The translations under genes and the position numbers were made by a program. A DNA stretch of 64,000 nt from Chromatiaceae bacterium. GTDB lineage: Bacteria > Pseudomonadota > Gammaproteobacteria > Chromatiales > Chromatiaceae. The notes beneath the pieces are model-generated. The model had not been told where the DNA came from. It did not search any database and was given only the letters and a program-made list of their open reading frames with translations. Below are positions 1 to 64,000 of the stretch, in pieces (within the stretch, counting starts at the first letter, position 1; each line of letters begins with the position of its first letter). Location: contig JACDZG010000014.1 in NCBI GenBank assembly GCA_013426805.1, positions 1-64,000 of the forward strand, read 5' to 3'.

Positions 1-70
1 ATTGTGGAGCAACAAAAAGCCTTGATGTTGACTCATACCCTAATCCTAGGGGCTAGGTCCGACAGGCTGC

Positions 71-97
71 TAGGGGCGGGTTTTAAACCCGCCCCTA
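71..97. repeat. 27-bp perfect palindrome (REP-like)
   Basis: Two 13-base arms (taggggcgggttt and its complement) flank a single central base, giving a perfect inverted repeat just downstream of the stop of the permease gene at 118. The outer bases (taggggcg...cgccccta) recur in the palindrome at 1439-1462. This suggests a dispersed REP-type element that may also act as a transcript end, although no T-run follows on the minus strand. Confidence 0.6.
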
Positions 98-117
98 CAC
101 GCGTGTCTGTCCGGGCA

Positions 118-1359
118 TCACCCGCCGCGCAGACACTCCGCCGGAGCGATGCGGCTCGCGCGATAGCCCGCGGCCACGGCGGCCAGCAATGCGACCAACA
201 AGGTGGCCGCGGCGGCGGCGGCCAGGTGTTCCGGCTCCAGCCGGCAGACATAGCCTTGTCCAGCCAGGTTTTGGCCCAGGGTGCGGTTGAAGGCGGCGGC
301 GCCGAACTGGTAGGTGACGAACGCGAGCACCAAGGCCAGGACGGCAATCACGGCGGACTGCACCATCGGCATCAGCACCACGGTGCCGTTGCCGAAGCCG
401 AACAGGCGCAGCAGCGCCAGGTCCCGGCGCTTGCGGTCCACGTTCACCCAGAGCGCACCGCCCAGCGCCAGGGCGCAGCCGCTGAGACCGATCAGGGCGA
501 TGACCCGCAGAATGAACGACAGGGTGCGGTCGAAGGCGCGCACCGTCTCGATGCGCTCGGCCTGGGTGCGGACCTCGATGCCGTCGGCGCGCAGGGCCGC
601 CGCCAAGGTGTCGACCGCGTCCAGGTCGCGCGCAAAGACCCGGGCGCCGGCGAACTCGGTGCGGGTGCGGGCGCTGGGCGCGCGCAACTCCGCGTCGCTC
701 AGGCTGGAGCGCAGGCCGTCGCGGTAGTCCTCCGAGGCGATCAGCAGGTCCAAGTGGGTGAACACCGCCTCGCGGGCGACCCGGCTCTCCGGGATGATGC
801 CGATCGGTTCCAGGGTGAACTGGGCATTCTCCGGGGTGCCATTGCGGGACCGGCGGAACAGGCCGGTGAGGGGCGCACCGTCCGTCCAGCCGAGGCGTTT
901 CGCCAGGATTTCGGTCAGCAGTACCTGGCCGGCATGGACGGGCGTCGGCAGACCCGGCGGCAGCAGGGGATCACCGGCGGCGGTCGGGATCATGTCGATG
1001 GCATCGAACGGGCGGCGCTTCCCGTCCACCAGATCGATGGTGGCGTTGATGGTGCGGGTGCGGGGAATCAGAAAGCCGAGGTCCGGGCGTTGCGCGGTGG
1101 CCGCGAACCAGCGTTGGTCCAGGCGGTGGGCGCCGAAGACGACGATCTCGAGATTGCGCGGGTCGTTGACCAGATCCTGGCGCAGGGTGGCGATGACTCC
1201 GGTTTTGAGCCCGAACAGCAGCAGCAGCGGGGCGATGATGGACGCGACGGTCAGCACCAGCACCAGGGTGGTCCGGCGATCGTGCCAGAGATCCTGGAGC
1301 GCCAGCCGGAAGCCTTCCAGGCGGGACCGGGGAGCGTCGTGGTTCGGTGACTCGGGCAT
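118..1359 (-). CDS. FtsX/MacB-type ABC transporter permease (TagS-like)
   Basis: A 413-residue inner-membrane permease of the FtsX/MacB class. One membrane segment lies near residues 30-52, a large periplasmic domain follows (about 55-270), and three segments lie in the C-terminal third, which is the usual 1+3 FtsX topology. It follows the ATPase at 1481-2197 on the same strand across a 121-bp gap containing a palindrome, so the two probably form one transporter. Next to a vWA protein and a SUMF1 protein the arrangement resembles TagS, the permease of the TagQRST sensor of type VI secretion. A lipoprotein-release or antimicrobial-peptide exporter is the alternative. The class is clear; the TagS role is inferred from context. 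Confidence 0.7.
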   Translation of the reverse strand: MPESPNHDAPRSRLEGFRLALQDLWHDRRTTLVLVLTVASIIAPLLLLFGLKTGVIATLRQDLVNDPRNLEIVVFGAHRLDQRWFAATAQRPDLGFLIPRTRTINATIDLVDGKRRPFDAIDMIPTAAGDPLLPPGLPTPVHAGQVLLTEILAKRLGWTDGAPLTGLFRRSRNGTPENAQFTLEPIGIIPESRVAREAVFTHLDLLIASEDYRDGLRSSLSDAELRAPSARTRTEFAGARVFARDLDAVDTLAAALRADGIEVRTQAERIETVRAFDRTLSFILRVIALIGLSGCALALGGALWVNVDRKRRDLALLRLFGFGNGTVVLMPMVQSAVIAVLALVLAFVTYQFGAAAFNRTLGQNLAGQGYVCRLEPEHLAAAAAATLLVALLAAVAAGYRASRIAPAECLRGG

Positions 1360-1438
1360 GGTGGAGCGGCTTTTTTGTGTAACTCAACGCTTGGAGAAAT
1401 CGCTATAGGTGATTTCCGGGAACAGATCGACCGACGTT

Positions 1439-1462
1439 TAGGGGCGACTGAAGTCGCCCCTA
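1439..1462. repeat. 24-bp palindrome (REP-like), related to 71-97
   Basis: Arms taggggcgact and agtcgccccta are perfect complements around a 2-base centre. The element sits in the 121-bp gap between the ATPase and permease genes. The shared outer bases with the palindrome at 71-97 indicate the same repeat family. A hairpin here could change the relative expression of the two transporter genes. Confidence 0.6.
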
Positions 1463-1480
1463 CAGCCGCAGTCGGGATGT

Positions 1481-2197
1481 TTATTCCTGGGAATTGCCGA
1501 ACGCCGAACCGAACCCGGCGGCCAACGGCGTCGCCTGGATTTCGCGCAGACCGTGGGTGCGCACCCGGCCGAGGTCATGGGTGGCCAACACCACGCTGGT
1601 GCCCAGACGCTCCACCAACTGAAAGAACAGGTCCATCACCTCGTCACCCAGGCGTGGGTCCAGGGCGGAGGTCGGCTCGTCCGCCAGCACCAGGTTCGGC
1701 CGGTGGGCCAGAGCGCGCGCGATGGAGGCGCGCTGGTACTGGCCTACCGAGAGTTGGGCCGGTCTTTTGTCCAGCAGGTCGCGCAGTTGTAATTGGTCGA
1801 TCATGGAGTCGAGTGCCGCATCCCGCGGCGGTAGCCGCAGCAGGCGGCGGTTGATGCCGATATTGCCGGCCACGTTCAGATAGGGCAGCAGCCCACCGGT
1901 CTGGAGCACGAAGCCGATCGCCGCCGCGCGCGTCCGCGCCAAATCGCCGTGGCGGCCGGCGCGCCACAGGGCGGCGATATCCAGCGGCGCGCCAGCGATC
2001 GCGAAGTGGAAGCGCGCGGCACTGAGCGGCCGGACGACGAGCCCCAGCAGTTCCAGCGCGGTGCTCTTGCCGCAGCCGCTCGCGCCGGTGAGCGCGATCA
2101 TCTCCCCGGCACCCAGGCGCAGCGCGGGGATCAGCACGCGGAACGCCTGCGCCCCGTGGCCGCGGCGATAGCTCAGGTCAGTGCAGTCCAGCAGCAT
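1481..2197 (-). CDS. ABC transporter ATP-binding protein (TagT/LolD-like)
   Basis: A 238-residue nucleotide-binding subunit. It has Walker [10 protein letters not shown] near residue 39, a Q-loop region ([13 protein letters not shown]), a signature in the variant form LSVGQ followed by QRASIARAL, Walker B LVLADEP and the H-loop ATHD. It belongs to the LolD/MacB/FtsE group that pairs with FtsX-type permeases, matching the permease that follows at 118-1359. The ATG directly abuts the stop codon of the vWA gene, so the two are translationally linked. By context it is the TagT-like ATPase of a periplasmic sensor transporter. Confidence 0.78.
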
Positions 2198-4441
2198 TCA
2201 GGGCAGATCCTTCAGCGGAATCGGATACACCGCCTCGCGATGATGCGGATTGTCGGTCTGGGCGATGTCGACCCAACCGAAGGTGTCGGCGTAATAGCGT
2301 GAATAGAGCAGCACCTTCTTGCGCAGCCGGTCCACGAAGTCCGCCTGCCGTTGCAAACCCCAACTGGTCCAGTCGCTCTTCTTGATGTCCAGCACGTCGC
2401 TCTTGTAGGGCAGCCCCGCCAGATAGTCGAGCAGCAGATCGCGCTGCGCCAGTTCCGGAGCGCGGCGCCGGCCGGTGGCCTCCGGGTCGCGCTCGAAGGT
2501 CGCGGCGATGGAGGCGAGCCGGTCGTAGAAGGCCGCGGTGCTGTTGGCGCCGTCCAGATCCGTTTGGGCGGTGTCGATCACCGCCGCGACCAGATCGCGC
2601 AGGTCGGAGAGCTGATCACGGGTCATCAGCACCCGGACCTCGACTGTGCGCAGCCTGGGGTCGGCCAGATCGGTGTCACTGATCCAGGCCTCGAACACCT
2701 CGGGGGCGGCCGTCTGCCGCCGCTCGCCCAGATAGGCCAACTGCATGGCATGTCCCAATGAGGCCACGATCGCCTGGATGCGGGCCTGCTGGTCCATGTC
2801 GTCGGCCGCCTCGGTCGGGGCGGCGGCCGGTGCGCGGACGAGCCTCCCGGAGGGTGTCGCCGGTGTCGCCGCGCCGCGGGTGCTGCGCTCGATCTGCGCG
2901 ATCACGTCCCCGGCATAGGTGTCGAGCGCCGCCCGCAAGCGGTCGCGGGAGCCGTCGGCGATGGGGAAATAAGCCTCCTGCTGGGTCATGGCATTGCGCG
3001 CCAGTTCTTTGTACTGTGCCGCGGCGCGCGCCAGATTGCCGGCTTGCCGCGCCGCTGGGGTTTGCAGGTGCATGACCGCGATGGCCACGCCCGCGCGCTG
3101 GGCCTCGCGCTGCACCGCCGCGGCATTCAGTCCGGTGCTGGAGTCCACCCCCGGCACCGCCCGGTCCCTGGTCGGCGCCGTTCCGGCCGGGGTGTTGAAG
3201 GTGCCGTCCAGCGCACCGGCATCGGTGATCAGGACGAGATGACGGGCGTCGAACCGGTCTTTCCAGTCCGGCGATTCCAGCGCCGCGAGCACACCGGCAT
3301 AGGGGTCCTCATCGAAATAATCAGTGGCTACCCGAGCCTCGCGCAGCCCGGCGATCCGTGCCGGAAAGTCATCGCCATTGCGGACCTGCGTGGGTGCGGC
3401 GAACACCTGCGCCACATAGTCGAGCTGCTCATTGGTCTCTTCATTCGCACTCTCGGCGCGGAAGGCGACCAGGCCGAAGGCGACCTTATCCAGCAACCCG
3501 GCGGTGCGGATGCGCTCGTAGAAATGGGTGATGGCCGCGCGGGTTTCGTCGATGTAGGGGCCCATGGAGAGCGTAGAGTCGACCACGAAGACGATGGCGG
3601 CCTTGCACGACCGGAGTTGCTCAACCGCGCTCCCCTGGTCCGGCAAGGCCGGCCCCGGTGCGGTGCGGCCGTGGGCTGCGGGCAGCGTTACCGAGGCGAT
3701 TTTGACCGCGCGCACCGGATTGCCGGCCGCGGTGCTGTAGTCCTTGATGTCGAGGATCGGCAACAGATAGAACCGCTCATAGAGATTCACATAGGTCTCG
3801 GGCTCCAGCGCGACCGCTCGCGGGTCCGTGCCGCCGGCGGCGATGGCCTGCACCAGGGCCCGCCCCGCGGCCGGCGGCGAGGCCGCATCCAACACCGAGC
3901 GTAGCGCGTCCCAATCGCGAAAAAAGACCAGCCGCTCGCGCCCCGCCGGGTTGGTCAGGGCCAGGGTCAACTGCTGGTTCCAGGCCAAGGTGTCGCGCGC
4001 CGGCACCCAGCCCAGGAGGTTGCGGCCCGCCGCATCGGTGCCGACCCGCAACCACTCCTGCCCCGCGAGGTCGTGGCGTTCATAGACATAGAGTCGGCTC
4101 AAGGCGGTGATCAGGCGTCCGCCCGTGGTGCCCGGCGTCTCGCGTGCGGCCGTACCCGGTTGGGTCAGCACCCGCTGATACAGCACGGTGGAGCCCGCCA
4201 GGAGCAGGGGCGTCTGCGCCCCCGCGGTTGCAGCCAGGAACGCCAGGCAAGCCACCAGGATACCCTGGCGCAGCAACTGCAGTGCGCTGAGCCATCCCGA
4301 GCACTTGTTCCCCCGAAGTGGTCGCTGCCCGGAGACGGGAGATAAGGCACAGGGTCCGGCGGGCGCGTTGGCGACGGCGCACGGGGGCGTTGTATCGACC
4401 GGTTGCCGCGGCGGCTTCATCATCGTGTCAATCCAGTTCAT
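2198..4441 (-). CDS. Exported vWA-domain protein (PpkA periplasmic-domain-like)
   Basis: About 747 residues from the ATG at 4441 (a TTG at 4450 and ATGs at 4423/4420 are alternatives; no start has a clear ribosome site). After a polar N-terminus of about 55 residues comes a hydrophobic segment ending ATAGAQ, a signal peptide or anchor. An SH3-like stretch follows, then a vWA domain from about residue 280 with the MIDAS motif DSTLS and the sequence MGPYIDETR, then a helical C-terminus. In type VI secretion the kinase PpkA carries such a vWA domain on its periplasmic side. Here the kinase domain is absent. The gene is the first of a tightly coupled run with the ATPase and permease, and faces a SUMF1 gene. 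Domain calls are firm; the PpkA link is inference. Confidence 0.68.
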   Translation of the reverse strand: MNWIDTMMKPPRQPVDTTPPCAVANAPAGPCALSPVSGQRPLRGNKCSGWLSALQLLRQGILVACLAFLAATAGAQTPLLLAGSTVLYQRVLTQPGTAARETPGTTGGRLITALSRLYVYERHDLAGQEWLRVGTDAAGRNLLGWVPARDTLAWNQQLTLALTNPAGRERLVFFRDWDALRSVLDAASPPAAGRALVQAIAAGGTDPRAVALEPETYVNLYERFYLLPILDIKDYSTAAGNPVRAVKIASVTLPAAHGRTAPGPALPDQGSAVEQLRSCKAAIVFVVDSTLSMGPYIDETRAAITHFYERIRTAGLLDKVAFGLVAFRAESANEETNEQLDYVAQVFAAPTQVRNGDDFPARIAGLREARVATDYFDEDPYAGVLAALESPDWKDRFDARHLVLITDAGALDGTFNTPAGTAPTRDRAVPGVDSSTGLNAAAVQREAQRAGVAIAVMHLQTPAARQAGNLARAAAQYKELARNAMTQQEAYFPIADGSRDRLRAALDTYAGDVIAQIERSTRGAATPATPSGRLVRAPAAAPTEAADDMDQQARIQAIVASLGHAMQLAYLGERRQTAAPEVFEAWISDTDLADPRLRTVEVRVLMTRDQLSDLRDLVAAVIDTAQTDLDGANSTAAFYDRLASIAATFERDPEATGRRRAPELAQRDLLLDYLAGLPYKSDVLDIKKSDWTSWGLQRQADFVDRLRKKVLLYSRYYADTFGWVDIAQTDNPHHREAVYPIPLKDLP

Positions 4442-4919
4442 CCTGTCCAAATATCCAGCGGCCGTGCCCAGGTGTCCGGCTCAAGGGCCGCCCGGTCTTG
4501 ATCATCTGCGCGGCGAGCACCTGCTGCGACCCAGGATACCCGTCAGTGCCAGGCAGGCGGCAGGGCCGCACGGTGCATACCGGGTGGGTAATGCATCTCA
4601 TGAGTTCTCCGCCATCGTTCGGTGGTCAGGCATTCTACCCTTGCGCAGCGGCCGCGACCGCGATCATCGTCACGGGCAGTCGTGAGCGGTTCTTGCCGGG
4701 ATAAGGCGATTTCCGACAATTTTGGATACCGGTCAGTGGAGGTGCGACTTCAATTGCACCGACATCCGCGCCGATGGTCGGTGGTATCCGGTGTTCCGGA
4801 AGTCACCCAAGCGCAATAGCGCAGCGTATTGCGCTGCATGTCGGCTGTTCGACGTTCGCGGTTGCTCCCCCCGTGGCATAATTCAACACTCCAGATGCGA
4901 CCAGGCCGCGGACGGGGAC
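4442..4919. other. Divergent intergenic region, no gene seen
   Basis: This 478-bp spacer separates the minus-strand vWA operon from the plus-strand SUMF1 gene and must hold both promoters. Reading frames here lack ribosome sites and recognisable protein sequence. I see no sigma-54 box and no clear -35/-10 pair that I would commit to. Confidence 0.4.
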
Positions 4920-6641
4920 ATGGCCGACGACGAGACTTCCAAGATACTCCTGACCGGTCTGCACACCACGCCCCGCGCGGTCCGGCGACAGTCGGACAGG
5001 GTGCGCTCCATCACTGGACGAGCGACTGGGCGCGGTCCTTGGCCGCGTCTCGGGTTGGCCGCGATCTGTCTGCTGCTTCAGTCGGCGCTTGCGCGGGCTG
5101 CGCCGACGCCGGTCATCGCTTGGCCGACGGAGCAATACAATCCCAATCCGTTGCCGGACGATGTGATCCTGCCCCTGCCTTGTGGTGGGGCCATGGTCTT
5201 GCGCCCGGTCGCAACCGGCGCTCCACCCGCGGATGCGGCCGGCTTGCCCGCGGACGTGCAGCGGCTGTATCGGGTCGCGGGCCGCTTCGATCCCCAGCGG
5301 ACCGGCCTCGGCCACCTGCTGATCGGTAAATACGAGGTGACCCGGCTGCAATATCAGACGGTGATCGCGGCGGCCCGGCGGTCGGCGTGTCCCCGCCCGG
5401 ACGCGCAGTCCGCCCTGCCGCAGGTCGATGTCAACCGCCGCGATGCGGAGGGCTTCGGGCTCGATCTCTCCCAATGGCTGGCCGATCAGCAGGGCAGCCT
5501 GCCCGATTGCAGCGACGGCCGCGGTCCCTGCTTGCCCCGGGTCGATGGCGTCGCCGCCACCGTGCGGTTGCCCGGCGAGGATGAATGGGCCTTCGCGGCC
5601 CGCGGCGGTTTGGCGGTCAGTGCCGCCGACTTTGTCGCGTCGGTCTATCCCATGCCCAAGGGTCTGGCCCTTGGTGTGATCGGCAAGCGGGAAGGCGGAA
5701 GCGCCGCGGCAGCGATCGGCGGTCCGCGCGCCAACCCGCTCGGGCTCCACGACATGCTGGGCAATGTCGAGGAGATCATGCTCGATCTGTATCGGATCGA
5801 TGGCGCCTCCGGCGAGATCGGCGGCTATGTGGTGCGCGGCGGCAGTTTCTATTCCGAGCCGGCCGAGTTGGCAGTGACCTTGCGCCGTGAAGTGCCGTTG
5901 CTCAACAAGACCAGCGATACCGGGTTCCGGGTGGTCGCGGCGGTGCCGATCTACACGTCCGGGCGGCGGCTTGCTGAAGTCCAAGGGCCGGACCCGGCCG
6001 GTGCGGGACTGAAGTATCCGACGCCGGAGACGGCGCCCGCCGCGGTTCCCTCGCAGGCTCGGTCTGCTGCGCCCGTCACGGCGCAGATCCCGGCTGCCGT
6101 GTTGCCGGAGTCGCACCCGGAGCGTGCCGGGGCTCCGCTTGTCCTCACCGCCGATGACCGTCGTGAGATCGCGATCCAACTCGTACGGCTGGGTTACGAC
6201 CCCTGGGTTCCCGGCGCGTCCTGGCGTGTCGTCCCGAAGCAGGCCGACGGACGCGACAGCGGACAGGCGCGCGACGGGTTCTGGGACTCGGCGCGTCACG
6301 CCCTCGCCGCATTCCAGGAGGCGGCGGGTCTGGAGGCGAGCGGTGACGTCACCGCTGAGACACGGGCTGCGCTCACGGCGGCGGTAGCAGCTCTGAAGGC
6401 CCACGAGCGGGCCGACGCCGCGCAGCGGGCCGCGCAGGCCGCCCAGGACCAGGAGCGTCAGGCGCAGCAGGCGCGGGCCTATCCCTGCGACACCACGCGG
6501 GATCTGCAAAGCGAAGCCTGCCGCATCCTGTTACGGCAGATCCAGGACCAGGGCGGTCTGTCGGCGACCGGTGAATTGACGCAGGAGACCCGCGCCTTGA
6601 TCGAGCGGCGGGCCACGGAGTCGAGTCAACCGCGAAGATAA
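4920..6641 (+). CDS. SUMF1/FGE-like periplasmic protein with peptidoglycan-binding-like tail (TagR-like)
   Basis: A protein of 573 residues from the ATG at 4920; a longer in-frame start at 4722 adds sequence without character. A hydrophobic segment (GLAAICLLLQSALARA) makes a signal peptide. The body has the formylglycine-generating-enzyme/SUMF1 fold signature: GKYEVTRLQYQ, RLPGEDEWAFAARGG, NPLGLHDMLGNVEE, VVRGGSF and TGFRVV. The C-terminus has two copies of a peptidoglycan_binding_1-like helical unit (LVRLGYDP...LAAFQEAAGL, and a partial one near the end). TagR of the type VI threonine-phosphorylation pathway is a SUMF1-fold protein, which fits the divergent vWA/ABC genes. A true sulfatase-activating role is unlikely without a neighbouring sulfatase. 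Confidence 0.72.
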   Translation: MADDETSKILLTGLHTTPRAVRRQSDRVRSITGRATGRGPWPRLGLAAICLLLQSALARAAPTPVIAWPTEQYNPNPLPDDVILPLPCGGAMVLRPVATGAPPADAAGLPADVQRLYRVAGRFDPQRTGLGHLLIGKYEVTRLQYQTVIAAARRSACPRPDAQSALPQVDVNRRDAEGFGLDLSQWLADQQGSLPDCSDGRGPCLPRVDGVAATVRLPGEDEWAFAARGGLAVSAADFVASVYPMPKGLALGVIGKREGGSAAAAIGGPRANPLGLHDMLGNVEEIMLDLYRIDGASGEIGGYVVRGGSFYSEPAELAVTLRREVPLLNKTSDTGFRVVAAVPIYTSGRRLAEVQGPDPAGAGLKYPTPETAPAAVPSQARSAAPVTAQIPAAVLPESHPERAGAPLVLTADDRREIAIQLVRLGYDPWVPGASWRVVPKQADGRDSGQARDGFWDSARHALAAFQEAAGLEASGDVTAETRAALTAAVAALKAHERADAAQRAAQAAQDQERQAQQARAYPCDTTRDLQSEACRILLRQIQDQGGLSATGELTQETRALIERRATESSQPRR

Positions 6642-6810
6642 TCGTTGCCACGAGGTGCGAGAGGGTCCGGGACGCTACGCTATCCTCATCCATCCGTTGC
6701 CGCCATGCGCCGGTCCACCAGCCGAACGATCGCACATCACCGCAAGGGCGGGGCACCTGGACTTGGTCGCGGACGGGGCGCTGCGCCCCGTCCGGCCGGT
6801 GCGGCGAGGA

Positions 6811-8439
6811 TCAGATGGTCTCGGGCACCATCACGATGGCACCACAAGGGCACTCGGTACGGCAGATGCCGCAACCCTTGCAGTAATCGTAATTGAACTC
6901 GAACCGGTTGCCGGGGCCGAGCTTGATTACGGCATTGTCCGGGCAGACGCCGTAACAGTTGTCGCATTCGAAGCAGTTGCCGCAGGACAGACAGCGCCGC
7001 GCTTCAAAGAGTGCGGTGCTCTCGTCCAGTCCGCCGACGACTTCTTCAAAGGTCGATTGGCGCCGCGCCAGGTCGAGCGTCGGCCGCACCATTTTCGGCG
7101 CGTCGTCGTAGTACCAAGTGTTGAGCTTATCGAACTCCGCCAACGCGTGCTTGGGTGCGGGCGCGAAGGTCTCACCGCGCAGCCAGGCGTCGATGTTGCG
7201 CGCCGCCTTTTTGCCGTGACCAATGGCGACGGTCACGGTGCGCTCCGAAGGTACCATATCGCCGCCGGCGAAGATGCCGGCGCGGCCCGTCATCATGTTG
7301 GTGCCTACCTGCACCACGCCGTCCTTGATCTCCAGGCCCGGCACGCCGTTGAGCAGCGACAGATCCACATCCTGGCCGAGCGCCAGCACCAGTGAGTCCG
7401 ATTCGAGTGTTTCGAATTCACCGGTGGGCTGCGGGAAGCCGGAGGCATCGAGCGCCATCTTCTCGACGGTGAGGGTGCCCTCGTCCGACATGTTCTTGAT
7501 GGTGGACAGCCACTTGATCATGATGCCTTCCTGCAGCGCCTCCTCGACCTCGAAGTCGTGGGCGGGCATCTTCTCGCGGGTGCGGCGGTAGACGATGATG
7601 GCGTCGGTGGCGCCCAGGCGCTTGGCGGTCCGGGCGACGTCGAGCGCCGTGTTGCCGCCGCCGTAGACCACCACGCGGCGCCCCAGCATCGGCTTTTCCT
7701 CGTCCTCCATGCCGCGCAGCACCTGCATGGCGTCGAGCATCCGCGCCGAGTCGGCGGCCGGGATGTAGGCGCGCTTGGCGATGTGGGCACCCACGGCGAG
7801 GAAGGCGGCATCGAAGCCGCCGGCCTTCATGGATTGCTCGATGTTCTCAACTTTGGTGTTGAGCTGGAGCACCACGCCCAGATCGAGAATGCGCTGGACT
7901 TCCGCGTCCAGCACATCGCGCGGCAGCCGGTATTTGGGGATGCCGAAGCGCATCATGCCGCCGGCGAATGGCCCCGCTTCCTGGATGGTGACCTGATGGC
8001 CCAGGCGCGCCAGGTGGTAGGCGGCGGAGAGTCCGGACGGGCCGGCACCAACCACCAGCACCTGCTTGCCGGAGCTGCTCGCGGGCGGCGTGAACTTCCA
8101 GCCGAGCTTGATCGCCTGATCGCCCAGGAAACGCTCGACCGAGTTGATGCCCACCGACTCATCGAGTTGACCGCGGTTACACGCGGTTTCGCAGGGGTGA
8201 TAGCAGACGCGGCCCATCACGGCGGGCAGCGGATTGTTGGCGGTCAGCGCGCGCCACGCCTGTTCATAGTCACCGGACTCGGCGTGGAACAGCCATTCCT
8301 GGATGTTCTCCCCCGCGGGACAAGCATTGTTGCACGGCGGCAGCCGGTCGACATACTGCGGCCGGTAGGTACGCCAGGTCCCGGTCTTGTTGGCCAGTGA
8401 GGACCCGACATCGAGGGTGATTGCGAATGGTTTTTCCAT
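6811..8439 (-). CDS. GltD-like NAD(P)H-dependent subunit with C-terminal ferredoxin domain (2-oxoacid:ferredoxin oxidoreductase delta)
   Basis: About 542 residues. It has an N-terminal cysteine-rich GltD region (CNNACPAGENIQEWL, then CYHPCETACNR), an FAD site VLVVGAGPSGLSAAYHLA near 130, an NAD(P)H site VVYGGGNTALDVARTA near 255, and a C-terminal two-cluster ferredoxin domain with CxxCxxC spacing ending CKGCGICRTECP. It is the last gene of the gamma-alpha-beta operon and its ATG overlaps the beta stop (TGATG). It should pass electrons between NAD(P)H and the oxidoreductase or free ferredoxin. An in-frame GTG lies one codon upstream. Confidence 0.85.
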   Translation of the reverse strand: MEKPFAITLDVGSSLANKTGTWRTYRPQYVDRLPPCNNACPAGENIQEWLFHAESGDYEQAWRALTANNPLPAVMGRVCYHPCETACNRGQLDESVGINSVERFLGDQAIKLGWKFTPPASSSGKQVLVVGAGPSGLSAAYHLARLGHQVTIQEAGPFAGGMMRFGIPKYRLPRDVLDAEVQRILDLGVVLQLNTKVENIEQSMKAGGFDAAFLAVGAHIAKRAYIPAADSARMLDAMQVLRGMEDEEKPMLGRRVVVYGGGNTALDVARTAKRLGATDAIIVYRRTREKMPAHDFEVEEALQEGIMIKWLSTIKNMSDEGTLTVEKMALDASGFPQPTGEFETLESDSLVLALGQDVDLSLLNGVPGLEIKDGVVQVGTNMMTGRAGIFAGGDMVPSERTVTVAIGHGKKAARNIDAWLRGETFAPAPKHALAEFDKLNTWYYDDAPKMVRPTLDLARRQSTFEEVVGGLDESTALFEARRCLSCGNCFECDNCYGVCPDNAVIKLGPGNRFEFNYDYCKGCGICRTECPCGAIVMVPETI

Positions 8440-9476
8440 CACGGGTTACCTGTTGCGACAGGGGCTGCGATAGCGGTGTCAGCCGCGGGATCGACGAGTC
8501 CGAAGCGCCGGATGTTACGGTCGGCCAGCGCCTGAATGTGCGCGATGGCATCGGTGTTCGGTTTGGGCGAGAAGAGGTGTGCGAAACGCCGCTGCGGCCG
8601 CAGATAGTCTTCCACCGGCAACTGCTTGCGGATCTTCGAGACGCTGACGATCTGATCGCGTTCCGCCTCGAACACCGGGAAGACCCCGGTCTCTTTCGCC
8701 AGCCGGGCGATGTGGATGGTGTCCCAGGAGTTGGTTCCCCAGCCCAGCGGGCAGGGCACGAAGACATGGATGTAACGCGCCCCGCGGATCTCCATGGCGC
8801 GCTTGACCTTGGCCTCGAGGTCGCGCAATTCCGACACGATGGCGGTGGCCACGTAGGGGATCTCGTGAGCCATGGCGATCAGCGGCAGATTCTTACCCTG
8901 TCCGAACACGTTGCCGGGTGCGGTACCCACCGCCGGCGTGGTGGCGGTGCGCGCCGCGCCGGGGGTGGCCGAGGAGCGCTGCACCCCGGTATTCATGTAG
9001 GCCTCGTTGTCGTAGCAGATGTAGAGCACGTCGTCGTTGCGCTCGAACATCCCCGACAGGCAGCCGAAGCCGATGTCGGTGGTGCCGCCGTCGCCGCCCT
9101 GGGCGACCACGCGCACGTCACTGCGCCCCTTCACCCGCATGGCCGCGGCGATGCCGGTGGCGACCGCGGCGGTGTTGCCGAACAGTGAGTGAATCCAGGG
9201 AATCTGCCAGGAGGTCTCGGGATACGGGGTCGAGAAGACCTCCAGACAGCCGGTCGCGTTGGCCGCGATCAACTGATTGTCGGTCGCCTGCATGGCGGCG
9301 TCGATCGCGTAGCGCGCGCCCAGCGCCTCGCCGCAGCCCTGGCAGGCGCGGTGTCCGGAGTTGAGCGAATTGGTGCGCCGCATGTCCGCCTGCACCGACC
9401 GGTGCTCCGGATCGAGCAGGCGATTGCCGACCGTGTGGGTGCCGGTTTGATAGAACTTGATGGTGGTCGCTGTCAT
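8439..9476 (-). CDS. porB: Pyruvate/2-oxoacid:ferredoxin oxidoreductase beta subunit
   Basis: A 345-residue thiamine-pyrophosphate subunit. It has the cysteine motif ACQGCGEALGARYAID near the N-terminus, the TPP/Mg site GDGGTTDIGFG, and the typical PorB sequence NEAYMNTGVQRSSATP. Residues upstream of the ATG at 9476 are not family-like, so this start is preferred. It lies 14 bp downstream of the alpha gene and overlaps the delta ATG by one base. With alpha it decarboxylates a 2-oxoacid to acyl-CoA and reduces ferredoxin. Pyruvate is most likely, but the substrate cannot be fixed from sequence alone. Confidence 0.9.
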   Translation of the reverse strand: MTATTIKFYQTGTHTVGNRLLDPEHRSVQADMRRTNSLNSGHRACQGCGEALGARYAIDAAMQATDNQLIAANATGCLEVFSTPYPETSWQIPWIHSLFGNTAAVATGIAAAMRVKGRSDVRVVAQGGDGGTTDIGFGCLSGMFERNDDVLYICYDNEAYMNTGVQRSSATPGAARTATTPAVGTAPGNVFGQGKNLPLIAMAHEIPYVATAIVSELRDLEAKVKRAMEIRGARYIHVFVPCPLGWGTNSWDTIHIARLAKETGVFPVFEAERDQIVSVSKIRKQLPVEDYLRPQRRFAHLFSPKPNTDAIAHIQALADRNIRRFGLVDPAADTAIAAPVATGNP

Positions 9477-9490
9477 TGTAGGTGCCTCAC

Positions 9491-10744
9491 TCAACCAACG
9501 CGGGCGGCCACGACGCCCAGGTCGCGCAGCAGGTTCTCGGCGATCGGACCGGAACGGCGCGTCAGTCGTTCGCGTTCGAGCTCGCGGTTGACGGCATTCC
9601 AATCCAGATCGAGGAAGGTCAGCGGTTCGAGCTTGTCCTCGATCGCTTCCATGAACAATTGGTGCAGCGAGTCCTTGGTGATGGCCCGCCCGCCGAGCCC
9701 GGCGACCACGCAGTAGAGCGGCTGCGGCCGGTTGCGCATGGCGGTGCGCACATCGCGCGAGACGATGCCCCCGATGCCCACGGCAAAGCACTTCTCCACG
9801 ACCACCACGCGGCGCACATGACTCACCGCGTCGCGGATCTCGGTGAGCGGGAAGGGCCGGAACGAGGTGATGCCGAGTACGCCGATTTTGTTTCCCTCGT
9901 CGCGCAGGTCGTCGATCGTGTCCTTGATCGTGCCCAGCACCGAACCCAGGGCGATCACGACGGTGTCCGCGTCCTCCATGCGATATTGCCGGATCAGTCC
10001 GCCCGAATCACGCCCGAATTGTTGTTGGAATTCGGCCGCCAGTTGGGGAATCAGCTCCAGTGCCTGCATCTGCTTGGCGTGCGCGAGATAGCGTACCTCG
10101 GTGAAGGCTTCCGGGCCGACCATGGCGCCGATGGAGACAGGGTCGCGGGGATCGAGTACCTGCCGTGGTTCGTACGGGGGCAGATAGGCATCGACCTGCT
10201 CCTGGGTCGGAATGTCCACGCCCTCGTAGGCATGGGTCAGGATGAAGCCGTCCATGCACACCATGATCGGCAGCGAGACTTCTTCGGCCAGCCGGAAGGC
10301 CTGGATGTGCAGGTCGGCGGCTTCCTGGTTGTTCTCCGCAAAGAGCTGGATCCAGCCCGCGTCGCGCATCGACATCGCGTCGGTATGGTCGTTCCAGATA
10401 TTGATCGGTGCGCCGATGGCGCGGTTGGCGAGCGTCATCACGATCGGCAGCCCGAGCCCGGAGGCGTTCCAGACCGCCTCGGCCATGTACAGCAGGCCCT
10501 GGCTCGCGGTGGCGGTGTAGGAGCGCGCCCCGGCCGCGGAGGAGCCGATGGCCACCGACAGCGCGGCGAACTCCGATTCGACATTGATGAACTCGCAGCC
10601 CGGCAGGGTGCCGTCCCGCACCATCTCGCTCAACCCTTCCACGATATGGGTCTGGGGCGAGATCGGGTAGGCGCAGATCACCTCCGGCCGGCACAGGGCC
10701 ACGGTCGCGGCGACCGCATGGGAGCCTTCACATTGTTTCAGCAC
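9491..10744 (-). CDS. porA: Pyruvate/2-oxoacid:ferredoxin oxidoreductase alpha subunit
   Basis: 417 residues from a GTG at 10744. This start overlaps the gamma gene by 17 bp and begins exactly where family similarity starts (GSHAVAATVALCRPEVICAY). The two PorA domains are present: the pyrimidine-binding domain (YPISPQTHIVEGLSEM, ESEFAALSVAIGSSAAG, NIWNDHTDAMSMRDAGWIQ) and the transketolase-C-like domain II (TVVIALGSVLGTIKDTID, then GVLGITSFRPFP). It works as a heteromer with the beta and gamma subunits in the cytoplasm. Length and the multi-subunit layout differ from the one-chain NifJ type. Confidence 0.9.
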   Translation of the reverse strand: MLKQCEGSHAVAATVALCRPEVICAYPISPQTHIVEGLSEMVRDGTLPGCEFINVESEFAALSVAIGSSAAGARSYTATASQGLLYMAEAVWNASGLGLPIVMTLANRAIGAPINIWNDHTDAMSMRDAGWIQLFAENNQEAADLHIQAFRLAEEVSLPIMVCMDGFILTHAYEGVDIPTQEQVDAYLPPYEPRQVLDPRDPVSIGAMVGPEAFTEVRYLAHAKQMQALELIPQLAAEFQQQFGRDSGGLIRQYRMEDADTVVIALGSVLGTIKDTIDDLRDEGNKIGVLGITSFRPFPLTEIRDAVSHVRRVVVVEKCFAVGIGGIVSRDVRTAMRNRPQPLYCVVAGLGGRAITKDSLHQLFMEAIEDKLEPLTFLDLDWNAVNRELERERLTRRSGPIAENLLRDLGVVAARVG

Positions 10745-11321
10745 GGCGGTAGTCCTCCGATTCTTTCTTAACAAATTCATAGGCGGCACTGGCGGCGGCG
10801 ATGTTGCCTGCCGCGACCTTGCCGGTGAATTTCTCATTGATGGCCGCGTGGACCGACTCGAGGGAGACCGCCCCGCTCATCGCCGCGAAGCCCGCCAGCA
10901 GGATGGCGTTCGGCAGCGGGCGCCCGATGTGCTCCATGGCGATCTCGGTCGCCGGGACGGTGCACAGGTGGGAGTGGTGCCAGCCTGCGAAACGCTCGCT
11001 GATGCCGAGGTCGTCGAAGCTCTTCTTGGTGTTGATGAGGACGTAGCCGTCCGGCACCAGCCCGCTGAACACATCCACCTGGTGGAGCAGGGTCGGGTCC
11101 TGGATGATGAGGCCGTCCGGCTGCATGATGGGTTCGCGCAGCCGGATCTCGCGATCCGCGATGCGGCAGAAGGCCACCACCGGCGCCCCGGTGCGTTCCG
11201 AGCCGAAGCTCGGAAAGGCCTGCGCGTGTTTTTGTTCGAGAAATGCGGCGATCGAAAGCATTTCTGCTCCCGTGACGCAGCCTTGGCCGCCGCGGCCATG
11301 GATGCGGACCTGAAACATCAC
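10728..11321 (-). CDS. porG: Pyruvate/2-oxoacid:ferredoxin oxidoreductase gamma subunit
   Basis: A 197-residue gamma subunit. It opens with the family hallmark VRIHGRGGQGCVTGAEML and continues with SFGSERTGAPVVAF; the middle holds PDGLIIQDPTLL and the end GKVAAGNIAAASAAYEFV. It is the first gene of the gamma-alpha-beta-delta operon, and its end overlaps the alpha start. I found no sigma-54 promoter upstream, in contrast to the nitrogenase-linked operons further along, so constitutive or otherwise regulated expression is likely. In a diazotroph such an enzyme can supply reduced ferredoxin. Confidence 0.9.
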   Translation of the reverse strand: MMFQVRIHGRGGQGCVTGAEMLSIAAFLEQKHAQAFPSFGSERTGAPVVAFCRIADREIRLREPIMQPDGLIIQDPTLLHQVDVFSGLVPDGYVLINTKKSFDDLGISERFAGWHHSHLCTVPATEIAMEHIGRPLPNAILLAGFAAMSGAVSLESVHAAINEKFTGKVAAGNIAAASAAYEFVKKESEDYRRAETM

Positions 11322-11795
11322 AATAGTGTCCCCTTTGGTGTTGTTGATACGATGTGGAAGTTCCGCGGCACGTTGTAACAGCCGAACCCGAGTTTTGCAT
11401 CAAAAAATCTCATCGTACACGAGAATGCTGTGCAACTTCGTGGTCCGCCTTGCCGAAGGGTCAGTCTGTTCGTAGTATCCTGACCGCCTCCCGGTTGGGC
11501 GTTCGGTATTCGGGCGTTGCGACGACGAGGGAGCCTACCGGCGTCACTGAGATGAAACGCGACCGCATTCATTGTTCCCTGCGCTGGTACCATCGCGCGT
11601 GAGATCGGCTAAGCATTCAGTCGATTGGCGCTGCATGGCGCACAGTGCCGGCCGCTCAGGCGCGGGTTGGCCGTCGGCACGCGCTCGTGGAGTCCAAGGC
11701 TTCAGCCTTGGCGCCGCCGTTCCAAGGCTGAAGCCTTGGACTCCTGGGTGGACCGCCCGCGACGGCGCGCCCGGTTTCGCGTGAGTCGGCGCGTG
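11322..11795. other. Intergenic region between por operon and tamA
   Basis: This 474-bp divergent spacer holds the nested palindrome at 11690-11743 and presumably the promoters of both neighbours. A stretch near 11390-11420 is unusually A/T-rich for this DNA (tgcatcaaaaaatctcatcg). I see no credible coding sequence. Confidence 0.4.
11690..11743. repeat. Perfect 22-bp inverted repeat with nested palindromic arms
   Basis: Left arm 11690-11711 and right arm 11722-11743 are perfect reverse complements around a 10-base loop. Each arm is itself nearly palindromic (ccaaggct-tc-agccttgg), so either a long hairpin or a two-leaf structure can form. A second copy with one decayed arm lies at 25132-25183 between glmU and glmS, showing that this is a dispersed intergenic element. 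Confidence 0.75.
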
Positions 11796-13718
11796 ATGAC
11801 CGGTCCGGCGGGATGGCGAGGGGGGGCGCGCCGCGCGCTGACCTGGCTTGTTGTGCTGGCGGGACTGCTGGCCGGTCCGGGTCGCTGCCCCCTGGTCTGC
11901 GCCGCGAGCCCCCTCGCCTACACCCTCGTGATCGCGCCGACCGGTGATGCCGCAATCGACCAGGCGCTTGCCGACACGTCCCAGCTCGCCGGGTTGCGCG
12001 AGCGCGCCCCGGTGGGTCCCTTTGCGCTGCTCGCTCGGGCAGAGTCCGATGCCGCGCGGTTCGATACGGTGCTGCGCAGTTTCGGTTACTACGACGGCAG
12101 GATTGAAATCCGGATCGGGGGGCGTGCGATTGATGATCCGACCTTGTTGCCCGTGCTCGAGGAGCGGCCCGCCGGCTCCCCGGTCAAGGTGGCGGTTGCC
12201 ATCGCGTCCGGCCCGCTGTACCGACTCGGGATCGTGCGGCTCGACGGCCCGGTACCCGCGCAGGTGCGCCCTGCCTTCAATCTGAAGTCCGGCGAACCGG
12301 CGCGTGCCGCCGCTGTATTGGCCGCCGGGGCGGCCGTGTTGCAGGCGCTGCGGGAGGATGGGTTTGCGCTTGCCCAGGTCCCACCGCCGGATGTGCTGGT
12401 GGACCATGACACGCGCCGGATGGACGTCGTCTATCTGGCGGAGCCTGGCCCGCGGGTAGCCTTAGGCTCGATTACAATCAACGGACTGACTCGACTGCGA
12501 GAGGGCTATGTGCGTCGCCGCCTGGATTTGCAGCCGGGTGAGCCGTTCAGCCCCGCCCGGCTGGAGGCGGCCCGTCGCGACCTGCTGGCCGACGGCGTGC
12601 TGGCCTGGGCCCGGCTCACGCCGGGAACTGCGCCGGATGCCGAGGGGCGTTTGCCCCTGACGTTGGACTTGGCGGAACGCCCGTTGCGCGTGGTGCGCTT
12701 GGCCGGGGCCTTTTCGAGCGACGAGGGTGCGACCGGCTCGGCCGCCTGGACGCATCGCAATCTGTTCGGCGGCGCCGAGCAACTGACCCTGCGGGCCGAT
12801 CTCGGACAGGTGACCGAGGGTGGGCCGCACGCGGCCAGCTATCTGGTCAACGGGTCCTTGCGCATCCCTGACCGGTGGCTGCGCAACCTGGCCTTGCGGC
12901 TGGACCTGGGGGCCGTGAACGAAAGTCTCGAGGCCTATGACCGCGAGGCGGTCACAGGAGGCGTGGTGCTGGAGCGTCGTTTTTCCGAGCAGTTGTCCGG
13001 CAGCGCCGGCCTGGCCTTCGAGCGTTCGCGGGTCACCCAGGAGGACGATCCGCGGGATTACCGCCTGCTCTCACTGCCGCTGACACTGACCTACGACACC
13101 ACGGACGATCCGCTGAATCCGCGGCGCGGCCTGCGCCTGACGGCCCAGGCGGCGCCCACCCAACATTTGGGTCAGGAGTTGGCGCGGGATGGGCCGGGCT
13201 TCGTGCGCGGGCGCCTGGCCGGATCGGCCTATCTGGATCTCGGCGACCTGTTGGCCTGGGCGCGTGAGGGCCGTTCCGGCTCCCGGATCGGCACCGGCCA
13301 GTCCGTGCTGGCCGGCCGACTGGTACTCGGCAGCATTCTCGGCGCTGAGGCTGATCAGGTCCCGCCGGATTGGCGGTTCTATGCCGGCGGGGGTGGCTCG
13401 GTCCGCGGCTATCCGTTCCAATCCATCGGTCCGCGTACGCCTTCAGGTACGCCCGCGGGCGGTGACGGTCTGTTCGAGGCCAGCCTGGAATGGCGCCGCC
13501 GCTTCGGCCCCCACTGGGGTCTTGCCGCATTCGTGGACGCGGGTGCGGTGTCCGCGACCGGCAATCCAGACGCCGGAGAGCTCGCGGTCGGACTCGGTCT
13601 CGGGGTGCGCTATCACACGCCCATCGGCCCGGTCCGAGCGGATATCGCCACCCCGCTCAACCCGCATCAGGGGGATTCGCCGGTGCAACTCTATATCGGC
13701 ATCGGGCAGGCGTTCTAG
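11796..13718 (+). CDS. tamA: Outer-membrane translocation factor TamA (Omp85/BamA family)
   Basis: 640 residues from the ATG at 11796 (a GTG at 11781 is possible). A signal peptide ends near CAASPLAY, three POTRA-like units follow (to about residue 240), then a surface-antigen/Omp85 beta-barrel with the late motif RFYAGGGGSVRGYPFQSIGP, which contains the diagnostic VRGY of the family, and a C-terminal strand ending in F. TamA is the outer-membrane half of the TamAB system for envelope biogenesis. The tamB gene follows after two bases, which settles the identification. Confidence 0.88.
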   Translation: MTGPAGWRGGARRALTWLVVLAGLLAGPGRCPLVCAASPLAYTLVIAPTGDAAIDQALADTSQLAGLRERAPVGPFALLARAESDAARFDTVLRSFGYYDGRIEIRIGGRAIDDPTLLPVLEERPAGSPVKVAVAIASGPLYRLGIVRLDGPVPAQVRPAFNLKSGEPARAAAVLAAGAAVLQALREDGFALAQVPPPDVLVDHDTRRMDVVYLAEPGPRVALGSITINGLTRLREGYVRRRLDLQPGEPFSPARLEAARRDLLADGVLAWARLTPGTAPDAEGRLPLTLDLAERPLRVVRLAGAFSSDEGATGSAAWTHRNLFGGAEQLTLRADLGQVTEGGPHAASYLVNGSLRIPDRWLRNLALRLDLGAVNESLEAYDREAVTGGVVLERRFSEQLSGSAGLAFERSRVTQEDDPRDYRLLSLPLTLTYDTTDDPLNPRRGLRLTAQAAPTQHLGQELARDGPGFVRGRLAGSAYLDLGDLLAWAREGRSGSRIGTGQSVLAGRLVLGSILGAEADQVPPDWRFYAGGGGSVRGYPFQSIGPRTPSGTPAGGDGLFEASLEWRRRFGPHWGLAAFVDAGAVSATGNPDAGELAVGLGLGVRYHTPIGPVRADIATPLNPHQGDSPVQLYIGIGQAF

Positions 13719-13720
13719 CC

Positions 13721-16700
13721 ATGCGCCACGTCCTTCGTCCACTGCTGACGCTCCTGCTGCTGCCGTTACTGGCGTTGGCGCTGCTGCTGTTGGCGGCCAA
13801 TACGGACCCCGGCCGGCGGGTCATCGCGTGGGGCTTGGCGGAGTTGAGCGGCGGGCAGGTCATGCTGTCGGGTTTGCGTGGGACTCTGCCGACGGCGCCG
13901 CGCATCGCGCGCCTGGAACTGCGCGACGCGGCCGGCGTCTGGCTGGTCGTCGAGGAGGCCGTGCTCGATCTCGAACTGCTGCCGCTGCTGCGCGGGACCA
14001 TCACCATCGCGGCGCTGAGGGCCCGCTCGGTGGCCCTGCACCGGGTGCCGGCCGGGGATGAGCAGGCTGCGGTCGGTATCGCGCTGCCGGTGCGCATCCT
14101 GTTGGGACACCTGGCCATCGACCGCCTGGACCTCGACGGGGCCGTGCCGGGCGCGCCGGCCTTGACCATCACGGGCAGCGGCTCGGTGGCGAGTGCCGCG
14201 CACCTGCAGGCGAGTGTGCTGATCACCGCCCCCGGCCGCGCGGACCGCTACCGATTGGATCTGGACAGCGGCGCCGCGTCCGACCGGCTGGACCTGGCGT
14301 TCCAGGAGGCCCCCGGCGGTCTGGTCGCCGCACTGGCCGCGACGGTGGGAGTGCGCCTGCCCGCGGTGCTGGACGGCTGGCGCCTCGACGCCGCGGCCGC
14401 GGGACCGCGCACGGCGCTCGCCCTGAACGCCGAGCTCGCGGCCGGGCCGCTCCAGGCCACCGCGGCGGGCGTGCTCGATCTGGAAACCCAGTCTGTCGCC
14501 GGGCTGCGGTTGTCCGCCGAGGTGCCGGCCCTGGCGCTGGCGCTGGAAGGGCTACCGGCTATCGCCTGGCAGCGGCTCAGCCTCAGGGCGGAGCTGGACG
14601 GCAGCCTGCGCGCACCGCGGGGGACGGCGCGGGTCGAGTGGGACGGACCGGCGGCCGGCGACCTCTCAGTCGAACGGCTGATCGCGACCGCCGCGGGCGA
14701 CGCGACGCGCCTGGGTTTCGCGCTGGAGATGGGCGGCCTGCGCACGCCCGTCGCGCTGCCGGAGGCGCTGGCGGACGTACCGTTGCAGCTCACGGGCGAG
14801 CTGAGTCGCGCGGACCCCGCGCTCCCCGTGCAGCTCGCCATTCGCCATCCACTCATCGACCTCCAGGCCGCGGGTGGGCTGACCGCGCGGGCTGGGCACG
14901 CGACCCTGCGCCTGCCCGATCTCAACGCCTTCAGCGGTCTGGCCGGTACCGCCTTGGCCGGCAGCGCCCGCTTCGACCTCGAGGGTGCCGCCGATGGCGC
15001 GCCCCGGCTCGACGCGACGGGGGAGTTGGCGCTCATCCAGGCCCCGGCGCCCATCGCCGGGCTGCTCGGACCAGCGGCCCGACTCGCGCTGTCCGTTCGC
15101 GGCGACGGTGTGGCCTGGCAGATTGCCGCGGCCCGGATCGCGGGTGCGGGGCTTGACGTCAGCGCCCAGGGTCGGGTCGCGGGCGACGCCCTGGCCCTGG
15201 ATTGGACGCTGGACCTGAACGACCTCAGCGTCCTGGCCCCCGGCTGGTCCGGGCGGATGCAGGCGCGGGGCGCGCTCAGCGGTGAGCCGCGGGCGCCCCT
15301 GCTGGTCGCCGATTTGACGGCGCAGGCTGGGTTTCAAGGTGTCGGCACCGGGCGCGTCAGCGGCCAGGTGGCCGGGCGTCTGAGCGCCCCACCCGCCGTG
15401 CCCGAGGGGTCGCTCGACCTGCGGGGCGATTGGGCCGGACAGCCGGTCAGGATCGATCTGCAGGCGGAACGCGCCGTCGATGGCAGCCTGAATCTTGCTC
15501 TCGGCGACAGCCGCTGGGCTAGTGTCGCCGCCGTCGGCACCCTGCGCCTGCCGCGCGGGGCCGCGTTGCCGCAAGGCGAGCTGCGGCTGCGCGTCGAGCG
15601 GCTGGCCGATCTCGCCCCGCTGCTGCCGCCGGAAGCGGCCGCCGGATTGGCCGGGCGCCTGAGTGCGCGTCTGACGCTGACCCCGGCCGGCGCCGCGCTG
15701 ATCGAGGCGGCGGGCGAGGGGCTGATGCTCCCAGGCGCGGTCGGGATCCAGACCCTCGCCTTGACCGCCGAGGTAACCGAGCCCCTGGGGCCAGCGCGGA
15801 CCATGGCGACGCTGCGCCTGCGCGGGCTCGTGCTGGGGGCGGTCGGCGGAGAGGCGTCGCTGAGCGTCCGCGGTCCGGCCGCCGCGCTCGACCTGACGGC
15901 GGACGCGCGGCTGGCCGATCCGGTCGGCCCGCTCCAGTTGGCCGCCCGGGCGCGGCTGGACGCTCCCGCCCGCCGTCTGACGCTCCAGCACTTGGAGGCC
16001 CAGGCGCGCGGTGAGACCCTGCGGCTGCTCGCGCCGACCGTGTTCGACCTGTCGGACGGTCTGCGGGTGGACCGGCTGCGCCTGGGGTTGCGGACGGGTT
16101 CAATCGAGGTCGCCGGGCGCCTGGCACCGCGGCTGGATTTCCGGGCAGTGATCGCCGGACTGCCGCTCGACTTGGTGCAACTGGTCGCGCCGGACCTGCC
16201 GCTAACCGGAACCCTGGGCGCTGATCTCAAGCTGACCGGCACCCCGGACGCCCCCCTGGGTTCGCTGCGCGCTCAGGCGAGCGGCCTGCGTCTGACCACG
16301 GGGCCGGGCCGGGGTATTCCGCCGGCACAGGTCAAGGTCACGGCGGATCTCGCCGCTGACGGGGTGCGGCTGGACGCCCGGGCCACGACCGGGCCGCGCA
16401 CCGATCTGCGGGTGCAGGGACGGGTCGCCGGACGGCTGCCGTTTGCCCTGGGGACCTTGGCGCTGCGCGCCGACGGACGGATCGATCTCGCGTTATTCGA
16501 CCCGCTGCTGACCAGCGGGGGCCGGCAGCTGAACGGGCAGGCGCTGCTCGCTACCGCCATTGCCGGCACGATCGCTGCCCCGCGCCTGGATGGCACGCTG
16601 CGACTGACCGATGCGGCCCTGTGGGACCGCACCATCGGGCTGGCACTGACCGGGATTCAGGGCCGCTTGCGACTGGACGGCGATCAGGTGCGGGTGGAAC

Positions 16701-17779
16701 GTCTGACGGCGCAGACGGCCGCTCCGTCGGGAGCAGGCGCGGGGGCGGGACGCGGTACGGTCGAACTCACCGGCACGATCGGCGTGCTGGCGCCCGGATT
16801 GCCGGTCGATCTGCGACTGATCGCGCGCAATGCCCGGCCGATCCAACTGGATCAACTGGATGTGCAGGGGGACGCCGACCTGCGGCTGTCCGGACGCGCG
16901 GCCGAGCGCCTCGACGCCGTCGGCACGGTGCGCTTCAGCCGCATCGAGGTCCGGCTGCCCGAGCGCCTGCCCGCCGCCGTCGTCACCCTTGAGGTCCGGG
17001 AGCGCGGCGGTAGCGGTCGTCCGGTTGCGGTCGCGCGACCGTCGACCCCTGCCCTTGATATTGGCCTGGATCTGCTGCTCGCCGCACCCCGTGCCGTGTA
17101 TGTGACCGGCCGCGGCCTCGATGCGGAACTCGGCGGCGAGGTGCGGCTGCGCGGGACCCTGGCCGATCCGGCGATCAGCGGCGGCTTTGATTTGCGGCGG
17201 GGCAGCTATGACCTGGCAGGTCAGACCCTGAAGTTCAGCCGCGGGCGGATCGGGTTCGATGGAGCCCACGGGATCGATCCCACACTCGACCTGGAGGCGC
17301 GCGCTACGGCGGCCGGCAGCACCGCCATCCTGGCCGTGCTGGGTACCGCAAAACAGCCGCGGATCGAACTGCGCGGGGAACCCCCGCTCCCGCAGGATGA
17401 GGTGCTGTCGCGTCTGTTATTCGGTGTTGCCGGTGGACGCTTGTCGCCGGTGCAGGCGGTGCGGCTTGGGACGGCGGCGGCCTCGCTCGCGGGTGTCGAA
17501 CTGGGCGGCGGTCTGCTTGGATTGGGCATACTGGATCGCGTGAGTACCGGGCTCGGACTGGAGCGTCTGCGGCTGGGCACCGACGAGCGCGGCGACTCCA
17601 GCCTGGAGACCGGTCGCCAACTCACCGAGCGAGTCTATCTCGGTGCCCGCCAAGGCGTGCGGGCGGGTGAAACCCAGGGCGTGCTGCGCATCGAGGTCAC
17701 GCCGCGGATCAGGGTGGAAGCGGATGTCGGCGCCTTCGGCGGCACCCGAGCGGGTGCGGCCTTCGAGCATGAATACTGA
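13721..17779 (+). CDS. tamB: Translocation and assembly module TamB (DUF490/AsmA-like)
   Basis: A very long protein of 1352 residues. An N-terminal signal anchor (LLTLLLLPLLALALLLLAAN) is followed by a long repetitive beta-rich region of alternating leucine, arginine and aspartate strands, as in AsmA/TamB/VPS13-like bridge proteins. The C-terminal DUF490 domain spans roughly the last 400 residues (DLRRGSYDLAGQTLKFSRG, then PPLPQDEVLSRLLFG). It spans the periplasm and partners TamA, encoded two bases upstream. A downstream start inside an unrelated frame was excluded because the ATG at 13721 leads straight into the anchor. Confidence 0.9.
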   Translation: MRHVLRPLLTLLLLPLLALALLLLAANTDPGRRVIAWGLAELSGGQVMLSGLRGTLPTAPRIARLELRDAAGVWLVVEEAVLDLELLPLLRGTITIAALRARSVALHRVPAGDEQAAVGIALPVRILLGHLAIDRLDLDGAVPGAPALTITGSGSVASAAHLQASVLITAPGRADRYRLDLDSGAASDRLDLAFQEAPGGLVAALAATVGVRLPAVLDGWRLDAAAAGPRTALALNAELAAGPLQATAAGVLDLETQSVAGLRLSAEVPALALALEGLPAIAWQRLSLRAELDGSLRAPRGTARVEWDGPAAGDLSVERLIATAAGDATRLGFALEMGGLRTPVALPEALADVPLQLTGELSRADPALPVQLAIRHPLIDLQAAGGLTARAGHATLRLPDLNAFSGLAGTALAGSARFDLEGAADGAPRLDATGELALIQAPAPIAGLLGPAARLALSVRGDGVAWQIAAARIAGAGLDVSAQGRVAGDALALDWTLDLNDLSVLAPGWSGRMQARGALSGEPRAPLLVADLTAQAGFQGVGTGRVSGQVAGRLSAPPAVPEGSLDLRGDWAGQPVRIDLQAERAVDGSLNLALGDSRWASVAAVGTLRLPRGAALPQGELRLRVERLADLAPLLPPEAAAGLAGRLSARLTLTPAGAALIEAAGEGLMLPGAVGIQTLALTAEVTEPLGPARTMATLRLRGLVLGAVGGEASLSVRGPAAALDLTADARLADPVGPLQLAARARLDAPARRLTLQHLEAQARGETLRLLAPTVFDLSDGLRVDRLRLGLRTGSIEVAGRLAPRLDFRAVIAGLPLDLVQLVAPDLPLTGTLGADLKLTGTPDAPLGSLRAQASGLRLTTGPGRGIPPAQVKVTADLAADGVRLDARATTGPRTDLRVQGRVAGRLPFALGTLALRADGRIDLALFDPLLTSGGRQLNGQALLATAIAGTIAAPRLDGTLRLTDAALWDRTIGLALTGIQGRLRLDGDQVRVERLTAQTAAPSGAGAGAGRGTVELTGTIGVLAPGLPVDLRLIARNARPIQLDQLDVQGDADLRLSGRAAERLDAVGTVRFSRIEVRLPERLPAAVVTLEVRERGGSGRPVAVARPSTPALDIGLDLLLAAPRAVYVTGRGLDAELGGEVRLRGTLADPAISGGFDLRRGSYDLAGQTLKFSRGRIGFDGAHGIDPTLDLEARATAAGSTAILAVLGTAKQPRIELRGEPPLPQDEVLSRLLFGVAGGRLSPVQAVRLGTAAASLAGVELGGGLLGLGILDRVSTGLGLERLRLGTDERGDSSLETGRQLTERVYLGARQGVRAGETQGVLRIEVTPRIRVEADVGAFGGTRAGAAFEHEY

Positions 17780-17796
17780 AACGGTTCCCGACCCAG

Positions 17797-18570
17797 CTAT
17801 TCCGGTTCGAACAGCCCAACCACCGTCTCCGCCTGGGCCGCGGCGAGCAGCCAGGCGCGCAGTTGCCCGGTGTCGCGGGTTCCGCGCAGGCGGTCGCGGG
17901 TCGCGTCATCGAGCGTGAGGCCGCGGGCGGTCAGCAGGGTCAGGATCGCATCGGCCAGGCCCTCATCGCGGCCCTCCTCGCGAATGGCCTCCAGGCCGGC
18001 GTAGCCGCGCCGCTGCAGGAGGTTGCGCAGGATCACGTCCTGCGCGGCGGCGCGGTCGAACAGGGCGGCCACCGGAACCGGATTGCGCAGGATGCCGGGG
18101 GCGACGAGTAACTCCCCGATTCCATGGGTTTGCAGCGGCTGCCCTGGGGCATGGACCTCGACCCGGCGCGGACCGACCAACCGCACCACCCACACCAGTC
18201 GGGTGCCGTGGCCGAGCAGATCGGCGATCTTGGTGCGCAGATCCGCTTCGTTCTGGCCGCGTGCGGCGTACTCGACAGCCAGCAGCGGTGCGTCGGGGAT
18301 CCAGCCGCCGTCTCCGCCCGGGGTGGCCACCGAGACATCGGGTGCGCGCAGCGTCCCGGGGTCCGGCGAATAGCCGGCATCGACGCCGGTCCATTGCACA
18401 TCCGGGTCGCTGTCGAGTAGGGCGGCGCCGGTCGCGTTGGGACCGGCGTGGTCCCGTCCGGCGGGGGCGCAGTAGATGGGGTGGCCGTTGGTGAGCTCGT
18501 AGCGGTCACCGTCGCGCAGTTGATCGGCCCGGAAGGGACCGGTGTCGGGTTGCAGTCGGCTGTTGTTCAT
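17797..18570 (-). CDS. Uma2/DUF820-family putative endonuclease
   Basis: 257 residues from the ATG at 18570. The Uma2 core is visible: YELTNGHPIYCAP, a middle APDVSVATPGGDGG, then LLAVEYAARGQNEADLRTKI and LLGHGTRLVWVVRLVGPRRVEVH. It keeps the acidic and lysine residues of the PD-(D/E)XK fold. A C-terminal extension of about 80 residues (LRNLLQRRGYAGLEAIREEG onward) resembles the tail of Rpn/YhgA-type nucleases and is not part of basic Uma2. Such genes are frequent, often in many copies, in phototrophs, and their biological role is unsettled. It converges on tamB with a 17-bp gap. Confidence 0.7.
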   Translation of the reverse strand: MNNSRLQPDTGPFRADQLRDGDRYELTNGHPIYCAPAGRDHAGPNATGAALLDSDPDVQWTGVDAGYSPDPGTLRAPDVSVATPGGDGGWIPDAPLLAVEYAARGQNEADLRTKIADLLGHGTRLVWVVRLVGPRRVEVHAPGQPLQTHGIGELLVAPGILRNPVPVAALFDRAAAQDVILRNLLQRRGYAGLEAIREEGRDEGLADAILTLLTARGLTLDDATRDRLRGTRDTGQLRAWLLAAAQAETVVGLFEPE

Positions 18571-18735
18571 GCGAGGTCGCTCCGGCGGCCTGGGGGCAGA
18601 TGCTGATCGGAGTATAGATGAAACCGGACAGCGGTCCACGCATCCCCGCGGCCGCCGCGCGACGCGGTATCATGGTGGATTCGGGTCCACGGCCGGAAAC
18701 GCCGTCGTGCGACCCCGCAACACGAGAATTCGTCC

Positions 18736-19413
18736 ATGAAACGGCTTGCCCTGCTGTTGCCCATTGTCGCTTTGGTCGCAGCCTTCTTCGCCTTCGGGCT
18801 GCATCATCATCTGACGCTCGACGCCTTCCACGCCAGTCACGACCGCTTCGATGGCTGGTACGCCCAGCAGCCCTGGCTGGTGGTCGGCGGCTATTTCGCC
18901 ATCTTCGTGGTGGTGACGCTGTTTTTACCGATCGCGGCGCTGATGACCGTGATCGCCGGTGCCTTGTTCGGTTTCTGGAAGGGCGTGCTGATCGCCTCGT
19001 TCGCTGCCGCGTTGGCGGCGGTGCTGGCTTTCTGGCTGTCCCGCTTCATCCTGCACGACAGCATCCAGCGCTACTTCGGCGAGCGGCTGGCTGCCGTCAA
19101 TGCCGGGGTGGCGCGGGATGGTCCCTTCTATCTCTTTTCCATGCGGCTGGTGCCGGTGATTCCCTTCTTCATCATCAACATGGTGATGGGGCTGACGCCG
19201 ATGCAGAGCCGCACATTTTACTGGGTGACGCAACTCGGCATGCTGGCCGGCATCCTGGTTTACGTGAATGCCGGTACCCAGTTGGCCGAGGTCGAGCAGT
19301 TGTCCGACGTGTTTTCGCCGGACCTGATCGCGTCACTGGCCCTGTTGGGTATCCTGCCGCTCCTGGGCAAGAAGGTTCTGGGTCTGCTGCGTCGGCGTCT
19401 GCGGCCCGGCTGA
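18736..19413 (+). CDS. TVP38/TMEM64 (VTT-domain) membrane protein
   Basis: 225 residues with about six membrane segments. The VTT/SNARE-associated motifs are present: FLPIAALMTVIAGALFGFWKG, the middle ASFAAALAAVLAFWLSR, and the phosphate-lipid site region FYLFSMRLVPVIPFFIIN. The family belongs to the DedA-like scramblases and transporters of the inner membrane; the physiological substrate is unknown. Its last 81 bp overlap antiparallel with the end of the AI-2E-type permease gene. Confidence 0.85.
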   Translation: MKRLALLLPIVALVAAFFAFGLHHHLTLDAFHASHDRFDGWYAQQPWLVVGGYFAIFVVVTLFLPIAALMTVIAGALFGFWKGVLIASFAAALAAVLAFWLSRFILHDSIQRYFGERLAAVNAGVARDGPFYLFSMRLVPVIPFFIINMVMGLTPMQSRTFYWVTQLGMLAGILVYVNAGTQLAEVEQLSDVFSPDLIASLALLGILPLLGKKVLGLLRRRLRPG

Positions 19414-20472
19414 GCCGTCGCCTGATGCGGGCGGCGCGTCCGGCGCGAGATCCGGGCCGAGCAGGATGGCGATGGGGCGGGTCAGCGGGCTGGCATCCAG
19501 GGCGATGATGAGCACCATGGTCAGCGGTACCGACAGGAAGACCCCGATGGTCCCGAACACAAAGCCCCAGAACAGCAGCGAGAGGAACACGGCCAGGGTG
19601 GAGATCCCGAGTCCGCGGCCCATGAAGCGGGGTTCCAGGATGCTGCCGATGGCGGTGTTGACGACCAGATAACCCAGGGCGACCAGCAAGGTGGTTTGCA
19701 GGTCGGTCTGCACCAGGGCCAGTAGAATGGCCGGAACGGCCATCAGGATGGAGCCGACGAAGGGGACGAAGTTCAGCAGGAAGGCGAGCAAAGCCCAGAG
19801 CATGGCGAAGTCGAGACCCAGATACCACAGCCAGATCCAGATGAAAAAGGCGGTGGCCAGGCTCGCCAGCGTCTTGATGATCATGTACTGATTGATCGAC
19901 GACAGCATTTTCTCGATACGGGCATCCGCCTCCGGTGTGATCGCGAATGCCGCCTTGAGCTTGGCGGGCATGCCGGCGGCTTCCAGCAGGATGAAAATGA
20001 CGGTGAACAGGACCAGCAGGCCGGTGGAGAAGATGCCGCTCGCGTTGGAAAGGAAAGAGCGGGTCAGGCCCATGGCCAAGTTCGGGTCCAGCAGGTCGGG
20101 CACGGCCTCGCGGGAGTTGGGCATGCCGACGCCTTCCAGCCAGGTGCCGAATTCATCACTCAGCAGCATGAGCCGTTCCTGGTAACTCGGCAGGCTATCT
20201 CGGAAGCCTTCCAGTGCCCCCGTCGTGGCCAAGGCAAACAGGCTGCCGAAATCCAGCAGGATAAAGCCGATGACCAGCAGCGCCAGCCACTTGGGCGCAC
20301 CGTACTTGCGCATGAAGCGCAGTGGCGGAGTGGCGACCACCGCGATGAACATGGCGAGCAGGACGGGACCGAGTAAGGATGATGCCAGCTGCAGGCCAAC
20401 CACGATGATCACGAAGGCCGCGGCGACCAGGAGGCCGCGTGCGGGTGGACTGAAACCGCTGTCAGTGTTCAT
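19333..20472 (-). CDS. AI-2E transporter-family (PerM/YdiK-like) permease
   Basis: 379 residues from the ATG at 20472. Eight or so membrane segments surround a periplasmic middle part. Family hallmarks are LLNFVPFVGSILMAVPAILLA and the late run VNTAIGSILEPRFMGRGLG followed by LFWGFVFGTIGVFLSVPLT. Members act as efflux or antiport proteins; the autoinducer-2 label is historical and the substrate here is unknown. The C-terminal tail (after residue 345, rich in P, A, Q and T) is encoded in the 81-bp antisense overlap with the VTT gene. Confidence 0.85.
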   Translation of the reverse strand: MNTDSGFSPPARGLLVAAAFVIIVVGLQLASSLLGPVLLAMFIAVVATPPLRFMRKYGAPKWLALLVIGFILLDFGSLFALATTGALEGFRDSLPSYQERLMLLSDEFGTWLEGVGMPNSREAVPDLLDPNLAMGLTRSFLSNASGIFSTGLLVLFTVIFILLEAAGMPAKLKAAFAITPEADARIEKMLSSINQYMIIKTLASLATAFFIWIWLWYLGLDFAMLWALLAFLLNFVPFVGSILMAVPAILLALVQTDLQTTLLVALGYLVVNTAIGSILEPRFMGRGLGISTLAVFLSLLFWGFVFGTIGVFLSVPLTMVLIIALDASPLTRPIAILLGPDLAPDAPPASGDGSAGPQTPTQQTQNLLAQERQDTQQGQ

Positions 20473-20527
20473 TGTTGGGTTCTCTCGTGTTGCTGGGAGG
20501 TACGGAATGATCCGGCAATCGCCTAAC

Positions 20528-21886
20528 TTACAACTCGGTGGCGTCGCGCAGGCTCTGGAAGAGGTCGATATCCCAGGCGACCAGGTCGCGGCGGATGGCA
20601 TCCGCGCTGGCGCGGGGCAGCAGTCGGGCCAGGTCTTCCCCGGTGACCACGCCGACGATCTCACCTGGGACGCTGCGCGCGTATTGGAGTGTATGCCAGG
20701 CCATGATTGCAGCACCCACCCCGGTCGGATACGAGATGTAGGTCGCTCCGGCGTAGGGCGATCCCAGCAGCCCCTGATAGCGGTGATAACTGAGGCCCAG
20801 GGTTTCGACCACCGTCTGGCGATCGTTGCGGACCGTTTCGGAGACCCGGATTTCGGCGGCGGCGCAAAAGTGCGTGCGGCGGATGACGCCGTTGCGCAGC
20901 AGTTCCTCGATCCGCCGGGGCCGCTGCATGCCGGGCAGGATCGCCCGCACCATCGCCTCGACCGTCAATTCCGGCTGATCCGGCAGGGTTTGTTTAGAGA
21001 GCAGGTTGAGCTGAAAGAGGGCCTTCACCAGCTCCACCTCGGAGCCCCCGGTATAGACCCCGATGGTCGGAATTTCGGGGAAGGCCCGATGCAGTGAGAG
21101 CAGTTCTTCCTGATAGAGCGGATACTGGCGGGTCGGCCGCGGCTCATTCGGAAAGGCGTAATAGCGCGCCATGCCGAAGGGCGCCATGACCTGCATACGG
21201 CCGTCGATCAGGGTTCGCGGACGCGCCGCCAGTTCATCGAGCGCGGTCAGCGGCGACCAGGAAAAGACCACCGAGTCGGCCTCGATGTCTTCGAGCAGGT
21301 ACAGATCCACGCGCTCGATCTCGAGTTCATAACGCCCGGCGGCGAGAAGTTCGTGGATGCAGCCGCCGATCAGGAAATCGGTCACGCCGGGCGAGATACC
21401 CTGATTGATCAGCGCGGCCACCCCGCGCTCGCGCAGCGCCGCGTCATGATCATATTGGGCGAAGGTCAGGGTGCGGTCGGTTCGCTCGTTATACATCTCG
21501 GCGGCGAGATCCACCGTATGAGCGCCGAGGCGAATCCCCAGTTCGATGATCGGACAATTGAACTCGGGCAGAGCGGCGTTCACCAGCAACGCGGCGCCGG
21601 CGATTTCGGTGTCGTGGGCGGCCGCACCGGCGAAGATCGGGGCGAAGTCCGGCAGGCCGATGAAGCGGATCCGGTCAAACAACCGTTCGGCGTGGAAGAG
21701 CGCATCCCGCGCTCCCGCCGGGTCGATGGTATAGACGACGAAACGCACCGGGACGTCGTCGCGTTCGGCCAGTTCAGCAAGACAGATCAGCAGATTGGAC
21801 CCGACCGCGCCCAGGCCGAAGAAGACGATCTTGAGCGGGTCGCAAGGGCCTGAGGCGGTCGATCCGGGGGGGTCGGTTGGGGACAT
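20528..21886 (-). CDS. Saccharopine dehydrogenase-family NAD(P)-binding protein
   Basis: 452 residues. The ATG at 21886 has a good ribosome site (gaggag six bases upstream) and is preferred over an upstream ATG at 21925. A Rossmann fold opens the protein (IVFFGLGAVGSNLLICLAEL); the substrate domain includes ALINQGISPGVTDFLIGG and ISYPTGVGAAIMAWHTLQY, typical of the Lys9/carboxynorspermidine-synthase-like superfamily. The specific reaction cannot be told from sequence; a lysine, polyamine or opine-type reductive condensation is possible. No pathway partner lies nearby. Confidence 0.7.
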   Translation of the reverse strand: MSPTDPPGSTASGPCDPLKIVFFGLGAVGSNLLICLAELAERDDVPVRFVVYTIDPAGARDALFHAERLFDRIRFIGLPDFAPIFAGAAAHDTEIAGAALLVNAALPEFNCPIIELGIRLGAHTVDLAAEMYNERTDRTLTFAQYDHDAALRERGVAALINQGISPGVTDFLIGGCIHELLAAGRYELEIERVDLYLLEDIEADSVVFSWSPLTALDELAARPRTLIDGRMQVMAPFGMARYYAFPNEPRPTRQYPLYQEELLSLHRAFPEIPTIGVYTGGSEVELVKALFQLNLLSKQTLPDQPELTVEAMVRAILPGMQRPRRIEELLRNGVIRRTHFCAAAEIRVSETVRNDRQTVVETLGLSYHRYQGLLGSPYAGATYISYPTGVGAAIMAWHTLQYARSVPGEIVGVVTGEDLARLLPRASADAIRRDLVAWDIDLFQSLRDATEL

Positions 21887-22001
21887 CGCGATCTCCTCGA
21901 TCAGGTGTTGGATGCAGACCCGCATCGCGGCGTTCGGCCGCAGGGCTGGTCGGCGTAGTTTACGCGCAGGTGCGCACCGCGGGCAGTGCGTGGCTTAACG
22001 T

Positions 22002-23039
22002 TCAATTCTGCTCCCAGGCACGCAGTGCGGCGATGACGTGGGGGATCGCCGGCGGTTGCGGGTCGCCGGGGAGGTAGCGCCGGAACATGCCGCGGTGCGA
22101 GGCTTCCACGATGATCGGCGGCGTCGCCGCCGGGAGGGCGAGCGACTCCAGGGTGACCACGCCATCGCCCAGCCCGTCGGCGAGGCTGGACCACCAGGCG
22201 TCGAGTGTCTCCCCGAGTTCCGCGGATCGGGTGTCGGCCGCCGCCTGAGCGATGCCCGCGCGCCACTGCGACTCCGGCGGCAGGAGGACCCCGCCGATCA
22301 GCAGCACGGGCACCTCCCGCGGCCAGGGCCGGGCGTTCAGTTCAGTCAGGAAGTCGCTGCCGGGACGCAGGTCGATCTTGGCCTCGCCGGTGCCGTCGCG
22401 CAGCGCGGCGAAGAGTGAGTACCGGCGATCCGTGCCGAAATGGAACTGGTCGCGCAACTCGAGCCAGACGCGTAAGCGCGCCCACTCGGACCCGTGGTTG
22501 GGCGTCGCGCCGAGGATGACGCCGCGCACCGGCGGCCCGGCGACCCGCGCCGGCAGACCAACGGGATGACGCCAGCGGGAGACGAAGTCCCGAATCACGA
22601 GTCCGCCCATGCTGTGGCCCACGAGCACGACGGGTTGGTTCGCCGGGAGCGTCGGCCAGTGCTCAGCCAGGTAGGCGGTGTCGCGGTCGATGCCCTGATC
22701 ATTGGGATAGCGGAATTCCCAGACCGTGGCGCCGACCGCGTCCAGGGCGGGGATCAGGTCGTTCCAGATGGTGCCCGGCTCGTCGAGCCCGTGCACCAGG
22801 ACGACATGGGCTGCGGCGGCGGCACCCGGTTCGGTCCGCGGATGCAATCCGTGCCAGCCATCGTTGGCGGCCATCTGATCGGGAAACCACTGCTCCAGAT
22901 GGTCGTGGACGAGCACCCGCAGCCGCCGCTCCGCGCGCGGATGATCCTCGGCCCACCAGGTCCAGAGCGCGGCCAGCACCGCGATCAAGATCAAGACGCC
23001 GGTAATCCGCCATTGCCGTTGAGATGACCCTTTAACCAT
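22002..23039 (-). CDS. Membrane-anchored alpha/beta hydrolase (lipase-like)
   Basis: 345 residues with an N-terminal anchor (ITGVLILIAVLAALWTWW). The fold is shown by VVLVHGLDEPGTIW (oxyanion HG), the nucleophile elbow VLVGHSMGGLVIRDF and, late, a candidate acid and the histidine in VEASHRGMFRR. It resembles the PGAP1/triacylglycerol lipase-like group of periplasmic-facing hydrolases. The substrate is unknown. It is transcribed alone, 115 bp from the preceding dehydrogenase gene. Confidence 0.72.
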   Translation of the reverse strand: MVKGSSQRQWRITGVLILIAVLAALWTWWAEDHPRAERRLRVLVHDHLEQWFPDQMAANDGWHGLHPRTEPGAAAAAHVVLVHGLDEPGTIWNDLIPALDAVGATVWEFRYPNDQGIDRDTAYLAEHWPTLPANQPVVLVGHSMGGLVIRDFVSRWRHPVGLPARVAGPPVRGVILGATPNHGSEWARLRVWLELRDQFHFGTDRRYSLFAALRDGTGEAKIDLRPGSDFLTELNARPWPREVPVLLIGGVLLPPESQWRAGIAQAAADTRSAELGETLDAWWSSLADGLGDGVVTLESLALPAATPPIIVEASHRGMFRRYLPGDPQPPAIPHVIAALRAWEQN

Positions 23040-23156
23040 CTGCGATTCCCCACCCCCCTACCCAGGTCGTCTGTCTATCCTACAGGCTTGGAACGAACCG
23101 GGGCGAGTGCGGTACCCTAGCGCCCCCAGACTTAAGCCAAGGCATCCAGGTGCGCT

Positions 23157-23687
23157 ATGTCCGATCCCCTGTCCCCCGCCCGGCCTGACTCGCTATCCGA
23201 TCAGGTTGTCCGTCCCGGCAAGTACGTCAGTTTGACCTACAGCATTGCCGACACCCAGGGGAGCATTCTCGAGCAGACCGATCTGCCGGTCGGCTACATC
23301 CATGGCGGCCGGACCGAGTTGATCGGCGGCATGGATGCGGCAGTCAGCGGCAAGTGCGCCGGCGATCAGGTGGATCTGATGCTCACCCCGGAGGACGGCT
23401 TCGGACCCCATGACCCGAACCTGACCTTTACCGATTCACTGGACAACGTCCCGCCCGAATTTCATTTCGTGGGCGCTGAGGTCCAGATGCAGAACGACAG
23501 CGGTGACGTTCGCACCTTCTATGTCACCCGCATCGGCGAGGGAACCTTGACCGTCGACGGCAATCATCCGCTCGCCGGTAAGTCGCTCAAGGTCCACGTC
23601 TGGATCAAAGACGTGCGTGATCCGACCGCGGCTGAGTTGAGTCAGGATGGTCTGGCCGGCGCCCTGCCGGGCAGCGCACTGCACTGA
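23157..23687 (+). CDS. SlyD-like FKBP-type peptidyl-prolyl isomerase
   Basis: 176 residues. It has the FKBP/SlyD arrangement: VRPGKYVSLTYSIAD, YIHGGRTELIGGMDAAVSG, the acidic run LMLTPEDGFG before the inserted chaperone (IF) domain, then DGNHPLAGKSLKVHVWIKDVRD closing the catalytic domain. The histidine- and cysteine-rich metal-binding tail of E. coli SlyD is missing, so a nickel-chaperone role is not supported. It is a cytoplasmic folding helper located 59 bp upstream of glmU. Confidence 0.85.
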   Translation: MSDPLSPARPDSLSDQVVRPGKYVSLTYSIADTQGSILEQTDLPVGYIHGGRTELIGGMDAAVSGKCAGDQVDLMLTPEDGFGPHDPNLTFTDSLDNVPPEFHFVGAEVQMQNDSGDVRTFYVTRIGEGTLTVDGNHPLAGKSLKVHVWIKDVRDPTAAELSQDGLAGALPGSALH

Positions 23688-23746
23688 TTTGCGCCGCAAC
23701 ACCGGGCCGCGTCAACGCATCAACCACTGCGCGAGGAATCTCACAC

Positions 23747-25117
23747 ATGAAGCTCGGCGTCATCATCCTGGCCGCCGGAATGGGCAAGCGCATGCACTCC
23801 GATCTGCCCAAAGTTCTGCACCCTTTGGCCGGCCGGCCGCTGTTGGGTCATGTGCTGGACGCCGCAACCGCTCTCGGGGCCGCCGCGACCGTGGTGGTCT
23901 ATGGCCACGGGGGTGAACAGGTGCGCGCCGCGCTGGCCGCCCGCGCCTGTACGTGGGTGGAGCAGGCCGAACAACTCGGGACCGGCCATGCCGTGATGCA
24001 GGCGATGCCCGCGGTGGCTGACATGGACCGTGTGCTGGTGCTTTACGGCGATGTGCCCCTGGTCGATGCGAACACCCTGAAGCGTCTGATCGATGCTGCC
24101 GCCGACACCAGTCTCGGCATCCTCACCGCCATGATGGATGACCCGACCGGTTATGGCCGGATCATCCGCGATGCAACCGGGTGCATCCTGCGCAGCGTCG
24201 AACAGAAGGACGGGACGCCGGATGAGTTGGCGGTGCGCGAGGCCAACACTGGTTTTCTGGTGGCGGACCGTGCCCGGCTCGACGCCTGGCTCGGGCAGCT
24301 CACCAACGCCAATGTTCAGGGCGAGTACTATCTCACCGATATCATCGGCATGGCGGCGGCCGACGGGGTGCGGGTCGCGAGCGTCCAGCCGCTGACCATC
24401 GAAGAAGTCTCCGGGGTCAATGACCGGCTGCAACTCGCGGCCCTGGAGCGCTTTCACCAACAGCGCCTGGCGGCGGATCTGATGCGCAATGGGGTCACCC
24501 TGGCCGACCCGGCGCGGCTCGATATCCGCGGCCGTCTGACCGCGGGGCGCGACTGCTTCGTCGACATTAACCTGATTTGCGAGGGCGAGGTGCAGCTCGG
24601 CGACGGCGTGCGCATCGGACCCAATTGCGTGATCCGTGACAGCCATATCGGCGCCGGGACCGAAGTCTTCGCAAACTGCGTTATCGAGGGTGCCGAGGTC
24701 GGCGCTGGGGCGCGCATCGGCCCGTTCGCACGCCTGCGGCCGGAAGCCCGGCTCGCGGCTGACACCCACATCGGCAACTTCGTCGAGATCAAGAAGGCCG
24801 ACATCGGTGTCGGCAGCAAGGTCAACCATTTGACCTATGTGGGCGATGCCCAGATCGGTGCCGGGGTGAATGTGGGCGCGGGCACCATTACCTGCAACTA
24901 CGACGGGGCGAATAAGTTTGTCACCGTCATCGGAGACGGTGCCTTCATCGGCTCCAATACGGCGCTGGTCGCTCCGGTGACCGTCGGTGCCGGGGCGACC
25001 ATCGGGGCCGGTTCGGTGATCAGTAAGGATGCGCCGCCCGGCCAATTGACGGTCACCCGTGCCCGTCAGGCGACCATCCCCGGCTGGCAGCGGCCCAAGA
25101 AGTTGCCGAAGGTCTGA
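23747..25117 (+). CDS. glmU: Bifunctional N-acetylglucosamine-1-phosphate uridyltransferase/glucosamine-1-phosphate acetyltransferase
   Basis: 456 residues, the normal length. The uridyltransferase domain starts with [20 protein letters not shown] and contains [11 protein letters not shown] and VLYGDVPL. The left-handed beta-helix acetyltransferase domain shows hexapeptide repeats and the conserved [10 protein letters not shown], then [11 protein letters not shown] and [11 protein letters not shown], with the catalytic histidine in NHLTY. It makes UDP-GlcNAc for murein and for the wecB product. glmS follows 101 bp downstream, separated by a repeat. Confidence 0.97.
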
Positions 25118-25131
25118 GGCGCGTTGCGGGC

Positions 25132-25183
25132 GTCCGGGGCTTCCGCCTTGGTCTGCGGGTGTCAAGGCTGAAGCCTTGGACTC
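25132..25183. repeat. Degenerate second copy of the nested palindrome
   Basis: The right arm (25163-25183, caaggctgaagccttggactc) is identical to the right arm of the element at 11690-11743. The left arm at 25132-25151 matches with three changes. It lies between glmU and glmS and is followed by a pyrimidine-rich tract (ttcttttctttc), so it could attenuate or end the glmU transcript. Confidence 0.65.
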
Positions 25184-25218
25184 CCGGCGTTCTTTTCTTT
25201 CATTGCGGAGTAACCACC

Positions 25219-27051
25219 ATGTGCGGCATCGTCGGTGCCATCGCCCAACGTCCGGTCGCGGCCATCCTGCTGGAGGGGCTGCGGCGCCTTGAGTACCGCG
25301 GTTATGACTCAGCGGGCATTGCGGTTCTGGACCAGATCGGCAAGCTCAATCGATTGCGCACCCTGGGCAAGGTGGCTCGCCTGCGCGACGAGGTTGCGGC
25401 CGCGCCGCTGGCGGGGACGCTCGGGATCGCCCACACCCGCTGGGCGACCCATGGCGAGCCCGCCGTGCGCAACGCCCACCCGCACATCTGTCGCGACCGC
25501 TGTGTTCTGGTCCACAATGGGATCATCGAGAATCACGAGGAACTGCGCCGCGAGCAGAAGGCGGCCGGACACCGTTTTACCTCCGAAACCGATACGGAGG
25601 TGGTGGTCCACGCCGTCTATGACGAGCTGACCGCCGGTTACCCCCTGAGCGAGGCCGTGCGCCGGGCCACCGCACGCATGACCGGCGCTTTTGCGCTGGG
25701 CGTGATCGACACCCAGGATCCCGAACATCTGGTTGCCGCCCGTCAGGGCAGTCCACTGGTCATCGGCGTTGGCTTCGGCGAGCACTTCATCGCCTCCGAC
25801 GTCTTTGCCCTGTTGCCGGTCACCCATCGTTTTATCTTTCTGGAAGAAGGCGACATCGCGGAGCTGACCCGCGAGACGGTGCGGATCTGGAATCGCGATG
25901 GTGAACTGGTCAAGCGCCCGGTCAAGGAGTCCGCGGTCGCCGCGGACTCGGCGGAGCGTGGCGAGTACCGCCACTTCATGCTGAAGGAGATCTTCGAGCA
26001 GCCGCGCGCCATCGCCGATACGCTCGAGGGTCGGCTGGCCGGCAACCGGGTGTTGCCGGAAGGTTTCGGTAGCACCGCCCCGGACCTTTTTGCCCAGGTC
26101 AAGGCGGTCACCATCGTCGCTTGCGGCACCAGTTATCATGCCGGGCTGGTGGCGCGCTTCTGGCTGGAATCGTTGGCCGGGCTTCCCTGCACCGTGGAGG
26201 TGGCGAGCGAATACCGTTACCGCCGTCATGTGGTGCCCGAGTCCGCACTGTTCGTGACCATCTCGCAGTCCGGCGAGACGGCGGACACCCTGGCTGCCCT
26301 GCGGATCGCCAAGGAGTCCGGCTATGCCACGACGCTTGCCATCTGCAATGTCCCGGAGAGTTCGCTGGTGCGTGAGTCCGATCTGGTGCTCCTGACCCAT
26401 GCCGGCCCCGAGATCGGGGTGGCGTCCACCAAAGCCTTCACCACCCAGCTCATCGCGCTGTTGCTGCTGACTACCGCCCTGGGGCGCTATCACGGTCTGG
26501 ACGAGGCGGCCGAGGCGCGGATGGTTGCCCTGATGCGGTCGGTGCCGAGCAAAATGGAGCAGGTCCTGGCCCTGGATGACCGCATCGCCACCCTGGCCGA
26601 GCAGTTCGTCGACAAGCAGCACACCCTGTTCCTGGGGCGCGGGGAGCAATACCCGATCGCGATGGAAGGCGCGCTCAAGCTCAAGGAAATCTCCTACATC
26701 CATGCCGAGGCCTACCCGGCCGGCGAGCTCAAGCACGGTCCGCTTGCCCTGATCGATGAGAACATGCCGGTGGTGGCCGTGGCACCGAACAACGCCCTTC
26801 TGGAAAAGCTCAAGTCGAATCTGGAGGAGGTGCGCGCCCGCGGCGGGCAACTCTTCGTCTTCGCCGATTTCGCCGTTCCGCTCATGGAGGAGTCAGGGGT
26901 GACCGTGATCCGGCTGCCGGAGACTGATGACCTGATCGACCCCCTGATCTTCACCATTCCGATGCAACTGCTCGCCTACCATGTCGCGGTGCTGAAGGGC
27001 ACCGACGTGGATCAGCCGCGCAACCTCGCCAAGTCGGTGACGGTCGAATAA
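25219..27051 (+). CDS. glmS: Glutamine-fructose-6-phosphate aminotransferase (isomerizing)
   Basis: 610 residues beginning MCGIVGAI, where Cys2 becomes the catalytic N-terminal cysteine of the glutaminase domain; an upstream in-frame ATG was rejected for that reason. Further motifs are [10 protein letters not shown] and [12 protein letters not shown]. The two SIS sugar-phosphate domains carry [20 protein letters not shown] and [15 protein letters not shown], and the end reads [28 protein letters not shown]. It feeds glucosamine-6-phosphate to GlmM and GlmU. No glmS ribozyme is expected or seen. Confidence 0.97.
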
Positions 27052-27067
27052 TGATCGGCAGCGGGCC

Positions 27068-27457
27068 ATGAATCTCATCGCCGTCCTGGCCGTGTTCTCC
27101 GGGGCGGGTCTGGGTGCCTTGCTGCGCTGGGGATTGGGGCTGCGGCTCAATCCCATCGTTCCTTCCTTGCCGTTGGGAACCCTGGCCGCCAACCTCCTGG
27201 GCGGCTTGCTGGTGGGCTTTGCCGTGGCCTGGATGGCGCGCCATCCGGGTCTCCCGCCGGAGTTGCGGCTTTTCGTCATCACCGGTTTTCTCGGCGGACT
27301 CACGACCTTTTCGACCTTTTCCGCTGAAGTGGTGACCATGCTCGCGCGGGGCGAGTACGGCTGGGGCCTCGCCACCGCGGGTGTTCACCTGGCCGGTTCA
27401 CTGGTGTTGACGGTCACCGGTATGGGTCTGGCTCACCTGCTGCTTGCGCGGGGCTGA
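27068..27457 (+). CDS. crcB: Fluoride ion exporter CrcB/Fluc
   Basis: 129 residues with four membrane segments. Fluc hallmarks are GAGLGALLRWGLGLRLN, the NLLGGLLVGF segment with its conserved asparagine, and GFLGGLTTFSTFSAEV, which carries the phenylalanine box and sodium-site residues. It functions as a dual-topology dimer that lets fluoride leave the cytoplasm. The gene lies 16 bp behind glmS. The gap is too short for a fluoride riboswitch, so it is probably co-transcribed with glmS. Confidence 0.93.
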   Translation: MNLIAVLAVFSGAGLGALLRWGLGLRLNPIVPSLPLGTLAANLLGGLLVGFAVAWMARHPGLPPELRLFVITGFLGGLTTFSTFSAEVVTMLARGEYGWGLATAGVHLAGSLVLTVTGMGLAHLLLARG

Positions 27458-27785
27458 TGGGGCCGCGATGCAGCTTCGTCGCGTCCGGATCATCCCGACT
27501 GATGCGCAGAGACCAGAAGCGGGCGATGTCTGCGCCGTCGGTGTGCGCAATGTCGGCGCCGGCGATTGAGACATCGCCAAAGATGTGATCGGTCCAGAAA
27601 ATGTGATCGGGTTGGCAACGTGACGCAACATTCTCTGGTTATACTTGGTATCAAAGTGTGCTTACCAAGAACGAGAGAAAGAGGGTCGGCAGATCGGTAA
27701 CAACCGAGCGCGGGCCACATCGCTATGCTAGGCTTGTCTTTGTGCCATAAGGCGCAGAGTGGTTCTGCCTGCTGGGACGTAGTCC
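27458..27785. other. Intergenic region before the DUF1631 gene
   Basis: 328 bp without a convincing gene. Plus-strand translation shows GVRNVGAGD, a stop, then DVIGPENVIGLAT and another stop, which may be a decayed coding remnant but is too short to name. The A/T-richer stretch at 27630-27690 is the likeliest place for the promoter of the next gene. Confidence 0.35.
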
Positions 27786-30128
27786 ATGCCGGATCTTCAA
27801 TCATCGAATGTGCTGCTCCTCGCAGCCCACATCGCCAGACCCGAGGCAGGGCAACCGCGTGTCGATGCGGCTGACCTTCTTATGGTCTGCCGCGACCGGC
27901 TTGCCCAGGGTGTTGCGACGGCCTTTGCCGAGAACCTGGGCCGGGCGAACGACGATTTGCTTGGCATGGCTGATCGCGCTACCAGCGTAAATCAACAGCA
28001 ATTGTGTTTCGCGGCGATCGATCTGTTGAGCTGTCGGGGCCAAGCGCTGCTGGCACAGTTCAGTAACAGCTACGTCCAGGCTTTTGATCACGACGTCGCC
28101 GCGCTCCGACTTGATCGCGCAGTCCCGGATGGTCACGCCGACTCCCGCCCGATCGATGCCGACGATTTCGAGCGTGATCTGGCGATCAACGAGCTTGCAG
28201 TCCGTGCCGCTTGTCGCTGCGCATCACAACTGAGCGCGCTTGACCGTCGCCTCGCCGGGTTGTTGTGTCTCCCGCGGATCAGCCAGGACCACAATCCGCT
28301 CTACCCGCGCGCCCTGTTTGCGGCCATGCTCAATGCCTTTACCGTCCTTGAAGTTGGGGATCAAGTGGCGCTGATGCTCCTCAAGCAGTTCGAACGTCAG
28401 ACGGCGGTTGAGCTTCCGAGTATTTATGACGACCTCAACCGTCATCTAGTCGCTTATGGAATCCCGCCCAAAGTCCCGATCGGGGTGCCGGTCTCGGGGC
28501 AACGCGACGAGTCGCTCGAGCCCGTGTCTTCAGGGTCGTCGTTGCACCCGGGCTTGGCTGAGTCCGCACTAAGAGTCGACAAGCCGCGGATCGCCGGGGC
28601 AGCGACAGGCCTCGGTGTTACCGACCCTGGTGCGCCCGACCAGTTCGAGAACGAGGTGTTTGCCCAACTTGCGCGTGCGATCACGGCCGCCGCGAGCAAT
28701 CCTCACCGGCGGCCGGGATCGTCAGCACCGCTTCGCCCGCACCAGGAGTCACTCGGATTAGGTCAACTGATAGACTCTTTGACCGGCCTGCAACGCGGCC
28801 GTGCGGATGCCCGTCACTTGGCCGGGTCGGGTCAGGTGCAGATCGACCCGGAATCCACCACTGTACTGCGGCAACTGCGCGCCACGGCGATGGTGAGTCA
28901 GCCGCACCCGGTCGATGCCTTGACGATCGATATTGTGGCCATGCTTTTTGATGCGATTTTCAGCGATCCTGAGCTATCGGCAACCCTACGCGTGGAGATT
29001 GCCAAACTGCAAATTCCGGTGCTCAAGGCGGCCCTGCTGGATAAAGCCTTCTTCTCCAACAAACGGCACCCGGCCCGGCGCCTGCTCGATCTCATCGCCA
29101 ACTCGGGGCTGGGTCGCAACGAAGCCGATGAACCCCGTCTGATCGCCCAGATCCAACCCATCATTGATGCCGTGGTCACCGGCTTTGATACCGACATCAA
29201 CGTCTTTGTCAAGCAGGTGCTCAAGCTCGATGACTTCCTCCAGGACGAGGAGGCGCGAGCGCAGACCAGAACCACCGCTGCCGTATACCGACTCGCGCAG
29301 CGTGAGCGCCAGGAGGTCGTCAAGACGCGCGTGGACGCGGAGATCCGTGCGCGGTTGGCGCAGCGGGGGGTTCCCGCCCTGGTTGCCGAGTTCCTCGACC
29401 GCCACTGGCGGCTGGTCCTGACGAACACCTACGTTCGCTCGGGCGGCGAGGGTGCCCAGTGGATCGCGGCCTTGGCCGCGCTGGATGACCTTATCTGGAG
29501 TGTCCAGCCAAAGCGGGGAGCGGCGGAGCGCAACCGGCTTCTCACACTGTTGCCGGGCTTGCTGAAACGGCTGCGTACCGCGATCGAGGGCGTAGGGCGC
29601 AATGACGCCTGGGACACCTTCTTTGGCCAGTTGATCAAGCTGCACGTCAGGGCAATGCAAAAGAATGGCACCCCGGACAGTCAACACCAACCGCCTGATC
29701 CCGCGCCTGCGTCGGTGCCGCCGAATCTGCCGAGCAAAGAAGTGCGCAAGGGTTTGCGGACCCTGGAATTGGTCGATGGTCCGTCGGGCATCGAATACCG
29801 TCCAGCGGAACCGATCGCCGCGGCGAGCCGGCCGGTGCCTAACGAGGATCGCCATCTGTGGCTCGCCCGGTCCCTGGGCGCTGGCGCGTGGGTTGAGTTC
29901 GAGAGTTTCCGGGGGACGCGCAAAACCCTGCGCCTCAACTGGGTCAGTGAACTGCGTGGGGTCTGTCTGTTCGCCAACCGTCAGGGCGAGAACACCGTGA
30001 CACTGGCGACCCCCAGCCTCGCCGAACATCTGCGCAATGGAACCGCGCGGGTACTGAGTCAGGCCCCGTTGACCGACCGCGCGGTCGCACACCTGCTGGA
30101 AGGTATGGCAACGCATGCGGCGACCTAG
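27786..30128 (+). CDS. DUF1631 family protein
   Basis: 780 residues, cytoplasmic and mostly helical. Recognisable DUF1631 features are PLYPRALFAAMLNAFTVLE, the long central helical block around KAALLDKAFFSNKRHPARRLLDLIA, and the C-terminal PilZ-like portion ending GAWVEFESFRGTRKTLRLNWVS. No enzymatic motif is present. In pseudomonads and relatives such proteins occur singly next to unrelated genes; the function is unknown, although the PilZ-like tail makes a cyclic-di-GMP link conceivable. Upstream lies a 328-bp gap, downstream wecB. Confidence 0.75.
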   Translation: MPDLQSSNVLLLAAHIARPEAGQPRVDAADLLMVCRDRLAQGVATAFAENLGRANDDLLGMADRATSVNQQQLCFAAIDLLSCRGQALLAQFSNSYVQAFDHDVAALRLDRAVPDGHADSRPIDADDFERDLAINELAVRAACRCASQLSALDRRLAGLLCLPRISQDHNPLYPRALFAAMLNAFTVLEVGDQVALMLLKQFERQTAVELPSIYDDLNRHLVAYGIPPKVPIGVPVSGQRDESLEPVSSGSSLHPGLAESALRVDKPRIAGAATGLGVTDPGAPDQFENEVFAQLARAITAAASNPHRRPGSSAPLRPHQESLGLGQLIDSLTGLQRGRADARHLAGSGQVQIDPESTTVLRQLRATAMVSQPHPVDALTIDIVAMLFDAIFSDPELSATLRVEIAKLQIPVLKAALLDKAFFSNKRHPARRLLDLIANSGLGRNEADEPRLIAQIQPIIDAVVTGFDTDINVFVKQVLKLDDFLQDEEARAQTRTTAAVYRLAQRERQEVVKTRVDAEIRARLAQRGVPALVAEFLDRHWRLVLTNTYVRSGGEGAQWIAALAALDDLIWSVQPKRGAAERNRLLTLLPGLLKRLRTAIEGVGRNDAWDTFFGQLIKLHVRAMQKNGTPDSQHQPPDPAPASVPPNLPSKEVRKGLRTLELVDGPSGIEYRPAEPIAAASRPVPNEDRHLWLARSLGAGAWVEFESFRGTRKTLRLNWVSELRGVCLFANRQGENTVTLATPSLAEHLRNGTARVLSQAPLTDRAVAHLLEGMATHAAT

Positions 30129-30250
30129 CGACGGGCGTTAGGCTCGCGGCGCGCATTAACCAACGGATCGCGCGGGCCGTTAAACGGCGTCGTTGTTGTG
30201 TTGCTCTCGGGGTATCCTCGCGTTTTTACTCGCACAGCGGCAGGCCGATC

Positions 30251-31357
30251 ATGAGCGACACCACCCCGATTCGCGTCTTATCGATCGTCGGCACCCGCCC
30301 GGAGGCCATCAAGATGGCGCCGGTCATCCACGCCCTCGCCCGGAATCCGGCTTTTGAGTCGCGGGTGCTCGCCACCGCGCAGCATCGCCAGCTGCTCGAT
30401 CAGGTCCTTGCGGTTTTCGGCATCACGCCGGACCGTGATCTCGACATCATGCGCCCCAACCAGGCGCTGACCGAACTGACCGCGCGGCTGCTCATTGCGC
30501 TCGACGCTACGCTCGCCCTGGAGACCCCCGATCTGGTCCTCGCTCAAGGCGATACCACCACCGTCATGACCGCGGCGCTCGCGTGCTTCTACCGCAAGAT
30601 TCCTTTCGGGCATGTCGAGGCAGGCCTGCGCACCGGTGACCTGAACAACCCCTTTCCGGAGGAAATGAACCGGATCATCGCTGGACGCCTGGCGCGCTGG
30701 CACTTTGCGCCGACCGAAAGCGCCCGGCAGAACCTGCTGCGGGAGGGCGTCGCGGACGGTGCCATCCATGTAACCGGCAACACCGTCATCGACGCCCTGC
30801 TGAGCGTCGCCGACCGCTGCCCCGAGATCGGTATCCCCATCGACCCGGATAAACGCCTGATCCTGGTTACCGCCCATCGCCGTGAAAACTTCGGCATGCC
30901 TTTCCACGCGATCTGCCGCGCCATCCGGCACCTGGCTGAGACCAACCCCGACGTCCAGTTCCTCTTCCCGGTGCATCCAAACCCGAACGTGAAAGACGTT
31001 GTCGAAGCACTCCTCGGCGGCTGCCCCGAGATCATCCTGTGCCCGCCGCTGGACTATCTGCCCTTCGTCGGCGCCATGCAGCGGTCTTACCTGATCCTGA
31101 GCGACTCCGGCGGCGTGCAGGAAGAAGCCCCCGCGCTTGCCAAGCCGGTGCTGGTGCTGCGTCAGGAGACTGAACGGCCGGAGGCGGTGGACGCCGGGGT
31201 CGTGAAGCTGGTCGGCCCGGTCTATGAGACGATCGTCGCCGAGGCGCAACGTCTGCTGGATGATGCCGTACACTATCGCAGTATGGCGCGTGGCGTTTCA
31301 CCCTATGGGGATGGGCTGGCGGCGGGGCGGATCGTCGCTGCCCTGACGGCGTATTGA
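30251..31357 (+). CDS. wecB: UDP-N-acetylglucosamine 2-epimerase (non-hydrolysing)
   Basis: 368 residues of the WecB/MnaA family: IVGTRPEAIKMAPVIHAL at the N-terminus, GDTTTVMTAALACFYRKI, HVEAGLRTGDLNNPFPEE and TAHRRENFG, then SDSGGVQEEAPALAKPVLV near the end. It interconverts UDP-GlcNAc and UDP-ManNAc for enterobacterial-common-antigen or O-antigen-type glycans. It opens the polysaccharide block and uses the product of glmU. Confidence 0.95.
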   Translation: MSDTTPIRVLSIVGTRPEAIKMAPVIHALARNPAFESRVLATAQHRQLLDQVLAVFGITPDRDLDIMRPNQALTELTARLLIALDATLALETPDLVLAQGDTTTVMTAALACFYRKIPFGHVEAGLRTGDLNNPFPEEMNRIIAGRLARWHFAPTESARQNLLREGVADGAIHVTGNTVIDALLSVADRCPEIGIPIDPDKRLILVTAHRRENFGMPFHAICRAIRHLAETNPDVQFLFPVHPNPNVKDVVEALLGGCPEIILCPPLDYLPFVGAMQRSYLILSDSGGVQEEAPALAKPVLVLRQETERPEAVDAGVVKLVGPVYETIVAEAQRLLDDAVHYRSMARGVSPYGDGLAAGRIVAALTAY

Positions 31358-31510
31358 GGCGGGCTTCGTCCTCCTCTTGCGTGCTTCATAAGCGCGCGTC
31401 ATGAGGCAAAACTGGATGACTCTTTCGCTGGTTACCGCTTAAACTAGCCAACTTCGAGCCTGGCGGACGACTGGTTCCCGCGCGTTCTTGCCACCAAGTA
31501 TCAACTTTTC

Positions 31511-32005
31511 ATGAATCCTCATCAGGAACACCCGGCGACATCCTCATATGAATCACAAGATATCGCGATTGATGAGCCCGTAATCTTTACGGTTGGCGGG
31601 GAGCGGGTGAACAAACTCATTCGCGGGCGCAGCTATAAGTACACCGACAAGGCCGCGTTTGCTGCCGCTGTCGGCGCTGTCCGATTCGGCATGCTGATCA
31701 AGACCATTAGTGGCGTTGAACTCGGTGGCGCTGTTTCGGCACCTTCGATTGGTGAAGCAATGCCACATGTTCCCGCCGGCTCGATCTATGGTGCTGCGTT
31801 CTACTTCACCTGCTCTCTCAACCCCGGGGTGTATTTTCTGAATGCTGGGGTCGTCGGGTTACGAGATGGTACTGAAACCTACCTACATCGACTAATCGAT
31901 GCGGCAATGTTTCATGTTCTTCCGGAATCTGGCAGCTTTTCAACTGGATTGGTCGACTTCAACTGTATTCCCGAAGTGGCCGTAGTACACCTCTCTGAGG
32001 CTTGA
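31511..32005 (+). CDS. Orphan Wzt C-terminal (O-antigen-binding) domain protein
   Basis: 164 residues. The sequence from about residue 20 follows the beta-sandwich carbohydrate-binding domain found at the C-terminus of Wzt, the ATPase of O-antigen ABC exporters: IFTVGGERVNKLIRG, RFGMLIKTISGVELGG, FYFTCSLNPGVYFLNAGVV and LHRLIDAAMFHVLPESG. No ATPase domain, Walker motif or wzm permease is present in the window. Either a stand-alone glycan-binding subunit or the stump of a truncated wzt remains. It sits 7 bp before the next gene, so it is probably translated. The exact function is inferred. Confidence 0.65.
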   Translation: MNPHQEHPATSSYESQDIAIDEPVIFTVGGERVNKLIRGRSYKYTDKAAFAAAVGAVRFGMLIKTISGVELGGAVSAPSIGEAMPHVPAGSIYGAAFYFTCSLNPGVYFLNAGVVGLRDGTETYLHRLIDAAMFHVLPESGSFSTGLVDFNCIPEVAVVHLSEA

Positions 32006-32012
32006 GATTCGC

Positions 32013-34499
32013 ATGGTGTCAAGAGCGTCGGTCGAATCGAATAAGCACCTCATTGCCGTCCTGGGGATGCATCGCAGCGGTACGAGTACAATGGCTCGCG
32101 CGCTCATGGTTCTGGGCGTCGAACTTGGCAACAATCTCATGCCTGCGCTCGCCGGAAATAATAGCAAAGGCTTTTGGGAGGACATGGACGTCGCTCGCTT
32201 CAATGAAGATCTGCTTTCTCACCTCGGTGCCAAATGGGACAGTCTTAACCCCATTTTCGGCGACCGACTCAGCGAAGAATCCGTGAACCGGTTTCGGCAG
32301 CGGGCGCTTGAATTGCTTCAGAAAAAGATGCTGGATATCGATTGGTTCGGGATGAAAGATCCGCGTGTGGCGCGACTGCTGCCCTTCTGGAAAGGTGTAT
32401 TTTCGGATCTCGGTCTTGATGTTCGCTACGTCTTGGTGATCAGGAATCCACTTGGTGTGGCCGCATCGCTTGCCAACCGCGATGGCTTCGCCAAGGAGAA
32501 GAGCCTGTATCTCTGGTTGCAGCACACGATCGCTTCCGTTTTGGAAACGACAGGGTTACCGCGGGCTGTGCTCGACTTCGACCGGTTGATGGCGGCACCA
32601 AGAGGCGAGCTTTCCCGGGTTGCGTCGGACCTTGGCATTATCGATCGGATAGTAGAGCCTGAACTGGTGGCCTTCTGCTCGGACTTTCTGGAGGACAGCC
32701 TGCGTCATACCCAGTTTGATTTGCAGGACCTGGTTGACGATCCAGCAGTTCCGTGGCTGGCAACCGAGTTGTTCGAGGTGCTCACTCGCGTCTCCGGAGG
32801 AGAGTTGTCGATTGATTCAACGGCGGTGACCGCCGTCTTGCAACAGGTCTCTAACGAGATGGATCGCTTGAGTCCCGCATTGCGATTCATGGCCGAAGCC
32901 GACGCCGCAGCCTCCAGGTTGCGGGCGGACGTAGCGCAAAGCCAGGTCCAGATCGCTGCATTTCGTCAGGACTTGGTTGCATGCGACGGCCAGCTAGATC
33001 GGCTAAGCCAGGCTTTGGTCGCGCGCGATGGGCAACTTGACATGCTCGACCAACTGTTGGACGCGCGCGAGAAAGAGGTTGAACTCCTCCGTCATTCGCT
33101 GGCCGAGGGCGAAGGGAGAATCGCGGTTCTAAGCGCCGCGGCGGCCGAGCGTGATGCGATGGCAGCGTCGACTTCCTGGCGGATCACTCGACCGCTGCGC
33201 CTCGCGGTCGGAGTGGTTCGTGGCGAACCGGCGTACCGGTCTCGCCTTCAAGGGGTATTTGGTCGCATTGGGGATACAGCGGAGGAGTCGCCGCCGAACT
33301 CGGCTTCGGTGCCATTGTCCAACACACATTCCCGCCTCGCCCCCTCCGGCCAAGAGATCTTGGCGAGTTCCTGGCCTGATCTTGCTCCGCTCGTGACCTA
33401 TCCTGATCCTGCCCCGGTCGCGGCAGGCCGGCTGACCGTCATGACGGACGCGTTCGGTGCTGAGAATCTATTTGCCGGGGACTGCGCGTCCATCCTGTTC
33501 GCGATCGCCCTGGCACGGCATCGAGGGCTTCGTCTACGTTTGGTGACGCGCAACGCGCCTCCCGAGCCCGCACATTTTGGGGCAGTCTTGGCGGCGCACG
33601 GCATTGCCTATACGGAAAACCTCGAGTTCGAATACGCTCCAGCCCAGGTGGATGCCCGGGGGCTTGCTGTCGCTGACAATGATCTCGTGCTGACGACATC
33701 GTACGCGACGACGTGGGCCGCGCTAAAGAACTTCGATCCCTCGCACGTTATTTACCTGGTGCAGGACGATGAGCGCCTTTATCATCCCGCGGGTGATCAG
33801 CAAATCCGTTGCCGTGAAGCACTTTGCGACCACCGCTTGCGTTTCATTGTCAGCACTCCGGCCCTCTACAATTCTTTGGTCTCTGCAGGGATGGCCGGCG
33901 TGGCGGCTAACGGCCTCGCCTTTGAGTTGGCCTTTCCGTCGACGCTTTACTATAGAGAGCCTAAGCCCGCAGCACGTAAACGTAGATTTGTCTTCTACGC
34001 GCGACCTCACCAGCCGCAGGATCTGTTCTTGCGTGGTCTGGAGGCCGTCGTCGGCGCGATGGAGAGCGGTTTTTTGCCACCGGAACAGTGGGACCTTCAT
34101 TTCGTTGGCGAAGACCTTCCCAAGATTGAACTCCCGGGAGGTCTCAGGCCGGGCGTTTCCGACCGTTTACCATTGAGTATGTATGGTCAATTGATTCGCC
34201 AAGTCGATGTCGGGTTGTCGTTAACCTCTACCCCTCGCCCGAGCTATCCATCATTAGCTCTCGCCGCGAGCGGAGCTGTCGTGGTCACCAATCGCTACGG
34301 ACTCAAGCAATCACTCGTCGACTACTGCGCCAATATCCTATGTGTCGATCCTTCTCTGGAAGATCTCGTCATGGCTTTAGGTAACGCCACACAATTGGCG
34401 GTTGATGAGCCCAAGCGGCAGTCGAACTATGCAAACGCACGTATTCAGCGGGATTGGGACGCAGCGTTTGCGCCGGTGCTTAACGCGCTAGCGCGCTAG
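32013..34499 (+). CDS. Sulfotransferase-coiled coil-glycosyltransferase fusion protein
   Basis: 828 residues in three parts. Residues 1-280 form a sulfotransferase-like domain with the PAPS 5'-phosphate loop MHRSGTSTMARAL and the 3'-phosphate region YVLVIRNPLGVAASLANRDG. Residues 285-400 are a coiled coil ending with the STSWRITRPLR motif seen in many O-antigen glycosyltransferases. Residues 430-828 are a GT4/WsaF-type glycosyltransferase domain (VIYLVQDDERLYHPAGDQ, RRFVFYARPHQPQDLFLRG, TSTPRPSYPSLALAASG). It could both transfer a sugar and sulfate the glycan. It begins the 32-39 kb run of glycosyltransferases. Confidence 0.75.
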   Translation: MVSRASVESNKHLIAVLGMHRSGTSTMARALMVLGVELGNNLMPALAGNNSKGFWEDMDVARFNEDLLSHLGAKWDSLNPIFGDRLSEESVNRFRQRALELLQKKMLDIDWFGMKDPRVARLLPFWKGVFSDLGLDVRYVLVIRNPLGVAASLANRDGFAKEKSLYLWLQHTIASVLETTGLPRAVLDFDRLMAAPRGELSRVASDLGIIDRIVEPELVAFCSDFLEDSLRHTQFDLQDLVDDPAVPWLATELFEVLTRVSGGELSIDSTAVTAVLQQVSNEMDRLSPALRFMAEADAAASRLRADVAQSQVQIAAFRQDLVACDGQLDRLSQALVARDGQLDMLDQLLDAREKEVELLRHSLAEGEGRIAVLSAAAAERDAMAASTSWRITRPLRLAVGVVRGEPAYRSRLQGVFGRIGDTAEESPPNSASVPLSNTHSRLAPSGQEILASSWPDLAPLVTYPDPAPVAAGRLTVMTDAFGAENLFAGDCASILFAIALARHRGLRLRLVTRNAPPEPAHFGAVLAAHGIAYTENLEFEYAPAQVDARGLAVADNDLVLTTSYATTWAALKNFDPSHVIYLVQDDERLYHPAGDQQIRCREALCDHRLRFIVSTPALYNSLVSAGMAGVAANGLAFELAFPSTLYYREPKPAARKRRFVFYARPHQPQDLFLRGLEAVVGAMESGFLPPEQWDLHFVGEDLPKIELPGGLRPGVSDRLPLSMYGQLIRQVDVGLSLTSTPRPSYPSLALAASGAVVVTNRYGLKQSLVDYCANILCVDPSLEDLVMALGNATQLAVDEPKRQSNYANARIQRDWDAAFAPVLNALAR

Positions 34500-34506
34500 T
34501 GCAAGC

Positions 34507-35676
34507 ATGTTCTTAATGAAGATCCCCGCTCTCGATTATGCGGACCCTAGAGCGGAAGCGCTTTCCGACCGACTGGCGCGCCTTGTGCAGGGAGCACATC
34601 ACGTTGCTTATTTCTACGATCAGCCGGATACCAGCACCTTCCGTTATCGCGTTACCAACATGATTGAGTCGCTCGCGGAAACCGATACGTCTGTAGGTGC
34701 GAGTTGGTTCTCAGGTAACGAGCTGATCTACCTTGACGCTATTCTGGAGCGGGTTGACGTGATCGTCATCAGTCGCGCCAAATACTCCGTGAGTTTTGCC
34801 CAACTGGTTGCGCGCGCCCGCGCCCTGGGGAAGCGCGTGCTCTATGACATTGATGACTTGGTGTTCGATGACAGATACGTCCACTTGGTTATGAATACCC
34901 TCGATCAGCCAATGCACGATATCGAAATGGATTTTTGGTTTGCCCGTCTGGGGCGCCATGGCGCTTTGATGAGGCTGTGTGACGGTGTCATTGTCACGAA
35001 TGAGTACCTTGCCGATCGCGTGCGGGACTTCTGCGGCCTGCCGATTGCCGTCGTACAAAATTTCATGAATCGTGCTCAACTTGCCCACTCGGCGCATATC
35101 CTGGATACGAAGCGCTCATCAGGTTTTTCCCGTGATCACCGTATCCATGTTGGCTATTTCAGCGGTTCGCCAACCCACGGTCGCGATTTCGCTATCATCG
35201 AAGACGCCATGCTGGGTCTTCTGGACTCGGACCCGCGGGTAGTATTGCGGATTGTCGGGATGTTGGAGCCTGGCCCGCGGTTCCGCCGATTCGCTCGTCG
35301 GATCGAGGTCTTTCCGCTGCAAAACATACTCAATTTGCAGCGTTTGATTGGTGAAGTAGAGATCAATGTGGTGCCGCTGCAAGACAATGCATTCACAAAC
35401 TGTAAGTCTGAACTGAAGGTGTTTGAGGCGTCAGCTGTCGGCACCATCAGCATCGCTTCTCCAAGTTTTACTCTGAGTCGAGCGATCCGGGACGGGGAAA
35501 CGGGTTTCATTGCGCCGGCTCATCGTTGGCCTCAGGTGCTCTCTCTCGCGATCGAGCGATTTGAAACCTATCCAAAGATGGCTATGGCGGCGGCGGAGTC
35601 GGCCTTGTGCCGCTATGTACCTGAGACCCAGAGTCGGGACTTGATCGATGCCTTGTTCGGCGACGGTTGGGCGTGA
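34507..35676 (+). CDS. Glycosyltransferase, first of a tandem duplicated pair
   Basis: 389 residues. The fold is GT-B-like: the N-terminal half holds HVAYFYDQPDTSTFRYRVTN, VLYDIDDLVFDDRYV and the DGVIVTNEYLADRVR strand; the C-terminal half holds HVGYFSGSPTHGRDFAIIED, EVEINVVPLQDNAFTNCKSE with the usual acidic E and KxxE, and FEASAVGTISIASPSF. It is closely similar along its whole length to the next gene. Acceptor and donor are unknown, but association with surface polysaccharide is likely. It starts 7 bp after the fusion gene. Confidence 0.8.
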   Translation: MFLMKIPALDYADPRAEALSDRLARLVQGAHHVAYFYDQPDTSTFRYRVTNMIESLAETDTSVGASWFSGNELIYLDAILERVDVIVISRAKYSVSFAQLVARARALGKRVLYDIDDLVFDDRYVHLVMNTLDQPMHDIEMDFWFARLGRHGALMRLCDGVIVTNEYLADRVRDFCGLPIAVVQNFMNRAQLAHSAHILDTKRSSGFSRDHRIHVGYFSGSPTHGRDFAIIEDAMLGLLDSDPRVVLRIVGMLEPGPRFRRFARRIEVFPLQNILNLQRLIGEVEINVVPLQDNAFTNCKSELKVFEASAVGTISIASPSFTLSRAIRDGETGFIAPAHRWPQVLSLAIERFETYPKMAMAAAESALCRYVPETQSRDLIDALFGDGWA

Positions 35677-35714
35677 TCATCACCGACCGGCGTCTTTCCT
35701 TGAGATCATGATGC

Positions 35715-36893
35715 ATGTTTTTAGCGAATCTCCCCGCTTCCGATTATTCCGACCCATCGACAAAGTCGTTCGCGGAACGTTTGGCTGAGCTTCGGCAGGG
35801 GTTGCGCAGTGTCGCGTATTTCTATCCTCGACCGAATACAGGTACCTTTCGCTATCGTGTCTTGAACATGATCGAGGCAATCGTTGCTACCGGTGCGCCC
35901 GTGGGTGCGAGTTGGTTCTTTGCCGATGAGTTTTGTCACCTTGATGCAATCCTCGCACGGACCGACGTCGTTGTCATTTGCCACGCCAAATACTCTATTG
36001 ATTTTGCGCAATTAATTACGCGAGCGCGCGCTCAGGGGAAAAAGGTTCTATACGACGTCGATGACCTGGTGTTCGATAGCCGATATGTTCATCTGATCTT
36101 GAATTACCTCGATCACCCAACCCGAGAAGTCGATCTGGATTATTGGTTCGCGGATGTAGGGCGTTATGGTGCTTTGCTGAGACTGTGTGATGGGGTCATT
36201 GTCACGAATGACTATCTTGCCGAGCGCGTCCGCGAGTTCAGTCGTTTACCGACCACGGTGGTTCCCAACTTCATGAATCGCGAGCAACTTGATCACTCGG
36301 CGCGGATTCTTGATAAAAAACGTGCTTCCGGTTTTGCTCGGGATGGCCGCATCCATGTCGGATACTTTAGCGGGTCGCCTACCCACCGTCGTGATTTTTC
36401 GATCATTGCGGATGCGCTGACGGGTCTGATGAACAGCGATCCTCGCATTGTGCTGCGAATCGTCGGTTTCCTGGAACTCGGTAACCGGTTTGCGCGATTC
36501 GCCAATCGGGTCGAGTTCTTTCCTTTGCAGGACATACTGAATCTGCAGCGTTTGATCGGTGAGGTGGAAATCAATCTGGTTCCGCTTCAGGATAACGCCT
36601 TCACCAATTGCAAATCCGAATTGAAAATATTCGAGGCGTCGGCTGTAGGCACCATCAGTATCGCCTCTCCAACTTTTTCCCTGCGGCGTGCAGTTCTCGA
36701 CGGAACAACAGGGTTCATTGCCAGTGCTCATTGTTGGCGACAGAAGCTCGCACTCGCAATCGATCGCTTTCCGCGTTATTCGGACATGGCGATGGCGGCG
36801 GCGGACTTTGCTCTGCTCCGCTATATTCCAGAGGCTCAGGGTTCTGCCGTAGTGCGCGCTTTGTTCGGTAGCTCGACTGATGATGGTGTCTAA
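35715..36893 (+). CDS. Glycosyltransferase, second of a tandem duplicated pair
   Basis: 392 residues, a paralogue of the preceding gene with the same landmarks: FRYRVLNMIEAIVATG, VLYDVDDLVFDSRYVHLI, VGYFSGSPTHRRDF and NAFTNCKSELKIFEASAVG. The two share both ends and length, so this is a whole-gene tandem duplication and not a domain repeat. Divergence is highest at the extreme C-terminus. The two enzymes may add successive similar sugars or have different acceptors. After it comes a 231-bp gap before the GT2 gene. Confidence 0.8.
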   Translation: MFLANLPASDYSDPSTKSFAERLAELRQGLRSVAYFYPRPNTGTFRYRVLNMIEAIVATGAPVGASWFFADEFCHLDAILARTDVVVICHAKYSIDFAQLITRARAQGKKVLYDVDDLVFDSRYVHLILNYLDHPTREVDLDYWFADVGRYGALLRLCDGVIVTNDYLAERVREFSRLPTTVVPNFMNREQLDHSARILDKKRASGFARDGRIHVGYFSGSPTHRRDFSIIADALTGLMNSDPRIVLRIVGFLELGNRFARFANRVEFFPLQDILNLQRLIGEVEINLVPLQDNAFTNCKSELKIFEASAVGTISIASPTFSLRRAVLDGTTGFIASAHCWRQKLALAIDRFPRYSDMAMAAADFALLRYIPEAQGSAVVRALFGSSTDDGV

Positions 36894-37124
36894 AACGAGT
36901 CTTGCTGGCGCAGTCTCTAAGATCGCTCGAGGGCCGATCCGGAACCGAGACAAAAGGTCGCCTGGGGTTATGGCCAGAGCCCGTTCGTGCGGGAGTTTTG
37001 CAGGGTGCAGGCATGGCCAATAAATTATAAAGATCGGATAAAATGCGTTTGAGGCGTTGGGGAAACGACCGGGCGAAGCGGTCAGGGGTCAAGGCGAACG
37101 ACGTAGCAATCGGGATAACATCTG

Positions 37125-39281
37125 ATGAATAGCGAATCGATCGACGATATACCTTTTGTTTCTTCACCCCCGTTTAGCGAGGGGCGGGATGAGTACGAAG
37201 CGCAGATTGCCGAGCTGAAAGCGGCTTTGGAGGATAGGGAACGACAGATTACTGAACTGCGTCGCGCCATTACCGAAATCTATCGGTCTACGAGTTGGCG
37301 ACTGACGACGCCGGTTCGCGTCGCCGGAGGTGGGTTGGTACGCAAGAAGCGGGACGTTCAACTGCTATGGACTAAAGCAGGGGATACCTATCGTGTGGCA
37401 CAGGATTTTCTCGACAATGAATTATCGCTCACGCGACTGAAGCGGCTGTTTCAGGTTGTGCTCGAGGAAGGCTTCGAGGGTATCAAATCGCGCGTCGGAA
37501 CTCGACACCGCGCTCTCCAGTCAGTGACTCAGGCCCGGGCGGGATTGAGTGCAGCGGAAGACCAGGGTGCCTGTTCGATCACCCGTGATCCGTCCGGACA
37601 TTACATGCTGACTGCGAGGGCGACAGAGTACACCTATGTGGAGCCGCAGAGGCCGCTGGACATTGATGCGCGGATCGCTCAGCTCGCGTTCGTTCCCTTT
37701 TTTTCGATTATCGTACCGGTTTACAGCACGACTCCGGAGTTGCTTGAGGCTGCCCTAGGATCTGTTACGAGTCAGTGGTACCCTCACTGGCAACTCATCC
37801 TTGTTGACGATGCGAGCCCGTCCGAGGAGACCCGACTGCTGTTGAACGGAATTAATCATCCTCAGGTACGCGTATGGCGCCTTGCCCGGAATCAAGGGAT
37901 CGCGGGAGCGACAAATGCCGGATTGGAGGTCGCTGACGGGGACTACGTCGTCTTCTTGGATCATGGCGACGAGCTGACGGTCGACTGCCTTTACGAGCTG
38001 GCGCTTTGCATTGCGCAAGAGCGTCCTGATTATATCTACAGTGATGAGGACAAGCTTTCCGAGCTCGGGTTATTCACCGAACCTCATTTCAAGCCGGACT
38101 GGTCGCCGGATACGATGATGAGCACCATGTATACCTGCCATGTGTCATGCGTTCGTCGTGATCTTGTGAACGCCGTAGGAGGTTTACGGCCGGAGTTTGA
38201 TGGGTGCCAGGATTGGGATCTGGTGTTGCGAATTACTGAGATCACAGCGCGGATCAGTCATGTTCCGAAAGTGCTGTATCATTGGCGTATCAATCCTGCA
38301 TCGACGGCCTCGGACATTGCCGCTACACCGTATGCTTCGGCCGCGTCTCAGCATGTTCGTCTGGACGCTTTGGCGCGTCGTGGTTTGTCTGGCCGGGTTG
38401 AGCCTATTCTCCAGGTCCCTGGTTACTTTCGGGTCGCGTATGATCTGATGGGATATCCGCTCATTTCCATTATCATTCCGACCAGGGATAATGAAAAGGT
38501 ATTGCGACGGTGTATTGAGTCGATCCACGATCTTACTCGTTATCGAAAATTCGAGATCATTATTCTTGATAATGGTTCGGTCACCCCGGACGCAGTGGCT
38601 TACCTTCAGCAATTGGGTAAGCAGAGTGGCGTGACAGTGATCAGGTATGATGCGCCTTTCAATTTTTCGGAGTTGAATAATATCGGAGCACGCGCGGCCA
38701 TTGGTGAGTTGCTTGTGTTTCTTAACGACGATACCGAAGTCCTGCAGGACGACTGGCTTGAGCGTTTGGGGGGGTATGCGCAGTTGCCCCACGTCGGGCC
38801 CGTTGGGGCGAAGCTGCTCTATCCCGGCGGTGAAGTCGTGCAACATGCGGGGGTGCTGAATCTTGAAGGCGGCCCCCATCATGCGTTCTTGAATAGACAC
38901 CGCGATGATCCGTGCTACTTCATGCGCAACTTACTGGAGTACAATTGGCTTGCAGTGACTGGTGCCTGTCTGATGGTTGAGCGAACGAAGTTTGATATGG
39001 TGAGTGGTTTTGCCGAATCTCTGCCGGTCGCCTATAACGATATTGATCTTTGTTTGCGGCTGCGCGATGCAGGATATTTTGGCGTGGTGGTTCAGGCCGT
39101 GAGCCTGATTCATCACGAGTCCGCGTCTCGTGGTATGGATGATTGCGATCCGACTAAGGCGGCACGCCTGGCGCGGGATCGTGCGCACATGTACGAACGA
39201 AATCCAAGGTATTTTCAATACGATCCTTTCCACAATCCAAATTTACATCCTAATGGACTGAACTTCGAGGTTTCTGCTTGA
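37125..39281 (+). CDS. Two-domain GT2 glycosyltransferase with N-terminal coiled coil
   Basis: 718 residues. An N-terminal coiled coil (YEAQIAELKAALEDRERQ) ends in the STSWRLTTPVR motif shared with the fusion protein at 32013. Then come two GT-A/GT2 domains: residues about 190-430 with FSIIVPVYSTTPELLEAAL and a YIYSDEDKLSE metal motif, and residues about 440-700 with ISIIIPTRDNEKVLRRCIES, LVFLNDDTEVL and AYNDIDLCLRLRDAGY. Such double-domain enzymes build O-antigen or S-layer glycans. The DNA here is visibly less GC-rich than the flanking housekeeping genes, suggesting acquisition. Confidence 0.85.
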   Translation: MNSESIDDIPFVSSPPFSEGRDEYEAQIAELKAALEDRERQITELRRAITEIYRSTSWRLTTPVRVAGGGLVRKKRDVQLLWTKAGDTYRVAQDFLDNELSLTRLKRLFQVVLEEGFEGIKSRVGTRHRALQSVTQARAGLSAAEDQGACSITRDPSGHYMLTARATEYTYVEPQRPLDIDARIAQLAFVPFFSIIVPVYSTTPELLEAALGSVTSQWYPHWQLILVDDASPSEETRLLLNGINHPQVRVWRLARNQGIAGATNAGLEVADGDYVVFLDHGDELTVDCLYELALCIAQERPDYIYSDEDKLSELGLFTEPHFKPDWSPDTMMSTMYTCHVSCVRRDLVNAVGGLRPEFDGCQDWDLVLRITEITARISHVPKVLYHWRINPASTASDIAATPYASAASQHVRLDALARRGLSGRVEPILQVPGYFRVAYDLMGYPLISIIIPTRDNEKVLRRCIESIHDLTRYRKFEIIILDNGSVTPDAVAYLQQLGKQSGVTVIRYDAPFNFSELNNIGARAAIGELLVFLNDDTEVLQDDWLERLGGYAQLPHVGPVGAKLLYPGGEVVQHAGVLNLEGGPHHAFLNRHRDDPCYFMRNLLEYNWLAVTGACLMVERTKFDMVSGFAESLPVAYNDIDLCLRLRDAGYFGVVVQAVSLIHHESASRGMDDCDPTKAARLARDRAHMYERNPRYFQYDPFHNPNLHPNGLNFEVSA

Positions 39282-39289
39282 TGAGTTCC

Positions 39290-39570
39290 CTGGAAACCAC
39301 GAACCATAAAGCGCCTGAGTTGTTGCCGGTGGACTTCGCGCAAGCGCTCCGACCACTGCGGATGGTGGGCATCGCGCCCCATGGCGGTCAGTGGCTCGAT
39401 CCCGGCCTGCTCGCATGTGGCGACGTTGTCGGCGCTGAAATAGCACGTGTCGGCGACTGCTTGCTCCACCTTGGTTGACGTCCGCGGGCAGCGCCTGCAG
39501 GCGCTCCAGCATCGGCACCAGGTGCTGTTTGTCATTCACCGCTTGGGTGACCCAGGGCAGCGTCAGCTTC
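39290..39570 (-). pseudogene. Decayed IS1182-like transposase fragment
   Basis: Two minus-strand frames together give transposase-like sequence. One frame reads WVTQAVNDKQHLVPMLERLQ and ADVNQ; after a frameshift near 39470 the other continues VEQAVADTCYFSADNVA, CEQAGIEPLTAMGRDAHH and PQWSER, which is the characteristic middle of IS1182-family transposases. Beyond SER the text jumps to LRRFMVRG, perhaps an internal deletion to the conserved RGL-like C-terminal part. No terminal inverted repeats were found. It marks a recombination scar at the junction of the polysaccharide and metal-uptake regions. Confidence 0.65.
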
Positions 39571-39703
39571 AGACCAGTTTCAGGTCGGCCGCGACACCCA
39601 ACGCTGATCGCACACAATAACGCGCTTGGCGAGCTCCCGTTCCGTGGCGCGCCCGGCCACGCCTTCAGCGCTGCTCGCTCAGCGCACAAGGCCACTCCAC
39701 GCT

Positions 39704-39719
39704 TGTCGGAAAGCGCACA
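39704..39719. promoter_or_regulatory. Possible NifA-type upstream activator site TGT-N10-ACA
   Basis: The sequence TGT-CGGAAAGCGC-ACA fits the classical NifA site exactly and lies about 115 bp upstream of the sigma-54 promoter at 39826. This is the spacing usual for enhancer-binding activators. By chance such a match is expected roughly once in 4 kb, so this site alone is weak evidence. Confidence 0.4.
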
Positions 39720-39825
39720 GGCCTGCCCGAGCTGTCCGACTCCCGACCAGTTTCGTTATGTTATCTGGAAAATCGCGACTATCTGAGATTCAGATTTCCT
39801 TGTATGTTTCAGAAAATTTATGTCA

Positions 39826-39841
39826 CGGCATAAAGTCTGCA
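39826..39841 (+). promoter_or_regulatory. Sigma-54 promoter for the FecB/BtuF-type ABC operon
   Basis: The sequence cGGCATAAAGTCTGCa has GG and GC separated by ten bases and a -12 box CTGCAT. Transcription would start about 28 bp before the ATG at 39880. Several positions differ from the TGGCACG-N4-TTGC consensus, so it is among the weaker of the set, but its placement is right. Confidence 0.55.
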
Positions 39842-39879
39842 TATGAAATAACGAAAACTGAATACAGAGTCCCTCTCCG

Positions 39880-41025
39880 ATGCGCTTTTCGCCACTCCCG
39901 CACCGTCACCACTATCGCGTCATCGATCGTCCGCGGTGTCCGGACCACCAGGTGGATCATCTCGCCGGCAGGCGAACCGGTGCCGCCTTGCTCGCTCTGC
40001 TTCTGCTGTTCGTGGCCGGAGCGACAGCCGTTCAGGCCCGAGAGCTGACGGATATGACCGGACACGTGGTGACCATCCCTGACCCCGTCACCCGGCCCTT
40101 CGGTGCCGCGCCTCCCTTGACCGCGCTGCTCTACGCCCTGGCGCCGGACTTGGTCAGCGCGCTCAATATCCCTTTTGCCCCTGGTTCCGGTGCCTATCTG
40201 CGTTCCGGCACGACGGACCTGCCGGTGTTGGGGAGTGCCATGGGTCACGGCCAGCGCGTCAATCCGGAAGCCCTCTTGAAGATCCGGCCGGACTTGGCTC
40301 TCGCCTGGCAGAACGCCTTCTCCGATTTGGACCGGGCGGGTATCGAGGCGCCTTTTCGCGCGATCGGTGTGCCGGTGTTCTATCTGAAGCTCGACACCCT
40401 GGACGACTGGCCGCCGGCCTTTATGTTGGCCGGGCGGATCCTTGGCCGGGAGGCGCGCGCGCGGAAACTGGCCGACTACATCCGCGATGCCCAGACGCGG
40501 GTGGCGGCGGCCGTGTCCGGTATTCCGGAAGCGAAGCAGGTGCGGGTCTACTACGCCGAGGGTCCGGATGGTCTGGCGACCGACTGCAATACCTCATTTC
40601 ATACCGAGGTCATCGCCCTGGCCGGGGCCTATAACGTCTACCGCTGTTCGTCCAAGACCATGGTCGGACAGGAGCGGGTCAGCCTGGAACAGGTCTTACT
40701 GTGGGCGCCCCAGGTGCTGCTGGTCCAGGACTCCCAGTTTGCAGCGACCGTTCGTCAGGACCCCCGTTGGGCGCAGGTGCCGGCGGTCGCCGCGGACCGG
40801 GTGATTCTGATCCCCCGGCAGCCGCTCAACTGGATTGATCGGCCGCCGTCGTTCATGCGGGCACTCGGCATCCGATGGCTTGCCAACGCGCTCTATCCTG
40901 AACGCCTGCCATTGGACTTGGAGGCCGAGACCCGAGCCTTCTATCGGCTGTTCTTCGGGGTTGAGCCCACTCGTGCTCAATTCGAGGCACTGTTGACCGC
41001 CGCCCCCGCGAGGACCGCGCCTTGA
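39880..41025 (+). CDS. FecB/BtuF-type ABC transporter substrate-binding protein
   Basis: 381 residues with a long basic N-terminus, then a signal peptide (LLALLLLFVAGATAVQA). The mature part follows the helical-backbone periplasmic binding fold of the iron-siderophore/cobalamin/haem group: LTDMTGHVVTIPDPVTRPFG, VNPEALLKIRPDLALAWQN, LDDWPPAFMLAGRILGREA and PPSFMRALGIRWLANALYP. The next two genes encode the permease (overlapping start) and ATPase. A second protein of this kind is at 51370. A sigma-54 promoter precedes the gene, tying its expression to nitrogen or metal control. The ligand is unknown. Confidence 0.82.
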   Translation: MRFSPLPHRHHYRVIDRPRCPDHQVDHLAGRRTGAALLALLLLFVAGATAVQARELTDMTGHVVTIPDPVTRPFGAAPPLTALLYALAPDLVSALNIPFAPGSGAYLRSGTTDLPVLGSAMGHGQRVNPEALLKIRPDLALAWQNAFSDLDRAGIEAPFRAIGVPVFYLKLDTLDDWPPAFMLAGRILGREARARKLADYIRDAQTRVAAAVSGIPEAKQVRVYYAEGPDGLATDCNTSFHTEVIALAGAYNVYRCSSKTMVGQERVSLEQVLLWAPQVLLVQDSQFAATVRQDPRWAQVPAVAADRVILIPRQPLNWIDRPPSFMRALGIRWLANALYPERLPLDLEAETRAFYRLFFGVEPTRAQFEALLTAAPARTAP

Positions 41026-41870
41026 ACCGTCCGGCCCAATGGCGGGCCATCGACGCGGCCGCGGACAGGGTGTCCGACACCGGCCAACCCGCGGACTCCG
41101 AGTCATTGGTCGCCGCCGCTCCGGCCGCGGGATCGGGCCAGGGCCCGGGGTTTCATCCGTTCAGGTGGCTGCTGACACTCGCGCTGCTGCTGCCGACCGC
41201 CATGCTGTTGTCCTTATCCTATGGGCGCTTCCCGTTGACGCCGGGAGAAGTGGCGTCCACCCTGTTCGGTCTTACGGACCCGGCCGCGGAACCGGCCCGC
41301 GTCGCCCTCTTGCACAGTCTGGTCTATGACATTCGACTGCCGCGGGTGTTGGCGGCCGTGCTCATCGGCGCCGCGCTGGCCGCATCCGGCACTGCCTATC
41401 AGGCGGTGTTCGTCAATCCACTGGTCTCGCCGGGAATTCTGGGCGTGCTGGCCGGTGCCAGCTTCGGGGCCGCGTTGGGGTTGCTGGCGGCGCAGGGGTG
41501 GTGGCTGGTGCAACTCCTGACCATCGGCGGCGGGCTCGCGGCCATGCTGATCGGCGTCGGTATCGGCCGACTGTTCGGCGCCCCATCGCTGGTGATGCTG
41601 GTGTTGGGCGGCATTTTCTCCGGCGCCCTGTTCACGGCCTTGCTGTCCCTGGCCAAGTATCTGGCCGACCCCTACGAACAGTTGCCGACCATTGTCTACT
41701 GGCTGATGGGGAGTCTCGGTCAGGTCGATGGCGCGACCTTGTGGCGGCTCGCTCCACCTATGCTCGGAGGCATCCTGGGGCTGGCGGTGCTCGGGCGCGC
41801 GCTGGATGCGCTCGCCATGGGGGACGACGCGGCGCGCTTGCGCAACGTGCGGCGCGGGTGGGGGCCATGA
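41022..41870 (+). CDS. FecCD-family ABC permease, C-terminally shortened
   Basis: 282 residues from a TTG at 41022 overlapping the stop of the binding-protein gene. FecCD/BtuC features are clear: LSYGRFPLTPGEV, DIRLPRVLAAVLIGAALAASG, YQAVFVNPLVSPGILGVLAGA and TIVYWLMGSLG. Family members usually run about 330-350 residues, and after the LGRALDALAMGDDAARLRNV sequence they continue through two or three more membrane segments, including a conserved GxIGFVGLxxPHxxR loop that contacts the ATPase. Here the protein stops with RRGWGP and the ATPase ATG overlaps the stop (ATGA). The missing part is about 60-80 residues, so function is doubtful unless a partner supplies it. Confidence 0.78.
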   Translation: MNRPAQWRAIDAAADRVSDTGQPADSESLVAAAPAAGSGQGPGFHPFRWLLTLALLLPTAMLLSLSYGRFPLTPGEVASTLFGLTDPAAEPARVALLHSLVYDIRLPRVLAAVLIGAALAASGTAYQAVFVNPLVSPGILGVLAGASFGAALGLLAAQGWWLVQLLTIGGGLAAMLIGVGIGRLFGAPSLVMLVLGGIFSGALFTALLSLAKYLADPYEQLPTIVYWLMGSLGQVDGATLWRLAPPMLGGILGLAVLGRALDALAMGDDAARLRNVRRGWGP

Positions 41871-42736
41871 GCGCAACGCCCCTGCTGGAGGCGCGGGATT
41901 TGCACTACGCCTACCCCGGCTCGATCGGTGGGTCGCGCGGTGCACCGGTTCTGCGCGGAGTCAGTCTCAGCCTCCATGCCGGGCAAGTCGTGGCGCTGCT
42001 CGGGGCCAACGGCAGCGGCAAGAGCACGCTGCTGCGGCTGATGCTGGGGCTGCTGGTGCCCAACGGGGGCACCGTCTGCCTGGACGGGCGGCGGCTGACC
42101 CATTTCAGCCGGCGCGCGGCGGCGCGGCGCATCGCCTATGTTCCGCAGAGTCACACGGTTCCCTTCCCCTATCAGGTCCGGGATCTGGTGACCCTGGGAC
42201 GCATCCCCCGGACCGGGCTCTTTCGCAATCTGAGTTTAATAGACCGCGCCGCGGTCGACGCCGCGTTGCAGCGGCTCGGGATCGGCCATCTGGCGAACCG
42301 CCCGTTCACCGAGCTGTCGGGCGGCGAGCGCCAGCTCTGCCTGATCGCCCGCGCCCTGGTCCAGGAGGCGCAGATTATCCTGATGGACGAGCCGGTCACC
42401 GGTCTCGATTTCGGCAACCAATGGCGCCTGCTGGACCTGATCCGCGAACTGGCAGCGGAGGGCCGGATCTTGGTCACATCCACCCACTATCCGGACCATG
42501 CACTCAATGCCGCGGACCGGGTGGTGCTGCTTCACGGCGGCCGGTTGCTGGCGGACGGCCTCCCCGAAACCGTGGTGACACCGGCCACGATCCGCACCCT
42601 CTATGGGATCGAGGTCAGCATCCACCGGCTCCCCGGCGGCCGCCTGGCCCTGGTGCCGGCACTGGCCGGGCGTCCGATCACCCGGCCGACCACAGGACCA
42701 GGGTCGATCCGGGCACCGGTGACGGCCCATGGCTGA
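41867..42736 (+). CDS. FecE/BtuD-type ABC transporter ATP-binding protein
   Basis: 289 residues from the ATG at 41867. Walker A is GANGSGKSTLLRLM, the Q-loop region YVPQSHTVPFPYQVRDLVTLG is typical of iron/cobalamin importers, the signature is LSGGERQLCLIARAL, Walker B IILMDEP and the H-loop STHYPDHAL. It completes the importer encoded from 39880. The coding sequence overlaps the permease stop by four bases. A longer upstream in-frame reading was rejected because it has no family similarity. Confidence 0.87.
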   Translation: MSATPLLEARDLHYAYPGSIGGSRGAPVLRGVSLSLHAGQVVALLGANGSGKSTLLRLMLGLLVPNGGTVCLDGRRLTHFSRRAAARRIAYVPQSHTVPFPYQVRDLVTLGRIPRTGLFRNLSLIDRAAVDAALQRLGIGHLANRPFTELSGGERQLCLIARALVQEAQIILMDEPVTGLDFGNQWRLLDLIRELAAEGRILVTSTHYPDHALNAADRVVLLHGGRLLADGLPETVVTPATIRTLYGIEVSIHRLPGGRLALVPALAGRPITRPTTGPGSIRAPVTAHG

Positions 42737-42962
42737 GTCGGCCGTGCCATCCCGTGACTGGAGCGAGCCGGGCCTGCTCAGCTTGACTGCGACACCCGCG
42801 CTCCGCTCAAGAGCGTCGCCTATTACGCGGGGGCGCCGCGCTCCGTGGTGGCGCAATTGATTCTAACGTTATAAACACGCGAGCCCAGTTCCGGCACCTG
42901 GCGGGCCGGATCTCGTCATCCGACCCGAACCACCGAACCACCGCACCACCGGAGCAATCACC

Positions 42963-43367
42963 ATGACAGGCGCGCCCTGTATCTTCGGTAAGGTACCGCA
43001 AGGACCTCGACAACACCCCGACCAGCCCTGCCACCCCCGCTGGCAGTCGCACTTGCCGGCCGAATGGCGCGACAAGACCGTGGTCCCGCTGTCCTTCCGG
43101 GTTTATCGGGAATATGAGGTCCCCGCACGACGGGTCATCGGCCGTGACCGGCTGGGCGAACCCTGTTTCTGCGCGTGCGACTACCGGCTGATCGAACTGC
43201 GCTTGGACGACGACGACGATCTCTATCCGGCGCTGACCTACGGGGAGTCAGTCTATGCCTGGCGCCTCCTGGACGGACGCTGGCTGGTGCATCGCCGCCT
43301 GCAACCCTACGGGGACGAAGGGGACCTGGTTGCCGCGCTGAGTTTGGAAGCGCGGATGCCGCGGTAG
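42963..43367 (+). CDS. Hypothetical protein (134 aa)
   Basis: I do not recognise this protein. It is soluble and lacks a signal peptide, with an acidic stretch LDDDDDLYPALTYGE and a CFCAC cluster in the middle that could bind metal. The region TVVPLSFRVYREYEVPARRVIG and the late WLVHRRLQPYGDEGDL look well folded, and codon use matches the neighbours. It begins 226 bp after the ATPase gene and converges on the GCS2-like gene. A GG-N10-GC sequence at 42893-42906 lies upstream, but its -12 box is poor. Confidence 0.5.
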   Translation: MTGAPCIFGKVPQGPRQHPDQPCHPRWQSHLPAEWRDKTVVPLSFRVYREYEVPARRVIGRDRLGEPCFCACDYRLIELRLDDDDDLYPALTYGESVYAWRLLDGRWLVHRRLQPYGDEGDLVAALSLEARMPR

Positions 43368-43389
43368 TCCCGGTGCGGGGCTGCGCTGA

Positions 43390-44502
43390 TCAGGTCGCCC
43401 GTTGGCCGCCGCGGTGGTACATCAACGCAGTCTCACGATAGGCCCTCAGCAGGTCGTGCGCGGGGGTGCGGCGGGCGGCCAGGAGTCGCTCCAATGGGGC
43501 CAGCGCTGCAACGGCCTCCGCCCTCCCGGCCTTGAACAAGGCGGTCCTGGCCTTGCTCAGGACCTCGTTCGACCCGGCCCGGATGGCCGTGTCCGCAAAT
43601 CCGTTGACGGCCCCTTGCCGGTAGAGCGCCAGATCCGTCTCCTCGCCGCGTGCGGGGAGATCGTCGGCGAGACAGACCCCTTCAAGCAAGTGGCAACAAG
43701 CGATCAGCAGATCCAGCGATGGCATGGCGTCGAACGCCTTGTACTCGATCCGTCCGGCCTCCCCCGGCAGTCGGGCCGGGGCGATCAGCCGGGAACGGGG
43801 CGCCCACTCGGGCAGGTCCGCCGGCCCGAGAAAGAGCTTGACGGCCGGTCGACAGGCGGCGCGCTCGAAGGTCCGCTTGGAATGGCCCGGCCAGATCGCA
43901 CCGGCGGCAAAGGGACTGCTGAAGCTGAAGGGGACCAGATAGGGGCTGTACCAATTGAGCTTGCGCGCGGCGTTCAGACTCTGCTCGGCAGTCCAGTCGG
44001 GCATCGACAGATTGATATCCGGTCCGTAGCTGAGCGTATAGACCTCGGCGCCGTCGAAGCTGCGATCGACGCGGCGCAGGTCCTGCTCAAAGGGGTTGAG
44101 CGGGGGCTCAAAGTCATAGCCGGCGCGTACCGGGTTGTACCCGACGATGGCGAGCCCGAGACCGTGGCGGGCCAGGACCTCGGTCAGTTGCGCTTCGATG
44201 GCGAGCAGTTCGGCAATCGCCCCTGCAATGTCCGGACACGCCGGTGTGCGGATCTCCACCCCCTTCACCGCCATGGTGCGAAAGCGGCCGTCGGGGTGGG
44301 AGCGCTCGTCGCCTTCCAGATACCAATAGCCGCTGCGTATCCCCAAGTCACCCGTGGCCAGGGTCGGATCGTCGCGCCCCGGCTTTTCTTCGAGCAGGTC
44401 GCGAATCGTCTCGAAGGACAGGTTGGTGAAGTCGCGGATACGTCCCGGCTCGGGCCCGGTCTGGTCGACGAGCAGATACTCAAACTCGATCCCGCAGTGC
44501 AT
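43390..44502 (-). CDS. GCS2-type glutamate-cysteine ligase-like enzyme
   Basis: 370 residues from the ATG at 44502, or 376 from a GTG at 44520 that overlaps the preceding gene. The carboxylate-amine ligase (YbdK/GCS2) pattern is visible: CGIEFEYLLVDQ, VKGVEIRTPACPDIAGAIAEL, SYGPDINLSMPDW and PGEAGRIEYKAFDAMPSLDLL with the catalytic acidic residues. It joins an amino acid to glutamate or a related gamma-carboxylate; the true substrate is unknown. It ends a minus-strand operon that starts at a sigma-54 promoter at 47928-47943, so it may make a small thiol or chelator used with metal handling. Confidence 0.68.
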   Translation of the reverse strand: MHCGIEFEYLLVDQTGPEPGRIRDFTNLSFETIRDLLEEKPGRDDPTLATGDLGIRSGYWYLEGDERSHPDGRFRTMAVKGVEIRTPACPDIAGAIAELLAIEAQLTEVLARHGLGLAIVGYNPVRAGYDFEPPLNPFEQDLRRVDRSFDGAEVYTLSYGPDINLSMPDWTAEQSLNAARKLNWYSPYLVPFSFSSPFAAGAIWPGHSKRTFERAACRPAVKLFLGPADLPEWAPRSRLIAPARLPGEAGRIEYKAFDAMPSLDLLIACCHLLEGVCLADDLPARGEETDLALYRQGAVNGFADTAIRAGSNEVLSKARTALFKAGRAEAVAALAPLERLLAARRTPAHDLLRAYRETALMYHRGGQRAT

Positions 44503-44510
44503 CGTCCGGC

Positions 44511-45089
44511 TCAGAGCCACACCAGATAGTCACTGGGGTGATTCGCCGGGGGCCGCGGGTCGGTGTCCTGGACCGGGGTCCCGAGGTATAGGAAGCCGAC
44601 GATCTGCTCCTGCTCGGTGAGATCCAGTTCGCGATGCACCCCGCGATCATACATCGGCCAACCGGAGCGCCAGACCCCACTGAAACCCAGCGCCCGGGCG
44701 GCCAACTGCATGGTCAGCACGGTGCCGGCAGCGCACAGTTGCTGGTCGAACAGCGGCACCGTCTGGTCGGCACGGGGGCTCGCGATGGCAACGATCACCA
44801 GGGGCGCCCGCAACGGCATCCGCGGGGCGCGCTCCACCACGTGCGGGGGCCGGCCGGCGGCCACCGCGGCCCGTTGCAGAGCCTGACCGAGGCGAATGCG
44901 GCCCTCGCCGCGCGCGGCGAGAAAACGAAAGGGTCGCAGCCGCCCGAAGTCGGGAACCCGCAGGGCCGCCCGCAGGATCAGATCCAGCGCCGCGTCCCCC
45001 GGGCCCGGGTCGGTCAGGCGATGGTGGGAACGGCGGTTGAGCAAGAGGTCCAGGGCCGGGTTTGCGCCCTCATCATTCAGGTCGGCCAC
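44511..45089 (-). CDS. Nitroreductase-family FMN oxidoreductase
   Basis: 192 residues from a GTG at 45089 that overlaps the ATPase gene by 13 bp. The FMN-binding nitroreductase fold is shown by LLLNRRSHHRLTDPGPGDAAL, ALRVPDFGRLRPFRFLA and LAARALGFSGVWRSGWPMYD, then IVGFLYLGTP near the end. It is closest in outline to the YdjA/minimal nitroreductase group, which are NAD(P)H-dependent flavoproteins acting as dimers. Its place in a metal-handling operon suggests reduction of a metal ion or quinone, which is inference. Confidence 0.82.
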   Translation of the reverse strand: MADLNDEGANPALDLLLNRRSHHRLTDPGPGDAALDLILRAALRVPDFGRLRPFRFLAARGEGRIRLGQALQRAAVAAGRPPHVVERAPRMPLRAPLVIVAIASPRADQTVPLFDQQLCAAGTVLTMQLAARALGFSGVWRSGWPMYDRGVHRELDLTEQEQIVGFLYLGTPVQDTDPRPPANHPSDYLVWL

Positions 45090-46087
45090 TGGACGTCTTC
45101 CTCAATGAGGTCGCCCTGGCGCAGGCGCTCGCGAATCGCCATCACCGCGGCATCCAGGGCCTCGATACGCACCAGATTGCGCTGCTCGCGCGCGCTGGTT
45201 TCGATGATCCGGGCGATGCCGCCGTTGCGAATCACCAGGCGCCGGTGCCCACGCAGGGCCAGCAGCGGGTCGTGCGTCGAGATGAAGACGATCTTCTCGC
45301 CACTGATCAACAGGTCCAGGGCGCGCTTGCGGTCGACTCCCGCGTTCTCGATCTCGTCGATCAGCACCACCGGGGAGGCCGACAACAGGGCCGCGTCGGC
45401 GATCATCAGCGCCCGGGTCTGGCCGCCGGAGAGCTGGGTGACCGGCACCTCCGGGGAGAACTGTTCACCCGTCAGTGTGTTGGCGCAGGCGATGACCTGC
45501 TCGGCCATGGCCTCGGGGTCGACCACCATGCGGCACTGGGCGTGCATGGTCACCAGTTCCCGCACGCCCAGGTCCACCACGAAGTTCATATTCTGGGAGA
45601 GCTGGGCGACCAGCTTGCGATCGAGGGCATCACGCTGGTCGTCGCCCGGCGGTTGGCCGTCCACCAGGACCCGGCGTCCGGTGGGCGTGTCGCCCTGGGC
45701 CAGGCACTCGATATCGGCCAACAGCCGGCTCTTGCCGCACCCGGTAGGACCCACGACACACAAGACCTCCCCCGCCTGCACGGTGAGCCGGACCGCCTCC
45801 GGCGCCCCCGACTTATCCCGCCCGCCGATCAGGGTCAGGCTCCCCACGCGCCGCCCCGCGGCGGCGGCCATTGCCTGGACCTCGTCGATCAGGCGCTGGA
45901 TATGGGCCAGCATCTGGCCGCGCTCCATGCCCGCATCCAGCAAGTCCTCATCGGCCAGCAGCGCCAGCCAGCCCCCCAGAGGCAGCGGCTGTTCGGGTGC
46001 CCTGAGTCCCAGCGCCGCGATGAAGTCCGCGACACAGGGATGGGCCGCCAGCAGGGCGTCCAAGGGCATGTCGGCGATGCTGTTCAT
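45077..46087 (-). CDS. Soluble ABC-type ATPase with N-terminal helical domain
   Basis: 336 residues from the ATG at 46087, which overlaps the GTPase stop by four bases. The first 80 residues form a helical domain (DALLAAHPCVADFIAALG, which resembles DUF1858). The ATPase follows: Walker A GPTGCGKS near 117, signature LSGGQTRALMIADAALL, Walker B VVLIDEIENAG and H-loop FISTHDP. No membrane permease gene is adjacent, and the Walker-B sequence (DEIENAG) resembles non-transport ABC proteins. With the GTPase and a signal-less binding protein it suggests an intracellular metal or cofactor-handling device. The family is not one I can name. Confidence 0.72.
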   Translation of the reverse strand: MNSIADMPLDALLAAHPCVADFIAALGLRAPEQPLPLGGWLALLADEDLLDAGMERGQMLAHIQRLIDEVQAMAAAAGRRVGSLTLIGGRDKSGAPEAVRLTVQAGEVLCVVGPTGCGKSRLLADIECLAQGDTPTGRRVLVDGQPPGDDQRDALDRKLVAQLSQNMNFVVDLGVRELVTMHAQCRMVVDPEAMAEQVIACANTLTGEQFSPEVPVTQLSGGQTRALMIADAALLSASPVVLIDEIENAGVDRKRALDLLISGEKIVFISTHDPLLALRGHRRLVIRNGGIARIIETSAREQRNLVRIEALDAAVMAIRERLRQGDLIEEDVQWPT

Positions 46088-46788
46088 GGGGACTCCGCGC
46101 GATCGGCGAAGCGCATCTTCTTGACGTTTCCGCGTTGGTGGGTCTCGCCGATGGCGGTTTCGCCCACGCAATAGGGACAGACAGCCGCCGGCATGGGAAA
46201 GCGCAGGCGACTGCCCTCCAGCGTCGGCGTGGGCGGGGCCTGGCGGCACTGCGCCGCCAGCGCCGTGGCGCCCTGGCCGGTGATCCCATTGCAGAATAGC
46301 GCTCGTGCCCCAGGGTTAGCGAGCCGAACCTGGTAGGCAAAGACCTCGCGCTCGACCTGGGAGACGATATCCCCCTTGGTAATAACGACAAGGTCCGCCA
46401 GCCGCAGCATCGGCCCGATTTTTTTCGGGGTCTGCACCCCGGCCAGCGCATCGACCACGCAGACCGCCAAGACCCCGTTGATATGGGGCGAACAGCGGTT
46501 GCACAGCCCGGCGCTCTCGCTGATCAGCAGATCGAACCCCTGGCGCAGTCCCCACGCCAGGCAGTCCGCCACGTTCGAGACGAAATAGTGATCCGGACAC
46601 AGACCTCCGGCCAGGCCCACGGCGACCGGGATGCCGTGACCTGCATAGCGCTCGTCGTCTGAGGTGGACAGGGCATCGAGCTTGACCACGCCTACCTTCA
46701 GACCATCGCGCCGCAGCAGGTCCACGACCCGCAGGATGACCGAGGTCTTACCCACTGATGGGGAACCCGCCACGGTGATCAACTGCAT
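46084..46788 (-). CDS. HypB/UreG/CobW-like SIMIBI GTPase
   Basis: 234 residues. P-loop GSPSVGKTS at the N-terminus, a switch-like DALSTSDDERYAG, then ISESAGLCNRCSPH, where an ESAG element carries a CxxC pair in the place used for metal by HypB and UreG, and VVITKGD as the base-specific motif. The C-terminal part adds CPYC and an HQRGN segment. Family members use GTP hydrolysis to deliver nickel, zinc or cobalt to enzymes. Here the partners are a binding-protein-like gene (10-bp overlap) and an ABC ATPase (4-bp overlap). The metal is unknown; in this context vanadium, molybdenum or iron are candidates. Confidence 0.75.
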   Translation of the reverse strand: MQLITVAGSPSVGKTSVILRVVDLLRRDGLKVGVVKLDALSTSDDERYAGHGIPVAVGLAGGLCPDHYFVSNVADCLAWGLRQGFDLLISESAGLCNRCSPHINGVLAVCVVDALAGVQTPKKIGPMLRLADLVVITKGDIVSQVEREVFAYQVRLANPGARALFCNGITGQGATALAAQCRQAPPTPTLEGSRLRFPMPAAVCPYCVGETAIGETHQRGNVKKMRFADRAESP

Positions 46789-47873
46789 GCCCGCACCCCC
46801 TCTCGCCGGGTCGCGTCACCAGACCAGGCGGCGAAGAAGCACTCGCCGGCCTGCCGACCGGCAACGGCCAGGTCCTGATCGCGGATCTGATCCCAACCCG
46901 GCCACTTCAGCCGGGCCCCGGGCGGGAAGGTCCCGGCCAGGTTGGCGGCCACCGGCGGATAGCAATTGCGGGCGAGCACGGCTCCCAGGGCCGGACCGGT
47001 GACATAGTTCACCAGGGGCGCCAACCGCGCCGCGGCCGACGCCTGGAGTAGATACCCGATGGGCATGGCGAGTGCCCCATCCGCAGGCCAGACCACCCGG
47101 GTGCGCTCCCGCCGCGGACACAGGTCCGCCTGGAGCCAGGGCAGGATGGCGATCGCCCCCAGGTTGCGGCTGTTGGAACCGGCCTGGGTGGCGGTGCGAA
47201 TATTGTGTTGCAGGTGCCGCACATTGGCGGCGAAGGCGCTGAGCCCGGCGCTGCCATATTCCTGGTGCAGCGCGTACAGCAGGTAACTGTTGTAGTCCTG
47301 ATAGGGGACCTGATCATTCGGGCGCCAGCCGCCGAAGACGATCTCGTCGGCCCAACACGGGTCGAGCAAGTCGCTCCAACTGAGCGGCGCTGGCCGACCC
47401 TTGAGGCGTTGCGCGTCCACCAGAAAGACGAACGGAATCACCGCGAAGGTCTGGAAGACGCCTAACGGGTCGGCCAATCCCGCCGCCTTGCAGACCGGAT
47501 GCCAGTCGGAGCGGGTCCGCGGATGCCCGACGGGGCGGTACCGGTCCAGGAGATTGGGGGTCAGGATGTCGTGGTAAAGGTGACTGACCAGCATGCCCGG
47601 CAGACCGGTGTCGGGGGGCGCGGCGGCCAGCCCGTCGAAGGGCCGGTACCACTCGCTCCCGGAGAGGAAGCAGCACTCCAGTCGGGTGCCGGTGGCCGCC
47701 TGATGGGCGGCGACGGCCCGGTCCAACCCGGCCTTGAAGGGGCGGCGTAACGGAATCGGCATACGACCGAGTAGATCCAGGCGGCCCAGGTCCGAGATCC
47801 GGGTCTCTGGGGCAGTGGCTTGGGACCTCAGCGTCAGTGCCGGGCGGGAAGGTTCGCGCAATTCGCGGATCAT
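46779..47873 (-). CDS. Binding-protein-like (SBP_bac type) protein without signal peptide
   Basis: 364 residues from the ATG at 47873. The sequence resembles periplasmic binding proteins of the iron/spermidine group (VFQTFAVIPFVFLVDAQRL, LSWSDLLDPCWADEIVFGG, NVRHLQHNIRTATQAGSNS, GPALGAVLARNCYPPVAANL), yet the N-terminus MIRELREPSRPAL has no hydrophobic core, so it should stay in the cytoplasm. A cysteine pair occurs at LECCFLS. It is the first gene of a minus-strand operon with GTPase, ATPase, nitroreductase and GCS2-like enzyme, started by a strong sigma-54 promoter. Confidence 0.68.
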   Translation of the reverse strand: MIRELREPSRPALTLRSQATAPETRISDLGRLDLLGRMPIPLRRPFKAGLDRAVAAHQAATGTRLECCFLSGSEWYRPFDGLAAAPPDTGLPGMLVSHLYHDILTPNLLDRYRPVGHPRTRSDWHPVCKAAGLADPLGVFQTFAVIPFVFLVDAQRLKGRPAPLSWSDLLDPCWADEIVFGGWRPNDQVPYQDYNSYLLYALHQEYGSAGLSAFAANVRHLQHNIRTATQAGSNSRNLGAIAILPWLQADLCPRRERTRVVWPADGALAMPIGYLLQASAAARLAPLVNYVTGPALGAVLARNCYPPVAANLAGTFPPGARLKWPGWDQIRDQDLAVAGRQAGECFFAAWSGDATRREGVRACS

Positions 47874-47927
47874 GGGGGACTCCTGACCGGGATTGATGGA
47901 TACGGGTCCATCTTGAGACTTAACCAG

Positions 47928-47943
47928 CGCAAAACCCGTGCCG
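47928..47943 (-). promoter_or_regulatory. Sigma-54 promoter of the GTPase/ABC-ATPase operon
   Basis: Read on the minus strand the sequence is cGGCACGGGTTTTGCg, an exact match to GGCACG-N4-TTGC. The predicted start lies about 44 bp before the ATG at 47873. It faces away from the promoter at 48218, with two GTAC elements in between. Confidence 0.75.
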
Positions 47944-48094
47944 CCGCGGGCGATGCGTTGGTTGTCCCGGTGCAACCAGTTGATCGGAAAGCGCGATGCC
48001 ACTGCCGAATACGGGCACTCAGCATCCAGTCGCGAATGAACCGTGTTGATCGGCCCAGCCGGTGTCCCTGGTCAACCGATCGGCGTTCGCGGAC

Positions 48095-48119
48095 GTACGC
48101 CCGGACCGCGCGAATGTAC
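48095..48119. promoter_or_regulatory. Paired GTAC elements between divergent sigma-54 promoters
   Basis: GTACGCCCG occurs twice as a direct repeat, at 48095 and 48116. The 21-base offset is two helical turns. The pair lies about 165 bp upstream of the minus promoter and 112 bp upstream of the plus promoter, suitable for one enhancer-binding protein serving both. Confidence 0.55.
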
Positions 48120-48217
48120 GCCCGTGTGCCCCGGGGCGGGCCTGGCCCAACTGGCGGTCCGCCAGCGCACCATTGATCCGGAACGCGAGGTTTGTAAAGG
48201 AAGCAGTGCCGCTATGG

Positions 48218-48233
48218 TGGCGCGAATATTGCG
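48218..48233 (+). promoter_or_regulatory. Sigma-54 promoter of the signal-less phnD-like gene
   Basis: TGGCGCGAATATTGCg departs from TGGCACG-N4-TTGC only at one position, and the GG-N10-GC spacing is exact. Predicted start is near 48244, giving a leader of about 59 bases before the ATG at 48303. Confidence 0.75.
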
Positions 48234-48302
48234 CTAATATCCGCCGACGCCGCCCTGCCCCCAGGCGGCACCGACCTCCGGGACCTTGAGGACCACCGAA
48301 CC

Positions 48303-49181
48303 ATGAAGACCATCAAATGCGGGCTGCTGCCCGGCGAATCCCGTCCGGTGGTGGAGCGCATCAACGAACCACTGCGGGCCTATCTGGAGCGCTGTCTGGA
48401 CCTGCCGGTGGAGTTGGTCGTCGGGTCCAACTATGTGGCGACCGGGGAGGCGTTGCGGCGGGGGGAGTTGGATCTCGCCTATCTGGGACCGGTCACCTAT
48501 ATCCTGCAAAGTCGGCAGGTCGACTTGGAGCCCTTCGCCCGACCAACCCACGGAGGCCGCGTCGGCCCCACCTTCCAGGCCGCCATCATCGTTCCTGCCG
48601 ACAGCCCGGCCCGGACCCTGGCCGATCTGCGTGGCGGGGAGATCGCCCTGGGTGACTCCGCGTCCACCTCCGGCTCCTGGGTGCCCAGATATATGCTGCT
48701 GGAGGCCGGGCTCTCGATGGAGCGGGACTATGTGCGCCGCGCCCTGGGCGCCCACGACGCGGTGGCCGCGGCGGTTGCCGGGCGGACGGTGCCGGCGGGC
48801 GGGCTATCGCTGCCGATCCTCCAGCGCCTGTTCGCCGAGGGTCGCGTGGATCCGGGTGCCGCGCGGATACTGGCCGAATCGCGCCCCATCCCCGAGTATC
48901 TGTGGACCTTCCGCAACGGCCTGTCGATGGACTTGCGCGAGTCCATCCGGCAAGCCTTCGTCGGGCTGCGTGACCCGGCGGCTTTGCGCGCCTATCGGGC
49001 GGAGGCTTTCATCCCGGCCGTCGATGCGGACGTGGATCGGGTCCGTCACTGGATGGAGCACATCCTCCAGGCGCGCCTGGACCCCGCATCCCTGGGCCGC
49101 TTTGCCGAGCAGACGGCTGCAAGCGCAAACCCGCCCGCAACCGCGCGGCACGGCATCAGTTGCCGCTTGCATTCGTCATGA
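48303..49181 (+). CDS. PhnD-like phosphonate/phosphite/phosphate-type binding protein without signal peptide
   Basis: 292 residues. It aligns along nearly its full length with the exported PhnD at 58239-59144: GLLPGESRPVVERINEPLR, DLAYLGPVTYILQSRQ, FQAAIIVPADSPARTLADL and GDSASTSGSWVPRY are shared nearly word for word. The ATG is followed directly by the mature-like sequence and the promoter lies too close to allow a longer N-terminus, so there is no export signal. It is the only reader of its promoter and faces the GTPase operon. It may sense or store an oxyanion such as vanadate or phosphite inside the cell. Confidence 0.75.
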   Translation: MKTIKCGLLPGESRPVVERINEPLRAYLERCLDLPVELVVGSNYVATGEALRRGELDLAYLGPVTYILQSRQVDLEPFARPTHGGRVGPTFQAAIIVPADSPARTLADLRGGEIALGDSASTSGSWVPRYMLLEAGLSMERDYVRRALGAHDAVAAAVAGRTVPAGGLSLPILQRLFAEGRVDPGAARILAESRPIPEYLWTFRNGLSMDLRESIRQAFVGLRDPAALRAYRAEAFIPAVDADVDRVRHWMEHILQARLDPASLGRFAEQTAASANPPATARHGISCRLHSS

Positions 49182-49214
49182 ACACCGTTATATCTTAAAA
49201 TAATTACGAACATA

Positions 49215-49241
49215 GCCCGGATGGCGTCTACCGCCCCGGGC
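49215..49241. repeat. Short GC-rich hairpin
   Basis: A 6-base stem (gcccgg at 49215-49220 with ccgggc at 49236-49241) with a 15-base loop lies 34 bp after the phnD-like stop. No T-run follows, so it is at best a weak transcript end. Confidence 0.3.
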
Positions 49242-49337
49242 GAGTAGTGCCGGGTAAGCGTCAACTGCGTCCCCGGCCCGCCGATGGGCCAGCGGCTGGC
49301 GTCTCGTAGTATTTAACCAACCAATGAGGAGCAATCC

Positions 49338-49889
49338 ATGCTGACCCCGCGTATCGTCAAGTCGGCCTTCGTCCTGAGTCTGCTGCTGAGCTTGGGCACC
49401 GCCCAGTGTGCAGCGGACTGCCTGGGAGGAGCCTCCAACTTCTTGCGGCTGGCGGGCAACGTCGAGACGCCAAAGACCTTCACGCCGACCAAGCTGGCCG
49501 ACTATCGCACCACGACGATGACGGTGAGTTTCTATACCGGCTCGTCCGGTCTGGTGACCAAGACCTATGTCGGCGTGCCGTTGCTGGATTTACTCAACGA
49601 GGCCGTCGTGGTGACCGACTCCACCCGCAAGAACGACATCCTGCGCAAGTACCTCGTAGCCCAAGCCACCGACTGCTACGAGTCGGTCGTGTCCATGGCC
49701 GAGGTGCTGCCCAATTTCGGCGGGCAGCCCGTGCTGGTTGCCTACGCAACCGTGGACGCAGCGGGGATCGAGACCCCGCTGGACGACAGCGAAGGGCGCT
49801 TCAGGCTCATTGTGCCCGGAGATAAGGCTGGAGGGCGTTTCGTATCCAATCTCATGCGCATCATCGTGCGTTCCGCGCCCGGCAGTTAA
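49338..49889 (+). CDS. Secreted Oxidored_molyb-domain protein
   Basis: 183 residues with a good ribosome site (gaggag seven bases before the ATG) and a signal peptide (FVLSLLLSLGTAQCAA). The mature part shows the fold of molybdopterin-binding oxidoreductases, here the stand-alone small version: RLAGNVETPKTFTPTKLADY, GVPLLDLLNEAVVV and LVAYATVDAAGIETPLDD, then RLIVPGDKAGGRFVSNLMRI. The sulfite-oxidase active-site cysteine region is not evident, so a bound cofactor is uncertain. It lies upstream of the dihaem protein and may work with it in the periplasm. Confidence 0.68.
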   Translation: MLTPRIVKSAFVLSLLLSLGTAQCAADCLGGASNFLRLAGNVETPKTFTPTKLADYRTTTMTVSFYTGSSGLVTKTYVGVPLLDLLNEAVVVTDSTRKNDILRKYLVAQATDCYESVVSMAEVLPNFGGQPVLVAYATVDAAGIETPLDDSEGRFRLIVPGDKAGGRFVSNLMRIIVRSAPGS

Positions 49890-49940
49890 CCTGTCGGCCG
49901 CCGCACTGATCCCAATGGAACCGAGACGGGCGTTGATCGT

Positions 49941-51338
49941 ATGAATCGGCCCGGTCCTCAGTTCGCCCCGCCGGGCCCCGCCTGCGGACGTTCCCGGACC
50001 TTGCAGATCCTCGTAGCGGCCTGGCTGGCAGCAGGGAACGCGGCGGCGCTGGACAGCCCTTCGGCGTTTGCGAATTCCACGGGCGCTGCCGACACCTTCA
50101 GCACCCTGGGCGCCTTCGACACGAGCAACGACTTCTTCCGGGTCCTCGGCAGCAACGGCCGGTCCTGCGACACCTGCCATCGGCCGGAAAACGGCTGGAG
50201 CCTGACCCCGGACGCCCTGAAGGCGCGCTTCGACGCTACCGCCGGGACCGACCCGGTGTTCCGCACGAACGACGGCTCGATTTCCCCGCTGGCGGCGGTC
50301 GCCACCCTCGCCCAGCGGCTGCAGGCCTACAGCATGTTGCTGAGCAAGGCAGTGTTTCGCATCGGTCTCCCGATCCCGGAAGACGCCGAGTTCGCGTTGG
50401 TGGCGGTCAGTGACCCCTACGGCTTCGTCCGCGTCGGCGGGACCGAACTCTCCCTGTTCCGCCGGCCGCTGCCCACCGCCAATCTGAGGTTTCTGAGCGC
50501 CGTCATGTGGGACGGCCGGGAGGACGTTGCCGGCAAGCCTATCCATCGCGCCTTGATCAATCAAGCCGACACGGCCACCACCGGCCACGCCCAAGGCATC
50601 CCGCTCAGCGCCGATCAAAAGACCTCGATCGTCGATTTCGAGTCCGCCGTTTATCTGGCCCAGGCCATCGATAGCCAAGCCGGCGCGCTGGTCGGAGTCG
50701 GTTTGCGTGGCGGGGCGCTACGCTTGTCCAAGCAGAGGTTCTATTCCGGAATCAATGACCTCACCGGGGATGCCAAGACCGGCGCGCCCTTCGATCCGGA
50801 GGTCTTCACCCTGTTCAGTGCCTGGAGCAAGCTGATCGAGTCCGCGCCGGGCGACGTTCGCGCCGCCATCGCCCGCGGCCAACGACTCTTCAACACCCGG
50901 CCTTTTGAGATCGAAGGGGTTGGGGGACTCAACGACGCACCGGAACTCGGCAGCCCTGCGACCGTCACCGGGACTTGCAGCACCTGTCATTCCACGCCGA
51001 ACCTGGGCAGCCAGTCCCGGCCGCGGTTCATGGACACCGGCACCAGTGACGAAGTCCGCCGCACTCGTGACTTGCCGCTCTACACCCTGCGCAACCGGTT
51101 CACCGGCGAGGTCGCCAAGACCAGCGATCCGGGCCGTGCCCTGATCACCGGGCTTTGGCAGGATCTCAACCGATTCAAGGTACCCGCACTGCGTGGGCTG
51201 GCGGCCCGCCCCCCGTATTTCCATAACGGTATGGCAAAGTCTCTGGGCAACGTGGTCGATTTCTACAACGGCCGTTTCGGTCTGGGCGTCAACAACCGGG
51301 AGCGGTTGGACCTACTCATGTTCCTGGGGACGCTGTGA
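49941..51338 (+). CDS. Dihaem cytochrome c peroxidase/MauG-family protein
   Basis: 465 residues with a signal peptide (LQILVAAWLAAGNAAAL). Two haem c sites are visible, CDTCH near residue 77 and CSTCH near 348. Other family stretches are FFRVLGSNGR, ELSLFRRPLPTANLRFLSAV, MWDGREDVAGKPIHRA and PPYFHNGMAKSLGNVVDFYN. MauG-like proteins oxidise protein side chains or reduce peroxide in the periplasm. It is 51 bp downstream of the Oxidored_molyb protein, a pairing that suggests a joint oxidative step. It converges on the FecB-type gene. Confidence 0.85.
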   Translation: MNRPGPQFAPPGPACGRSRTLQILVAAWLAAGNAAALDSPSAFANSTGAADTFSTLGAFDTSNDFFRVLGSNGRSCDTCHRPENGWSLTPDALKARFDATAGTDPVFRTNDGSISPLAAVATLAQRLQAYSMLLSKAVFRIGLPIPEDAEFALVAVSDPYGFVRVGGTELSLFRRPLPTANLRFLSAVMWDGREDVAGKPIHRALINQADTATTGHAQGIPLSADQKTSIVDFESAVYLAQAIDSQAGALVGVGLRGGALRLSKQRFYSGINDLTGDAKTGAPFDPEVFTLFSAWSKLIESAPGDVRAAIARGQRLFNTRPFEIEGVGGLNDAPELGSPATVTGTCSTCHSTPNLGSQSRPRFMDTGTSDEVRRTRDLPLYTLRNRFTGEVAKTSDPGRALITGLWQDLNRFKVPALRGLAARPPYFHNGMAKSLGNVVDFYNGRFGLGVNNRERLDLLMFLGTL

Positions 51339-51369
51339 CTGACCGGGGATGAGTTCGACTGCCTCTAGG

Positions 51370-52506
51370 TCAAAAGCGCGGTGCTCCTCCCGTCGGGTTT
51401 GAAAATTGGTTATCCGCCGGCGGGAGTCCCCGCATGACCCGCGCCAGCTCGTCGTCGGTTAGCTCCAAGTTATAGAAAATTCTGTAAAAATGGCGGGTCT
51501 CGGCGCCGATGTCGAGATCGGCAAAACGCGTCGGATGAAAGGACTGGGCGGCCCAAAGCACCTGCAGGGCTGCTTCAGCAGCACGTGTGCACCAGGCATT
51601 GATTCCGGCAGGATTGACCAGCACCCGACCCTCGCGCACGGCACGGACCGTCTTCCATCGTGGGTCGGTCAGGATCGCGTCGCGGGTGGCGGGTTTCATG
51701 ACCACGACGATTTGCGGGTCCCAGACCAGCAGATCCTCAATGCGAATCTGCGCATCGTCGCCGATGCCGGCGCGGGCAGCGACGTTGGTTCCGCCGGCCG
51801 CCGCGATCCAGGCATCCACCATAGAGCCGCGGCCTTCGGTGCGCAGCGCGGACACCGAGGTGTAATAGACCCCGGGGCGTGCGGATTCCGGCAGATCCGC
51901 CAATCGGGTGGCGACTCGCTTCAGGTTGTCTTGGTAGTAGCGGACGAAGGTTTCGGCGCGCGCTGCCTCGGCTGGTCCGAGCGCCTGGCCGAGCAGTCGC
52001 ACCTGGGCCTGCATCTGCGCTGGGCTCGCATAACCGAGATAGAAGACCGGGACCCCGATGCGCCCCAAGGATTCGCCCAGCGGCAGACTGCCGGCCCAGA
52101 GCACCGCCAGGTCCGGTCGTACCCTGAGCAAGGCCTCCAGGTTGACCCCGGCAGGCCGCGAGAAGGGGGTTGCAACCGTGGACACTCCCGGCATGGCCCG
52201 GCGCAGCCAGGGGTTCACCCGGACTTCTGGAGTCAGGGCCTTTAGTTTGTTCCCGGCACCTAGCGCAACGATCAGCGAGGCCATCGAGATCCCGGGCGTA
52301 CCAACACTCCGCACCTCGGCGGGAACCCGTATCCGGTGGCCGACCCCATCCTGCAGGCTGCGCACCTGGACCGGCGCCGCACTGACCCGTTCCGCCAGAG
52401 GCCCCCGGTCTGCGGCGAACTGCGACAGCAACAGGGCGGCGAGCGTAACAGCGCCGCCGACCGCGAGCAGGCCCCGTCCGATGGTCTGGCGGCTTCGCCG
52501 GTTCAT
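51370..52506 (-). CDS. FecB/BtuF-type ABC transporter substrate-binding protein
   Basis: 378 residues from the ATG at 52506, two bases after the stop of the TonB receptor gene. Signal peptide LLAVGGAVTLAALLLSQFAA, then the periplasmic binding fold with VRVPAEVRSVG-like start, GVNLEALLRVRPDLAVLWAG, GVPVFYLGYASPAQMQAQV and DLLVWDPQIVVVMKP. No permease or ATPase is adjacent, so it may use the transporter encoded at 41022-42736. Co-transcribed with the receptor, it should carry the same ligand across the periplasm. Confidence 0.83.
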   Translation of the reverse strand: MNRRSRQTIGRGLLAVGGAVTLAALLLSQFAADRGPLAERVSAAPVQVRSLQDGVGHRIRVPAEVRSVGTPGISMASLIVALGAGNKLKALTPEVRVNPWLRRAMPGVSTVATPFSRPAGVNLEALLRVRPDLAVLWAGSLPLGESLGRIGVPVFYLGYASPAQMQAQVRLLGQALGPAEAARAETFVRYYQDNLKRVATRLADLPESARPGVYYTSVSALRTEGRGSMVDAWIAAAGGTNVAARAGIGDDAQIRIEDLLVWDPQIVVVMKPATRDAILTDPRWKTVRAVREGRVLVNPAGINAWCTRAAEAALQVLWAAQSFHPTRFADLDIGAETRHFYRIFYNLELTDDELARVMRGLPPADNQFSNPTGGAPRF

Positions 52507-52508
52507 CC

Positions 52509-54638
52509 TCAGAACGCCACCGTGGCGGAGACCGCGACGATCATCGGCTCGCCGAGATAGAGAATGCCGGAGCGGGTGGTCCAATAGTCCTCTCCGGAGA
52601 GGTTGGCGACCGTGAGCCGCCAGGTGGTCTCTTTGCCATGGAGCTTGACCCGGTAGCGCAGTCCCGCGTCGAACAGGGTGACCGGATCGACGTAGAGGGT
52701 GTTGGCCGGGTCCCACGGAACCTTGCCCGTATAGGAAATGCCGGCAGTGAGGGTCAGGCCTGGAACTACGGCCAGATCATATTCGGCATAGAGCCGTGCC
52801 AGCTGCTCCGGCACGCCCTGCGGCACATTGCCCTCATAGGCCGTCGCCTTCTTGATCTGCGCATCGAGCACCGTGAATCCGCCGGTCAACGTCAACTGCC
52901 GAAGCACTCGACCGGTCAGCGAAAACTCCCACCCCTGGTGGATCGCCTGGCCGTTTTGGGACGCGATATTGGTTGCCGGATCCACGTATTGGTTGGCCTG
53001 GTTAATGTAGAAATAGGCGAGATTCAGCGCCATGCCGCCAATGGTCGCCTTTGCGCCTGCTTCTGTTTGCTCGCTCACGAAGGGGGAGAAGGTCTGTCCC
53101 GCATTGGCGGTGGTCGGTCCGGCGACCAGTCCCTGCTGGAGCGCTTCTACATAGGAAACATAGGTGGTGAGCGCGGACACGGGTTTGAACGACAATGCAA
53201 AGGCCGGGGTGGTCGCCGAGTCGTCATAGTCGCTGGTCGATACGACGCCCTTGGCAGTCATCGCTTCGAGGGAATCGTCCACGCGCGCTTGCGTGATACC
53301 GAGCAAGCCCGAGAAGCGCTCACCGAAACTCACCTGATCGATAGCGGTCAGGGTACCATAGGTCGTCTCCTGCGCGGTCGATGTTCCGCGCGGCAGCGCC
53401 GCCGCGGGCGGATAGCTGGGCGTACCGAACAGGTTACCGGGGTAGATGGTATTGAAGGTCGTACCATGGAACCCGTTGTTGCTGGAGCTGAAATCGTCTT
53501 GAGTGCCGCCCAGGGTCAGCTTGTGGACCAGGGGACCGGTCTGGAAATCCGCATCCACAAATAACTGGTACTGATTGACGACCGTCGCCCAGGGTTCCTG
53601 CGCGTCCATGCGCCATTTGTAGTCGAGCTTTCGATTCTGCCATACCTGGCGCGCCAGAGCATATTCGCGATCGATGTCACTGTTGCGGAAGCGCAAGCGT
53701 AGCGTAAAGATATCATTGAGTCGGCTCGACAGCGCCGCGCCGATCCGCGACGTCGAATCGGTGGCCCCGGTGTAGGGCGCCCCCCAGTTCCTGGAGGTAT
53801 CCGGTGCGTTCGGGATACCGATGGCCGAGGTCGTCATGAAGAGCGCCTGAGCAAAGTCGAGCGAACGCCGCGCTGTGCCGGCATCAAGCGCGAGCAAGGT
53901 CCCCGGTACGATCTCCCAGTCGAGCGCGCCCGAGAAGACATAGCGCTCCTGGGTCTGATGCTCGACGCCGGTCTGACCGGGATTTGCATAAGCGATATTC
54001 ACCCGGTAAGCGAGGCCCGGAGTGGTGTCGATTGGTCCGCCAAGGTCGATCTGCCCATACACCTGCTGATCATAGGTGCCGACGGTGACTTCGGCGAGCA
54101 GCGCGGCGGTTGGCCGCTTCAGCAGATAATTGACCACGCCGGCGGGCGAGGTGATGCCGTAGAGGAAGGCCGTTGCCCCGGTCATGACCTGAATGCCGGT
54201 CTTGTCGTCCAGCGGCTCCCAGATGTCGAATGAGCGCATCCCGTCCACCGCCATGTTATAGGTCCAGTTCGAGGCCGAGAAGCCGCGCATGGTAAAGTAG
54301 GGCGTGACCTGGCTGGCGCCGGTATTGGTATAGACAGTCGGGACGTATTTCAACGCCTCGCTGGTATTGGTCGCCTGGACGTTGCGGATCAGATCGGCGG
54401 AGGTTGCGTAAATCGAGAACGGCGTGTCCTGGGCTGACCGATTGCCAAGCGGTCCAAGTTCGATGTCGGAGACGCGATAGCCGTCGGCCGCACTCCCATT
54501 GGCGATGGCCTGACCGGAGACGCGTACCTCCGGGAGTGTCGCTACGGGGCTAGTGCTGTCCGGTGAGGCACGCAGCGGTCCCAGTACGGCAATCAATCCA
54601 AGTGCAATAGGAGTATTCAGATAAAGACGAGCATTCAT
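52509..54638 (-). CDS. TonB-dependent siderophore-type outer-membrane receptor
   Basis: 709 residues. A signal peptide is followed by the plug domain (QDTPFSIYATSADLIRN, SEALKYVPTVYTNTGASQV, YFTMRGFSASNWTYNMAVDG, TGIQVMTGATAFLYG) and a 22-strand barrel ending AVSATVAF with the C-terminal phenylalanine. The plug sequence is of the FhuA/FpvA ferric-siderophore subfamily, and a TonB-box candidate (PEVRVSG) follows the signal peptide. It starts from a sigma-54 promoter at 54677, which is unusual for a siderophore receptor normally under Fur. The ligand could be a ferric or other metallophore complex. Confidence 0.88.
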   Translation of the reverse strand: MNARLYLNTPIALGLIAVLGPLRASPDSTSPVATLPEVRVSGQAIANGSAADGYRVSDIELGPLGNRSAQDTPFSIYATSADLIRNVQATNTSEALKYVPTVYTNTGASQVTPYFTMRGFSASNWTYNMAVDGMRSFDIWEPLDDKTGIQVMTGATAFLYGITSPAGVVNYLLKRPTAALLAEVTVGTYDQQVYGQIDLGGPIDTTPGLAYRVNIAYANPGQTGVEHQTQERYVFSGALDWEIVPGTLLALDAGTARRSLDFAQALFMTTSAIGIPNAPDTSRNWGAPYTGATDSTSRIGAALSSRLNDIFTLRLRFRNSDIDREYALARQVWQNRKLDYKWRMDAQEPWATVVNQYQLFVDADFQTGPLVHKLTLGGTQDDFSSSNNGFHGTTFNTIYPGNLFGTPSYPPAAALPRGTSTAQETTYGTLTAIDQVSFGERFSGLLGITQARVDDSLEAMTAKGVVSTSDYDDSATTPAFALSFKPVSALTTYVSYVEALQQGLVAGPTTANAGQTFSPFVSEQTEAGAKATIGGMALNLAYFYINQANQYVDPATNIASQNGQAIHQGWEFSLTGRVLRQLTLTGGFTVLDAQIKKATAYEGNVPQGVPEQLARLYAEYDLAVVPGLTLTAGISYTGKVPWDPANTLYVDPVTLFDAGLRYRVKLHGKETTWRLTVANLSGEDYWTTRSGILYLGEPMIVAVSATVAF

Positions 54639-54676
54639 AATGAGTAACGCGGCTGACGACGAATTGAAGAGCTATA

Positions 54677-54692
54677 TGCAAGCCATGTGCCT
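54677..54692 (-). promoter_or_regulatory. Sigma-54 promoter of the TonB receptor gene
   Basis: On the minus strand AGGCACATGGCTTGCa carries GG-N10-GC with GGCAC and TTGCAT boxes. The predicted start is about 28 bases before the receptor ATG at 54638. Confidence 0.7.
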
Positions 54693-54752
54693 GCACTGCA
54701 GGGATGGCGACGCCGTTCGCTTACGAACAGGCTGATTCCGGCGTTCCGCCAT

Positions 54753-54830
54753 GTACGATGTCAAGGCGGATTCTCCAGTGCAGCGCGTTCGCGGATGTCA
54801 GTGTGCGCGACAATTTGCACCTCTGCGTAC
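54753..54830. promoter_or_regulatory. Two GTAC elements between divergent sigma-54 promoters
   Basis: GTAC at 54753 (tGTACGATg) and 54827 (cGTACGGAt) lie between the outward-facing promoters at 54677 and 54889, 62-137 bp upstream of each. Spacing differs from the N6 palindrome, so they count as half-sites. Confidence 0.4.
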
Positions 54831-54888
54831 GGATGTCCCGCGTTGTCGCCGGGCGTCTATTCCTACTCGCGGTGGCATCTCAACAGTT

Positions 54889-54904
54889 CGGTACGTCGCT
54901 TGCC
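54889..54904 (+). promoter_or_regulatory. Sigma-54 promoter of the GNAT gene
   Basis: cGGTACGTCGCTTGCc has exact GG-N10-GC spacing, ACG and a full TTGC box. The predicted start is about 22 bp before the ATG at 54937. Confidence 0.6.
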
Positions 54905-54936
54905 TCACCCTGATCAAGGTCGCTATCGGTAATAAC

Positions 54937-55380
54937 ATGAAATCACGTATCGCCACCCTCGATGACATCCCATCTCTGTGCGACCTGCTCGCGATTCTAT
55001 TCGAGCTGGAGGCCGAGTTCGCACCTGAGCGTCGGCTTCAAGAGGCCGGGCTGCGACTGATCCTTGCGGACCCGTCGATCGGCGAGATTCTGGTCGCCGA
55101 TCAGGATGGGCAGGTGGTCGGCATGGCGAGTATTCTCTATACCGTCAGTACCTATCTCGGGCAGCGCGTCGGGCTGTTGGAGGATGTGATCATGCAGCCG
55201 CAGGTGCGGGGTCGCGGGATCGGCCAGGCGTTGCTTGACGCCGCGCTGGACCATGCGCGGCGGCGGGGCTGCGCACGACTCACGCTCTTGGCCGACGTCA
55301 CGAACGCGGGCGCAATACGCTTCTATGAGCGTGCGGGGTTCTCGCGCTCGTCGATGATTCCATTCAGACGATTGCTCTAA
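54937..55380 (+). CDS. GNAT family N-acetyltransferase
   Basis: 147 residues from the ATG at 54937; a longer frame upstream has no family similarity and overlaps the promoter. The acetyl-CoA fold shows ILVADQDGQVVGMASILY, LLEDVIMQPQVRGRGIGQALLDAAL with the RGRGIG pyrophosphate loop, and AIRFYERAGFSR. The substrate is unknown. Divergent from the TonB receptor and with its own sigma-54 promoter, it may modify a chelator or a small molecule in the same response. Confidence 0.85.
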   Translation: MKSRIATLDDIPSLCDLLAILFELEAEFAPERRLQEAGLRLILADPSIGEILVADQDGQVVGMASILYTVSTYLGQRVGLLEDVIMQPQVRGRGIGQALLDAALDHARRRGCARLTLLADVTNAGAIRFYERAGFSRSSMIPFRRLL

Positions 55381-55424
55381 CACGCGATCACCGGGTCGCA
55401 AGCCACTCTTGAGATACCGACTGT

Positions 55425-56579
55425 TCAGTTCGATGTGCCGATGCAGGGCGAGACGAACAGGTGGCCCTGCCAGCCGCCGTGCAGCGTGCGCGCGGTGACC
55501 AGGAGCCACATGAGGGCCAGCCCAAGGACCAGCAGCGCGCCGAAGGCGGAGAAGACACCGAGCCCCAAGGTGACACCCAACTTAAGCGTCGTGACGGCAT
55601 AGACGCCGAGTGGGAAGGTATATCCCCACCAGCCGAGATTGAATGGGACGCCGGCGCGGAAATAGCGGATCGTAATCAGGATCGCCAGCAGCAACCACCA
55701 CAGACCAAAACCCCACAGTAGGGTCCCCGCGATCACCCCCAGGCCCGCTGCCACCAGGCCGACGTCGGCCATCCCCTGTGCGCCAAGGATGGCGGGCGCC
55801 GCGGCACCCAGGACAAGCAAACCGAGCGCCCCGGTTCCAATCGGGCCGAGTGCCAGCCAGCTCGACGCGGCCATACTCTGGTGCGGCAGCTTATGCAGTG
55901 CCATGCGCAGGATCAGGATGGTCAGGATGCCGAAGGCGACCGGCACCGAATAGGCCCACAGCACATAGCTGGTGATGAGTATCACGAATTGCGCTGAGGG
56001 ATCAAGCAGGTGCGTCGCAAGCAACCCGCCGGTGGCGGCGGCGACTTCGGCGGCGACCACGGGGAGCAGCCAGACCGCCGTCATCTGATCGATACGATGC
56101 TCCTGCCGGGTAAACATCAGATAGGGGATCAGCACGCCGCAGCCAAGTGACAGGACGACATCGATCCACCACAACACGTGCGCCAGGGGCACGATGTCCG
56201 CCCCCCAGCGCGGCAGGCCGAAGACGATCAGTCCGCTAATGATGGTAGCCAGTCCCATCGGGATGGTCCCGATGAACATGGAGACGGTGTTATGCCCGAA
56301 AATACGTTGGGCTTCCTGCCGGTACCAGACCCAGCGGGCACTGTACAGCAGAGTGAAAAGGAGGAAGAGCCCGATGTTGACGCGCCACAACCACTCACCC
56401 ACAGGGTACAGCGCTGGACCGGCCAGCGGCACCTGCGGCAAGGCCAGCGCGAGGATGCCGGTGCCCATGGTCGCAGCGAACCAGTTCGGGGTGAATTGCC
56501 GGATCATCTCGCTCGGATGATCGAGCTTGGCCAACGGCCTGAGGCTTGCGATGAGGTCGATGATACGTTGGCGGGTCAT
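55425..56579 (-). CDS. TDT/SLAC1-family (TehA/Mae1-like) membrane transporter
   Basis: 384 residues with ten membrane segments. The start ATG at 56579 precedes a cytoplasmic stretch and then the family opener FTPNWFAATMGTGILALAL. Other landmarks are GTIPMGLATIISGLIVFG, SVPVAFGILTILILRMALH and NLGWWGYTFPLGVYAVTTLKLG. Family members carry dicarboxylates, sulfite, tellurite or anions. It lies in the nitrogenase-linked region, but its own promoter could not be settled: a GG-N10-GC sequence at 56684-56697 on the minus strand has a poor -12 box. Convergent with the GNAT gene. Confidence 0.85.
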   Translation of the reverse strand: MTRQRIIDLIASLRPLAKLDHPSEMIRQFTPNWFAATMGTGILALALPQVPLAGPALYPVGEWLWRVNIGLFLLFTLLYSARWVWYRQEAQRIFGHNTVSMFIGTIPMGLATIISGLIVFGLPRWGADIVPLAHVLWWIDVVLSLGCGVLIPYLMFTRQEHRIDQMTAVWLLPVVAAEVAAATGGLLATHLLDPSAQFVILITSYVLWAYSVPVAFGILTILILRMALHKLPHQSMAASSWLALGPIGTGALGLLVLGAAAPAILGAQGMADVGLVAAGLGVIAGTLLWGFGLWWLLLAILITIRYFRAGVPFNLGWWGYTFPLGVYAVTTLKLGVTLGLGVFSAFGALLVLGLALMWLLVTARTLHGGWQGHLFVSPCIGTSN

Positions 56580-56826
56580 ACGGCTGGGTCCTTGATTGGT
56601 GCGGGGGAGTTGACTAGCAGGATCATTCGTCTTTACCCTTAGGGCGAACACAAAAAGGCTGCGGCCTGTCAATCCATCAGGCGGCGCAGTTTGTGCCGAG
56701 AATGCGCATAGCGCATTAACTATTATCTATGATCCATGAAGATTCGTGCCGATGCGATCAGTACTGTGGGCGAGGCTGGCGTGTAGTCCTCGCAACTCGA
56801 CCCTGTCTTTTCGACGTATCCGTGCA

Positions 56827-56857
56827 GTACGCCGGCCGTGATGTACCAAAGCGAACA
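56827..56857. promoter_or_regulatory. GTAC pair overlapping a TGT-N10-ACA activator site
   Basis: GTAC occurs at 56827 and 56843, and the second lies within TGT-ACCAAAGCGA-ACA (56842-56857), an exact NifA-type pattern. The group is 100-130 bp upstream of the sigma-54 promoter at 56957. The stretch GTACCAAAGCGAACAG resembles GTACAAAACCCGCGAACAG at 60498. Confidence 0.55.
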
Positions 56858-56956
56858 GATGTGCCGACCGCGACCGGGCAGCGGTTAATTGGCAACGCGC
56901 CCGACGCCACACCCACTCGCCGGCAAGCGCGTCATCGGCAAGCGTCTGGCGCGCGG

Positions 56957-56972
56957 TGGCACTGAACTTGCG
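56957..56972 (+). promoter_or_regulatory. Sigma-54 promoter of the NifU-like gene
   Basis: TGGCACTGAACTTGCg matches TGGCAC-N5-TTGC perfectly. Transcription would start near 56983, leaving a leader of about 108 bases before the GTG at 57091. A second, poorer GG-N10-GC occurs at 57049. Confidence 0.78.
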
Positions 56973-57090
56973 AGTACCGATTAACCTGATGGCGACCTCG
57001 CATTGGTCGATCTGAGGTCCAACTCAGTTGGTGACGCCCAAGAACCCTGGTGCCGCAGTGGCCAGGCCCAAATATAATGGATAGACGATA

Positions 57091-57387
57091 GTGCTTGAAC
57101 CAGACGCTTCCGATCCTTCCGTCTTTGCACCCGTGCGCAGCATCGCTGATCTCGGGACCATGGAGCTGGCCATGATCGATGCGGTCATTGCGGCGGCCCG
57201 ACCAGCGATTCAACGCGACGGCGGCGATATCGAACTGGCCGGAATCGTCGGCGACGTGGTCCGGATACGGCTCACCGGGGCCTGCACCCATTGCGCCCAG
57301 GCGGGTCAGACCCTGGGCGGTATTCGGCGGGAGATCATGCGCACCACCGGCCTACCGCTTCGCGTGTTACCCGCGCCTTGTGACTAG
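57091..57387 (+). CDS. NifU C-terminal (Nfu) domain protein
   Basis: 98 residues from a GTG. The Nfu domain is clear: MIDAVIAAARPAIQRDGGDIE, LAGIVGDVVRIRLTGACTHCAQ with the cluster-binding CxxC, then LGGIRREIMRTTGLP. The IscU-like and ferredoxin-like domains of full NifU are absent. Nfu proteins carry [4Fe-4S] clusters to target enzymes. With a sigma-54 promoter in front and phnE convergent at 57394 it probably supplies clusters to nitrogenase-related proteins. An internal ATG could make a shorter form. Confidence 0.85.
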   Translation: MLEPDASDPSVFAPVRSIADLGTMELAMIDAVIAAARPAIQRDGGDIELAGIVGDVVRIRLTGACTHCAQAGQTLGGIRREIMRTTGLPLRVLPAPCD

Positions 57388-57393
57388 CCGCCC

Positions 57394-58242
57394 CTAACTC
57401 TCGGGGTTGATGAACCGGCGCCGGAGCCTGGCGCCGACCACATTGATCAGCGTGACGAGACCGAGCAGGACCAGGATCAGCGCCAGGGCCTCGCGGTACT
57501 CGAAGAGGTGAAAAGCGGTGATGAGCTCCAGGCCCAGCCCACCGGCGCCGATCACTCCGAGCGTGGTCGCTGATCGCAGGTTGTGCTCCCAGCGGTAGAC
57601 GGCGACGTCCACCAGCCGCGGCAGGACCTGCGGCCAGATGGAAAAGCGCAGGATGCCGAGGCTGGACACCCCCTGGCTGCGCAGGGCGTTGCCGGGTCCC
57701 GGGTCGATGTGCTCCAGAATCTCGGCGCTGAACTTACCGAGCATGCCGGTGGAATGACTGGCGAGCGCCAGGACGCCGGGGAGTGGGCCGAAGCCCACGG
57801 CGGCGACGTACATGATCCCCCAGACCAAGGTCGGGATCGAACGACAGGTATTGAGCAGGAGGCGCACCGGGTTGCCGATCCAGGCCGGGGCGATGTTGCG
57901 AGCGGCAAGCGCCCCCAAGGGCAGCGCGATCACCAGCCCCAGGGCGGTGCCCACGATACTCATGCTGAGGGTCTCAAGGAGGGGGCGGCCCCACTGCCGC
58001 CAGCGGCTGAAGTCCGGCGGCAACGCATCCGCGGACAGTTGGATGATGGTCGGGATGGCGTCGGCATAACGGCCGGGGTTCAGCACCCCGGCATAGCCGC
58101 TCGCCAGTGCCACCACGAGCATCACCAACGCGGCGACACCCAACCGTCGCCGGTGTCGGCGGCGACTGGTCGCCAGAATCCCCGCGACCTGGTGGTCGGG
58201 GGGTGACGCGGATGGCGCCAACCTGGCGTCGGTCTTGATCAT
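57394..58242 (-). CDS. phnE: PhnE-type ABC transporter permease
   Basis: 282 residues with about six membrane segments. The binding-protein-dependent permease motif is GVIGAGGLGLELITAFHLFEY, preceded by the PhnE-like RWEHNLRSATTLG; ETLSMSIVGTALGLVIALPLGALAARN is the membrane-domain start. Its ATG overlaps the phnD stop by four bases. It forms the channel of the importer with phnD and phnC. Homologues move phosphonate, phosphite or phosphate; here the control region suggests a role linked to nitrogenase. Confidence 0.85.
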   Translation of the reverse strand: MIKTDARLAPSASPPDHQVAGILATSRRRHRRRLGVAALVMLVVALASGYAGVLNPGRYADAIPTIIQLSADALPPDFSRWRQWGRPLLETLSMSIVGTALGLVIALPLGALAARNIAPAWIGNPVRLLLNTCRSIPTLVWGIMYVAAVGFGPLPGVLALASHSTGMLGKFSAEILEHIDPGPGNALRSQGVSSLGILRFSIWPQVLPRLVDVAVYRWEHNLRSATTLGVIGAGGLGLELITAFHLFEYREALALILVLLGLVTLINVVGARLRRRFINPES

Positions 58243-59144
58243 TTCGCCGGCGGAACCGCGTCGGGGTTGTCCTTGCGGATCGCATCGATCCAGGTCCGCA
58301 CCCGATCGACATCGGAATCGACGCTGGGGATAAAGCGCTCGGCACGGAAGACGCCCAGCGCGGCCGGGTCATCGACCTGGATGAAGGCCTGACGGATCTC
58401 CTCCTTGAAGGCCGGGTCCAGCCCTTCGCGGAAGGTCCACATGTATTCCGGGATGGCCGGTGACTCCGCCAACACCCGCGTTGCCTTCGGGTCGATCTGG
58501 CCCTCCTTCAGCAGCCGGTTGTAGATCGGCAAGGACAGTCCACCCGCCGCCACCTTGTGATTCGCCACCGCCTGCGCCACGGCATCGTGCGCCCCCAGCA
58601 CCCGCAACTGATAGTCGCGTCCGGACACGAGCCCGACGTCCAGCAACTGGTAGCGCGGCACCCAGGTGCCGGAGGTCGAGGCCGGGTCGCCGAAGGCGAT
58701 CTCGCCCCCTTTCAGGTCCTCGAGGGACTTGGCCGGGCTATCCGCGGGGACGATGATCACGGCCTGGAAGGTCGGGCCGACGATGGCGTGGGATGGACGC
58801 GCGAAGGGTTCGAGTTTGGCCCGCCGACTCTGCAGGATATAGGTGACGGGGCCGAGATAGGCGATGTCGAGCCGACCGAAGCGCAGGGCCTCGCCGGTGG
58901 CGGCGTAGTTGGCCCCGACCACCATCTCGACCGGCAGCTCGAGACGCTTCTCCAGATAGGCCCGCAGCGGCTCGTTCAGCCGCATCACGGTCGGTGCGGA
59001 CTCGCCCGGCAACAGGCCGATCACCAGTTTATCCGGACGCGCGGCGGGGGACGGATCCGCCCAGGCCGGTCCGGACAGGCCGGCCAGGGCGAGCAGCGCG
59101 GCGAAGAACAGGTAGGGTCGGCGAACGAAGGACACTGATCTCAT
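58239..59144 (-). CDS. phnD: PhnD-type periplasmic oxyanion-binding protein
   Basis: 301 residues from the ATG at 59144, giving a proper signal peptide (FFAALLALAGLSGPAWA). The PhnD/PtxB fold is evident: VIGLLPGESAPTVMRLNEPL, DIAYLGPVTYILQSRR, FQAVIIVPADSPAKSLEDLKGG, AFGDPASTSGTWVPRYQL and LGAHDAVAQAVANHKV. The STSG segment is where family proteins hold the tetrahedral oxyanion. A close relative without signal peptide is at 48303. Vanadate is a tetrahedral analogue of phosphate, so it is a plausible ligand in this setting; phosphonate or phosphite remain alternatives. Confidence 0.85.
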   Translation of the reverse strand: MRSVSFVRRPYLFFAALLALAGLSGPAWADPSPAARPDKLVIGLLPGESAPTVMRLNEPLRAYLEKRLELPVEMVVGANYAATGEALRFGRLDIAYLGPVTYILQSRRAKLEPFARPSHAIVGPTFQAVIIVPADSPAKSLEDLKGGEIAFGDPASTSGTWVPRYQLLDVGLVSGRDYQLRVLGAHDAVAQAVANHKVAAGGLSLPIYNRLLKEGQIDPKATRVLAESPAIPEYMWTFREGLDPAFKEEIRQAFIQVDDPAALGVFRAERFIPSVDSDVDRVRTWIDAIRKDNPDAVPPAK

Positions 59145-59154
59145 GCGTGCGATC

Positions 59155-60198
59155 TCACTGGTTGGTGGGGGAAAGGCGTATTGCATCCGACGTCTTGGAC
59201 GGTGCCGGGAAGAGTTTGGCCTGCCGGTGTCCATCGAAGCCCGCGACCGGTCCGTCGTAGGCGACGCGACCAGCGGCCAGGCCGATCAGGCGGTCCGCCA
59301 GGCGGCGGGCGACATCGATCTGGTGCAGAACCAGCACGACGGTGATCCCGTTCGCGGTCACCAGGGAGCGGAATTCGTCGCCCAGCATGGTGGTCAGGGC
59401 CGGGTCGACCGCCGAGAAGGGCTCGTCCCCAAGCAGCAGGCTCGGCCTGCGCACCAGTGCGCGGGCGATGCCGACGCGCTGGCGCTCGCCGCCGCTCAGG
59501 TTTGCGGTGCGCGCGTTGGCGCGATGCAGCAGACCGACCTCCAGGAGCGCCTCGGCCGCGCGCCGCTGCAGGGTCTGGGGCCAGGGGAGCGGGCTCAACG
59601 CGGAGCGCAGGTCCGCCATCCCGAGCAGCACGTTATCCAGCGCGCTCAGGCGGTCGATCAGGGCGTGCTCCTGGAAGACAGTGGCGGTGCGCCGCCGGTG
59701 TCGTTGCAGCAGGGCCGGATCATCCAAGGCCCCTAAACCGCCGATCAGAATCCGGCCGGCAGTCGGTCGGATCAGACCGTTTAAGGCGCTGATCAGCGTC
59801 GTCTTCCCCGCGCCGGACGGCCCGACGATAGCCGTGATCGACCCCGCCTCAATGGTGAGCGAGACCTGCTTGAGCACCTCGTGACGGCCACGCCACACCG
59901 ACAGGTCGTCCACGATGATCGGGTGTCCATCCAGGGCCGCCGATTGCCGGTGCTGATCGCTATCGGGATCCGAGTGAACGACCGGCCAGGATGCCGGAGG
60001 CGGGAGCGGTTCAGATACGAATGGCGACAAAGGCAGGGTCCTCACCTTGCTGGGAGCTTGATCGGCACCCGCAAGACGCCCGCCGACGTATTGCTCAAAC
60101 ACGCCGGTGAAGCGCGCCAGGAACCGGTTATCCCATGGGTGACCGACTGCGGTTGCTCCGTTGTAAGCGTCAATAACAAACCTCCGAGAAGTTGACAT
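59155..60198 (-). CDS. phnC: PhnC-type ABC transporter ATP-binding protein
   Basis: 347 residues as read from the ATG at 60198; the ATPase core begins only around residue 93, and the N-terminal 90 residues are not family-like, so the true start may be further in. Walker A GPSGAGKTTLISALNGL, signature LSGGERQRVGIARALVRRPS, Walker B LLLGDEPFSAVD and H-loop LVLHQIDVARR. It leads the phnC-phnD-phnE operon, whose sigma-54 promoter is at 60261-60277, 60-70 bp upstream of the ATG at 60198. That spacing supports the long version. Confidence 0.82.
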   Translation of the reverse strand: MSTSRRFVIDAYNGATAVGHPWDNRFLARFTGVFEQYVGGRLAGADQAPSKVRTLPLSPFVSEPLPPPASWPVVHSDPDSDQHRQSAALDGHPIIVDDLSVWRGRHEVLKQVSLTIEAGSITAIVGPSGAGKTTLISALNGLIRPTAGRILIGGLGALDDPALLQRHRRRTATVFQEHALIDRLSALDNVLLGMADLRSALSPLPWPQTLQRRAAEALLEVGLLHRANARTANLSGGERQRVGIARALVRRPSLLLGDEPFSAVDPALTTMLGDEFRSLVTANGITVVLVLHQIDVARRLADRLIGLAAGRVAYDGPVAGFDGHRQAKLFPAPSKTSDAIRLSPTNQ

Positions 60199-60260
60199 CG
60201 AGTGAACCTGATTGATGCGTTTATGGCTGCATCAGTCGAGGCGCGTGACTGCCGGGAAAT

Positions 60261-60277
60261 CGCAAGGCGTATGCCAG
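60261..60277 (-). promoter_or_regulatory. Sigma-54 promoter of the phnCDE operon
   Basis: On the minus strand tGGCATACGCCTTGCg has exact GG-N10-GC spacing and a perfect TTGC box. The predicted start is near 60250, giving a 5' leader of about 50 bases. The exact GTAC-N6-GTAC palindrome lies about 165 bp upstream. Confidence 0.78.
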
Positions 60278-60353
60278 ATCGGGGCTCGAATGGCTCGTGC
60301 GACTCCGCCCGGCCACCCCAATGTGACGCCAAGGTGTTGACACTATGCGCTAT

Positions 60354-60369
60354 TGGCACGCGTCCTGCG
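60354..60369 (+). promoter_or_regulatory. Sigma-54 promoter pointing towards the activator gene
   Basis: TGGCACGCGTCCTGCg matches the consensus apart from C in place of T in the -12 box. Unlike the others, the GTAC cluster lies downstream of it (60414-60533), and the activator ATG is about 390 bp away. It may give a long leader, a small RNA, or be used for autoregulation. Confidence 0.55.
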
Positions 60370-60413
60370 GCTGTATGGTCTTCCCCGTTAGCCGCCGGGC
60401 CCGCAACGCCAAT

Positions 60414-60533
60414 GTACGAAGCGGGGCGGGCGTACCGATCGGTACGAATTCGGGGATTCGGAGTCGCTCACGCCCACTATCGCAATTGTTCGGATTGGTA
60501 CAAAACCCGCGAACAGCGCGTTCAGGTCGGTAC
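60414..60533. promoter_or_regulatory. GTAC cluster with exact GTAC-N6-GTAC (VnfA-type) operator
   Basis: GTAC occurs at 60414, 60432, 60442, 60498 and 60530, with one more at 60642. The pair at 60432-60445 is GTAC-CGATCG-GTAC, a perfect palindrome and the pattern known for Azotobacter VnfA (GTAC-N6-GTAC). Four copies continue as GTACGAA or GTACAAA. About one GTAC would be expected by chance in this span. Confidence 0.68.
60487..60502. promoter_or_regulatory. TGT-N10-ACA NifA-type site
   Basis: TGT-TCGGATTGGT-ACA is an exact NifA-pattern match overlapping the GTAC at 60498. It could be read by NifA, or be an incidental part of the GTACAAA element. Confidence 0.4.
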
Positions 60534-60621
60534 AAAACGCCCGCGGTGCAGTCTCCGCAGGACGCGCTTTGCCGCGCGTAACGCGGGGTTCCCGATGGCG
60601 AAACGCGCAACGGAGACGGTA

Positions 60622-60650
60622 TTGACACTGCCGTTATATATGTACAGAAT
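60622..60650 (+). promoter_or_regulatory. Sigma-70 promoter for the activator gene
   Basis: A perfect -35 TTGACA at 60622-60627, a 17-base spacer and a -10 CAGAAT (4 of 6) at 60645-60650. Start near 60657 would leave a leader of about 105 bases to the ATG at 60762. A GTAC overlaps the spacer/-10 edge, so the activator could repress its own gene. Confidence 0.55.
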
Positions 60651-60761
60651 AGCGCCAATCCAAGAGGGTCGAAGCCCTTGCCTGCGGCCCGCGGCCCGCG
60701 CCCGTGCGGCGCGGCAGCAGGCGTCGGCGACGCCTTTTCAGCCCAGATTTGGTTACCACCT

Positions 60762-62435
60762 ATGACGACCGATAACCCAGCGGGCTTCAGTCACGATCCG
60801 TCACCCCGCTCCCGGATCATGCACGAGCACCGCGGCAGTCACCGCCCGTTACTGCCGGGCCTGACGCCGATGGCCTTTGCGCCGCCACAACTGTGTGAAT
60901 GCGATTTCGGGGAGTGCCGGACTCAACTCCTGCCCTTGCTCTACGAGATGAGCCGCCTGGTGACCGAGGCCGGCGACTTGCCGACCACGCTGCAGATCCT
61001 GCTGCAGTTGATGAAGCGCCACATGAAGCTGGTGCGTGGCGCCGTCACTCTGTATGACACGGACTCTGGGCAGATCTTCATCCACGAGAGCTTTGGTTTG
61101 ACCGAGGACGAGGTCGCCCGCGGCGTCTATCTGCTCGGCGAGGGCATCACCGGGCGAGTCGTCGAAAGCGGGCAGGCGATGATCATCCCCCGTATCAAGG
61201 ACGAGCCCAATTTTCTGAATCGCACCGACAGCCGCGGCGACATCGCCAACACCCTGCTCTCATTTCTGTGCGTGCCGATCCAGCGGGGCAAGAAGGTCTT
61301 GGGCACCATCAGCGCCGAGCGGGTCTATGAGAACCAGCAACTGCTCGATCTGGATGCCCGCGTTCTGGCGATCCTGGCGGCCACCACGGCCCAGGCAGTG
61401 GAACTCTATCTGCTGGAAAATCTTCAGAAGGTCGCGCTCCAAGCGGAAAACCGCCGTCTGCGCGGTGCGCTCAAAGAGAAATTCAAGCCCTCCAATATCA
61501 TCGGCAACTCCAAGCCGATGCAGGAGGTCTACGGGCTCATCGAGAAGGTGACCCGCTCCAAGACCACGGTACTGATCCTCGGCGAGAGTGGGGTCGGCAA
61601 GGAACTGGTCGCCAGCGCCATCCATTACAGCAGCCCGAATGCCGGCGGCCCCTTTATCAAATTCAACTGCGCCGCGCTGCCCGAGAGTGTCATCGAGAGC
61701 GAGCTGTTCGGACATGAACGAGGCTCCTTCACCGGGGCGACCGCATTACGCAAAGGTCGCTTCGAGGACGCCGGCGGCGGCACCATCTTTCTCGATGAGA
61801 TCGGGGAGCTGACACTGGCGATGCAGGCCAAGCTCCTGCGGGTACTCCAGGAACGGACCTTCGAACGGGTCGGCGGCAATACGCCCATCCATGTCGATAT
61901 CCGGATCCTCGCCGCGACCAATCGCGATCTGGCGGACATGGTGGCGAATGGCACCTTCCGTGAAGACCTCTATTATCGTCTGCATGTGTTCCCGATCACG
62001 ATCCCGCCGCTACGTGACCGCGGCAACGATATCATTGCACTGGCGGACCATTTCCTGACCAAGTTCTCTCAGGAGATGGGGGTCGAGGTCAAGCGCATTT
62101 CCACGCCGGCCATCAATATGCTGCTCTGCTATCATTGGCCGGGCAATGTGCGGGAGCTCGAGAATGTCATCGAGCGCGCCATTATCCTGGCCGAGGATGG
62201 CGCGGTACATGCCTTTAACCTACCGCCATCCCTGCAAACGCCGGTCGTGTCGGAATCCGCTCCGACGGGTTCGCTGGACGCCCGACTCAATGCCATCGAG
62301 TACGAAATGATCGTTGACGCACTGAAGGCGACCAATGGGAATACGACCGATGCGGCTGTCCAACTGGGCTTGACCCGGCGCGTGCTGGGACTGCGCATGG
62401 CAAAGTACGATCTCGACCGTAAGCTGTTCCGCTGA
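60762..62435 (+). CDS. vnfA: Sigma-54-dependent activator, VnfA/AnfA type
   Basis: 557 residues from the ATG at 60762; ATGs at 60819 and 60870 are in frame, and the last would place the cysteine motif at residues 9-16, close to Azotobacter VnfA. A CxCx4C motif (LCECDFGECR) precedes a GAF domain (about 75-215). The AAA+ domain has Walker A GESGVGKE, the sigma-54 contact loop GSFTGA, Walker B GTIFLDEIGEL and the WPGNVRELENV segment. A Fis-type HTH ends it (TDAAVQLGLTRRVLGLRMAKY). Cysteine-rich motifs of this kind hold an Fe-S cluster in VnfA and AnfA. Upstream is the GTAC operator, downstream nifX- and nifE-like genes. NifA proper or AnfA are the alternatives. Confidence 0.83.
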   Translation: MTTDNPAGFSHDPSPRSRIMHEHRGSHRPLLPGLTPMAFAPPQLCECDFGECRTQLLPLLYEMSRLVTEAGDLPTTLQILLQLMKRHMKLVRGAVTLYDTDSGQIFIHESFGLTEDEVARGVYLLGEGITGRVVESGQAMIIPRIKDEPNFLNRTDSRGDIANTLLSFLCVPIQRGKKVLGTISAERVYENQQLLDLDARVLAILAATTAQAVELYLLENLQKVALQAENRRLRGALKEKFKPSNIIGNSKPMQEVYGLIEKVTRSKTTVLILGESGVGKELVASAIHYSSPNAGGPFIKFNCAALPESVIESELFGHERGSFTGATALRKGRFEDAGGGTIFLDEIGELTLAMQAKLLRVLQERTFERVGGNTPIHVDIRILAATNRDLADMVANGTFREDLYYRLHVFPITIPPLRDRGNDIIALADHFLTKFSQEMGVEVKRISTPAINMLLCYHWPGNVRELENVIERAIILAEDGAVHAFNLPPSLQTPVVSESAPTGSLDARLNAIEYEMIVDALKATNGNTTDAAVQLGLTRRVLGLRMAKYDLDRKLFR

Positions 62436-62483
62436 ATCCTGTTTTTCCCTGAATGATGATCCGCTCAATGACTGGAGCCGCCG

Positions 62484-62882
62484 ATGCATACCGACCCCGC
62501 TGTTTTGCCGCCCACCGTCACCCCCGACCCCAACGAGATCCTGGTCGCAGTCGCCACCAAGGGCGATGGACAGATCAACCAGCATTTCGGCCATGCGGAT
62601 GAATTTACTGTCTATGCGGTGAGTCCGGACGGTGTCCGCTTCGTCGCGGTCAGGACAGTTGAGCATTATTGTCAGGGTGGCTTCGGCGACGAGGATAAGC
62701 GTGATGTCATCCTGCGTGCCCTGGCCGACTGCACGGCACTCTTTGTGGCACGGGTAGGAGAGGGTCCGCGGGCCAAGCTTGCCGGGGCTGGTATTGTGGC
62801 AGTTGATACGTATCCCTTTGGCGCGATCGAGCCATCGATCACTGAATGGTTCCGTACCACGGGTGGTCAAGCAGCCGGGTGA
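62484..62882 (+). CDS. NifX/NifB-C-domain cofactor-binding protein
   Basis: 132 residues: a 20-residue proline-rich lead, then the NifX/NafY/NifB-C domain with ILVAVATKGDGQINQHFGHA, DEFTVYAVSPDGVRF and VEHYCQGGFGDEDKR, and the late ARVGEGPRAKLAGAG. The HFGHA and HYCQGG elements are also found at the end of NifB. Such proteins hold NifB-co or a cofactor precursor for transfer to NifEN. It follows the activator gene by 48 bp and precedes nifE/vnfE, so it fits VnfX-type duty. Confidence 0.82.
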   Translation: MHTDPAVLPPTVTPDPNEILVAVATKGDGQINQHFGHADEFTVYAVSPDGVRFVAVRTVEHYCQGGFGDEDKRDVILRALADCTALFVARVGEGPRAKLAGAGIVAVDTYPFGAIEPSITEWFRTTGGQAAG

Positions 62883-63067
62883 GCGCGAGTGCTCGGAAAT
62901 GTGCGCGCCGGGTCTATGCGTTCCCGTTCGTACGCTTCTTGCGCCCGGATCGCATGGATGCAACTGCCCACCGGCTCTGCCTCCTTCCACCTACCTGATT
63001 GATTCTAAGACATTCCCGTCGCCGCTGGTGTAACGGGAACGCGCCTGTGATCAGGGTCCTATACGGT

Positions 63068-63083
63068 TGGCATCGCCGTTGCA
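63068..63083 (+). promoter_or_regulatory. Sigma-54 promoter of nifE/vnfE
   Basis: TGGCATCGCCGTTGCA is close to the full consensus, with GG-N10-GC spacing and TTGCA. Predicted start is about 32 bp before the ATG at 63126. GTAC elements occur upstream at 62930 and 62854, the latter inside the nifX-like gene. Confidence 0.78.
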
Positions 63084-63125
63084 ATACCATCTTCCGAGCG
63101 GCCATCGCTCAGCGGGAGATGATCA

Positions 63126-64000
63126 ATGAATGCAAGCGAGCTCAAAGCGCTACAGGACGAACCGGCCTGTACCCATAACAAAAAAGGAAAATCGGGCTGT
63201 GCCCGAGCGACGCCCGGCGCGACCCAAGGGGGCTGCGCCTTCGATGGTGCGCGTAATGCATTGGTGCCCATCGCGGACTGCGCGCACATCGTTCACGGCC
63301 CAATCGGATGCGCAGGCTCGTCCTGGGACAGTCGCGGCAGTCGCTCCAGCGGTGCCGACCTGTACCGGGTCGGCATGACCACTGACCTGTCCGAACTGGA
63401 TGTGATCATGGGCCGGGGCGAGCAGCGACTGCTGGCCGCGGTGCGTCAGGCCATCACGGGGTATCGCCCCGCGGCGGTCTTCGTCTATTCGACCTGTGTG
63501 CCCTCGCTGCATGGTGACGATGTCGCCGGCGTGGCGCGGACGGCCGCGAAGCGCTGGGGTGTGCCGGTGATCCCGGTCGATTGCGCGGGCTTCTACGGCA
63601 ATAAGAATCTGGGCAACCGGATCGCCGGAGACACGCTCATCAAGCACGTCATCGGCACCCGTGAGCCGGACCCGATCAGCCCGGGCGCCCAGCGCCCAGG
63701 GATTGCGACCCACGCGATCAATCTGATCGGCGAATGGAATGTGGGGGGCGAATTCTGGAGTGTCGCGCCGCTCTTCGATGCGCTCGGGCTGCGCATCCTC
63801 TGCACCCTGTCCGGTGATGCGCGGTTCCGCGAGGTCCAGACCATGCATCGGGCCGCGGCCAACATGGTGGTGTGTTCCAAGGCGATGCTGCCGGTGGCGC
63901 GACACCTCCAGGACCGCTACGGCATCCCGTTTTTCGAGGGTAGTTTCTACGGTATCGAGGATACGTCCCAGGCGCTGCGGGGTTTCGCCAGGCTGCTCGG
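63126..64000 (+). CDS. vnfE: Nitrogenase cofactor biosynthesis scaffold NifE/VnfE (3' end beyond window)
   Basis: The first 291 residues are present; the gene continues past the window. The ATG at 63126 has a gcgggag ribosome site. NifE hallmarks are [105 protein letters not shown] and [12 protein letters not shown]. The cysteines hold the P-cluster-like [4Fe-4S]. NifE with NifN matures the FeMo- or FeV-cofactor precursor. Whether this copy is Mo- or V-specific cannot be told from sequence; the VnfA-type regulator and operator favour vnfE. Confidence 0.9.

Follow-up and report, generated by a model that had tools for sequence, protein, structure and literature searches.

Nine Sites and One Proposed Activator

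The window, a stretch of 64,000 nucleotides from a Chromatiaceae bacterium, raises the question of whether nine sigma-54-like sites next to genes for metal uptake, metal handling and nitrogenase form one regulon, and which activator would serve them. Judging from the sequence features listed in Table 1, we consider the region to be the VnfA regulon of a vanadium nitrogenase, with a probability of about 0.86. All nine sites show the exact GG-N10-GC spacing that the original prediction had ascribed to them, each in a 16-bp element beginning at the coordinate given, and score 10.4 to 16.4 bits with a sigma-54 matrix built from the consensus. Their intergenic position is conditional for 47928 and 54889 on translation starts at ATG 47879 and ATG 54938, which are favoured by the relatives' proteins and the position of the Pfam domains. 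The distances to the genes, originally given as 25–110 bp except for 60354, had to be corrected to 48–133 bp for eight sites and 407 bp for 60354, measured from the GG to the start codon. GTAC elements were indeed found between the outward-facing promoter pairs in the gaps at 47.9–48.2 and 54.7–54.9 kb, but in the 60.3 kb gap they lie beyond 60354, on the vnfA side.

Table 1. Predicted promoters, activator elements and genes of the region, in window coordinates.
Feature	Position	Strand	Remarks
sigma-54-like site, precedes FecB-type binding-protein gene	39826..39841	+	13.5 bits
five-gene operon: GCS2-type ligase, nitroreductase, ABC ATPase, CobW/HypB-like GTPase, SBP_bac_6 binding protein	43390..47879	-	Pfam; order as in Avin_02430-02390
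sigma-54 promoter, five-gene operon	47928..47943	-	13.8 bits; VnfA element 150 bp upstream
VnfA element pair, 48085 exact and 48116 one mismatch, 31 bp apart	48085..48129	.	common to divergent promoters
sigma-54 promoter, vnfZ-like gene	48218..48233	+	11.6 bits; element 128 bp upstream
vnfZ-like gene, encodes PhnD-type binding protein lacking a signal peptide	48303..49181	+	
TonB-dependent siderophore-type receptor (52509-54638) and periplasmic binding protein (51370-52716)	51370..54638	-	
sigma-54 promoter, TonB receptor	54677..54692	-	16.4 bits; exact element 58 bp upstream; aligns with Thiobaca promoter
VnfA elements 54715 (GTTC-N6-GAAC), 54743 (exact), 54817 (one mismatch)	54715..54830	.	
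sigma-54-like site, precedes GNAT acetyltransferase gene (54938-55380)	54889..54904	+	10.4 bits; exact element 140 bp upstream
VnfA element	56843..56856	-	
sigma-54 promoter, NifU-domain gene	56957..56972	+	15.2 bits; element 108 bp upstream
NifU-domain (VnfU-like) gene	57091..57387	+	PF01106
PhnC/PhnD/PhnE-type ABC transporter genes	57394..60198	-	
sigma-54 promoter, transporter operon	60261..60276	-	15.7 bits; exact elements 164, 220, 252 bp upstream
sigma-54-like site, ~400 bp before vnfA	60354..60369	+	13.0 bits
three exact VnfA elements (60432, 60488, 60520)	60432..60533	.	
ModE-like box overlapping TTGACA-N17-CAGAAT sigma-70-like promoter, 5' of vnfA	60632..60654	+	
vnfA: GAF, AAA+, Fis-type HTH activator	60762..62435	+	
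NifX/NafY-type cofactor-binding gene	62484..62882	+	PF02579
VnfA element	62920..62933	+	
sigma-54 promoter, vnfEN	63068..63083	+	15.6 bits; element 142 bp upstream; same gene distance in two relatives
fused vnfEN, start in window	63126..64000	+	continues to C75:65981

Density of Sigma-54 Sites

The sites might be nothing but chance GG-N10-GC matches in GC-rich DNA, selected when the prediction was made. The bare pattern is indeed common, the region holding 43 matches with 4 of the 7 non-core letters against 29 expected, and three of the ten sites of at least 12 bits are intragenic. These ten sites in the region at 39.8–63.2 kb (23.4 kb) nevertheless compare with 1.3 expected, and at a threshold of at least 13 bits 7 sites were found vs. 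0.7 expected, the expectations being derived from 60 loci that cover 1.17 Mb of this genome. When 14 background contigs were scanned with a sliding frame of 23.4 kb (2,061 positions), the maxima were 5 and 3 sites at the two thresholds. The comparison with background density, which had been proposed as a check of the original prediction, shows the region to be far denser in sites than the background. The whole window contains 11 sites of at least 12 bits, one of which lies outside the region. Seven of the ten in the region had been predicted; the other three (41889, 47504 and 61399), all within genes, are not accompanied by a VnfA element, and the predicted sites 48218 and 54889 fall below 12 bits. 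Together with the element census and the conservation described below, the background density led us to reject chance for the whole set, and we regard this explanation as extremely improbable.

A Common Activator Element

According to the available excerpts of a ChIP-seq study of Azotobacter vinelandii, VnfA1 recognizes the motif GT(T/A)C-N6-GTAC, which is often paired (PMC9542535). The same motif is present upstream of seven of the nine predicted promoters at distances of 58–252 bp, and it ranked first in a dyad search that had not been supplied with it. An eighth promoter of this type, that of vnfD (C75:67950), lies beyond the window. Of the 10 elements on this contig, 8 face a sigma-54 site; elsewhere the figure is 6 of 120, about the chance level. 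The difference between the two has a Fisher p of ~8e-8, and composites of an element with a site of at least 13 bits number 6 here and 3 off the contig. Element pairs spaced by 28–32 bp occur in four of six gaps of this genome and in 9 of 12 gaps selected from relatives, and none were found in 773 kb of background. The original proposal that one VnfA-like protein drives all sites would accordingly be narrowed to the seven promoters with the motif, the weakest of which is 54889; 39826 has no element, and 60354 is doubtful.

The six element-facing sigma-54 sites of at least 10 bits found off the contig (L157, L163, L168, L186, L187 and L212) compare with 6.7 expected from the site densities, and we rejected a wider VnfA regulon, although a true target may be among them. 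The SLAC1 gene (55425–56672) was also discarded as a target, because no sigma-54 site of at least 9.5 bits was found in the 420 bp before its listed start.

Real sigma-54 promoters could also be driven by NifA or NtrC as parts of a general nitrogen regulon. The NifA site is TGT-N10-ACA, and the NtrC pattern is GCAC-N7-GTGC. The former occurs in three of seven gaps (39704, 56842 and 60487), but at 56842 and 60487 it consists of the VnfA element itself plus a flanking T and A, and it is absent from the other four gaps; the NtrC pattern is present in none of the seven, and the element the gaps have in common is the VnfA1 motif. We reject NifA or NtrC as the shared activator for the six VnfA-type gaps, though not for 39826, and consider it very unlikely for the set. 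At 39826, 3 of 7 non-core consensus letters match, no VnfA element was found within one mismatch, and the NifA-type sequence lies ~120 bp before the site. NifA could well drive this site, which is a possible NifA promoter, and its assignment as a VnfA target is not supported.

Conservation in Relatives

The layout of the VnfA elements is common to Thiobaca and Imhoffiella at most orthologous genes, sometimes only with a mismatch. The distances of the sigma-54 sites to the genes in our genome, Thiobaca and Imhoffiella are −101, −97 and −99 for vnfD, −57, −56 and −57 for vnfEN, and −84, −90 and −78 for vnfZ. Deviations were observed for the NifU-like gene of Thiobaca, which has a sigma-54 site and no element, the Thiobaca FecB gene, for which no sigma-54 site was found, and vnfD and vnfZ of Imhoffiella, which have only elements with one mismatch. 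The latter also applies to five of nine SBP gaps of the relatives, and one SBP gap (L103) is without a sigma-54 site. We saw no orthologue of the GNAT gene in the relatives' loci, and this gene is the least certain VnfA target. Among 210 genomes from the order, three encode a VnfD above the cut-off, and the same three carry the accessory binding-protein gene.

The Activator, Its Promoter and the VnfZ-Like Protein

Judging from its neighbourhood, its identity to vnf-linked homologues (82% and 84%) and an N-terminal cysteine motif, the encoded activator is VnfA. Its AAA+ domain is of the sigma-54 type, and the motif reads CECDFGEC here, in Thiobaca and in Imhoffiella, and CECDLGEC in an Azoarcus MAG. 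N-terminal cysteines are known from A. vinelandii VnfA as well. No second VnfA was found in the genome, the next match showing 46% identity.

No VnfA element was found upstream of site 60354, the elements being located on its downstream side. A ModE-like box at 60632 departs from the half-site pattern at two positions (the Thiobaca counterpart at none and that of Imhoffiella at one), and such a box is present in all three vnfA gaps from the three genera. Transcription of vnfA more likely starts at the promoter with this box than at 60354. Alternatively, 60354 may be a true second vnfA promoter, activated by VnfA from the downstream elements and adding positive feedback above the ModE-controlled promoter. 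The site's 13.0 bits, aligned sites in Thiobaca (11.4 bits) and Imhoffiella (8.2 bits) and the arrangement of A. vinelandii vnfA2 and vnfZ-vnfA3, each of which is preceded by a proximal promoter and by a distal sigma-54 promoter that depends on VnfA1 according to the accessible text of PMC9542535, are consistent with this idea. The downstream position of the elements, the resulting leader of ~380 nt and the weak Imhoffiella match argue against it, and we consider a second promoter conceivable, if rather doubtful.

The product of the vnfZ-like gene is 68% identical over 255 aa to its periplasmic homologue and has no signal peptide, as seen by comparing the N-termini in three genomes. It fits the description of A. 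vinelandii VnfZ (Avin_47110) as a PhnD-type VodA homologue without signal peptide in the parts of PMC9542535 at hand. Because the gene is not co-transcribed with vnfA3, but divergent from the SBP operon, and no second VnfA was found, we named it VnfZ-like. A class search for VnfZ retrieved only this genome among 369.

The vnfD, vnfG and vnfK genes follow downstream of vnfEN beyond the window, and their products exceed the NCBIfam cut-offs. We did not find a vnfH gene. The genome contains a single nifH, and its two remaining close homologues are BchX (C49) and BchL (C278). As this is a draft genome, a missing vnfH may reflect a gap. The 780 bp scanned at nifH contain no VnfA element, even with one mismatch allowed.

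Proposed Circuit

With Mo present, ModE would occupy the box at 60632 and keep vnfA switched off. Without Mo, VnfA would be made, bind to GT(T/A)C-N6-GTAC, often at pairs spaced by about three helical turns, and activate sigma-54 polymerase by looping at eight promoters. The predicted targets are the SBP/GTPase/ABC/nitroreductase/ligase operon, vnfZ, the TonB-receptor operon, the GNAT gene, the VnfU-like gene, the PhnCDE-type importer, vnfEN and vnfDGK. The PhnCDE-type transporter is probably a vanadate importer of the vod type, and vanadate would be the ligand of both importer and VnfZ. The VnfZ-like protein, a counterpart of the importer's binding protein that lacks the signal peptide, probably reports the vanadium status to the sole VnfA, because no second one was found. 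Somewhat short of even odds, we tentatively propose a stripped-down purple sulfur circuit, in which VnfZ as a cytoplasmic vanadate sensor directly sets the single VnfA and is itself under VnfA control as a feedback, VnfA3 is absent, and a V-nitrogenase without its own Fe protein borrows NifH from a NifA-type promoter lacking a VnfA element.

Comparison with Known Systems

The purple sulfur bacterial genomes sequenced by 2021 all contained only Mo-nitrogenase, as stated in the accessible part of a Lake Cadagno study, which also holds that their sulfidic, Mo-poor habitat should favour alternative nitrogenases (PMC8346585). Because VnfD is present in 3 of 210 genomes and the regulatory DNA looks intact in this one, the use of V-nitrogenase by the group is directly testable, and two cultured relatives exist, Thiobaca trueperi and Imhoffiella purpurea. 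The locus also offers a simpler case for vanadium sensing, as A. vinelandii has an entangled set of three VnfA paralogues plus VnfZ, whereas we found a single VnfA and a single VnfZ-like protein here.

The V-nitrogenase and vanadate uptake genes of Anabaena variabilis (vnf/vup) are Mo-repressed, as proposed here, and its NifH1 can replace VnfH, as far as the available sections of PMC4284476 report. The same sections describe a tungstate-type Vup system and the repressors VnfR1 and VnfR2, in contrast to the PhnD-type importer and the sigma-54 activator predicted for our locus. VnfD, VnfG and VnfK are encoded as in other Vnf systems, but no dedicated Fe protein was found here.

The closest resemblance is to A. 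vinelandii, whose known VnfA regulon is matched by the gene set. The VnfA1 regulon shares with our locus the sigma-54 promoters, the paired motif, TonB receptors, vnfE, vnfD, vnfZ, the ModE repression of vnfA that we propose here and a gap with divergent promoters in front of the five-gene operon, as far as the excerpts of PMC9542535 go. It differs in that the genes here form one island within ~33 kb of one contig, with a single VnfA instead of VnfA1–3 (and thus no VnfA3), a stand-alone vnfZ divergent from the five-gene operon, a fused vnfEN, no vnfH found and a VnfU-like gene apart from vnfA. The circuit known from Azotobacter appears to recur in a compact form and in a phototrophic host of the Chromatiaceae type.

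Clustering of sigma-54 sites

The original prediction placed nine sigma-54 promoters between 39.8 and 63.2 kb, and the GG-N10-GC spacing was indeed present at all nine places. The consensus of such promoters is TGGCACG-N4-TTGCW, and we scored sites with a weight matrix built from this consensus. The region contains ten sites of at least 12 bits and seven of at least 13 bits, compared to 1.3 and 0.7 per 23.4 kb in 1.17 Mb of background sequence (60 loci) from this draft genome (7.61 Mb, 349 contigs; the contig at issue, C75, has 87,494 bp, with the window covering its bases 1-64000). The maxima of sliding windows over the background (2,061 windows, 14 contigs) were five and three sites, respectively, and an equal site density elsewhere was not observed in the stretches scored, representing about one-fifth of the genome. 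The predicted sites account for seven of the ten and six of the seven, and the other three sites of at least 12 bits (41889, 47504 and 61399) are intragenic. Counting consensus letters outside the core yielded four sites with six of seven letters (0.25 expected), 11 with five (4.6 expected) and 43 with four (29 expected). Because of the latter ratio, the bare spacing alone means little.

Predicted sigma-54 sites, element-coupled promoters and the SBP operon
Feature	Position (strand)	Score (bits)	Element-coupled promoter, first G of GG (strand)	Remarks
Site before FecB-type gene	39826(+)	13.5
Site in SBP gap	47928(-)	13.8	47942(-)
Site before vnfZ-like gene	48218(+)	11.6	48219(+)
Site before TonB receptor gene	54677(-)	16.4	54691(-)
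Site before GNAT gene	54889(+)	10.4	54890(+)
Site	56957(+)	15.2	56958(+)
Site	60261(-)	15.7	60275(-)
Site before vnfA	60354(+)	13.0
Site before vnfEN	63068(+)	15.6	63069(+)
vnfD promoter			67950(+)	with VnfA element, on C75 past the window end
SBP operon	43390..47879(-)			SBP_bac_6 binding protein, CobW/HypB-like GTPase, ABC ATPase, nitroreductase, GCS2-type ligase

Coupling to VnfA elements

The GTAC elements noted earlier between outward-facing promoters proved to be GT(T/A)C-N6-GTAC, which matches the VnfA1 motif obtained by ChIP-seq in A. vinelandii (PMC9542535). The genome contains 131 such elements, ten of them on C75 (1.5 expected). Eight of these ten have a sigma-54 site of at least 10 bits facing away from them at a distance of 40–350 bp, versus six of 120 elements scanned off C75 (121 present), where 6.7 were expected from the densities. 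Element-coupled promoters of at least 13 bits number six on C75 and three in the rest of the genome; a weaker overlapping frame at 54684 was left out of the promoter count. The strongest off-contig sigma-54 site facing an element (14.9 bits, 344 bp apart) lies in locus L212 (C319:18401-19315), and this coupling is probably due to chance.

We also searched the gaps for all 4+4 dyads with spacers of 0–12 without supplying a motif. GTTC-N6-GTAC ranked first in our own gaps (6/6) and in those of Thiobaca (5/6), and was joint first in the three genomes pooled (13/15), with the gaps being chosen: our 39.8-kb gap, the NifU and FecB gaps of Thiobaca and the SBP, vnfD and vnfZ gaps of Imhoffiella were left out, and the three Imhoffiella gaps used were selected for already holding the element. 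Pairs of elements 28–32 bp apart, with one mismatch permitted, occur in four of six own gaps and nine of 12 chosen gaps of the relatives, and a background of 773 kb (40 of 76 loci) with 418 such loose elements contained none. At the TonB receptor, one pair lies close to the promoter (54715-54756; -118/-90 from the start, -119/-91 in Thiobaca); this arrangement may be characteristic of promoters that work only when vanadium is absent.

The proposal that one VnfA-like protein drives all sites is supported for the seven that are element-coupled, doubtful for 60354, whose elements lie on its downstream side, and not supported for 39826, where no element was found. The latter site precedes Fec-type transporter genes and is itself preceded, at a distance of about 120 bp, by a NifA-type TGT-N10-ACA. 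Since this pattern also fits the VnfA elements at 56842 and 60487, cross-binding of NifA is conceivable there from the sequences. The transporter may be impaired: the FecCD-type permease (41022-41870) matches only model positions 3-210 of 311, with its stop overlapping the start of the next gene, while the homologues of Thiobaca and Imhoffiella are full length. Site 54889 is the weakest, and no counterpart of the GNAT gene that follows it was seen in the loci of the relatives.

Conservation in related genomes

The distance of the sigma-54 site to the gene is maintained across the three genomes at vnfD (-101 here, -97 in Thiobaca, -99 in Imhoffiella), vnfEN (-57, -56, -57) and vnfZ (-84, -90, -78). 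Thiobaca carries a sigma-54 site and an exact VnfA element before vnfD, vnfEN, a PhnC-type operon, the SBP operon (10.7 bits) and vnfZ. Its TonB-receptor promoter lies at -54 (-53 here) with four one-mismatch elements, its NifU-like gene has a 14.4-bit site without an element, and its FecB gene lacks a sigma-54 site. Imhoffiella shows exact elements before vnfEN, a TonB receptor and the Fec-type operon opposite vnfA, and only one-mismatch elements at vnfD and vnfZ.

Among nine SBP gaps of relatives, four contain an exact element and five only one-mismatch elements, four of the latter being GTTC-N6-GAAC; one gap (L103) lacks a sigma-54 site of 9.5 bits. In the gaps of L094, L098, L099 and L101, GTTC-N6-GAAC replaces GTTC-N6-GTAC and the sigma-54 sites start with TGGCCC, which may represent a variant recognition site.

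Control of vnfA and nitrogenase reductase

Upstream of vnfA, we observed TTGACA-N17-CAGAAT overlapped by a ModE-like box, CGTTATATATGTACAGAATAGCG, with two mismatches to the ModE pattern. The corresponding gaps of Thiobaca and Imhoffiella contain boxes with zero and one mismatch, respectively, and only three matches of equal quality occur in 1.49 Mb plus C75. One of these three (two mismatches; C75:73518, position 11518 of locus L004) lies upstream of a ModE homology region and would fit self-repression of ModE. A. vinelandii vnfA1 is repressed via ModE, according to PMC9542535. Transcription of vnfA more likely begins at the promoter with the ModE-like box than at 60354, a site some 400 bp before the gene that has an aligned 11.4-bit counterpart in Thiobaca. 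A further ModE-like site (49186-49208, three mismatches) separates the vnfZ-like gene from a gene pair for a molybdopterin-binding-domain and a MauG-like protein.

No second VnfA was found in the draft genome, the next match having 46% identity; Thiobaca has one extra homologue (61%) adjoining its other alternative nitrogenase genes. In all three genomes, vnfZ lies apart from vnfA. One nifH was found here and in Imhoffiella, and Thiobaca has a second adjoining its other alternative nitrogenase genes. Contigs C69, C49 and C278 hold our single nifH and the two remaining close homologues, BchX and BchL. The nifH promoter (18.8 bits) has TGT-N10-ACA upstream and no VnfA element, and no vnfH was found in the draft, from which such a gene may be missing. 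The V-nitrogenase here thus probably relies on NifH, which can substitute for VnfH in Anabaena (PMC4284476).

Host, gene content and comparison with A. vinelandii

The genome falls into one family with two others that correspond to Thiobaca trueperi and Imhoffiella purpurea (Chromatiaceae). It also codes for BchX, BchY and BchL, each above cut-off; on these grounds, the inference of a purple sulfur bacterium as host is well founded. The gene for the SBP binding protein (matches with E of 1e-50 or lower) and VnfD above cut-off occur in the same three of 210 genomes of the order and in none of seven listed congeners, so the distribution of the island is patchy.

Genomes of purple sulfur bacteria are said to have Mo-nitrogenase only (PMC8346585), and among the matches listed, we found no open-access description of vnf genes in Chromatiaceae; the main text of PMC5328986 gave no match for Imhoffiella or Thio-. 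For proteobacterial vnf clusters, PMC9542535 cites Addo and Dos Santos 2020, which may already list these species.

The island also contains a VnfU-like NifU-domain gene and, ahead of vnfEN, the VnfA gene and a NifX-type gene. The fused VnfEN gene crosses the window end, followed on C75 by further NifX/NafY-type genes, VnfD, VnfG and VnfK (all three above cut-off), modD, ModE and molybdate-type ABC genes. In A. vinelandii, this kind of regulon is already known in detail. The SBP operon has the gene order of Avin_02430-02390, an operon transcribed there from an intergenic gap that contains divergent sigma-54 promoters dependent on VnfA1. The divergent gene 48303 codes for a PhnD-type protein without signal peptide, sharing 68% identity over 255 residues with the periplasmic homologue at 58239; the pair fits the description of VnfZ and VodA. 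The TonB receptor and binding protein resemble the class B targets of A. vinelandii (all in PMC9542535).
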